From NCBI GenBank assembly GCA_030681265.1, contig JAUXXD010000189.1, positions 1 through 35,864 of the forward strand: DNA of 35,864 nt, in the 5' to 3' direction. The DNA comes from Candidatus Didemnitutus sp. (GTDB taxonomy: Bacteria > Verrucomicrobiota > Verrucomicrobiia > Opitutales > Opitutaceae). The position numbers and the translations under genes are program-made. Below the pieces are notes generated by a model. That model was given only the letters and a program-made list of their open reading frames with translations, had not been told where the DNA came from and did not search any database. This document shows, piece after piece, positions 1-35,864 of this stretch. Within the stretch, counting starts at the first letter, position 1, and each line of letters opens with the position of its first letter.

Positions 1-1767
1 CTGAACCGCTCCCAGCGTTTTGAAGCGATCGAAGGCACCCGCCGCATCACCGCTGGCCAGGAGGCGGACCGCCTCACGGAATGCCGGATTCTGCTGGCGC
101 CGGATGACGGAGAGGCGTGCGACCGGCACGCCTGCGTAGCGCTGGAGGCAGCGCAGCGCGTCGCCGGCTTCGACAGATGTGTGTTGTTTCGTGTCGCCGA
201 CCAAGAGGAGGCGATTGTCGTTCGCTTCGGCTAGGCGGCAAAGGTCCCGCAACTGACGAACGGAAATCAGACCCGCTTCATCGACGATCAGGACTCGTCC
301 GCGAAGAGAGGACTGCAGGCCGGGATTGACCAGCAATTGCTGGAGCGTGTCGGCCGCGGGCGTCAGTTCGCGACGGAGCACGTCGGCCGCTCCGGAGGAA
401 GGCGCGCAGCCGAAGACCGCCCCGCCCTCCCGCTCGATGCCGGCGACAATGGCGCGGAGACAGGTGGTTTTTCCTGTGCCGGCGTCACCTTGCAGAATCG
501 TTACGCGGGCACGCGATGCCAGGATCTCCGCCACCGCGGTGTTCTGATCTGAATCGTTTTTTTCACGCGCCGGCGGTTCACCAAGCCGGGCACAGTCGCG
601 CTTGGTCCGGTTCGCCCACGTGACGAATTCCTCCTCGGCCTGAAGCGCGTCGCGTGACGTGACCTGTTCGCCCGCACTGATCAAATCGCCGGAATCTATG
701 CGGCGCTCCAGTTCGCTGCGGAGGTGGGCGAGGTCGGCCTCGCCGCGCCCCGCCACGAGAGCGGCGGTGAGCAACTCGCGCTGGTCCACCACGGAGCGGC
801 GCTCAAAGAGATGCGACTCGGCCTCCGCCAGCGCCGTGGCCGGAGGCGGTTGAGTTGGCGGCTTGGCCTGGCCGGCCGCTTGCGCCACGACGGCGCGGAG
901 CGCAGGCAGTTCGTCGCCAGCGGCGGCACGCCAGCCAGCACGGAGTTCTGCGGCGGTGGCTGGCACCTTGGCGTCCCGGCTCTCCCCGGCGATGGCTTGC
1001 AGCGCATCCTGTGAACTCGCGCCTTGCGCGGCTGCTTCGCGCAGAATGTCGGCGCGACGCCGGCTGAACCGCTCGCGCAATTGCGGGGGCATCCCCTTGA
1101 GGTTGAAACCCAGACCGCGGACGGTCTCGAGTTCGTAGCCCGCGGTTCGCAGTCGCAGGGCGAGCTTCGCATAGCAGACCTCGCGGAAGAACGCCTGATG
1201 CCGGAAATAACCGGAGGGCTGCACGCTTTTCCAGCGGACCTCGGCCGGATCGAAGGTCGCATTCATGATGCACACATGGGTGTGCAGTTGGGGATCGAGC
1301 TTCCGGCTGGCGTCATGCGTGACGATGGCCGCGATCATATTGCCGGTCGTTCGGTCTTGGTCCGCCCGAGCCTGGCGCACACGGGTGGCCGTCACGGCTT
1401 CCATTTCCTGCAAGGTCTCGCGGACGGCCTCAGTCCACCACGCCAGGATCCGTTCATCCCCGCCAACCAGGCAGGCGATCGAGACATCCTTTGGCGGGGA
1501 AATTTGTCCAAAGAAGCACACGCGTCGGCTGGCGCCTTTGTCGCGGGCCGTGAGGCGCTCCCCGGTTTCCGGATGCCGGCCCTCGCAAAGACGCTCGAAC
1601 TGCTCCGGCGCACATTGGCCGTGCAGACCGAGCAACTCCGCGCCGCGACCAAACCAAGTCAGGGCCGTCTTTCCGCCTTGGTCCAGATAGTCGCCAATGG
1701 CCATGTGCTCGCGGAAGTATTCCACGGCGCCGGCGACCCGAAGGCATGGCTTGTCGAAGCGAACCAT
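1..1767 (-). CDS. MobF-family conjugative relaxase/helicase (TrwC/TraI-like), partial, continues beyond the left edge; absent from the supplied ORF track because it has no stop inside the window
   Basis: Minus-strand translation from ATG at 1767 gives MVRFDKPCLRVAGAVEYFREHMAIGDYLDQGGKTALTWFGRGAELLGL...HDASRKLDPQLHTHVCIMNATFD (TrwC relaxase signature with PQLHTH metal-binding motif), then LQGDAGTGKTTCLRAIVAG (Walker A) and RGRVLIVDEAGLISVRQLRDL (Walker B) of an AAA_30 helicase. Reading frame stays open to position 1. Confidence 0.93.
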   Translation of the reverse strand, partial: MVRFDKPCLRVAGAVEYFREHMAIGDYLDQGGKTALTWFGRGAELLGLHGQCAPEQFERLCEGRHPETGERLTARDKGASRRVCFFGQISPPKDVSIACLVGGDERILAWWTEAVRETLQEMEAVTATRVRQARADQDRTTGNMIAAIVTHDASRKLDPQLHTHVCIMNATFDPAEVRWKSVQPSGYFRHQAFFREVCYAKLALRLRTAGYELETVRGLGFNLKGMPPQLRERFSRRRADILREAAAQGASSQDALQAIAGESRDAKVPATAAELRAGWRAAAGDELPALRAVVAQAAGQAKPPTQPPPATALAEAESHLFERRSVVDQRELLTAALVAGRGEADLAHLRSELERRIDSGDLISAGEQVTSRDALQAEEEFVTWANRTKRDCARLGEPPAREKNDSDQNTAVAEILASRARVTILQGDAGTGKTTCLRAIVAGIEREGGAVFGCAPSSGAADVLRRELTPAADTLQQLLVNPGLQSSLRGRVLIVDEAGLISVRQLRDLCRLAEANDNRLLLVGDTKQHTSVEAGDALRCLQRYAGVPVARLSVIRRQQNPAFREAVRLLASGDAAGAFDRFKTLGAVQ

Positions 1768-1780
1768 GGTCGCAGAACCT

Positions 1781-1795
1781 GATTAAACGACAGCG
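1781..1795 (-). promoter_or_regulatory. Shared motif copy A: GATTAAACGACAGCG
   Basis: Exact 15-bp direct repeat with 1805-1819, 24-bp period; 13 nt upstream of the relaxase start codon. Confidence 0.6.
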
Positions 1796-1804
1796 TTCTG
1801 GCGA

Positions 1805-1819
1805 GATTAAACGACAGCG
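1805..1819 (-). promoter_or_regulatory. Shared motif copy B: GATTAAACGACAGCG (preceded by GCGA)
   Basis: Identical 15-mer to copy A; flank GCGAGATTAAACGACAGCG resembles GCGAAAACTAAACGACAGCG at 12154-12173. Confidence 0.6.
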
Positions 1820-2018
1820 CTATCGGACACTTCAAAGCAATCACATCAACAGGCAGCGCGCATCCAATACCTCACTGAACTTGCGAGCGAAGTGAATGCT
1901 CGAAGGAATATCCATCTATTTATGAGAGAACACGCCACCCCTAATGGAATTAGGCACGTCAACCGTCGCTCCGCCGCCGGTGCGTCACCGCTGCGCCGAC
2001 AGCGCCGGCTTCGGGTTT

Positions 2019-2031
2019 GATAACGACAGCG
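2019..2031 (-). promoter_or_regulatory. Shared motif copy C: GATAACGACAGCG
   Basis: Identical 13-mer to the reverse complement of 12202-12214; immediately upstream of the plus-strand gene at 2036/2054. A shorter CGACAGCG lies at 1997-2004. Confidence 0.55.
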
Positions 2032-2053
2032 AAATATGCATGATTGGGCGCGC

Positions 2054-2395
2054 ATGAATGAAACCGAACTGCAAACCCGCATCCTGGCGGACGCCCAAGG
2101 CTACGATCCGGCGAGCCGCCCGCCGAGCCGGCTGACGCCCCACCGGGACGCGTTGCTGCTCTATCGCGCCAAGGGGCTCAGCTATGAGGAAATCGCCGAG
2201 ACTCTGACCCGGCTCGGCTTGAAGATCAGGCCGACGATTGTCGGGACGTATTGCCGGCGGAACTTCCGCAAGACGGATATTCTGCGCAAGCGGCAGGAGA
2301 TCGAGGCCGGGACGGCCAAGACGGAATTGCCGACGGTCGGCGCGACGCCGGTGACCTCGTTCATCAGTGCGCGGCGCGGAGGCGGCCGGTCGTGA
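2054..2395 (+). CDS. Small HTH-like DNA-binding protein (candidate regulator/oriT accessory protein); ORF can also start at 2036
   Basis: MNETELQTRI...ALLLYRAKGLSYEEIAETLTRLGLKIRPTIVGTYCRR: helix-turn-helix-like 'LSYEEIAETL...RPTIVGTY'; upstream of a coupling-protein gene. Confidence 0.6.
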   Translation: MNETELQTRILADAQGYDPASRPPSRLTPHRDALLLYRAKGLSYEEIAETLTRLGLKIRPTIVGTYCRRNFRKTDILRKRQEIEAGTAKTELPTVGATPVTSFISARRGGGRS

Positions 2396-2859
2396 GCGCG
2401 GCAGAACAGCCGGACGCGTTGCCCGGGCATCTGCGGGAAATTGCCGAGCACTACGGGCTGCCGTTGACCGACCCGGTTCTCCAGGTGATGGGCGCGCACT
2501 GGCGGCGGATTCAGGAGGCGGAAACCACGCTGCGGGAATTGACGCTGGAAATGCAGTCCGCACTGGATGCGCGCATCGAGGTGCTCGGCGAGTCGAGCGA
2601 CAACCTCGTCGCCGTGGCCGGTCAACTGGCGCAGGTGCAAACAGCCATCGACCAAAAACCGGCGGGGTTTGCGAAACGGCTGGAAGAGGATTTGCGCACA
2701 CCGATCGCCGGAGCGGTGGCCCAAGTGCGGGCGCTGGAGCAGTCGCTCGGGGCCGTGACGCGGACGACGCGGATGGCGCAGCAGCGGCAGGCGCTGGCCG
2801 CTTTCGTGGTGGGCGTGGTTTTCGGCGGCTGCCTGGCAATCTGGTTGTGGCCGGCATGA
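2392..2859 (+). CDS. Conjugation-associated protein with C-terminal transmembrane helix
   Basis: GTG start at 2392 overlapping the upstream TGA; MSAAEQPDALPGHLREIAEHYGLPLTDPVLQVMGAHWRRI..., coiled-coil middle, C-terminal AAFVVGVVFGGCLAIWLWPA; overlaps the next start by 4 bp. Confidence 0.6.
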   Translation: MSAAEQPDALPGHLREIAEHYGLPLTDPVLQVMGAHWRRIQEAETTLRELTLEMQSALDARIEVLGESSDNLVAVAGQLAQVQTAIDQKPAGFAKRLEEDLRTPIAGAVAQVRALEQSLGAVTRTTRMAQQRQALAAFVVGVVFGGCLAIWLWPA

Positions 2860-4334
2860 AGCCGATGGCCGCACTGGGAGCCGCTGTGTGCTACGGCGGG
2901 GCGTGGGCCGCGTGGCTGTTCTGCGTTCCGCCGCTGGACCGGGCGCTGGCGGTGATGGCGGGCGCGGCCGGCACCTGGTTGTTTTATTGCGCGTTGTCGC
3001 GGACGACCGGCGCGGTGTTGCGCTTGTGGGGACTGGATTGGACCCGCGATGAAGTGTGCACGCATTTCTTCATCACCGGCGCCACCGGCACGGGCAAAAC
3101 GGCGCGGGCGGTCGTGCCGATCCTGCACGGGTTGCGCGAGACCATGCCGGACACCGGCATCCTGGCGATCGATTCCAAAGGAGCGCTCTGGCAGCCGCTC
3201 GCCGAAATGGCGCGGGCGCTCGGTCAGGAGGATGACCTGCGGCTGATTCGCGTGCGGCCGACAGGAACGCCGCGCGAACTCTGGCAACCGCCGCTCACCT
3301 TGAATGTCTTCGGCGATCCGTCGGTGCCGGCGGCGACCTACGCGAAGATGCTGGTCGATACCGCCTCGGCGGCGGGACAGCGCGGAGGCCAGGCCTTTTT
3401 TCGCGAGACCGCCCGGGATGCGATCACTCATGCGATGATTGCACTGGATCTGGTGGACCTCGTCGTGACGCCGGAGAACGTGCACAACGTCATCTGTATT
3501 TCCAAGGACACGGAGGATCTCGTGAATCGGCTGCAGGCGTTGAGTGGTCCGGCGGTGGAGCAGGAACGCCAGTTCTTCGAGGACTTCGCGGAACAGCCGC
3601 CGGAACAGAAAAGCGGCACAGTCTGGACCGTCGCCAATTACCTGCGGGCCTACACGCCGCCGGACATCGCCGAAGTGTTCTGTTCCAACCGGCCCAATTT
3701 TTCGCTGGCGGAAATCGATCAGGGCAAGCTCGTCTGCCTCTCGGTGCCGCAGACGTATCAGGTGGAACGGAAATACCTGAACCTGCTGTGCAAGCAGTTG
3801 TTTTTTCTGCACGCGTTCCGGCGGTTCGATCTCGCACCGGAGGAAATGCGACGGCGCAACGTGATCGCGCTGGTCCTGGACGAAGGTCAGAAAACGACAC
3901 TGGTTTCCGAGGACGGATTTTCCGACCACCTCGCCGTGGATGAATTGCGCGAGGCGGGAGTCTGCCTGATTTCCGCGACGCAGACGCCGCTGTCGCTGTA
4001 TGCGGCGTTCGACCAGCCGAACAAGGCGGATGTGTTCATGGCAAACCTGCGCACGCAGGTGCACTTCCGGGCGGCGGACGAGAAGGGCGCAAAAATCATC
4101 TCGGAGAAAATGGGCGGACGCGAGACGCGCAAATACAGCGGCGGGCACAGTGGCGGCAAAGCGATGCGCAACTGGCAACTGAACGACCAGCCGTGGTTCA
4201 AGCCCGCGAAACTGCTGGCGCTGCCGGACGGTCAGGCGCTGATCCGGCATCCGCGAAGGACGGGGAAGCCGTTGGTGAAGAAGCTGCCGTACACCAACTT
4301 CACTCTGGCGAACAAGCTGACGCGAACCGAGTGA
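2856..4334 (+). CDS. Type IV secretion coupling protein (VirD4/TraG/TraD family)
   Basis: MKPMAALGAAVCYGG..., N-terminal TM helices, FFITGATGTGKTARAVVPIL (Walker A), LAIDSKGALW, VIALVLDEGQKT (Walker B-like), C-terminal TraM-recognition-like region ISATQTPLSLYAAFD... Confidence 0.9.
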   Translation: MKPMAALGAAVCYGGAWAAWLFCVPPLDRALAVMAGAAGTWLFYCALSRTTGAVLRLWGLDWTRDEVCTHFFITGATGTGKTARAVVPILHGLRETMPDTGILAIDSKGALWQPLAEMARALGQEDDLRLIRVRPTGTPRELWQPPLTLNVFGDPSVPAATYAKMLVDTASAAGQRGGQAFFRETARDAITHAMIALDLVDLVVTPENVHNVICISKDTEDLVNRLQALSGPAVEQERQFFEDFAEQPPEQKSGTVWTVANYLRAYTPPDIAEVFCSNRPNFSLAEIDQGKLVCLSVPQTYQVERKYLNLLCKQLFFLHAFRRFDLAPEEMRRRNVIALVLDEGQKTTLVSEDGFSDHLAVDELREAGVCLISATQTPLSLYAAFDQPNKADVFMANLRTQVHFRAADEKGAKIISEKMGGRETRKYSGGHSGGKAMRNWQLNDQPWFKPAKLLALPDGQALIRHPRRTGKPLVKKLPYTNFTLANKLTRTE

Positions 4335-4368
4335 AGCCCATTTCCCAAAACCAATTCCATGTCGCAGG

Positions 4369-4884
4369 TTATTTCGCGACAATCTGCCGCGCATCCTTCA
4401 GCAACAGGACGAGGTGCAAAGGATAGCCCGGCAGCGCCTCGAAATCGTAATGAAGGTAGAAAGCCTTCGCCCGATCGTCCTTGGCATGAACCAGCAGTGC
4501 GCGCACTCCGATCCCTTCGGCGGCGCTCAGCACGCGCAGGATGGCGTCTTTCAGGAGCCCGGGTCCCAAACCTTTGCCCTGCCAGGTGAGATCGACCGCC
4601 AGTCGGGCGAGGAGCACCACGGGGATGGGATGTCGCGCCACGCCTTTCTGCAGCCGGGTCGGTGCGTCCGCATACAAGATCTGCGATGCGGCCAGGCTGT
4701 AGTAACCGACCGCGACATGGCGGTCCGTGGTAGCAACGAAGGTCTTGGCCGAACCCGACAGGTGATTGGCCAGGGCATGGCGGGTCAGGAACTCATTCAG
4801 GGCCGGCGCCCCGCAGTCAAAGGCGACAACCTGATGATGACTCCCGATCGGCTCAGGCCGATGCAGCGGGGCGGTCGAAGACAT
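4369..4884 (-). CDS. GNAT acetyltransferase toxin, TacT-like
   Basis: HHQVVAFDCGAPALNEFLTRHALANHLSGSAKTFVATTDRHVAVGYYSLAASQI...LLARLAVDLTWQGKGLGPGLLKDAI...HAKDDRAKAFYLHYDFEALPGYPLHLVLLLKD: typical TacT-type GNAT; 32-bp overlap with the DUF1778 gene. Confidence 0.88.
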   Translation of the reverse strand: MSSTAPLHRPEPIGSHHQVVAFDCGAPALNEFLTRHALANHLSGSAKTFVATTDRHVAVGYYSLAASQILYADAPTRLQKGVARHPIPVVLLARLAVDLTWQGKGLGPGLLKDAILRVLSAAEGIGVRALLVHAKDDRAKAFYLHYDFEALPGYPLHLVLLLKDARQIVAK

Positions 4885-5140
4885 CGGGCTTCGTCAGGAG
4901 CTTGCGGAGTCGGGGCAGATCCTTGGGGCGCGCGTCGAGCCGCTTGGCGAATTCAACCCAAGGTCCCTTTTTCAGGGCAAAACTCTGCTGGTTGCACAAG
5001 TCGGCCTGGGCGCGTTCTACCGCCGCCCGCAGAATGTAGTCGGTCAGGTTGGTCGCGCCGGAGAGTTCCGCGGCGAGAGACAAAAGTGACTTGGTCTGCG
5101 GCGGCGTGCGAAGATGAATCTGGGCGGTGGCGTTGGCCAT
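4853..5140 (-). CDS. DUF1778 (TacA-like) antitoxin
   Basis: ATG at 5140: MANATAQIHLRTPPQTKSLLSLAAELSGATNLTDYILRAAVERAQADLCNQQSFAL...; RHH antitoxin pattern directly before the GNAT toxin. The 5281 start in the ORF track looks over-extended. Confidence 0.85.
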   Translation of the reverse strand: MANATAQIHLRTPPQTKSLLSLAAELSGATNLTDYILRAAVERAQADLCNQQSFALKKGPWVEFAKRLDARPKDLPRLRKLLTKPDVFDRPAASA

Positions 5141-5515
5141 GGATGGAAGCGGGTTGACTACACAAGAGATACACAATTGCGGCTGCGTCAAGTCCGGGTG
5201 TTCTCCACGAGGGTGGGGAGCCGGCTGATGTCGGATGGCCCGGGGGGCTCCTAAAGAGAAAAAAGAGGAAAGAAGCGCCAACGGCGTGGTGGAAGGCGAC
5301 GAGGCAAACGCACCGGCGCTCGCGCATTAGATCCAAGTTCCCTCATCCCGCTCCCTTGCATGTCAGCTTCAGCTGCCTCGAAGAGCGACGACGTCCACAC
5401 CTTGGAGCAACAAGTCGTGGTGGATAGCTCGCCGAACCGCCACATGGACCTATTCCGTCGCGTTCGAAAGCTGAACGAAGGCCGACTGACTTCCCCCGTG
5501 AGGAATTGGTAAGGC

Positions 5516-5537
5516 GCTTCGCGTAGCGTAGCGAAGC
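5516..5537. terminator. Stem-loop GCTTCGC-gtagcgta-GCGAAGC, possible terminator or structured intergenic element
   Basis: Perfect 7-bp inverted repeat with 8-nt loop in a gene-free interval; no obvious T tract. Confidence 0.3.
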
Positions 5538-5706
5538 ACAAGCGATTCGAATGTGTCATTTTTAATCAGGTCTTTATTCCAGCTCACACCGCGAAACTCT
5601 TGAAAACGCCGTGAAATCGAACGTACATGAGGCCATCATTGACTTAGGTCGAATGGTCCGGTTGGGTGGCCCTGCGAAGGGCCGTCGCGTCAGCCAAGGA
5701 CTCAAT

Positions 5707-6414
5707 ATGCATTGTCTCGTCCGAATCGCCCTAGCCACCACGTTTCTGATCGGCATCGCGCTTTACGCATCCGACGCCCCAAGCGTGCAGTATGCCGTGA
5801 TAAAGTCGCGTGTCTCCGAAACCACGCGGTATCAAACGACGATCATCAAGGTAAGTCCTCCTGCCTCGCCAATCGCGCGGCGACCAGCCGCTACGCAGTT
5901 GATCGGCTCGGTCGAGCGCGTGAGCAATAAGCGATACGAATCGATCATGGTGAGCGCGTACGTGCATGTCGGCGGGGAGACGTTCACCGAGATAAAGTGG
6001 CGCGATCCCGAAGCCGAGACGGAATATGCCGCGTGGAGCAATGTTGATTTCAGGCTGCTCGTCGATCCGGCGACTCTCGAAACTGAGACACTCGTCTTCT
6101 TTTGGTTTCCGTTCGTGATGGCATTTCCAGCCGAGGCTTCGGATACGGCCCACCCGGCGGGTCTCGCTGCTTCTGGCACGCCAGACTACGTGCTCATTGG
6201 CAAAGCGGCCGAATTGCCGAGCGAGCATCCCCTGCTGCAAGCACTGGATGCCGTGCACGCCCACGTGCAGCTGAACCGCGAGGCGCTTGAGAAGCGCCAG
6301 CACGAGCGTCAGTTTCAAGCGGACGAAGCCGAGCGGCTGCTTACTGCGGCTAGCCAAACCAAGAAAACTGTGACGCTGCGGTTCTGGCCATTACCGCGGA
6401 GGAACGCGCCATGA
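5707..6414 (+). CDS. Exported protein of unknown function
   Basis: MHCLVRIALATTFLIGIALYASDAPSV...: N-terminal signal peptide-like segment; 4-bp overlap with the next CDS. Confidence 0.65.
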   Translation: MHCLVRIALATTFLIGIALYASDAPSVQYAVIKSRVSETTRYQTTIIKVSPPASPIARRPAATQLIGSVERVSNKRYESIMVSAYVHVGGETFTEIKWRDPEAETEYAAWSNVDFRLLVDPATLETETLVFFWFPFVMAFPAEASDTAHPAGLAASGTPDYVLIGKAAELPSEHPLLQALDAVHAHVQLNREALEKRQHERQFQADEAERLLTAASQTKKTVTLRFWPLPRRNAP

Positions 6415-9400
6415 AGCCCGTGAATTGGCTCATCGCGCTAGTGATCCTAGCCGCGCCTTTGGCTCACAGCCAAACGGCGGACGACTACGGCATGGGCTTC
6501 CGGCTTGAAATCGACTCAGAGACAGAACCGCCCATGTGGAGCGCCTCTTGGTGGGGGCGCAGCAGTTTCCGATATATCGTGCTCGTCACGCCCGATCTTA
6601 TTGAGCCGTGGATTGCCCTGCCAGGATACAATGCCACCGGGAAGGATGAGGTGCTCGGCATCGGATACGATGTAGGTGAGGCGGACAAATTTTTCTTTCG
6701 CGTCGTTGAGTATGACCCCACCGACATATCGAGCATGGCCGACACAGACAACGACGGCTTGCCTGACTTGTGGGAACAGGCGTTCTTCGGCGACCTTTCT
6801 GCCAACGCATCCGACGACGGAGACGAGGACGGGCTAACTAACGTACAGGAATTCGCCTTCGGCACCGACCCGACCAATCCCGACACCGACGGCGATCGCC
6901 TGCCGGACGGGTTCGAAGTCGGGCTCGGACTTGATCCACTCACCGCCTATCCCGCCGATTTGGATGCGGACGGAGACGGAGCCAGTGACGTGGAGGAATA
7001 CCTTGCCGGTACGGACCTCCACAATCCGGATACCGATGGTGATGGATTCACTGATGGAGTCGAAATCGGATACGGCTTCGACCCGAACAAATCCGACGCC
7101 GGTCTGAAGATACGCTATCTCGCGACGCGACTCTACCTCCCGAACGACCTCGAATACGGCGAGGCGATGGAAATCACCGGCACCGGATGGGTTGGAGGAT
7201 ATGCGGGTGAAGAGGCGGTGAGGTGGAACGTTTCTACTGGTACGTTCAATCGCGCAGGCGGCTCGGTCGAGACCTACGGTCACGCCATCAATGACTCCGG
7301 CACCGTCGTCGGCGAAATCGGCAACGATGCGATGCGATGGTCTGTCGGGCAGTCGGCGCAGACAATGGATGCTCCGTCGATCGATACTCGGTTTGCCGCG
7401 GATATCAATTCTTCGGGCTGGATCGTTGGTGACGCCAATGCGATCACAGCTGGCCAAAGCGGTGCGTTCATCAGGAAAGGAGGTACGGGCTTTCTACTGC
7501 CACCATCCGGCTATCAATGGGTCGAGGTGAGCGCACTGAATGACAAAGGAACCGCGGTCGGACGCGCGGGGAGAAACTCTGCTCCTCCCTACCTCGTCGG
7601 AGTGCGATGGCTGGGAGCTTCGGGCTCCGCGAGCGTTATCACAGGAGAAATAAGTAGAGTGATGCATATCAGCGAAACCGATGTGGTGCTCGGACGCACT
7701 GCTACGGCGGGATTCGTATGGTCTGCCTCTGGGGGGCAGCACTTCCTGCCCACTGGTGAATTCCAAGGCACAGTGCGGCCGGAGAGAATCAACTCGGCGA
7801 GCGAGGTCGTCGGACGTATCGATTCCACCGCGATTGTCTGGCGACCCACCGGCGTTAATCAATGGAATGTCATCGACCTCGCTCAGGACATTCTCGATCC
7901 CGAAGTGGCTGCGAACTTTCGGCCAAACGGGATCAACGATCGCGGACAGATTGCCGGCAGCTACAGGGACGCAACAACGTTCGATTCACGGCCGGTCATC
8001 CTAACTCCGATCATCGGACCAGTTCTTCTCGTGGACAGTAACCGTGACGGACAGATCAATGCTGAGGATTATTTCGCAACAAACCTTCAAGCGCCATACC
8101 GGTTTTGGATCAACGACGACGACGACGTGAACACGAGTAATCCGGACGACGCAGAAAATGCACCCGTAGTCTCCGCCGATTGGCAGAGCAATTTTGTGGA
8201 TGGCATTCGGGATTTGGAAGACTTCACCCGACTGACCTTGGATCTAGGAGGATTGACTGACGATGTTGTCACCGGCCGGAAGCGGGTAGGCTTCAAGTGG
8301 CGCAACATTGAATCCGGCTCCCCCACCATCAAGGTTCGCCGCAACCTCTCACCGGACGGCGGTACCGCCTATCTCACGAATGTAAGCGTCGCCAACGATC
8401 ACCTCACCGGTGCGCATCTTGGGCTGGTCGGCGGACCTGATCCGTTGGTCCTGCCGACGACATTTTGGCAGGAAGTGACTTTGGGTCCAGATCAGCGTCT
8501 CGTGCATTTTCTCTTTGAAGGCTGTTCCATCGGCAAAGGCGAACTTGTGCTCACGATACACGATACGAATAACAACCTGCTTGGCGAAGCGCCCGGCGTC
8601 TGGATTGAATTGGTGAATGTTAAGAGCATGTATGAGCGGGTCAAAGTCACACCGCGAGCGCCTAGCGCGATTCCTTCCCCCTTCCTGCAAAGCGATACTT
8701 TCGACGCATCGTCTGCTTCCATCGAAAACAGTACGGACGGATATGAATTTGTTCCGGCGCTCGACGAAGAATCGGTCGCGACCGTATTCGTCCACGGTTC
8801 GAACATTTCCTACGAGGAGGCGCGCTGGCATGCTGAAACAGCGTTTAAGCGACTGTATTGGCAGGGCTTCAAGGGGCGGTTCAGCCTCTTCTACTGGGAT
8901 ACTTTGGTGGGGCCATTCAACGGAACCATGCCAGCGCACTACAACTTGAACGAATACCGCGCTTGGAAATATGGTCTCGCCTTGAAGAATTATGTTCACG
9001 GGCGGCCCAGCGGCTACAGTCGGCATGTGCTTGGCCATAGTCTGGGAAATGGAGTGATCGCGTCCGCGCTGAATGAGGGTATGGCGGCACAAAGCGTGAT
9101 CCTGATGCAGGCTGCGATGCCGGCCAGCATGTTTTCCTCAAATGCGCCGACGCTCACACGCCTGACAGATATGGAAAATCTGAAACCTACTCCAGAATCA
9201 TCTGGAAATATGGGCTATCGCGGCGTCCTTAACTCAGGAGTCAATGCGACGGTTTACAATATCTATAATACGAATGATTTTGCGCTCGGGTGGTGGGTCA
9301 CGAATCAGGAAGTCGCAAAGCCCGAGGACCTAACCGACCCTATCCCGCGCGCATCTCGTAAATATACATGGTCATCATCCAGCGGCGGAAAGCTCTGGGA

Positions 9401-9665
9401 AACTAATTCAAGCCCGACCGTAGAGTTGCGGGCGGTTATGGACGCACATGAATCTTTTTCATTTGTCTCTCGTTCAAGGACCGCGGCTGCTGGCGCTATA
9501 TCCGTTACCGGAGGAAGCATTGGCGCGGGAAACAACTTCAACGTGGGAGCGGGTTCGACTTCCGCATTCGGAGATGAGCGGTATGACCACAGCGGCCAGT
9601 TCACGCGGCCCATTCAACAGGCAAGCTCGTTTTATCAATTCGTCTACGACATCCTCTCTCTTTGA
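6411..9665 (+). CDS. Large exported multidomain protein: EF-hand/thrombospondin-3-like repeats, HAF-like repeats, C-terminal alpha/beta-hydrolase-like domain
   Basis: Signal peptide MKPVNWLIALVILAAPLAHS; DTDNDGLPDLWE, NPDTDGDRLPDGFE, NPDTDGDGFTDGVE repeats; 'INDSGTVVGEI', 'INSSGWIVGDA', 'LNDKGTAVGRA', 'INDRGQIAGSY' repeats; VFVHGSNISYEEARWHAETAFKRLYWQGFKGRFSLFYWDT...SRHVLGHSLGNGVIASAL with GHSLG nucleophile elbow. Confidence 0.82.
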   Translation: MKPVNWLIALVILAAPLAHSQTADDYGMGFRLEIDSETEPPMWSASWWGRSSFRYIVLVTPDLIEPWIALPGYNATGKDEVLGIGYDVGEADKFFFRVVEYDPTDISSMADTDNDGLPDLWEQAFFGDLSANASDDGDEDGLTNVQEFAFGTDPTNPDTDGDRLPDGFEVGLGLDPLTAYPADLDADGDGASDVEEYLAGTDLHNPDTDGDGFTDGVEIGYGFDPNKSDAGLKIRYLATRLYLPNDLEYGEAMEITGTGWVGGYAGEEAVRWNVSTGTFNRAGGSVETYGHAINDSGTVVGEIGNDAMRWSVGQSAQTMDAPSIDTRFAADINSSGWIVGDANAITAGQSGAFIRKGGTGFLLPPSGYQWVEVSALNDKGTAVGRAGRNSAPPYLVGVRWLGASGSASVITGEISRVMHISETDVVLGRTATAGFVWSASGGQHFLPTGEFQGTVRPERINSASEVVGRIDSTAIVWRPTGVNQWNVIDLAQDILDPEVAANFRPNGINDRGQIAGSYRDATTFDSRPVILTPIIGPVLLVDSNRDGQINAEDYFATNLQAPYRFWINDDDDVNTSNPDDAENAPVVSADWQSNFVDGIRDLEDFTRLTLDLGGLTDDVVTGRKRVGFKWRNIESGSPTIKVRRNLSPDGGTAYLTNVSVANDHLTGAHLGLVGGPDPLVLPTTFWQEVTLGPDQRLVHFLFEGCSIGKGELVLTIHDTNNNLLGEAPGVWIELVNVKSMYERVKVTPRAPSAIPSPFLQSDTFDASSASIENSTDGYEFVPALDEESVATVFVHGSNISYEEARWHAETAFKRLYWQGFKGRFSLFYWDTLVGPFNGTMPAHYNLNEYRAWKYGLALKNYVHGRPSGYSRHVLGHSLGNGVIASALNEGMAAQSVILMQAAMPASMFSSNAPTLTRLTDMENLKPTPESSGNMGYRGVLNSGVNATVYNIYNTNDFALGWWVTNQEVAKPEDLTDPIPRASRKYTWSSSSGGKLWETNSSPTVELRAVMDAHESFSFVSRSRTAAAGAISVTGGSIGAGNNFNVGAGSTSAFGDERYDHSGQFTRPIQQASSFYQFVYDILSL

Positions 9666-10633
9666 TGAAAACAAAAAAGCTAATTCTAGCTTCGCTACTA
9701 TTCGCGCTTGTATTGCTTGTCCTGTTCTTCCTACGAAAGGAGCCGGCAGTCACACGGACTAATGAACAACAGTCCACCGAGCCGAAAATCCACACTGCGG
9801 TAGTCGAGAATCAGCAAGAAGTCGGTGGTGTTGGGACACTGCGGACGGTTGAAGATTGGCGGCGAATGAAAGCGGAGGACCCGTACTTCGAGTACAAGAC
9901 GCCGATCAGCTTTTGGGGGCGCGTGGTAGATGATCGGAGAACGCCGGTTGCCGGCGCTGAAGCTGAAATCGTCATCACAGACCTTTCTGCCGAAGGGACG
10001 ACTAAAGTGAAGGTCTTCAGCGACGTGGATGGGCTATTCTCCATCGCCAACAGGAGTGGCAAGAAGCTTTCTGTGCGCGTCTCCAAAGACGGCTATCGTT
10101 CACCTCAAACGCAAAACCGATTCAGCTTCGAGTATGGGGATTTGACGGCTGCCGACCATTTCCGTCCAGATGCCCGCCGCCCCGTCGTATTTACTCTCGT
10201 GGAAAGCGCTCCGGTGACCGAGCTCATCACCCGAGAAGAGCGTGTACCGCTAGCCCCGGGAGCGTCGGTTTCGATAAGCAGCGGGAGCGGTGGGCGAAAC
10301 GTGCGGTTGCAGCTCGAATTGCTGCGCAACGAAAAGGAGAATGCCGGCGAATGGGCGCTTAGAGTGAGCGTGCCGGTTGGCGGTGTGAAGCTTAGCACTG
10401 AGGAATTCCCATTCGAGGCCCCCGACGCCGGCTTTAGTGCCGACTTGATCCTAGACAGGAACACACCAAAACCGGCTACTTGGCCCGGAGTTTACCAAGG
10501 CGGTCAGTTCTACGTGAAAACGGGACAGCTCTATGGAGTCGTGACGATAAAAATGATTCCCGGGGCAAAGCATCTGAATTTCAGCCTGCTTTTCAACCCG
10601 ACCGGCTCTCGCCGCCTGGAACCGCGACTGTAG
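9665..10633 (+). CDS. Membrane-anchored protein with carboxypeptidase-regulatory-like domain
   Basis: MKTKKLILASLLFALVLLVLFFLRKE N-terminal anchor; FWGRVVDDRRTPVAGAEAEIVIT...VFSDVDGLFSIANRSGKKLSVRVSKDGY pattern; start overlaps the upstream stop (TGATG). Confidence 0.7.
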   Translation: MKTKKLILASLLFALVLLVLFFLRKEPAVTRTNEQQSTEPKIHTAVVENQQEVGGVGTLRTVEDWRRMKAEDPYFEYKTPISFWGRVVDDRRTPVAGAEAEIVITDLSAEGTTKVKVFSDVDGLFSIANRSGKKLSVRVSKDGYRSPQTQNRFSFEYGDLTAADHFRPDARRPVVFTLVESAPVTELITREERVPLAPGASVSISSGSGGRNVRLQLELLRNEKENAGEWALRVSVPVGGVKLSTEEFPFEAPDAGFSADLILDRNTPKPATWPGVYQGGQFYVKTGQLYGVVTIKMIPGAKHLNFSLLFNPTGSRRLEPRL

Positions 10634-10786
10634 ATGCCCCATGTCGTGACGGCGTTGCAAGTTTGCCGAAGAACGCCGGCCTCGTGCGCCATCAATGCGC
10701 ACACACTCCAGCGTTTAGCGTCCGGAATCGTCGACTTGCGGCCGCGTCTCGGAGCCTCCTCCGGCTGGAGAAGCACCGCTCCCACG

Positions 10787-11716
10787 TCACGAACCGTGAG
10801 GCCGGATGGCCAATCGCGGCGAATCGAGCGCCAGAGTGATGGTGCCGCCGGCGACCCCGGTGCTGAGCAACGCGTGAACGACCGCATCTCGCAGGTGTCT
10901 CTCCACGGTCTGCCGCAGCCGGCGGGCGCCGACGTGGGGATCGAATCCTTCGCGGACGAGAAACTCCAGCGCCTCGCGGGAAACCGTGACATCGTAGCCG
11001 AGGCCGCGCAGACGCGCCGTTTCATCCGCTACACGGAGGGCACAGATCTCGCGCTGCACGTCGGGCGTGAGCCGGGCGAAAACCCACTTCTCCTCGATAC
11101 GCTCCACCAGTTCCGGTCGGAGCACTTGCGTGAGCCGGCGGAGGACCGTGCGCTCGACGCTCGCGAACCCGGATTGCTCCATGCGCATGGCTTCGGCTCC
11201 GCCGAGGTTGGAGGTGAACGCGAGATAGAACTGCTCGACCGAAATTCTCTCGCCGGTGGCGAGGGTGGCGTGTCCTGGGTCGAGTAGTTGCAGGAAGATG
11301 TCCCAGAGCGACGGATGAGATTTCTCCAGTTCATCGAACAGCAGCACGCCAGCAGTTCGCCCGACCAGGGCGCGGCCGAACACACCCGGATCGGCGGAAT
11401 CGGCGCCGAGGAAGCGGGACACCGCGTCGGCGCGGGCGAATTCGGAAAGATCGAAACGACAGCAGTTCTCCGGACCGAACAGATGATCGGCGGCGAGCAG
11501 AACCAGTTCGGTCTTGCCGGTGCCGGTGGGACCCACGAGGAGGAACGAGCCGCGGGGCCGCCCGGCGGAGGCGAGCCCGAGTTCACCGCGCTGAAACGCG
11601 GCGGCGGCGCGGGCGAGTAGATGATCCTGACCGCGCAGACGGGAGCGGAGATGATCTTCCAGTCCGGTCAGGCGGGGGCTGAGGTCCGGCCCGTTCATTT
11701 TCGGGCGGACTTCCAC
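10787..11716 (-). CDS. Single-domain AAA+ ATPase resembling the C-terminal (D2) module of ClpB/ClpA
   Basis: LRGQDHLLARAAAAFQRG...GSFLLVGPTGTGKTELVLLAADHLFG (Walker A), GVLLFDELEKSHPSLWDIFLQLLDPG (Walker B), AFTSNLGG (sensor 1), LRPELVERIEEKWVF (Arg-finger region), FDPHVGARRLRQTVERHLRDAV (sensor 2/D2-small). No N-domain, D1 or M-domain. Start may be 11716 or 11698. Confidence 0.85.
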   Translation of the reverse strand: MEVRPKMNGPDLSPRLTGLEDHLRSRLRGQDHLLARAAAAFQRGELGLASAGRPRGSFLLVGPTGTGKTELVLLAADHLFGPENCCRFDLSEFARADAVSRFLGADSADPGVFGRALVGRTAGVLLFDELEKSHPSLWDIFLQLLDPGHATLATGERISVEQFYLAFTSNLGGAEAMRMEQSGFASVERTVLRRLTQVLRPELVERIEEKWVFARLTPDVQREICALRVADETARLRGLGYDVTVSREALEFLVREGFDPHVGARRLRQTVERHLRDAVVHALLSTGVAGGTITLALDSPRLAIRPHGS

Positions 11717-12153
11717 CGGAGCGCGCGGCCGTCGGGAAAATCGTTCAGGTAGTCGATCAGCTCAGGCGCGAAATCCGGCCAGTGGCGCTGGAGGTGTGCG
11801 AGCGCGCGCACGAGTTCCGCTTCGCCGGACGGCACTCCGCGACGTTTGATCCGGGCGGTCACGTCCTTGAGCTTTTGCTTGTCCGCGTCCGGCAACCGGA
11901 GAGTGAGCGGCAGGTCGCAGGCGTCATCGGCGGGCAGCGCGCCGCCGCGGCGTTCATAGCGTGAACGGAGAATGCCCAGCGCCTCGAGTTCGATTTCTGG
12001 CGTGAGATGCACGAGGCCGCGCATGACGTCCGATCGATCGAGCGCGGCAGCGGGTACGGCCTTGTTCAGGGCGGATGTGATTTCGTTCAGGGCTCGCTCG
12101 TCCACCGAGTAGAGCCGGTAGGTCACCTTCTGTTTGTTGGCGGCGGATTCCAT
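11695..12153 (-). CDS. Probable DNA-binding protein with two RHH-like segments
   Basis: Two similar blocks: VTYRLYSVDERALNEITSALNK...DRSDVMRGLVHL and LTLRLPDADKQKLKDVTARIKRRGVPSGEAELVRALAHL; divergent to the T4SS genes with a shared motif upstream. Confidence 0.55.
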   Translation of the reverse strand: MESAANKQKVTYRLYSVDERALNEITSALNKAVPAAALDRSDVMRGLVHLTPEIELEALGILRSRYERRGGALPADDACDLPLTLRLPDADKQKLKDVTARIKRRGVPSGEAELVRALAHLQRHWPDFAPELIDYLNDFPDGRALRWKSARK

Positions 12154-12159
12154 GCGAAA

Positions 12160-12174
12160 ACTAAACGACAGCGG
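12160..12174 (-). promoter_or_regulatory. Shared motif copy D: ACTAAACGACAGCGG
   Basis: Right arm of an 11-bp inverted repeat with 12201-12211; 6 nt upstream of the tandem-RHH gene start at 12153. Confidence 0.6.
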
Positions 12175-12200
12175 TTTCTGTTTGACAAGCGAGAACTAAA

Positions 12201-12214
12201 CCGCTGTCGTTATC
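12201..12214 (+). promoter_or_regulatory. Shared motif copy E: CCGCTGTCGTTATC (reverse complement GATAACGACAGCGG)
   Basis: Inverted relative to copy D; abuts the VirB2-like start at 12218; a TTGACA hexamer lies at 12182-12187. Confidence 0.6.
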
Positions 12215-12217
12215 TCA

Positions 12218-12529
12218 ATGACGCCACTCTTGTCGAAATCCGCCGTTCTGCATCAAGCGCTGCCGTTAGCTGGTGCGTGGCGCCCCGTTCTGGCGCAGGT
12301 GCAGCAATTGAAGGACGGCTTCGGCCTGGCCCTGACGGTGCTCTTCATGTTCGGGTTCATGTGGGGAATTGTGAAAATCTGGTCGGGGGCCAACGCCATC
12401 GCCAAGGGCGACCCGGACGGGAAGGCCGGCATCGTGGCGGGAGTCATCATTGCGGCGGCGGCCAGTATCATGGGCGCGCTGTTCGCTATCTTTGGATTGG
12501 AGGACGCCGTGATCCGGCCGCGATTCTGA
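12218..12529 (+). CDS. VirB2/TrbC-like T4SS pilin subunit
   Basis: Small protein with two hydrophobic helices (ALTVLFMFGFMWGIVKI; AGIVAGVIIAAAASIMGALFAIFG) at the head of a VirB-ordered cluster. Confidence 0.7.
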   Translation: MTPLLSKSAVLHQALPLAGAWRPVLAQVQQLKDGFGLALTVLFMFGFMWGIVKIWSGANAIAKGDPDGKAGIVAGVIIAAAASIMGALFAIFGLEDAVIRPRF

Positions 12530-12530
12530 C

Positions 12531-12854
12531 ATGGAACTGCGGCACACAGACACCAATTCCGCGGACGACTCCCGCGGCCGGGTTTTCGGACTCGACGGCA
12601 ATCTCTACCTGCCGGTCGTGATCGCGGCGGTGGTGGGGCTGGGCCTGCTGGCGGTTTGCGGCGTGGGACTCCGGACCGGCTGGACGGTGGCGGGCGTGAT
12701 CGCCGGCATTCCGCTGGCGATTACTCTCGCTTGGGCGGTGCTGCTCAAGAACGGACGGCCGCCGGCCTACGACCGTGATTGGGTTGAACAATATTTGGGC
12801 GGCGGCGATTTCAGCCGGTCGGCCGGACAACAGCGAGGACTCCTCGACGGATGA
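12531..12854 (+). CDS. VirB3/TrbD-like T4SS protein
   Basis: About 100 aa with two TM helices immediately before VirB4; 4-bp overlap with it. Confidence 0.65.
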   Translation: MELRHTDTNSADDSRGRVFGLDGNLYLPVVIAAVVGLGLLAVCGVGLRTGWTVAGVIAGIPLAITLAWAVLLKNGRPPAYDRDWVEQYLGGGDFSRSAGQQRGLLDG

Positions 12855-15472
12855 AACCGCACGCCCAGGCCCCCAATGGAGTGTTCGCGGAGAACATCCT
12901 GCTCTACGGCTCGTTGGAGCGTGGCGCCATTGCCGCGAAGGGATTCTGGCTGGAACCGCCGGACCTGCGCGGCACGGGCAACGAACGCCGCAACGCGTTT
13001 CAGGATCAGGTGCGGGCGCTGCTCGCGTTAATCACGCCGGGCCGACGGTTGCAGGTGCAGTGGTCCTGTGATGCGGACTACCGCCGGGAATTGCTGCGCT
13101 ATCATGCGGAGACGGAAAAGATGAGCGCGCCAGCGGTGCGGCGGGTACGGAACGAACGGTTCAGCCGGTATTGGCGGCGGATGCACGGGCGGGAACTCCG
13201 GCGCGAGCGGCTAGCCGTATTTCTTTCGATCGAGATCACGGCTTATGCGGGCAATGTCGCCACCCGCGGCAGCCTGCTGGCGCATTACCGGAAACTGCTG
13301 CGGGAGCTGGCGGCGCAGTTCGAGGAATTCGCGGGGGCGATGCGCGCGATCTTCGGCGCGGAAACCCCGGTGCGTCCGATGGACGATGCCGCGCACTTCG
13401 AGTGCCTGCGGCGGTTTCTGAATCCGGGCTTCGCCCGGCGCGCGGAGGATGCCGCCGGCGGGAATTGTGACCCGGGTCTGACGATCCAGGAAAACTGCTG
13501 GCATGGCGACGGCGTAGGCCAGCCCGACGGCGGGTTCCAGTTGGACGGTCACTTCCATTGCGTGCTCGTGCTGACCCGCTGGCCGCGGGCTACGCGGCCC
13601 GGCGTGATCACGCACCTCACCGGCCTGCCGTTCTTGGACTATCAGCTCACGGTCAATGTCACGCCCGTGGACACGCGCGGTGAAATCAACCGCGAGGAAC
13701 GCGCGATGGAGCGGCTGGCCGGCGAATACGGCAGCGAAAAGCGACACTCGCTGCTGGTTTCCCTCCAGAAAAAGGAGCGGAAGATCGAGAGCCTTGCGGG
13801 CGGATTCGCACGGCCGTTTCGCGTCGGCTATATCATCCGGGTGTGGGATGCCTCACGGGAGGGCCTGCGGGACAAGGTCAGTCAGGTGCAGGCGGCCATT
13901 CAGGCGATGGACGGAGCGCAATCCTATGAGTGCGCGAAACCGGTGACCGCCCGGAAACTGTTCTTCGCCTCGTGGCCGGGCTGGACGCACTCGTCCTACC
14001 GCGACTGGGAACTGTATGCGGAAGACGCCTACCTGGCGGACCTGCTGCCGTGTTCGAGTACGTTCACCGGCCTGCTGGCCTCGGCGGAGGCGCTCTACGA
14101 CGGAGCGAACGGCAATCTGGTCGGAGTGAGCGCGCAGGTCGGCGGCTCGCCGCAGCACGCGGTGCTGTTCGGCATGAGCGGCGCGGGAAAGTCGGCGCTG
14201 ATGCGCGACCTGCTGATGCAGACGGCCGGACATTTTGCCTACACCCTCATCGTGGAGGAGGGACTGTCGTATCAGGATTTCACGACGGAACTAGGCGAGA
14301 CGCCGATCGTGGTGCAGCCGGATGCGCCGCTGACCCTGAACTATCTCGATACCTTGGGCCTGCCGCTCACGCAATTGCAGGTGGCGAGTGCGGTCGCGCT
14401 GTTGGCGCGCATGATCGGCGAGCCGGCCGATGCGGAGCGGCAGGCCCTCCGTCAGGCGCAGCTCGCGCACTACGTCCACCTGCTCTATCAGGACGCGTTC
14501 ACCGATTGGGCGCGGCGGTGTCCGGAAAAGGCGCGCGAGGCGGGAGAGCTGGCCTGCGCCGTGCATCGCTGGCGGCAGCGGATGCCGGCGGGCTCCACGG
14601 CTCTGGAGGCGTATGCGGATTTGCGCGACCGGCGGCAAGCGAACGAGGCGGAAGCGATGGAGTGCGTCGCCACCTTGGATGAGGCGGCAGTGACGCGGTT
14701 CGCGCAGGATCCGGCGACGGCGCGGCTGGTCGCTCACACCGCGTGCGCGTTGTGGACGCCAGAGGATTTTCCGACACATGGCGCGCTGGTCGAACTGCTC
14801 GCCTACGGGCGGCTGCCGGAACATCCGAAGGAGGAAACGGACCGGCTGGCGACCTTGCTCGGTGCGTGGACCGCGCGGGGCCAGTATGGCCGGCTCTTCG
14901 ACGGCGTCACCAACGTGTCTCTCCGGCGGAGCGTGGCGCACTTCGAACTCGGGTTGATTCCTGAGCAGGCAGTGGAACTGAAGACAGCGGCGGGGCTGCT
15001 CATCTCCGGCTTCGCGCGGCAGCATATTCTGGCCCTGCCGCGGGCGCTGCGGAAACGGATCGTGTTCGAGGAGGTGGCGCGGTTCCTCGATGTCCCGGGC
15101 GGCGAGGCGATCGTCGCCGAAAGCTACGCGCAGTTGCGGAAGTTCAACTGCTGGGCCGTCAGCATCGTGCAGCAATACGCGCGGTTTCGTACGTCGCGTG
15201 TGCGGCCGGCGGTGATCGGCAATGCGAAGCAGTTTTTTCTGATGCGGCAGGCGGACCGGAGTGATCTCGCGGACCTCGCGCGCGATCTGCCGCTGCCCGA
15301 AAGCGCGGGAGAAGTCGTGCAATCCTATCCGTTGCCCGAACAGCAACCGGAGGAAAACCGCCACTCGTCGGTGTGCTATTTCCTGCCCACGGCCCAGCCG
15401 CCGCAGTGCGGCACGCTGCGCCACGTCCAACCCCAACCGGAGAAAGTCCATGAGACTGTGGCCACTGTTTAG
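12851..15472 (+). CDS. VirB4/TrbE-like T4SS ATPase
   Basis: 873 aa; PQHAVLFGMSGAGKSALMRDLLMQTAGHFAYTLIVEEGLSYQDF (Walker A); RKRIVFEEVARFLDVPGGE; VirB4-like N-terminal region. Confidence 0.9.
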   Translation: MKPHAQAPNGVFAENILLYGSLERGAIAAKGFWLEPPDLRGTGNERRNAFQDQVRALLALITPGRRLQVQWSCDADYRRELLRYHAETEKMSAPAVRRVRNERFSRYWRRMHGRELRRERLAVFLSIEITAYAGNVATRGSLLAHYRKLLRELAAQFEEFAGAMRAIFGAETPVRPMDDAAHFECLRRFLNPGFARRAEDAAGGNCDPGLTIQENCWHGDGVGQPDGGFQLDGHFHCVLVLTRWPRATRPGVITHLTGLPFLDYQLTVNVTPVDTRGEINREERAMERLAGEYGSEKRHSLLVSLQKKERKIESLAGGFARPFRVGYIIRVWDASREGLRDKVSQVQAAIQAMDGAQSYECAKPVTARKLFFASWPGWTHSSYRDWELYAEDAYLADLLPCSSTFTGLLASAEALYDGANGNLVGVSAQVGGSPQHAVLFGMSGAGKSALMRDLLMQTAGHFAYTLIVEEGLSYQDFTTELGETPIVVQPDAPLTLNYLDTLGLPLTQLQVASAVALLARMIGEPADAERQALRQAQLAHYVHLLYQDAFTDWARRCPEKAREAGELACAVHRWRQRMPAGSTALEAYADLRDRRQANEAEAMECVATLDEAAVTRFAQDPATARLVAHTACALWTPEDFPTHGALVELLAYGRLPEHPKEETDRLATLLGAWTARGQYGRLFDGVTNVSLRRSVAHFELGLIPEQAVELKTAAGLLISGFARQHILALPRALRKRIVFEEVARFLDVPGGEAIVAESYAQLRKFNCWAVSIVQQYARFRTSRVRPAVIGNAKQFFLMRQADRSDLADLARDLPLPESAGEVVQSYPLPEQQPEENRHSSVCYFLPTAQPPQCGTLRHVQPQPEKVHETVATV

Positions 15473-15686
15473 TTTTTGTCTGCTCGGCGGCTGTGTGCAA
15501 ACGCCGGCGTTGCCCGAGCCGGTCGATCAGGCCGTCAAGGCCCGCTACTGGGAAATCCAGGCAGCGCAGCGCCAGCTTCCGCCGACGGCGCCTGTCCGGC
15601 TGCCGTTGCGCAAGCCGGCCCGTTTCGAGGACGGCGCGCACCGCGTGCCGTCGACCGAAGATATCATCGTCACGCGTCACCCATGA
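15450..15686 (+). CDS. Small lipoprotein (VirB7-like candidate)
   Basis: MRLWPLFSFCLLGGCVQTPALPEP: lipobox LGGC; overlaps both neighbours. Confidence 0.65.
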   Translation: MRLWPLFSFCLLGGCVQTPALPEPVDQAVKARYWEIQAAQRQLPPTAPVRLPLRKPARFEDGAHRVPSTEDIIVTRHP

Positions 15687-16498
15687 AACTTCTTTCCTTG
15701 ATCCTCTTGGTCACCGGAGTCGTTCCGGCCTTCGGACAATGGGTCGTGAATGATCCGGTCAACACGGCCGTGAACACGGCGATCAAAGGCAACCAGATCG
15801 CACAGCACACGGAGGTCATCCGGCAGTGGGCGGAGCAACTCGAGAAACTCAACCGGCAGATCCGTCAGGTCGAGGACCTGCTGGCATTGCAACGGGAGCT
15901 GAGGGATGTGATGGGCAATCCCGGGCGGGCCGGTGAGCGCGTAGTGCGGCGGACTTTGGGTCACACTGAGTTTGGCCGAAGCTACGGCGAAACGGTGGAC
16001 GCCGTGCGGCGTTTGTCCGATGCGGTCGATTCCCTGCGTCGGACGGCGCACGGCATCCACCGGTCGCTGGATGACCGCACCGTCCTGGGTTCGCCGTTTG
16101 CGCGCGAACTCTCGCAGTATCGCCGCTACGCCGCGGTGGAACGACAGGCGGATGGTCTCGCCGTTGTGTTTGACGCGACGGACGCGGAACTCCTGGCGGT
16201 GCAGGCCGATCTCGCGGACGCGATTGCGGATTTACGGAGTGCGACCACGCAGGCGGAGACGGACAAGCTCAATGGCACGATTGCGGCGCTCAACGGACGG
16301 CTCGCCGTGCTGGCCGCGCGGCGGAGCGAGGAAACCGACAAGGTGCTGGTCGCGCAGCTGCTGAACGAAAACCAGGCGGATAAGGAACGGCGTGATTTGC
16401 AGGAAAAGCAGATCGCGGAGGAGCGGCAGTCGCTGGCGGCGATCAACGCGTGGCAGTCCTCGCTGCGCCTCACTCCCGTCCGCTCCACCCGGCCATGA
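15683..16498 (+). CDS. VirB5/TrbJ-like T4SS protein
   Basis: Signal peptide MKLLSLILLVTGVVPAFGQWVVNDPVN...KGNQIAQHTEVIRQWAEQLEKLNRQIRQVEDLL: TrbJ/VirB5-type coiled-coil protein; position after VirB4. Confidence 0.75.
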   Translation: MKLLSLILLVTGVVPAFGQWVVNDPVNTAVNTAIKGNQIAQHTEVIRQWAEQLEKLNRQIRQVEDLLALQRELRDVMGNPGRAGERVVRRTLGHTEFGRSYGETVDAVRRLSDAVDSLRRTAHGIHRSLDDRTVLGSPFARELSQYRRYAAVERQADGLAVVFDATDAELLAVQADLADAIADLRSATTQAETDKLNGTIAALNGRLAVLAARRSEETDKVLVAQLLNENQADKERRDLQEKQIAEERQSLAAINAWQSSLRLTPVRSTRP

Positions 16499-16728
16499 AG
16501 CGGATGCTCCCCTATCTGTTCATTTTGATTGCGGGCTTCCTGCTCGGTCACTGGGTCGCGAGCAAGCGGCGCGAGGTCCCGTCGGACCCGCAGCCGGTGA
16601 ATGCTTGGCAGGAGTCGATCCGGATCGAACGCGTCCGCCCGGAAACACCGGATGACGCCAAGGCGCGGCTGATGGAGAAACTGCGTGAATCGGAGCGCCG
16701 GCAGCGGCCGGAGGAGGGACGGAACTGA
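16495..16728 (+). CDS. Small single-TM protein between VirB5- and VirB6-like genes (positional candidate for entry exclusion/TrbK analogue)
   Basis: MKRMLPYLFILIAGFLLGHWVASKRREVPSDPQPVNAWQESIRIERVRPETP...; location matches trbK between trbJ and trbL in RP4. No lipobox. Confidence 0.5.
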   Translation: MKRMLPYLFILIAGFLLGHWVASKRREVPSDPQPVNAWQESIRIERVRPETPDDAKARLMEKLRESERRQRPEEGRN

Positions 16729-17759
16729 TGGACAACTTCATTCCCGGTTTTCGCGAAGCGATTGTCGCCATGGGCGACAACCTGCGGTTCGTGCTCTATT
16801 TCGTGTGTGTCGCCGGACTGATGCTGCGCATCAATGCGGCGCGGGCCGAGCAGGACAGTCTCGTGCGGCCCATCGTGCGTTCCGTGTTCGTCATCGGACT
16901 CATCGCCACGCTGCCGTGGTGGTTTGCGCTGGCGGAGGATCTTTTCCTCACGATGGCGGAGACGTTCCATCACGGATATCTGGAAAAGCCGATGCAGGCG
17001 GCGGGCCGGCTGCGGGACAGCCTGGCGGATACGCCGGGCGAGTTCAGCTTCGCGCGGCTCGGCGAGTCCCTTTATCGCGGGACGCTGTTTGCCACCGGCA
17101 AGCTGGTGGTGCTGGTCGCCAGCGTGCTGCAGCTCCCGCTGCTCATTCTGCATTATATATTGAAGCTGCTGTGCTTCCTGTTCCTGCCGGTGGCGTTCGC
17201 GTTGTTCCTGGTGCCGTCGCTGGAACACCTCGCGGTGCGTTATCTGCAACAGACACTGGCGGTGCTCGCCTGGCCGGTGGGCTTCGCGGTGACCGAGCTG
17301 GTCGCGTGGCATTTGCTCAGCGCCTATGCGACCAATCTCGCGACGGCCTACGGCCTGCGGCCCGGCGAAATCGACGCGATGTCCTATGCCAGTCTCGTCG
17401 GGGCGCTGTTCGCGGCAGTTTGGCTCATCCTCGGCACGCTCGGAACGCCGGTGGTGATGCAGCAACTCTTCTGCGCCGGATCGCCGTTGTCGGGCGGCGG
17501 CACCCAGGGACTCCAGCAACTGTACACTGTACAGCAGGTGATGTGGCTCGCGAAGTCACTCAAGACTGGCGGCGTAGCTGCGGTTGCGGCGAAGCCGGGC
17601 GGGCAGCCTCCGGGTGGCGGACTGCGTCCGCCGCTGCCGCCGCCGACTTCGCCGGGACCGGCGCCCGTTCCGGTCGCGCCGATGGATCCCTCGGGCGATC
17701 GCGCGGTGGCGGCGATGCTCGCTTCGACGCGGATGCCCGCGCCGCAAACCAGCTTCTGA
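16728..17759 (+). CDS. VirB6/TrbL-like polytopic T4SS protein
   Basis: Multiple TM helices (FVLYFVCVAGLML; SVFVIGLIATLPWWFALAEDLF; LLILHYILKLLCFLFLPVAFALFLVPSL; ALFAAVWLILGTLGTPVVMQQLF) and Pro-rich C-terminus; order after VirB5. Confidence 0.75.
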   Translation: MDNFIPGFREAIVAMGDNLRFVLYFVCVAGLMLRINAARAEQDSLVRPIVRSVFVIGLIATLPWWFALAEDLFLTMAETFHHGYLEKPMQAAGRLRDSLADTPGEFSFARLGESLYRGTLFATGKLVVLVASVLQLPLLILHYILKLLCFLFLPVAFALFLVPSLEHLAVRYLQQTLAVLAWPVGFAVTELVAWHLLSAYATNLATAYGLRPGEIDAMSYASLVGALFAAVWLILGTLGTPVVMQQLFCAGSPLSGGGTQGLQQLYTVQQVMWLAKSLKTGGVAAVAAKPGGQPPGGGLRPPLPPPTSPGPAPVPVAPMDPSGDRAVAAMLASTRMPAPQTSF

Positions 17760-17762
17760 ACC

Positions 17763-18416
17763 ATGTCGACCCTGAACCAGACGACTGTGCCGCATCGGCG
17801 GCTTGACGCTCCTCCGCGCGGACAGCGCCGGCATCCGCTGGAATTGTTCACCGACTACGCCGTGGCCGCGCGACTGTGGTTCGGCGTCGCTTTGGTGACG
17901 AGCGCTTATGCGGTGGTTGCGCCGTATCTGGTGATCCGCGCGCATCGGACGAAGGAAAGAGTCGTGATTCTCGACGCGGGCGGAACCTATCACGTCAGCC
18001 CGCTGCTGGGTTTCGAGGACGCCGGCAAACTGCATGAGTCCCACGCGTTGCTGGCCTGTCTCGCCCTGTGGTCGCGGCATCCTGGCGGAGCGGATTATCC
18101 GGAGCTGCTCGAACGGCTCTTTTTGCCCGACGCGTTGCGGGAAGCGCGTGAAGCGATCGCGCGGACGGCGGAGGAATTCGCGGCGAAATCCCTGCACCAG
18201 AAACCCGAGGTGCTGAAGCTCACCGTGCTCGAAACCCGTGCGGACACCGTGCTCGTGCAGGTCGAGGGCCAGTGGATTCGCACGGGACTTTTTCAGGGCC
18301 GGCCTTTCAGCGAGGCGCCGGCGTTCACCGCGCGGTTCACCTTCGCGCGCAACCCCAACCTGGGCGCCAACGCCCGCTACCCCCTTGCCGTATGGAAATT
18401 CGACGTCTCGTCCTGA
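17763..18416 (+). CDS. VirB8/TrbF-like T4SS protein
   Basis: Single N-terminal TM (LWFGVALVTSAYAVVAPYLVI) and periplasmic domain ending in NPNLGANARYPLAVWKFDVSS; position before VirB9-like gene. Confidence 0.7.
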   Translation: MSTLNQTTVPHRRLDAPPRGQRRHPLELFTDYAVAARLWFGVALVTSAYAVVAPYLVIRAHRTKERVVILDAGGTYHVSPLLGFEDAGKLHESHALLACLALWSRHPGGADYPELLERLFLPDALREAREAIARTAEEFAAKSLHQKPEVLKLTVLETRADTVLVQVEGQWIRTGLFQGRPFSEAPAFTARFTFARNPNLGANARYPLAVWKFDVSS

Positions 18417-19198
18417 GCGCCCTGCTCCTGTCCGCCGGCAGCCTGCCGGGCGTCGCCGCGATCCGCGCCTATCCGCTCGATGAGCGGATTGCCTACACCG
18501 TGCAGGTCAGCGTGGCGGCACCGACCACCTGCCTGTTTCCCGGTGCGATCACCGCGCTGGAGAGCGCGCATCTTTCGACCAAGGCGGAGGACGCGCCGCC
18601 GGTGCTGTTGTCCCATCAGCCGGGCACGAATTTCTTTTCGGTGCGCGCGCTGCACCCGGAGGCCGCGGCGGCGGTCAACGTGATCCATCGGGGCCGGGTG
18701 TACGTGCTCACGTTCCGGAGCGGGGACGAAGCCGACCGCGCGGTGTCGTTTTTCACTCCCGCCGAGGTGACCGACTCCGGCGTGACGCCAAGTCTGCTGC
18801 GCGGACTGCTGGAGCGGGCCAGGAACCATGCGTTGATGGCGGCGCAGTATCCCGCGCTGGCCGAGACGGTGGACCGGGCCGCACCGCGGAGCGTCAATTG
18901 GTATCCGGGTTTCACGGTCACGCTGGAGGAGGTGTTCCGTTTCGATCCGGAGGACACGCTGGTGTTTCAGGCGCGGATTCGAAACGCGACGGCGACGCCG
19001 TTGCGGTTTGATCCCGAGCATCTCGCGGTGCGGGTCGGACCGTCGATCTATGCGGCGGCAATTACCGACGCAGCGGGCGAAGTGCCCGCGATGAGTCACG
19101 CCAGCGTGTGGTTCGCCGTGCGCGGCGCGCCGGGCGGAGGCCGGGCCAATCTTTCCGTTCACAATGCGTTTTCGGTTCTCGTCGCACGACTGCCATGA
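18392..19198 (+). CDS. VirB9/TrbG-like T4SS protein
   Basis: Signal peptide MEIRRLVLSALLLSAGSLPGVAAIRAYPLDERIAYTVQVSVAAPTTCLFPGAITALES...; between VirB8- and VirB10-like genes. Confidence 0.7.
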   Translation: MEIRRLVLSALLLSAGSLPGVAAIRAYPLDERIAYTVQVSVAAPTTCLFPGAITALESAHLSTKAEDAPPVLLSHQPGTNFFSVRALHPEAAAAVNVIHRGRVYVLTFRSGDEADRAVSFFTPAEVTDSGVTPSLLRGLLERARNHALMAAQYPALAETVDRAAPRSVNWYPGFTVTLEEVFRFDPEDTLVFQARIRNATATPLRFDPEHLAVRVGPSIYAAAITDAAGEVPAMSHASVWFAVRGAPGGGRANLSVHNAFSVLVARLP

Positions 19199-20178
19199 AG
19201 TTTGACCTGACTTTCTTTTCCTCGCCCACCGGGCAGGTGACGCTGGTCACCGTCGTCGCCCTGGTGGCCGGGCTGGCCATTTATTCGCAGCGGCAGCGGC
19301 GGCCGGCCGCGCTGCCCGCGGCGCCAGTCACCGCGGTGGCGCCGTTGCCCAAGACGACGGTGCGCGATGGCGCCCGGTTCCGGCTGCCGTCGGTCACGGA
19401 GTTGGTGACCCTGCCGACATCCGGCGAAACGCGACCGGCCGAGCCCATCGCGGCGGTGGCGGCGCCGGTCACGTTGCCACTGTCGTTGGTCGCCCCGGTC
19501 ATGCCGACGGAAACCGCGGGCCCGGTGGCGCCCTTCGGCCGGCTGGTTCCCTGCGAGACCGTGCTCGCGATCGAGTCGAACCGGCTGGAGACGCCGGTGC
19601 TGGCTCTCGTGACCGAGGATGTCTGGCACCACGGACGGCTGGTGATCCCGGCGGGATCGGAAGTGCACGGACGTGCTTCGACGGACCGCGCGCGAGAGCG
19701 CCTGGCGGCCGAGGGCACATGGACCATCGTCTGGCGCGGCGGTCCCGACAACGGTCGCGAACTCACGGTGCGCGGACTGGCGCTGGACCGGGAGCGGGAT
19801 CCGGTGACCGGCGTCTGGGGAGCGCATGATGGCTCCGCAGGTTTGCGCGGAACCATCGTGCGCACGGACGACTGGCGCGAGGTGCAGCTTTTCGCGGCCA
19901 CGTTCCTGTCGGCCGCGACGGCGGCCCTGCAGGAGACGCGCGGCGTCACCGGACTTTTGGGCGAAACGAACCTGCCGGCGGTGACGGCGCGCAATGCGAC
20001 GTTGGCCGGCAGCGGCGCGGTGCTGCGCGATTATGCGCAACAGATCCGCGAGTCGATTGATCGGGACGGGTTTTACGTCCGCGTGCCCGCCGGCAAGGCG
20101 TTCTATCTCTACCTCACCGAAACCCTCGACTTGGGCCGCAGCCGTCCTGCCGCGGCCCTCACTCCCCATGCGAACTGA
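19195..20178 (+). CDS. VirB10/TrbI-like T4SS protein
   Basis: N-terminal TM, Pro/Ala linker, then RLVPCETVLAIESNRLETPVLALVTEDVWHHGRLVIPAGSEVHGRASTDRARERL: TrbI/VirB10 beta-barrel domain. Confidence 0.88.
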   Translation: MKFDLTFFSSPTGQVTLVTVVALVAGLAIYSQRQRRPAALPAAPVTAVAPLPKTTVRDGARFRLPSVTELVTLPTSGETRPAEPIAAVAAPVTLPLSLVAPVMPTETAGPVAPFGRLVPCETVLAIESNRLETPVLALVTEDVWHHGRLVIPAGSEVHGRASTDRARERLAAEGTWTIVWRGGPDNGRELTVRGLALDRERDPVTGVWGAHDGSAGLRGTIVRTDDWREVQLFAATFLSAATAALQETRGVTGLLGETNLPAVTARNATLAGSGAVLRDYAQQIRESIDRDGFYVRVPAGKAFYLYLTETLDLGRSRPAAALTPHAN

Positions 20179-20776
20179 CGTGCTGCTCATTTGTGTTCTT
20201 CTGCTCAGCGGCTGCCAGGCGGTGCCACCGCCGGCCAAAGTGGTGTCACCGGTGGCGACCGTGCAGCCGGTTCCGGCGGCGCCGACGGTTGACCCGCTGA
20301 TCCGCCAGCGGCGGCACATCGAGGCGCTGATGGCGCAGAACGATGCGCTCACCGCCCGCGTGCGTGAACTGGAAATGCCGCATGAACCGGTGGCTCCCGT
20401 GCCGGAAACGGTGGTCGCGGCGGAGCCGGTGGCGCCTGCCCCGGCGGTGCACCGCGTGCCGGAGCCCGCCTTGCTCCCCAATGCGGACGGCGTGCTCGAT
20501 CTCACGGTCGGACCGGCGGACGACGAAACGAATCCGTTCGCGGTGCGGACGACGGGGCCGGAGGCCGTGCGCGAATTGACGCTGAAGCTGGGCGGTCTGG
20601 TGCACGGCCCGGTGTCGTGCGCGATCGTCAATGGCCGGACCGTGCAGGCGGGCGACCGCATCGAGTCCCTTGAAGTCGTGCGGATCGAGACGGCGGCCGT
20701 GCTGTTGCGCCACGGTTCGGACCTGCTCCGGCTGCCGCTGAACGATCAACCCGTGCGGCTGCGGCTGCCCCGCTGA
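20168..20776 (+). CDS. Lipoprotein with PilP/GspB/GspC-like C-terminal domain
   Basis: MRTDVLLICVLLLSGCQAVPPP (lipobox); C-term LGGLVHGPVSCAIVNGRTVQAGDRIESLEVVRIETAAVLLRHGSDLLRLPL resembles the PilP/GspC fold; precedes gspF-like gene. Confidence 0.6.
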   Translation: MRTDVLLICVLLLSGCQAVPPPAKVVSPVATVQPVPAAPTVDPLIRQRRHIEALMAQNDALTARVRELEMPHEPVAPVPETVVAAEPVAPAPAVHRVPEPALLPNADGVLDLTVGPADDETNPFAVRTTGPEAVRELTLKLGGLVHGPVSCAIVNGRTVQAGDRIESLEVVRIETAAVLLRHGSDLLRLPLNDQPVRLRLPR

Positions 20777-20777
20777 G

Positions 20778-21977
20778 ATGCCGGCTTTTCACGCCACTGT
20801 CATCAGCCCGGCCGGGCGCCGGCGTACCCTCCGCGCGGAAGCGGCGGACGAGACGCAATTGCGCCAGCGACTGCGGGCGCAGGCGTTGTGGCCGCTCACG
20901 ATCCAGCCGGCGGCGGCGGAGGGAAAACTGGCGCGGCTGCGGCTGCCGTCGCGGGAATTCATCGCGCTGCTGCATCAGTTGGAACTGCAGGTGCGGGCGG
21001 GCGTGACGGCGGACGTCGCCTTCGGTCAACTGGCGGAGGATGCGGTCGGACCAGCGCGGATTCTGCTCACCACCATTCACGCCGAGGTTGCGCAGGGCGT
21101 GCCGATTCACACGGCGTGCCGGCGCTTCGGGCGTCAGTTCCCGCCGCATGTCGCGGCGATCATTGCGGCGGGTGAGGCGTCGGCGTCCCTGCCGCAGGCG
21201 CTGCGCGCGCTGGCGGCGCATCTCACCGGCGCCGACGAACTGCGCCGAACGGCACGGCGGGCGCTGATCTATCCCGCGATTGTACTCACGGTCACGGGCG
21301 CGCTCGTGATTTTTCTGCTGGGCGGCGTGGTGCCGAAGTTCGCGGAGATTTTCGGTTCGCTCAACCTGACGCTGCCGGCGCTGACCCGGTGGCTCATCGC
21401 AGCGAGCGAAGCGGTCCGCGCGGGCTGGCCGGGACTGGCCGTCGCGGGAATATGCGGGGTGATCGCGGCATGGATGGCCACGCGTTCGTCGCGGCTCCAG
21501 CGGATGCGGGATCGGACTTTGCTGCGCGTGCCGCTGTGGGGCGAGACGCTCCGGTGTCTCGCCACGGCTCGCTTCGCCGCACACACGCGGCTGCTCCTCG
21601 ACGCGGGCGTGCCGGTCATGGAAGCGCTTACCACGGGCGCGGAGTTGACGGGCAACGCGGTGCTGTCCGCGCAATTGCTGCGCGCGCGGGAGGGCGTCGC
21701 GGCGGGACGGCCGCTGCACGCGGCTCTGGTCCGGCCGCACAGTTTCCCGGAGTTTTTCACCCCGGCGCTCAAGGCGGGGGAAACGACCGGACAACTGGGG
21801 GCGGCGCTCCAGCACATCGAGGACTACGCGGCGGCCCGCGCGCGCGACACGCTGGCCACGGCGCTGGCCTGGCTGGAGCCCGCGCTGCTCGCGGCGCTGA
21901 CCGGCATCGTCGGGCTCATCGCCCTCTCTTTTTTCCTGCCGCTCTTCTCCCTGCTGAGCGGCGTCAACGCGCGCTGA
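20778..21977 (+). CDS. Type II secretion/type IV pilus inner-membrane platform protein (GspF/PilC family)
   Basis: FIALLHQLELQVRAGVTADVAFGQLAED...IIAAGEASASLPQALRALAAHL...RTARRALIYPAIVLTVTGALVIFLLGGVVPKFAEIF...; duplicated T2SSF domains, conserved C-terminal TM LIALSFFLPLFSLLSGV. Confidence 0.93.
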   Translation: MPAFHATVISPAGRRRTLRAEAADETQLRQRLRAQALWPLTIQPAAAEGKLARLRLPSREFIALLHQLELQVRAGVTADVAFGQLAEDAVGPARILLTTIHAEVAQGVPIHTACRRFGRQFPPHVAAIIAAGEASASLPQALRALAAHLTGADELRRTARRALIYPAIVLTVTGALVIFLLGGVVPKFAEIFGSLNLTLPALTRWLIAASEAVRAGWPGLAVAGICGVIAAWMATRSSRLQRMRDRTLLRVPLWGETLRCLATARFAAHTRLLLDAGVPVMEALTTGAELTGNAVLSAQLLRAREGVAAGRPLHAALVRPHSFPEFFTPALKAGETTGQLGAALQHIEDYAAARARDTLATALAWLEPALLAALTGIVGLIALSFFLPLFSLLSGVNAR

Positions 21978-21981
21978 TATT

Positions 21982-22929
21982 ATGATCATCCATTCCTACC
22001 TTGTGCCGCTGCGTCACCGGCGGGTTCCGTTCCGGCGGCTGGTCCGCGGATTTTCCCTGCTCGAAATCGTCCTCGTGCTGTTTGTCCTGGGCATCATCGC
22101 CGCGGCCATGGCGCCGTCCGTCCGCGACATCGTGGAAAAATCCCGGCAGACGGCGGAGGCGCGGACGCTGGCGGAACTGGCGGACACGATCACGGCGTCG
22201 TTCGCGCAGACCGACCTCGGCAACCTGAACCTGGCGGCGCTGCCAGGCACCGTCGGGGCGGGCGAAGTGCCGACGCGTTTCTCGACGTCCACGAGCGTAC
22301 CGTATGCGAACACCGCGACGGAGGACTGGTTCGCCAAGGTCGGACGCTTGCGGGGACTTTCGCCGCAGAGTGGTGTGCCGCCAATGACGCAACCGGAGCT
22401 GGCGCGCATTGCGTTCAATCCGCTGCGCAATGCGCGGTGGCTTTTCGTCGGGCCGAACGAGACGGGGCGGCAGCGGTTTCTGGTGGTGAGTCTGATGGCA
22501 CGCCCTGACCAGTTGGTGCTGCCGGCCTTTGAAGGTAGCGCGGCGTGGTTCGATGCACTGTGGAACCATGACTGGGAGAATCGCACTGCGGGTGTGCCCG
22601 CCTACTGGACGGGCCGGCTGACCGCGGCGCAACTCGCCGCCTGGTCGCAGGGCAGCGGCGGCACGACCCAGATCCACCGCCTCTGCGTCCGGCGCATCGT
22701 GCTGCCGAAGCACCGGGTCACGGTGAACAACAATCATCCGAGCGAGAGCGCGTTCGTCTCGTTCAACAACACGGCCAACGCGTTCACCGCGGGACCGAAT
22801 TCCGGGGCGAACGTCACGCCGGAAATCCTCGGCGGACGGCTCGTCATCATCAACCGCGGCGCGGCGTGGCCGGGCGTCGAGGCGCTGCGGTTTCACCTCA
22901 ACGACAACCCGACCGTCACCCTCCAATGA
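21982..22929 (+). CDS. Prepilin/pseudopilin with class III cleavage/methylation motif
   Basis: LVRGFSLLEIVLVLFVLGIIAAAMAPSVRDIVEKSRQTAEA. Confidence 0.9.
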   Translation: MIIHSYLVPLRHRRVPFRRLVRGFSLLEIVLVLFVLGIIAAAMAPSVRDIVEKSRQTAEARTLAELADTITASFAQTDLGNLNLAALPGTVGAGEVPTRFSTSTSVPYANTATEDWFAKVGRLRGLSPQSGVPPMTQPELARIAFNPLRNARWLFVGPNETGRQRFLVVSLMARPDQLVLPAFEGSAAWFDALWNHDWENRTAGVPAYWTGRLTAAQLAAWSQGSGGTTQIHRLCVRRIVLPKHRVTVNNNHPSESAFVSFNNTANAFTAGPNSGANVTPEILGGRLVIINRGAAWPGVEALRFHLNDNPTVTLQ

Positions 22930-24431
22930 AAACTATTGTGCTTTTTTTGTTCGTCCTCGGGACCGCGCTTCGAGTCACCGCGGGCTCGGCTTCAATCTTC
23001 TTCGATTTCCAGAACAACCCTTACGCGTCCGGCTCGGCCACGATCGATCTCAACGCCTACGGCGCGACGTCGATCACCATCACCGTGACGACCGATGCCT
23101 ACGGTGCTTCGCAGCAGGGCGGCGGCCGCAATTATAACGGTTACGCGGAGGCGGTCATCGGATCGTCGGTGCGAAGCGAGTCGATTCCGAACGGTTCCGA
23201 TCCGCTCAACATCTCCGTGGACAACAGTCTGACACTGACCAAGGGCCCGGACGGCAACTGGTGGGCGGAGGGAGTGAACCATGGCACGTCGGTCGCGGTG
23301 AGCGCATTCGTGTATGTGGATGGGGAAAATGCACAGGGTGTGGGGACTGCAGCCTGCTCGATACACTGGATCGATGCGCCGCCGAATCAGCCGCCGGGCA
23401 TCAGTTGGATCGAAGTGCCGGGTGCAGTCGACTCGGGTGCGGTCTATGGCGTGAGTGCCCGCGGCGAGGATGCGGACGGCAATCTCGCGTCGGTGACGGT
23501 CTGGAAAAACGGCGTGCCGTTCGCGTCTTGGAGTGGCTCAGGCTCCTGGGCTGACGCGGGCCAGACGACGAGCGATGTCGGACCGCAGTCCGTGGTCTTC
23601 ACGGCGCAGGCAATTGATGCGGCGGGCGCGGCTTCGCCGGTGAACAGCCAGACAGTGACGATCCAGGCGCCAGCGCCCGTACACTATACACTGACTACAT
23701 TGGCGGGCGCGGGTGGCAGTGTCAGCCCGGGCGGAACCTATCCGGCGGGCACGGTCCTGAGCATCGTCGCGAACGCCGATGCGAACCATGACTTTGTGAC
23801 TTGGAGCGGAGACGCCGGCGGGGGCAGCAATCCGCTGACCCTGACTCTCGATGGGCCTCGGACGGTGCAGGCGAATTTTGCGGTGAAGACTTTCACGCTC
23901 ACGACGGGTGCCTTGGACGGCGGCAGCGTCACGCCGGGCGGCACCTATCCCTACGGCACGACAGTCACGCTCTCGGCCAGTGCGGGCGCGACCCACTACT
24001 TCACGGGCTGGAGCGGGGATGTCTCGGGGACGGCGGCGGCCGTCGCGGTACTGATCGACCGAGCCAAGTTCGTGCTCGCGCAATTCGAGCCGAAGGCGGC
24101 GCAGATCATTTCGTTTTTGCCGCCGGGAAATCAGAACGTGGGCAGCGTGGTTTCCTTGAGTGCGACCGCGTCCTCCGGACTGCCGGTCAGTTTTGTTCTG
24201 CTCGACGGACCCGCCGTGCTCGACGGGAACAATCTCACGGTGACCGGGCCGGGCGCGATCACTGTGCAGGCCGAGCAAGGGGGCGATGACTTTCACCTGC
24301 CGGCGCCAGCCGTCACCGATTCGTTCAACGCGTCGTCGTCCAGCGTGCTCAAGTACCAATCGGCGGGCCGCACGCTGCTGCAGGGCACGCGGACGGCGGA
24401 AGGAATTCATTACGTGCTCGGCAACCCCTGA
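22926..24431 (+). CDS. Exported protein with two InlB B-type repeats and Ig-like segment; candidate pilus-associated adhesin
   Basis: Signal peptide MKTIVLFLFVLGTALRVTAG; tandem HYTLTTLAGAGGSVSPGGTYPAGTVLSIVANADANHDFVTWSGDAGG / TFTLTTGALDGGSVTPGGTYPYGTTVTLSASAGATHYFTGWSGDVSG; then ATASSGLPVSFVLLDGPAVLDGNNLTVTGPGAITVQAEQ. Confidence 0.75.
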   Translation: MKTIVLFLFVLGTALRVTAGSASIFFDFQNNPYASGSATIDLNAYGATSITITVTTDAYGASQQGGGRNYNGYAEAVIGSSVRSESIPNGSDPLNISVDNSLTLTKGPDGNWWAEGVNHGTSVAVSAFVYVDGENAQGVGTAACSIHWIDAPPNQPPGISWIEVPGAVDSGAVYGVSARGEDADGNLASVTVWKNGVPFASWSGSGSWADAGQTTSDVGPQSVVFTAQAIDAAGAASPVNSQTVTIQAPAPVHYTLTTLAGAGGSVSPGGTYPAGTVLSIVANADANHDFVTWSGDAGGGSNPLTLTLDGPRTVQANFAVKTFTLTTGALDGGSVTPGGTYPYGTTVTLSASAGATHYFTGWSGDVSGTAAAVAVLIDRAKFVLAQFEPKAAQIISFLPPGNQNVGSVVSLSATASSGLPVSFVLLDGPAVLDGNNLTVTGPGAITVQAEQGGDDFHLPAPAVTDSFNASSSSVLKYQSAGRTLLQGTRTAEGIHYVLGNP

Positions 24432-24442
24432 ACCTGATCCCC

Positions 24443-25834
24443 ATGAAATGCTGTCTTTGTTTTCTGCTGAGCTGCGCGCTGCTGCGTGCGGCGGAACCTT
24501 CCGTGCTCGACCGGCCGGTCGAAAACCTGCGGCTGGAAAACGCCTCGCTGGCGGCGGCGCTGCGCACTGTCGCGCGGGCTTGCGGCACGTCGGTGCTGCT
24601 CGCTCCGGAGGTGACCGGCGAGGTCACGGTGGAGATCAACCGCGGCACGCTGCGCTCCGCGCTGGTCGCGCTGGTCGAACCGGCGGGTTTTCATTTTGAG
24701 GAGACGCCGGACGGAATCGCGGTGCGGTTGCGGGAGACCGTGCTGTATCCGATCGACTACCCGCAGTTGACGCGGAGCGGCAGCGGCAGCGCGTCAATCA
24801 CTTTGGGCGGAGCGAACACCGGCGGCTTCGGCCCGGGTCAGTTTCAGGGGACGCAGCCGGCGAACGGACCGCAGGGCGTGGGGTCGGACGCGACCCAGGT
24901 TTCCATCTCGCAGGAAAACCAGAACACGTTCTGGACCGGACTGGAGGCGGAATTGCGCGCGATGCTGGCGGAGGGCGACGGCCTGGTGCTGAACAAATTC
25001 AGCGGCGTGGCGCAGGTCAGCGCGCCGCGGGAGCGTCAGCAGGTCGTGCGGGCCTTCATCGAATTGGTGAATCGGCGCATCACGCGGCAGGTCGAAATCG
25101 AGGCGAGGATTGTCGAGGTGTCGCTGCGCCACGAGCGCAAGCTGGGCATCGACTGGGATCTCGCGGCCGGTGCGGTGGGCAAGGTCACGGTCGAGGCTGG
25201 CGCACCGCTCGAAGTCACGGGTGTCGGGGGCACGCTGCTCGCGGCCAATTCCTTTGTGGCGAATCTGGGTTACGGCCGGACGAACGCGGTGATCCACGCA
25301 CTGCAACAGCAGGGCGAGGTGAAGACCGTCGCGCAGCCGCGACTGCGCACGCTGAACAACCAGACGGCGATGATCAAAGTCGGCGAGGACCGTCCGTTCT
25401 TCCGGTTGCAGCAGAGCACGACCTTCAATCAGGGCGGCACGACGAGCCCGTTCAATCAGACGCAGGAAAGCTACTCCGTCTCGACGATCACCATCGGCAC
25501 CATCCTCGCGGTGACGCCGCAGATCGACGGCTCGGGCACCATCACGCTTGATGTGCTGCCCGCCATCACGCGGTTGCAGGCCATCGTCACGAGTCCGGAT
25601 GGCAAGCAGACCGCGCCGCTCACCGAGGTGAAGCAGGCGTCCACGATCGTGCGGCTGCGTGACGGCGAGACCGCTGTCATCGGCGGGCTCATTTCCGAGG
25701 ACACGGGCGACAGCCTCCGGGCCGTGCCGGTCCTGGGCGCGATCCCGGTGGCAGGGCGCGCGTTCCAGACGAAGGCCGCGCTGCGCACGCGCACCGAACT
25801 GGTGATCTTTCTCACGCCGAGGCTCGTCAACTGA
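24443..25834 (+). CDS. Secretin (GspD/PilQ/MshL-like)
   Basis: Signal peptide; LENASLAAALRTVARACGTSVLLAPEVTGEVTVEINRGTLRSAL; RQVEIEARIVEVSLRHERKLGIDWDL; AVTPQIDGSGTITLDVLPAITRL; C-term ETAVIGGLISEDTGDSLRAVPVLGAIPVAGRAFQTKAALRTRTELVIFLTPRLV. Confidence 0.95.
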   Translation: MKCCLCFLLSCALLRAAEPSVLDRPVENLRLENASLAAALRTVARACGTSVLLAPEVTGEVTVEINRGTLRSALVALVEPAGFHFEETPDGIAVRLRETVLYPIDYPQLTRSGSGSASITLGGANTGGFGPGQFQGTQPANGPQGVGSDATQVSISQENQNTFWTGLEAELRAMLAEGDGLVLNKFSGVAQVSAPRERQQVVRAFIELVNRRITRQVEIEARIVEVSLRHERKLGIDWDLAAGAVGKVTVEAGAPLEVTGVGGTLLAANSFVANLGYGRTNAVIHALQQQGEVKTVAQPRLRTLNNQTAMIKVGEDRPFFRLQQSTTFNQGGTTSPFNQTQESYSVSTITIGTILAVTPQIDGSGTITLDVLPAITRLQAIVTSPDGKQTAPLTEVKQASTIVRLRDGETAVIGGLISEDTGDSLRAVPVLGAIPVAGRAFQTKAALRTRTELVIFLTPRLVN

Positions 25835-27027
25835 TGCTCGCTTTGCTCGACAGATTCCGACCGCCGGCGACCGTGGCCCGTCCCGCTTTGGGCGGCGATG
25901 CGACCCGCGCGCTCGACACCGTGCTGCGCGCCGCGGCGCGGGAGGGAGCCAGCGACATCCATTGCGAGCCGAAGGAGGACGGTTTGCTCATCCGTTTCCG
26001 GATCGATGGCGAAATGCGCGAGCACGCGCGGTTGCCGGTCGCGCAGCGCGACGCGGTGATCGCGCGGGGCAAGATCACCGGAGGGATGGACATCACGGAA
26101 AAGCGGCTGCCGCAGGACGGCCGCGCGCTGTTGCAGGAAAAGGGCCGGCGGTTCCACCTGCGGCTCAGCACGGTGCCGACCGTGCACGGCGAAAGCCTCG
26201 TCGTGCGGCTGCTCGATCAGTCCATGCCGGCGCAGGAATTCGAGGCGCTTGGATTGTCGGGAGTCCAGGCGGAGGCGCTTCAGCGCGCGCTGACCGGACC
26301 AGCCGGACTGATTTTTCTCACGGGACCGACCGGCTCGGGCAAGACGACCACGCTGCATGCGGCGCTGCATACGTTCGACCACCGTGCACGGGCGATCCAC
26401 ACGCTGGAGGAACCGGTGGAATATGAATTCGCGGGCATCCGGCAGACCGAAATCCGCGAAAAGGTCGGCCTGACTTTTGCAACGTCGCTGCGGGCGCTGC
26501 TGCGCCAGAATCCCGATGTCATACTGGTCGGCGAAACGCGCGATGCGGAGACTGCGCAACTGGCCGTGCGCGCGGCGCTGACCGGGCACCTCGTGCTGTC
26601 GACGCTGCACACGAATGATGCGCTGGCGGCGATTCCGCGGCTGCGCGACCTCGGGGTCGAACCGTTCCTGTTGGCGGCGGCTCTGCGGCTGGTGGCCGCG
26701 CAGCGGCTCGTGCGGCGTCTGTGTGCCGAATGCAAGGAGGTCCACCCGGACTCCGGCCGGCTGGTGACGGAACACGGTGTGCCCGGCGCGCGGTTCTTCC
26801 GCGCGGTCGGCTGTCCGGCCTGCCACGGCCGCGGCTACCGCGGGCGGATTGCCATCCACGAGGTGGTGCCGGCGCGGAAGTTTCTGCCGCTCATCGCGGC
26901 GAACGCGCCGCTGGCGGAGTTGGCTGCGCTCCGCGATCGCGAGGGGCTCTGCACCCTCTGGCAGCACGGCCTCGCGGCGGCCGGCGCGGGCCTGACGACC
27001 GTCGAGGAGGTCGCGCGCGTCCTGTGA
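25834..27027 (+). CDS. Type II secretion/type IV pilus assembly ATPase (GspE/PilB family)
   Basis: SDIHCEPKEDGLLIRFRIDGEM; GLIFLTGPTGSGKTTTLHAAL (Walker A); LRQNPDVILVGETRDAETAQLAVRAALTGHLVLSTLHTNDA; CAEC...CPACHGRGYRGRIAIHEV zinc motif. Confidence 0.95.
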   Translation: MLALLDRFRPPATVARPALGGDATRALDTVLRAAAREGASDIHCEPKEDGLLIRFRIDGEMREHARLPVAQRDAVIARGKITGGMDITEKRLPQDGRALLQEKGRRFHLRLSTVPTVHGESLVVRLLDQSMPAQEFEALGLSGVQAEALQRALTGPAGLIFLTGPTGSGKTTTLHAALHTFDHRARAIHTLEEPVEYEFAGIRQTEIREKVGLTFATSLRALLRQNPDVILVGETRDAETAQLAVRAALTGHLVLSTLHTNDALAAIPRLRDLGVEPFLLAAALRLVAAQRLVRRLCAECKEVHPDSGRLVTEHGVPGARFFRAVGCPACHGRGYRGRIAIHEVVPARKFLPLIAANAPLAELAALRDREGLCTLWQHGLAAAGAGLTTVEEVARVL

Positions 27028-27055
27028 TTTTTTCAACCCCCAACCCACTGAACCC

Positions 27056-27802
27056 ATGAAACGAACCCGATCCCAATCGAAGGGCTTCTCCCTTCTCGAA
27101 CTGATGTTTGTCCTCGCGATTCTCGCCATTCTGGCGGCGATTCTTCTGCCCAAGGGCCTGGATGCATTGCGTTCCAGCCGCGTGCACCAAGCGGTCCGAA
27201 CCACCGACACGCTGAAAACTGCTTTGGTTGATTTCATCAACCTGCCGGGCGGCAACGGCAGCTTTCCACGCACGGAGGGTGCGGGCATCCCAACCTCCGG
27301 CGCGGCGCTGACCGGAGCCACCGACGCCGCCAAGGGCAATGGCGCCCGGCTTGATGCGGTGCTGCTTGCCGCCGGCCGGCTGGCGCATCCGCTGAGTCTG
27401 CGGATGGGCAGCCAGACCTATGTCTCGACCGGCACCGGCAACGAGATGCAGTGGAGTCAGGCCTTGCAGGCATTCACGATGACGCCGGACGCGGCGCCGT
27501 TGCGGAACTGGAACGGCGTAACGCGCATGGAGGCGCGGACATCGAATCCGCTTCTCGCGCCGTCGATGGCCCAAGGCGCCAATTTCAGACTGGATGGCGT
27601 CACCAACCGGCCGGCCAATGCGATCATCGCCTATCTCGTGATCGTGGGCGTGCCGGCCAACGAGGCGCATGAATTCGCGCTGTCGCTGAATGCTCCGCAG
27701 CTCGCGCCGGTGCTCGGCGCCCCGTGCGACATTGGCCAGGTCGCGTATGCCCTCCCCGTGAACGGAGTCACCGACGTCTATGTTTACCTCGCTGAAATCT
27801 GA
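27056..27802 (+). CDS. Type IV pilin-like protein (candidate major pilin)
   Basis: MKRTRSQSKGFSLLELMFVLAILAILAAILLPKGLDALRSSRVHQAVRTTDTLKTALVDF: class III prepilin motif. Confidence 0.9.
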   Translation: MKRTRSQSKGFSLLELMFVLAILAILAAILLPKGLDALRSSRVHQAVRTTDTLKTALVDFINLPGGNGSFPRTEGAGIPTSGAALTGATDAAKGNGARLDAVLLAAGRLAHPLSLRMGSQTYVSTGTGNEMQWSQALQAFTMTPDAAPLRNWNGVTRMEARTSNPLLAPSMAQGANFRLDGVTNRPANAIIAYLVIVGVPANEAHEFALSLNAPQLAPVLGAPCDIGQVAYALPVNGVTDVYVYLAEI

Positions 27803-28997
27803 CCCGGCCACCGTCCTGCTGTGGGGCGACCGCTGGTGGCTGCCGCGCCACAAGTTGCCGGTGCCGTTCACCGAACCGGGCCAGGCGGCGGCGCATTTGG
27901 CCGCGGCGTGGCCCGGCCAGCCCGGCCGGCTGCGCCTCATTTACCAACCGGACGACCTCGTGACCGTGCCGGCTGAGTGCCCGCATGCCGAGCGGGCCGC
28001 ACTGGCGATCGTGCTCGCCGAGGAACATCCGGCGCTCGCGCATCCGGGGCTGTTGTGGAGTCACGAGCCGATCCTGCGAAGCGGCGACACCTTCAGCACG
28101 CTCCTGCATCACGAGACGCGGCCCGCGCTGTTCGGGCTCGTCCATGAATTGCAGGAGCACGGTTTCACGGTGGAGTCCGTCTGGCCGATGCCGACCTGGC
28201 TCAATGCATTGCCGCCGGACCTGTCGGACTCCGGCGCGATGACGCTCGTGGCCATGAGCGCGGAGCGCTTCTGCCTGTACCGGCATTCGGCGGAGGGCGT
28301 CCGCTCCGTGCAGTCGGGACAGGGCGCCGACGCGCCGGAGCGACTGGCCGAGATCCTGTGTGCGATGCTGGCACAAAGTCCGGACGAGTTCGTGCTCTAC
28401 GTGACCACCGATGACGCGTTGCTGGAAACGCTGAACCAGCGCCAGCCGGTGGTCGGCAACCGCGTGGTCGGACATTTCTCGGTGTGGGAGGCGCTCGCGA
28501 AATCGGCGGTGATTCCGGCGCGCCATCCGGCGCAGATGCTGCCCGCGGCGGCGGCCCTCTGGCCGGCGCGCCTGATGCGCGCCACTTCCGCGTTGATGAT
28601 CGTCGCGGGCTTGGCGCTGGCGGGCGACTATGTTCGACAGCACGTCGCCGCGCAGCACGCCGAGCGGGAGGCCAGCCAGGAAATTGCGGCTTTGCGGAGC
28701 GAACTTGAGCAGCGCCGCGACGAAGTCTCCGGTCTCGCCGCTCGCGAGGCGGAAGCCGGAGCGTCGACACCGTGGTGCGCCGACTGGTTGCGCACGGTGC
28801 AGCAGTTGCCGGCGGGCGTGACGCTGACGGCGTTGCAGGCAAGTCCGCAGAGCTTCGTGCTCAAGGGCGGAGTCACCGCCGGCCCGATCAATGACGTGCG
28901 GTGGCGCGCGTGGCTGACCCGCTTTGAGCAAGCCGCGTGGCAAATCGAAGCGGGCACGCCGACGGGCGGCGTGCAGGTGAAAGGAAACCGGCCATGA
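27780..28997 (+). CDS. GspL-like protein (PilM-like N-terminus, TM, PilN-like C-terminus)
   Basis: About 250-aa cytoplasmic part, TM around ATSALMIVAGLALAGDYV, coiled coil, then LRTVQQLPAGVTLTALQASPQSFVLKGGVTAG; pilus-gene context. Confidence 0.6.
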   Translation: MFTSLKSDPATVLLWGDRWWLPRHKLPVPFTEPGQAAAHLAAAWPGQPGRLRLIYQPDDLVTVPAECPHAERAALAIVLAEEHPALAHPGLLWSHEPILRSGDTFSTLLHHETRPALFGLVHELQEHGFTVESVWPMPTWLNALPPDLSDSGAMTLVAMSAERFCLYRHSAEGVRSVQSGQGADAPERLAEILCAMLAQSPDEFVLYVTTDDALLETLNQRQPVVGNRVVGHFSVWEALAKSAVIPARHPAQMLPAAAALWPARLMRATSALMIVAGLALAGDYVRQHVAAQHAEREASQEIAALRSELEQRRDEVSGLAAREAEAGASTPWCADWLRTVQQLPAGVTLTALQASPQSFVLKGGVTAGPINDVRWRAWLTRFEQAAWQIEAGTPTGGVQVKGNRP

Positions 28998-29683
28998 ATG
29001 CGCGTGTGCCGGGCGGTGGCCGGCTTTGGCTTCGCTGGGTGTGCGGGGCCGCGGTGCTGGTCGCCGTGCTGGCGGTCCGGCACTTCCGTCCGGTCAACCC
29101 AGGAACCGGAGTCAGCGAAGCTTCCCATCTCCGTCGCGAGCTGGCGGCGTTGCCGCCGCCGGTTGAGCCCGGCGCGATCCGACCGGTGCCGTCGGCCGCC
29201 GCTGCGCTGGCTTCGGCGCGGCAAGCGCTCGGCGACGGCTGGACAGTGGAGGCGTCCACCCGGAGGGAATTTCGGTGCACGGCCGTGCAGCCGGGCGACC
29301 TGCGATGGCACGAACTCGTCTCGCTCATCGAGGCGCTGGAGCAGCCCGGCATCGGCGTGCAGGCGATCCGCATCGAGACGCGCGGCAACCGGACGGTGCG
29401 GCAGTTCCGGAGCGTGGAAATCACGTTCCGGCTCACCGCGGAAACGCGCCCACTGAACCCCGTCCGACCCTTGGCTTCGCCGGCGGTCGGACCGCGTTCC
29501 GGGCGGCGGTCGGCCAGGCGGCGGGAGACCGGGTCCGAGCCTTGCGCCGCCGGCCCTCCGCCTCCGCCGCCCGCCCCGGGGGCGACCGGCTCCGGCTCCC
29601 AGGCCATGCGTCGCTGCGGTCGTCCCGGACTCCCGCGCGCGGCCGTTCAGTTTCATCCCCCAATACAAACCTCAACTCCCTGA
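28994..29683 (+). CDS. GspM/PilO-like protein with atypical Arg/Pro-rich C-terminal tail
   Basis: N-terminal TM, periplasmic segment LRWHELVSLIEALEQPGIGVQAIRIETRGNRTVRQFRSVEITFRLTAE; ends in GPPPPPPAPGATGSGSQAMRRCGRPGLPR... Confidence 0.55.
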   Translation: MNARVPGGGRLWLRWVCGAAVLVAVLAVRHFRPVNPGTGVSEASHLRRELAALPPPVEPGAIRPVPSAAAALASARQALGDGWTVEASTRREFRCTAVQPGDLRWHELVSLIEALEQPGIGVQAIRIETRGNRTVRQFRSVEITFRLTAETRPLNPVRPLASPAVGPRSGRRSARRRETGSEPCAAGPPPPPPAPGATGSGSQAMRRCGRPGLPRAAVQFHPPIQTSTP

Positions 29684-29686
29684 ATC

Positions 29687-29914
29687 ATGGTAATCCTCAC
29701 TCTTCATATCCCTGAACCGGTCGCGGCGGAATTTTTCGAGGCGGCCAAGGAGATCAACGACACGTTCGGCGACCTCACGCCGAAGGTGGATGCGAAGACC
29801 CTCATGGTCTTCGCGCTGTCGCGCCACGAGGCGCGCGAAATCTGCGGCCAATTCGATCTCGCGCTGCGGGTCGTGCGCGGCCGGGAGCCGATGCTCAACC
29901 CCGCGCTGAACTGA
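29687..29914 (+). CDS. Small conserved-looking protein, unknown function
   Basis: MVILTLHIPEPVAAEFFEAAKEINDTFGDLTPKVDAKTLMVFALSRHEAREIC...; tightly spaced in the gene train. Confidence 0.55.
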   Translation: MVILTLHIPEPVAAEFFEAAKEINDTFGDLTPKVDAKTLMVFALSRHEAREICGQFDLALRVVRGREPMLNPALN

Positions 29915-29987
29915 CTTCCAGGGCGGATTCCGCCCGGTGCCCGTGCCGGCCCGCACCATGCAAGTGGCCGGTAAGATTACAACGAAC

Positions 29988-30473
29988 ATGGCCCTCAAGC
30001 CCAAGAACCCCGACCAGACGCCGAATGGCGTCCAACCCGCGGCATCCGTCAAGGCGGACGCCGCTGTCCGGCCAGGTGCGCCTGCACCGCTGGAACTCAA
30101 GACCAACCCCGAAATCGAGGCGAAGATCGCCGAATATAAAGCGGCCCATCCGAAGGACGTGGAATATATATCGCGGCTGGTAAAGGAACATCCGGACCGA
30201 GCGGTGAATCACTTCTTCTACAAGGAGTGGCAGCGCCACGACGCGGATACCGAAGCGGCGAAACGGCAGTTGCCGCAGGCGAAGGCGATCTACGACAAGA
30301 TGACGCCGGAGTCGCAACAGCGCGTCAACGACGTGCTCCAGAAGGTGAATCCGTACAACCAGACGAAACGGTTTGTCGCGGCGGTGAGCCGGGAAATGGA
30401 CCGGGTCGCCATCGGCCAGAACCGGCGGGCGCTGCGCTCGCCGGCGAACGCCCCGGCCATGTCCGCCGGCTGA
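29988..30473 (+). CDS. Hypothetical accessory protein
   Basis: MALKPKNPDQTPNGVQPAASVKADAAV...IEAKIAEYKAAHPKDVEYISRLVKEHPDRAVNHFFYKEWQRHD; plausible composition and spacing. Confidence 0.6.
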   Translation: MALKPKNPDQTPNGVQPAASVKADAAVRPGAPAPLELKTNPEIEAKIAEYKAAHPKDVEYISRLVKEHPDRAVNHFFYKEWQRHDADTEAAKRQLPQAKAIYDKMTPESQQRVNDVLQKVNPYNQTKRFVAAVSREMDRVAIGQNRRALRSPANAPAMSAG

Positions 30474-30477
30474 AGCC

Positions 30478-30747
30478 GTGGCTGTACATTCCGCCGTTCG
30501 CCAACACGTGGAAGACCATCTGGCCAGGGCCGAGTTTGCGCTGAAGGTCGTGTCGCATACGGCGTGCATCCAGGGCACGCCGGCGCTCGACAACGTGCAC
30601 TCGGCCTTGGATCAGGTGGCGCGGGCGCGTGGCTGGGTCGCGCGGGAACTGGCGGTCGAAACGCCGAAGATGAAACCGAAGGTACTGCCGCAGGGGAAGG
30701 GTCTGCCTCTCACGCGCCAGCAGCGGCTCGGTTTTCGTTGGGAATGA
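30478..30747 (+). CDS. Small hypothetical protein
   Basis: MAVHSAVRQHVEDHLARAEFALKVVSHTACIQGTPALDNVHSALDQVARARGWVARELAVE...; 4-bp overlap with next gene. Confidence 0.5.
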   Translation: MAVHSAVRQHVEDHLARAEFALKVVSHTACIQGTPALDNVHSALDQVARARGWVARELAVETPKMKPKVLPQGKGLPLTRQQRLGFRWE

Positions 30748-30974
30748 ACAGGGCGGAAAATAATCCCGTTCCTTCGTCTCCTCCGCGCGCCAGCGAGGCG
30801 GCCCTGCTCGCGCGCGTGATCGACGCGGCGGATGCCTGTTTCTCGGACCTGCTCCGGCAGGGACGCATCACACCGGAAAGCGGGCGCACGTGGCGACGCG
30901 CGAAGGCGGACGCGCGCGCAGCGCTGGCCGCGCATGAATCGCCGCGAGTGCGCACGGGAATGGGCGGGCCATGA
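30744..30974 (+). CDS. Small hypothetical protein
   Basis: MNRAENNPVPSSPPRASEAALLARVIDAADACFSDLLRQGRITPESGRTWRRAKADARAAL...; ATGA-type overlaps both sides. Confidence 0.5.
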   Translation: MNRAENNPVPSSPPRASEAALLARVIDAADACFSDLLRQGRITPESGRTWRRAKADARAALAAHESPRVRTGMGGP

Positions 30975-32002
30975 CTCCCGCACCTTACAACACCGCTACG
31001 CCGTTCACGGCGGAGGACGTCGCCCGGTTCAACCGGCTGACGAACTTTCCGAAAGACCTGGCGAAGGAGAACGCGGCTTTCGCGGCGGAGTCGCAGAACG
31101 CGCGGGAGCGGGCGGTGCGCCGGCTGAACGCGTTCGGCGTTTCGAGCGTGCCGGAGGAGATCGAGCGTGCGTTGGAGCGCGTGCGGAAGGCGCGCTATCA
31201 GGTATTCATGGCGTCCGTGCGGAGCCGTGAACTGGCGCCACCGTGGAGCGTCGTCGGACCGGCGCGATGGAACGAGCACGCGCGGCCGGAGCGGGCGCAA
31301 CGGGTGATGTGCCGGGCCTATGATGAATATAACGCGGCGAAGGCGGCGCTGGAACAGCGATTGAATCGTCAGGGGCCGGCGCGAACCATCCGTTCCGATG
31401 AGGCGACCGCGGTGGCACAGTTGGAAGCGAAGATCGCGGCGGCGGAGGAACGGCAGATGCGGATGAAGTCGGCCAACCGAATCATTCGCGACGCGAACGT
31501 GGACGAGACGTGGAAGCTGTCGCGACTGGAGACGGAATGCGGCATCAAGGAGACGTATGCGCGGCAGCTCCTGAAACCGGACTTCGCGGGCCGAACAGGT
31601 TTCGCGGAGTTCGAACTGTCGAACAATTCCGCAAACATCCGGAGGATGCAGGACCGGGTGCGAAGCCTCGTGGCGGAGGCCGGCCGCGAATCGGTGACGT
31701 TTCATTTTCCGGGCGGACGCGTGGAGGACAATGCAGAGTCGTGCCGGGTGCGGATTCGCTATGATGAGAAGCCGGCGGCCGAAGTGATCGGCCGGCTGAA
31801 GAGTCATGGGTTTCACTGGTCGCCGCGGGAGGAGGCCTGGCAGCGATTGCGGAACAACGCGGCGCGGCATGCAGCGACGGTCGTCACGGGCGTGCAGTGG
31901 CCGAGGGCCGACACGCCGGAAATCAATGCGCTGGCGGAAGACGACCGGCTGGGGCCGGCCAAGGAAACGACCAAGGCGGTGCGGATAGGAGTCGGTCCAT
32001 GA
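30971..32002 (+). CDS. Mobile-element accessory protein of unknown function
   Basis: AVAQLEAKIAAAEERQMRMKSANRIIRDAN... and C-terminal IGRLKSHGFHWSPREEAWQRLRNNAARHA, a pattern recurrent in mobile-element/phage proteins. Confidence 0.7.
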   Translation: MTPAPYNTATPFTAEDVARFNRLTNFPKDLAKENAAFAAESQNARERAVRRLNAFGVSSVPEEIERALERVRKARYQVFMASVRSRELAPPWSVVGPARWNEHARPERAQRVMCRAYDEYNAAKAALEQRLNRQGPARTIRSDEATAVAQLEAKIAAAEERQMRMKSANRIIRDANVDETWKLSRLETECGIKETYARQLLKPDFAGRTGFAEFELSNNSANIRRMQDRVRSLVAEAGRESVTFHFPGGRVEDNAESCRVRIRYDEKPAAEVIGRLKSHGFHWSPREEAWQRLRNNAARHAATVVTGVQWPRADTPEINALAEDDRLGPAKETTKAVRIGVGP

Positions 32003-32232
32003 GCCCGGAGAGTGCAGACGCGTTGGTCATCTTGCGGCGCATGGCTCGCGGCCATCCCGGGGCGTCCTCGGGCGAGGCGGCGGCGTTTGCCCTGTTGAAA
32101 AATCTGGAGGACGGCACGCCGGTCGATCTGGGCGATTGCCTGGTCCGGCTCGACGGTTGCGGCCGGCGGGCGGTGTTGCAGATCCTGCTGGATTTGGCGG
32201 CGGGCAAAACCGGCTTGAGCGAATTGCGGTGA
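31999..32232 (+). CDS. Small hypothetical protein
   Basis: MSPESADALVILRRMARGHPGASSGEAAAFALLKNLEDGTPVDLGDCLVRLDGCGRRAVLQILLDLAAGKTGLSELR; ATGA overlap with upstream gene. Confidence 0.5.
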   Translation: MSPESADALVILRRMARGHPGASSGEAAAFALLKNLEDGTPVDLGDCLVRLDGCGRRAVLQILLDLAAGKTGLSELR

Positions 32233-32247
32233 GGACCGGACAGGAAA

Positions 32248-32997
32248 ATGCCGGTGCAGCGCACGCCGTGGGGCGATTTCCCGAATGTCGTGGTGCATTC
32301 CAATCTGGTCGCACTGTGTCGGCATCCCGACTACGCGGAAGCGAAGGAGGGCAATCTGCGCGCGGCGCGGCAGGTCGTGCGCGACCTGTTCAAACCGCAG
32401 GCGGTGCTGCCGCGGGTGGATTACATTGCGCCGGTGGTGCAGCTCGACGTGAAGGAGCGATGGAATGCGTTGCCGATGGCGCTGGCGGTGAAAATCGCGG
32501 AGCAGACCGGTGCGCGGGTCGTGCCCACGATGGTACAGAGCAATGTGGTCTATCATACGTTGGCGGCGGCCCGCGAACGGATTACCCAGCAGCCGGCGTT
32601 CACCGGCAAGGTGCCGCGGGGCACTTACCTGATCGTGGATGATGTCGTCACCTTCGGTTCCACTCTTGCCAATTTGCGAGGCCATATCGAGGGTCACGGC
32701 AGCAAGGTTGCCGGGGCATCCACGTTGGGCGCCGGCATTTTTGCGGCCCGCATAAAACCTGATCCCGCTGTCCTCACTTCGCTGCAGCAACGCTTCGGCC
32801 ATGAACTCGCCCACACCACCAGAGCCCTCGGATTTCCGCCGGGATGCCTCACCAACAAGGAAGCCTGGTTCCTCCGCGGGCTCGCGGAACTTGCCGGCCT
32901 CCGAAGTGCGGGCGCTGCGGAGGAAAGCAGTGGACAGCCTGCGGTCCGAACTCGGGCCGGAGGAATTCGGGGCGCGGGTATGGCAGCCGGAAGCTGA
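32248..32997 (+). CDS. Phosphoribosyltransferase-like protein; C-terminus apparently frameshifted near 32888-32892
   Basis: GTYLIVDDVVTFGSTLANLRGHIEGHGSKVAGASTLG matches the PRPP-binding loop of type I PRTases; after NKEAWFLRGLAEL the protein-like sequence continues in the +1 frame to 33010. Confidence 0.75.
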   Translation: MPVQRTPWGDFPNVVVHSNLVALCRHPDYAEAKEGNLRAARQVVRDLFKPQAVLPRVDYIAPVVQLDVKERWNALPMALAVKIAEQTGARVVPTMVQSNVVYHTLAAARERITQQPAFTGKVPRGTYLIVDDVVTFGSTLANLRGHIEGHGSKVAGASTLGAGIFAARIKPDPAVLTSLQQRFGHELAHTTRALGFPPGCLTNKEAWFLRGLAELAGLRSAGAAEESSGQPAVRTRAGGIRGAGMAAGS

Positions 32998-33032
32998 CCG
33001 GGGTCGGTAGCGATGCTCGTTGAGGGCGCGAA

Positions 33033-33878
33033 TTAACCCTCGGCCGCACTCGAATGGCGGCGACGCAGTGTCGCGGTCATTTTCTCTACCTGCGCTGTTG
33101 AAATTTCCCGGCGCGCCTGACGGATCTGATCCAGTGCCGTCTCGATATACTTGGTGAAGCAGCCGGAAACCCGGAAATCCTGCGGACAGCGGTAATTGCC
33201 TCCGCTCAGGCCCACCTTGCATCCTTGCCACTGCCGCGGGTTCGCGTCGAGGACCGAGCCGACGATCAGGACGTTGCACAGCTTGGTGAACACGTAGCAT
33301 TCGTCCGGTGCGTGCATCGTGTCGATGTCCACTCCGCGATGAATGAACGTCGTCATGTCGGACCGGTCCGCCTCGTTCGGCACGTTTGTCGGAGTGTCGA
33401 GAATCAGGAAATACTGCCAATGCGGCGCAATAAAGCGCGAACCGCCCAGTAGGTAGGTCCGCCAGACTTCGAGCGCGTCCCGGGCTGCCGCCTCATGGCC
33501 GAACGGCAATACCACGTCGGGCTTCGCTTCAAGCAGGTAAGCCAGCGAGCGCCAGGACGTGCCCACGCAGAACTTGGCCAGCCAGTCTCCGTAGCTGAAA
33601 TTCAGATGGTTGTTTCGCTTGTGATGCACCTCTCGGAAAACTGTCTCGGCAAACTGGTTTTCCCAGCCGCTGAACAAGTCTTCACAGGCCCGGCCCAGCA
33701 ACCGCTGCTTCGGCCCATCTTGCAGCCGCTTGTTCGGATTCGCGGCGGCACGGATGAATCCGGTGGGCGACGATTGCTTCAGCCAGCGATACACAAACGC
33801 CGGAATGATATGGCTGATCTCGTCGCGGGGTTCCGCCGCACAAAGGGCGCACGGCGCCGGTGTCGGGTCGTCGGTCAT
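33033..33878 (-). CDS. CxxC...SHIIP-type protein (putative zinc/HNH-like), unknown function
   Basis: ATG at 33878 overlapping the Fic stop (ATGA): MTDDPTPAPCALCAAEPRDEISHIIPAFVYRWLKQSS...; CxxC followed by SHIIPxFxYR pattern. Confidence 0.65.
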   Translation of the reverse strand: MTDDPTPAPCALCAAEPRDEISHIIPAFVYRWLKQSSPTGFIRAAANPNKRLQDGPKQRLLGRACEDLFSGWENQFAETVFREVHHKRNNHLNFSYGDWLAKFCVGTSWRSLAYLLEAKPDVVLPFGHEAAARDALEVWRTYLLGGSRFIAPHWQYFLILDTPTNVPNEADRSDMTTFIHRGVDIDTMHAPDECYVFTKLCNVLIVGSVLDANPRQWQGCKVGLSGGNYRCPQDFRVSGCFTKYIETALDQIRQARREISTAQVEKMTATLRRRHSSAAEG

Positions 33879-35335
33879 AGCATGGCACTCGCGATACCCC
33901 ACGAACCGGCGGGCGCATCCTTCAGCGCGCCGGACTTTTCCAGCGCGGCAACGCTCTGCTCCCAAGCGCCGCAGGGCAGCCCGGCAGAAAAACCGATCAA
34001 GCGAGAGATCAGTACGAGAAATGGCTCGGGATTGCCGCCGACGGTCAGTGCCTCCAAGCAGGAGAGGTAATCGCCGCGCAATGACGTCGGCACAATTAAC
34101 CGGCCGCAGTTGCCTGCCGTCAGCTCGGCATTGAGGAAAAGACGCGCCAGCCGGCCGTTGCCATCGTTGAACGGATGCACCTCCGCCACGATGAACATCA
34201 CGAAGGCGCCCCGCGCCACCGGCTGAGCGAGGTGCCGGCCCAGTTCGAAGGCCAGCCGCAAGGTCCCTCGCACGAGTTCCGGCGCCACGAATTCTCGCGT
34301 GCCCACGCGGTTGGCGGTTTCCTTGAAGCGGCCCGGACCGACGTCGAGCCGGTCGTGCATCAGCCGCGCGTGCCGCACTTCGAGCAGCCGCAGCAAATCG
34401 TCCGCATCACGGGGCACCTCCCGGCGGTTGTGGCCGTCGGTGGCGAGGTGGAAGGTTGATAGAATGTCGTGCGCGTCCTTGGGTCGGGCGGGGGGCAGCT
34501 TGTGATCGAACACGATTTCGCGGGCCTCTTGGATCGTGAATACCGTGCCTTCGATGTAATTGGAAAAATAGGCTTCCCAAAACGCGTGCAGCCGGCGTTC
34601 GGCCTCCGGCCTTTCGGGGACCGATGCAAAATTTTCCGTCGCCAGCCGACTGGCGAGACGCGTGAAGAGTCCGACCCGGTCCGGGTCATAGGGCTCGCGC
34701 CGGGCCCGCGCCCGACCGACCGGTGAAACCAGCGTTTCCACGCCGACCCCGTCCACCAGCGCGGCGATCATCGTGCGCGCGCGCTGCGCGGCGTCCTCCA
34801 GACCGAGCACGGGCGCCAATTCCTCGGCGGCGGCCAGCAGCCGGCGGAGTTCGTCCGGCCCATGAATCCGGCACAAGCGGTCGAGCCATGTTTCGACGGC
34901 TGACCGCTCGAGGGTTTTGCGCTCGCCGCCGACGCCCGCCCGGCTTTCGGCCAGGTTTTCCAGCAGGGCCCGCGACCGCGACCCCATGAACAGGTCCGCC
35001 CCCAGTTGGGTGTCTCCCGCTTGGGCCGGTGCGCCTTTCCAAATGCGCAGCGTGACGCCGGGCAATGGGTGGATTTTGTCCCTCCGGCCATGGGTGATAT
35101 GGTAGATTCCGGCCGGCGAGGGCTTCGCTTCGATCGCCGTCCGATAGCTGATAACCGCTCCTGGATAGAATCGGCGGACGATGGCCAGCAAGTCGGCCCG
35201 AATCAGCTCTTCCACCGGGCTTGTCAGGTCGGTTGTATAGATCCGCGAGGCGAGCTTGCGCGCCTCCTTGCGCTTGATCATTCTCGCCAGCTGGTTGGCC
35301 TCGGAGGAGTCGGAAGATCCGAAAAGGAGGGGCAT
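33875..35335 (-). CDS. Fic-domain protein (AMPylator-type) with AbiEi-like N-terminal region
   Basis: Fic core EVHPFNDGNGRLARLFLNAEL; upstream FSNYIEGTVFTIQEA matches the inhibitory (S/T)xxxE(G/N) motif; N-term ASRIYTTDLTSPVEELIRADLLAIVRRFYPGAVISYRTAIEA resembles AbiEi-family regulators. Confidence 0.92.
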   Translation of the reverse strand: MPLLFGSSDSSEANQLARMIKRKEARKLASRIYTTDLTSPVEELIRADLLAIVRRFYPGAVISYRTAIEAKPSPAGIYHITHGRRDKIHPLPGVTLRIWKGAPAQAGDTQLGADLFMGSRSRALLENLAESRAGVGGERKTLERSAVETWLDRLCRIHGPDELRRLLAAAEELAPVLGLEDAAQRARTMIAALVDGVGVETLVSPVGRARARREPYDPDRVGLFTRLASRLATENFASVPERPEAERRLHAFWEAYFSNYIEGTVFTIQEAREIVFDHKLPPARPKDAHDILSTFHLATDGHNRREVPRDADDLLRLLEVRHARLMHDRLDVGPGRFKETANRVGTREFVAPELVRGTLRLAFELGRHLAQPVARGAFVMFIVAEVHPFNDGNGRLARLFLNAELTAGNCGRLIVPTSLRGDYLSCLEALTVGGNPEPFLVLISRLIGFSAGLPCGAWEQSVAALEKSGALKDAPAGSWGIASAML

Positions 35336-35512
35336 GAAAATCGTGAGTTAAGGGAGGCCGAAACCGAGGAAACGTGAAATTTCTGCGTTTAGCGGACTGA
35401 ATAAGTGAAAAATCGGTGTTTAAGCCAGTGAATTCCGCCATTGGCGGCTTGGTTTGATATCGAGACTACCCTCCGCTCGCTGGCCCTATTTTGTCACGCC
35501 CGCCAAGGTAGT

Positions 35513-35664
35513 CCACGCTGCGCGTGGCTCCACCTTTCCCTCCTACGGCCTTCCCCCTCGCGGGGAGCACAAGGCTCCACGCTCGGCGGCCTCGTCGGTG
35601 ACTGGGCGTGCCTGCAAGGGCCAGCGCGCGGAGCGCGCCACGAGAACCGGGTAACAACGCCCGG
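35513..35664. repeat. Hairpin-dense noncoding segment upstream of the RadC-like gene
   Basis: CCACGC-tgc-GCGTGG (35513-35527), TCCCC-ctcgc-GGGGA (35552-35566), GCGCG-cggag-CGCGC (35624-35638), CCGGG-taacaacg-CCCGG (35647-35664). Confidence 0.45.
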
Positions 35665-35693
35665 CCGGGGCGCGCAGCCACGCGTTATTTGCC

Positions 35694-35864
35694 ATGCAAC
35701 AGACTTATCTGGCCCTTGACCTCAATGATTCCATGCCGGCGCAAGTGATCGCCTGCGGGGAACAGCCGCAACAGCGGTTGGACTCATTCGGGGCGGCCGC
35801 CATGAGCGATACCGAACTGATCGCACTCATGCTACAGCACGGACTCGCCACGCGCGCCGTGTTC
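35694..35864 (+). CDS. RadC-family (JAB-domain) protein, partial at right edge
   Basis: MQQTYLALDLNDSMPAQVIACGEQPQQRLDSFGAAAMSDTELIALMLQHGLATRAVF matches the RadC N-terminal pattern 'RL..FGa.alsd.ELlallL..G'. Confidence 0.75.
   Translation, partial: MQQTYLALDLNDSMPAQVIACGEQPQQRLDSFGAAAMSDTELIALMLQHGLATRAVF

Follow-up and report, generated by a model that had tools for sequence, protein, structure and literature searches.

Are a type IV secretion system (T4SS) and a type IV pilus that are encoded on the same mobile element in contact with each other, or do they cooperate at a distance? Conjugation assisted by type IV pili (T4P) is established in other systems (PMC9045228, PMC5297154, PMC12857230), and among the models retained in a 2025 review of PAPI-1 is a chimeric machine (PMC12857230). 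The locus described here bears on this question. The window, a stretch of 35,864 nucleotides from Candidatus Didemnitutus sp. (contig JAUXXD010000189.1), carries at 12218-29683 a single gene train in which a divergent VirB2-VirB10 conjugation system is followed by a type IV pilus set. The genes, order and coordinates given for this train in a preliminary description hold on re-examination (Table 1).

The transfer operon of an Opitutaceae element

The window covers the greater part of an Opitutaceae MOBF conjugative element that has an F-like T4SS operon. Since a relaxase and VirD4 are encoded upstream, the gene train is part of a conjugative element; both genes had been overlooked in the preliminary description. 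The relaxase has the same position and orientation in G007, G009, G021, G049 and G054, and in six elements, that of the window included, relaxase, VirD4 and T4SS adjoin the pilus genes in one shared layout. The loci of clade A, to which the operon belongs, form one clade in the VirB4 tree (100/100); in the sister clades B and C, the T4SS genes are present and the pilus cassette is absent. The homologue of the operon-closing gene is kept both with and without the cassette.

VirB2, VirB3, VirB5, VirB6, VirB7 and VirB8 were assigned by gene order and size. The best profile for VirB4 was F-type TraC, which scored 71.5 bits and thus stayed below the curated cut-off (567). Support for VirB9 comes through its relatives, 3 of 15 members matching TraK_C (PF23536; best E value 8.5e-5), and comparison of VirB6, VirB8 and VirB9 with solved structures gave no match. 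Profile scans recognised no VirB11-type ATPase in the T4SS part, and none of the F-type set TraU, TraW, TraN, TraH, TraF and TrbC was recognised among the scanned operon proteins. F-type systems are not known to have a VirB11.

Table 1. Genes of the window and the basis of their assignment
Position	Strand	Assignment	Basis
1..1725	-	MOBF relaxase-helicase (TrwC), truncated at contig end	PF08751 1.8e-75, AAA_30 1e-49
2392..2859	+	Small conserved gene ahead of virD4	Homologues 5' of virD4 in related elements
2856..4334	+	VirD4-type coupling protein	PF10412 2.5e-11, PF02534 1.2e-7
10787..11716	-	ClpB-like AAA+ ATPase, element-conserved	PF07724 3.2e-25, synteny
11695..12153	-	Conserved partner gene of AAA+ ATPase	Synteny
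12218..12529	+	VirB2-like	Position, size, conservation; no Pfam match
12531..12854	+	VirB3-like	Position and size only
12851..15472	+	VirB4 ATPase	NCBIfam TraC-F-type 3.6e-20, VirB4_CagE 2.2e-13
15450..15686	+	Small lipoprotein at VirB7 position	Lipobox in translation; conserved
15683..16498	+	VirB5-like	Position; weak TIGR02791 E=0.0039
16495..16728	+	Small membrane protein	Conserved in clade A
16728..17759	+	VirB6-like	Position, conservation; no profile match
17763..18416	+	VirB8-like	Position; 34-65% identity across clades A-C; no profile match
18392..19198	+	VirB9/TraK-like	Relatives match TraK_C PF23536
19195..20178	+	VirB10/TraB-like	TrbI PF03743 3e-15
20168..20776	+	Hybrid lipoprotein	T4SS lipoprotein N-terminus (lipobox, coiled coil) and C-terminal HR domain
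20778..21977	+	GspF/PilC platform protein	PF00482 1.6e-42
21982..22929	+	Large pseudopilin (pp1), marker of pilus	N_methyl 1.4e-4
22926..24431	+	Exported InlB-repeat protein, candidate adhesin	PF18998 3.9e-19
24443..25834	+	Secretin with N0 domain (MshL-like)	PF00263 5.8e-41, PF21305 N0 9.1e-4, TIGR02519 MshL 3.1e-61
25834..27027	+	GspE/PilB extension ATPase without N-terminal domain	PF00437 4.5e-115, TIGR02533 3e-133
27056..27802	+	Pilin (pp2)	N_methyl 3.2e-8
27780..28997	+	GspL/PilM-PilN-like	Position, layout, conservation; no database match
28994..29683	+	GspM/PilO-like	Position; homologues in 9 clade-A loci; no database match
29937..30473	+	Conserved operon-closing gene	3' of GspM in clade A, of lipoprotein in clade B

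The pilus cassette

The core of a type IV filament machine is present, with extension ATPase, platform protein, secretin and N-methyl pilins (PF00437, PF00482, PF00263, PF07963). Among solved structures, GspE matched PilF (3.9e-100). The secretin scored 207 with the MshL model and 112 bits with the PilN-type model TIGR02520, whose cut-off of 287.65 was not reached. Across elements, pp1 is 37-73% identical, and its fold had no meaningful match in the PDB (best probability, <0.4). The InlB-repeat protein is fast-evolving. A prepilin peptidase was not found in the window, and one PF01478 match is present elsewhere in the genome, on contig C48; prepilin processing must rely on a host peptidase. 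A second T2SSE protein, i.e., a PilT, was not found in clade-A cassettes, and therefore retraction would need a host motor; the TAV5 plasmid relative does have PilT (TIGR01420, 1.9e-84). The T4P genes, including the hybrid but apart from GspM, and the T4SS genes are under purifying selection, with dN/dS values of 0.11-0.34 and 0.12-0.31, respectively.

Conservation of the junction and exchange of the cassette

The gene order is kept in all 20 distinct clade-A Opitutaceae loci that are long enough to show it and, thus, the arrangement has not arisen by chance. In the window, virB10 (stop at 20178) and the next gene (start at 20168) overlap by exactly 11 bp, as reported before. An overlap of 4, 11 or 14 bp was found in 21/21 rows, which correspond to 20 distinct loci, and the gap between the hybrid gene and gspF is 1-8 bp in 20/20 distinct loci. 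The junction between virB10 and the pilus genes, for which the preliminary description had suggested a check of conservation, is therefore kept in 20/20 distinct clade-A loci. The GspE proteins of clade A also form one clade (98/99) without any chromosomal paralogue inside; it comprises 14 rows with element genes only, and rows L007, L157, L161, L164, L174, L175, L178 and L179 of the GspE tree are element copies. Each of the row pairs L036/L051, L043/L076 and L045/L085 stems from a single contig.

The trees of the two machines agree only in part (Mantel r = 0.52, P = 0.011; values within the single machines, 0.86 and 0.90). In addition, two elements of one genome have the same pilus but different T4SSs, which is one clear case of exchange. 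Taken together, this indicates that the cassette is sometimes exchanged between elements and that co-inheritance is partial; strict co-inheritance of T4SS and pilus was rejected. Judged from the T4SS tree, the cassette may have had either one origin or two. The finding bears on a possibility raised earlier, that the two gene sets are independently mobile neighbours. Exchange speaks for it, but the slot of the cassette is constant across elements, and without a T4SS nearby the marker pp1 turned up only in distant chromosomal relatives.

Those relatives are free-standing pili with a PilP that lacks the T4SS lipoprotein part. In Opitutaceae TAV5 and Termitidicoccus mucosus, the chromosomal pilus comprises a homologous set (secretin, GspE, pp2, GspL, GspM, PilP, GspF, pp1 and InlB) but differs from the cassette in having an additional ATPase, which is PilT-like; in the 40 kb examined, a T4SS was not seen beside it. 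Derivation of the cassette from a present TAV5-type chromosomal pilus is unsupported, the GspF proteins of hybrid-bearing elements standing apart (98/94). The sister element G025, which has no pilus, still has relaxase, VirD4 and T4SS; since such elements keep all three, the pilus is no general requirement.

The gene at the join encodes a hybrid lipoprotein

The gene that follows virB10 had been labelled PilP/GspB-like. This label holds for the C-terminus, which carries an HR domain, but misses the hybrid nature of the gene. The GspB-like HR domain (PF16537) was detected with an E value of 2.7e-4 in the window and of 6.8e-7, above the cut-off, in the homologue L085. In the AlphaFold model, the beta domain at residues 134-201 is confident (block means of about 83-95), and the top Foldseek matches were the HR domains of GspB (4wfw) and of GspC bound to GspD (3oss), both with a probability of 1.00. 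The E values of 0.004 and 0.013 are modest because the well-predicted domain is only the C-terminal third of the model. The C-terminus is thus predicted to have a GspB/GspC-type HR fold, the fold predicted also to be shared with the scaffold proteins GspB, GspC and PilP of type II secretion systems and T4P. Those proteins have a transmembrane helix or a plain linker N-terminally, whereas the hybrid has part of a conjugative T4SS lipoprotein.

Clades B and C encode a lipoprotein of about 170-180 amino acids 3' of virB10, and alignment of the clade-A join protein with the clade-B lipoprotein by hhalign gave a probability of 97% (E value, 4e-11). Among 23,305 open reading frames, a hidden Markov model (HMM) of the N-terminal half of the clade-B lipoprotein picked up 8 hybrids (1e-9 to 1e-15). 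Most of the others were recovered with an HMM built on the coiled coil of this lipoprotein (best, 1e-10). The window's own coiled coil matched that of clade B weakly (E value, 0.18) and is linked to it via its closer relatives. Nearly all hybrids retain a recognisable T4SS lipoprotein segment. Which half is kept varies among clade-A members; the hybrids of G010 and of the T. mucosus plasmid, which also encodes relaxase, VirD4, T4SS and pilus, appear to retain both. The 8 hybrids that keep the N-terminal domain coincide exactly with a single VirB4 clade (100/98). Co-variation of the HR domain was significant with the pilus genes (partial Mantel, 0.66; P = 0.0026) but not with the T4SS (0.27; P = 0.10). 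Hence, the N-terminal part follows the T4SS tree and the HR domain tracks the pilus genes. Judged from these comparisons, the join protein is of hybrid ancestry, composed of a T4SS lipoprotein and a pilus HR domain.

How the pilus may be connected to the T4SS

That the join gene combines a part of either machine suggests a physical coupling of the two. HR domains bind the N0 domain of secretins (PMC3169554, PMC9239104), and the HR domain of GspB anchors the secretin (PMC9239104). From its sequence, the hybrid lipoprotein makes a physical docking of pilus and T4SS plausible. In the explanation that we favour, with a probability of roughly 0.6, the pilus captures and holds recipients in mating-pair formation and is docked to the T4SS via the lipoprotein-HR fusion. 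A pilus cassette would have been spliced into the T4SS operon behind virB10, and the lipoprotein encoded there would have become fused to the GspB/PilP-type HR domain of the pilus. The lipoprotein end would sit with the outer-membrane core of the T4SS, presumably by binding VirB9/VirB10, and at the other end the HR domain would take hold of the pilus secretin by its N0 domain. If the secretin is docked to the outer-membrane complex of the T4SS in this way, the pilus would act in mating-pair formation, grabbing recipients and keeping them while the pairs form.

The pilus might instead be a stand-alone fibre that captures recipients as in IncI plasmids, the hybrid being a PilP that took over the lipid anchor of its neighbour and docks nothing. 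PilP in its canonical form already is a lipoprotein (PMC3169554), elements can swap the cassette, and since clade-A members differ in the half that they kept, no single half of the T4SS lipoprotein is indispensable. However, nearly every hybrid has a T4SS segment, whose identity follows the phylogeny of the T4SS and not that of the pilus, and the apparent retention of both segments in two hybrids also speaks against a mere anchor. We consider a stand-alone fibre possible but rather unlikely. An even looser association, in which the cassette is hitch-hiking cargo that serves the host cell in adhesion or secretion, would be in line with the free-standing chromosomal relatives, with the exchange between elements and with the capacity that T2SS-like parts could have for protein export. 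But the cassette is part of the transfer operon and lies outside the variable cargo region, the overlap with virB10 recurs at every locus, and its join gene is a T4SS-T4P hybrid, which makes cargo the least probable reading by our estimate, and a very improbable one.

At the other extreme, the secretin or pseudopilus could belong to the DNA path itself rather than to an attachment organelle. For PAPI-1, a T4SS-T4P chimera has been put forward as the channel (PMC12857230), the hybrid would tie the secretin to the T4SS, and the GspE of the pilus is the only T2SSE-type ATPase of an operon in which clade A has no recognised VirB11. Yet the VirB9-like and VirB10-like core genes are kept under purifying selection, and a VirB11 is not recognised in the pilus-less sister T4SSs and in F-type systems either; a composite channel of this kind is improbable. 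In a further version, the hybrid would integrate the secretin into the outer-membrane complex of the channel used for conjugation, and a single envelope structure would make the pilus and pass DNA, with force from GspE in place of that from the VirB11 of other T4SSs; this is still unlikely but less so. That the cassette arose by GspE taking over from VirB11 was rejected as something peculiar to clade A, since no VirB11 is recognised in the pilus-less clades B and C either.

Comparison with known systems

The IncI plasmids R64 and TP114 also combine a T4SS, in their case Dot/Icm-like, with a type IV pilus, a type IVb pilus that stabilises mating pairs in liquid (PMC9045228, PMC12857230). Their genes lie in separate clusters and include the PilV shufflon, whereas here one gene train with a hybrid encodes an F-like T4SS and an MSHA/T2SS/PilB-like pilus, and no peptidase, shufflon or rci was recognised among the genes read. 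Pilus type and T4SS both differ, in agreement with the earlier suggestion that the arrangement is independent of R64. PAPI-1 of Pseudomonas aeruginosa, an integrative element, needs a type IV pilus of its own for transfer (PMC5297154, PMC12857230), as the element described here may do. The T4SS homologues that are clear in PAPI-1 are VirB4 and VirD4 only; in the present element, VirB4, VirB10 and VirD4 have support, with the remaining core genes assigned by order. T4SS lipoproteins with a fold borrowed from outer-membrane secretion systems are known from Xanthomonas VirB7, which has a VirB7 motif and an N0 domain, and Legionella DotD (PMC3093366, PMC2951367). These have an N0-type domain, whereas the hybrid has the HR domain, the partner of N0, and a secretin with N0 is encoded in the same operon.

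As far as we have searched, a fused T4SS-T4P operon with a hybrid lipoprotein has not been described. Both ancestors of the hybrid persist apart, one in sister elements and the other in chromosomal pili, and at the sequence level this points strongly to physical coupling. Such a coupling is approachable with small constructs that pair the lipoprotein part with VirB9/VirB10 and the HR domain with the N0 of the secretin. Our literature searches yielded no description of a conjugative system for the Verrucomicrobiota, and the element adds one to this phylum.

Gene train and conjugative element

The continuous train of T4SS and type IV pilus genes claimed in the preliminary description was found where it had been placed (see the table), as was the 11-bp overlap of virB10 with the next gene. 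The window, contig C188 (35,864 b), comes from a draft genome of 3.56 Mb whose relatives are Opitutaceae. Profile support was good for VirB4, VirB10, GspF, the secretin, GspE and the pilin and moderate, via relatives, for VirB9; VirB2, B3, B6, B8, GspL and GspM had no profile support and were assigned by order, size and conservation. In profile searches, the secretin matched N0, the domain that GspB/GspC-type (HR) domains bind, at 9e-4. The ATPase core of GspE is intact, the pilin precursor motifs are RG/FSLLE and KG/FSLLE, and the host genome contains one peptidase, on contig C48. Purifying selection acts on T4SS and pilus genes alike, with the exception of GspM (dN/dS of 0.85 at 43% identity), whose high value is probably an alignment effect. 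The InlB-repeat protein is among the fastest-evolving of the pilus proteins.

Features of the window by position
Feature	Position	Strand	Content
TrwC/MOBF relaxase	1-1725	-	PF08751, 1.8e-75; truncated by contig end
VirD4 coupling protein	2856-4334		
GNAT acetyltransferase and small gene	4369-5281	-	Toxin-antitoxin-like layout
Insert of lower GC	5707-10633		Exported TSP3-repeat protein (1084 aa) with two neighbours; probable cargo
T4SS series	12218-20178		VirB2-B3-B4-lipoprotein-B5-small membrane protein-B6-B8-B9-B10
Pilus series	20168-29683		HR-domain lipoprotein, GspF, large pseudopilin, InlB-repeat protein, secretin, GspE, pilin, GspL-like, GspM-like
Fic-domain protein and partner gene	33033-35335	-	PF02661, 3e-10

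A relaxase and virD4, which the preliminary description had not named, make the case that the element is, by its gene content, conjugative. The layout of relaxase (opposite strand), small gene, virD4, AAA+ pair (opposite strand), T4SS and pilus recurs in elements of genomes G007, G009, G021, G049 and G054. For the Fic-domain region, homologues lie on the same side of the G054 element (contig C49).

Pilus cassette in a fixed slot

The related T4SSs were grouped by VirB4 into clade A (at least 64% identity; many Opitutaceae genera), clade B (57-59% identity, plus two members at 50%) and clade C (about 43%). In the VirB4 tree, clade A is monophyletic at 100/100 and clade B forms a separate clade at 98/97. 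Gene order across the virB10-pilus junction is the same in every clade-A locus long enough to be compared; in 21 rows (20 distinct loci), the join gene, which directly follows virB10, overlaps it by 4, 11 or 14 bp and is itself followed, 1-8 bp later, by the start of gspF. Clade B has B2-B10, a lipoprotein of ~170 aa and then the closing gene of clade A, with no pilus, and relaxase and virD4 are present there too (G025); clade C likewise has no pilus. The large pseudopilin served as the marker for a search of 390 genomes from the phylum together with 95 relatives. Its strong matches fell mainly in these elements; the others were on contig fragments, in elements that are more distant, in a relic and in three pili that stand alone. 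Given this distribution and the conserved order, the pilus is therefore a cassette in a fixed slot.

Are the T4SS and pilus genes nevertheless independently mobile neighbours, which for the preliminary description would have spoken against its proposed role of the pilus in mating? The cassette always occupies the same slot, but it has been exchanged between elements and the trees agree only in part: for 11 clade-A loci, the trees built from concatenated T4SS and from concatenated T4P genes have only 3/8 splits in common, and the distances correlate with r = 0.52 (p = 0.011), far below the within-machine values of 0.86 and 0.90. Genome G054 harbors two elements with a common pilus (100/100) and T4SSs from different groups. 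The cassette is thus occasionally replaced by recombination between elements. Clade-A GspE proteins form one clade (98/99) with the chromosomal paralogues outside, which gives no sign of host pilus genes having replaced those of the cassette. The cassette may have had a single gain, followed by loss in clade B, or two separate gains.

Several loci were unusual. One chromosome (G057:C1) carries two clade-A copies (L046 and L047) that are 95.8% identical over 20 kb; in the upstream flanking sequence retrieved, neither relaxase nor virD4 was found. L180 (G050:C16, 411-420 kb) is a decayed relic within a region of 41% GC, with virB3-virB4-B7-B5-B6 joined directly to PilP-GspF-pseudopilin and with B8-B10 and the remaining pilus genes missing. 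The free-standing relatives of the cassette (G017:C1, ~926-953 kb; G057:C1, ~4846-4873 kb; G014:C18; rows L184-L187, L137, L138 and L188) are pilus loci that include a second PilT-like ATPase, and after each locus comes a giant open frame with InlB repeats, ~4000 codons long. TAV5 plasmid CP007054.1 (G017:C2, L101-L105) has an inverted repeat around 34-42 kb, B8-B10 distant from VirB4, a non-hybrid HR protein and several pilus and T4SS genes that are unannotated or hypothetical. The 102-kb plasmid record NZ_CP109797 (G057:C2, L096-L100) reads as two halves of ~51 kb that are almost identical and contain many frameshifts, which suggests that a plasmid of ~51 kb was assembled as a dimer.

Hybrid lipoprotein at the junction

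The clade-B lipoprotein comprises a lipobox, the motif KAYPVGRYVDPxDPNxMHEAHxVYRKE..WNL and a coiled coil LEQKIAEQNQLMAALIEQNEAL. In iterated profiles it was matched by the clade-A join protein (20168-20776 in the window), and profile-profile comparison gave probabilities of 97% for A versus B (E = 4e-11), 95% for A versus C and 97% for B versus C. One group of clade A retains the motif domain and the others, the window included, the coiled coil; both kinds run on into a C-terminal HR domain, which is absent from clades B and C. As a control, each half of the clade-B protein was made into a profile and searched against the complete set of 23,305 ORFs from the loci. Eight hybrids were retrieved with the motif half at 1e-9 to 1e-15, ranked directly below the clade-B proteins, and in the VirB4 tree these eight make up precisely one clade (100/98). 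With the coil half, most remaining hybrids (best, 1e-10) ranked above any unrelated ORF; the window copy, at only 0.18, ranked level with the first unrelated ORFs, and its connection is made via its relatives. In the more divergent Termitidicoccus mucosus plasmid NZ_CP109797 and in G010, a motif-like domain (recognized by eye), coil and HR domain appear to be retained in one protein. On these sequence comparisons, the join protein is a hybrid of a T4SS lipoprotein part and an HR domain.

AlphaFold models residues 43-69 of the join protein as a helix and, with confidence, residues 134-201 as a seven-stranded domain, for which the top Foldseek matches were Dickeya GspB (4wfw) and the HR domain of GspC in complex with GspD (3oss), each with a probability of 1.00. 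For the HR domain, covariation was significant with the pilus genes (partial Mantel, 0.66; p = 0.0026) but not with the T4SS (0.27; p = 0.10). In the chromosomal relatives of the pilus, the HR protein lacks the T4SS part; this is the case in TAV5 (G017) and T. mucosus (G057), and probably in G014. The T4SS lipoprotein alone, the HR protein alone and the fusion therefore all exist, the classic pattern that predicts physical association.

Comparison with known systems and working scheme

Conjugation aided by pili is established for IncI plasmids and PAPI-1 (PMC9045228, PMC5297154), and Xanthomonas VirB7 and Legionella DotD are lipoproteins that unite T4SS and secretin-type domains (PMC3093366, PMC2951367). 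The window system is not of the R64 type, since its secretin is not PilN-type. No description of the one-operon arrangement, this pilus type, this host group or an HR-bearing T4SS lipoprotein was found in the literature searched, whose coverage was partial, so that absence there is no proof of novelty.

The system probably works as follows. The host peptidase would process the pilin precursors, and GspE and GspF would build a fibre that passes through the secretin, with the InlB-repeat protein as candidate adhesin. The T4SS half of the hybrid lipoprotein would place it at the conjugation core and its HR half would hold the secretin, so that fibre and DNA channel would emerge together. Relaxase and VirD4 would then supply DNA to the T4SS in the usual way.
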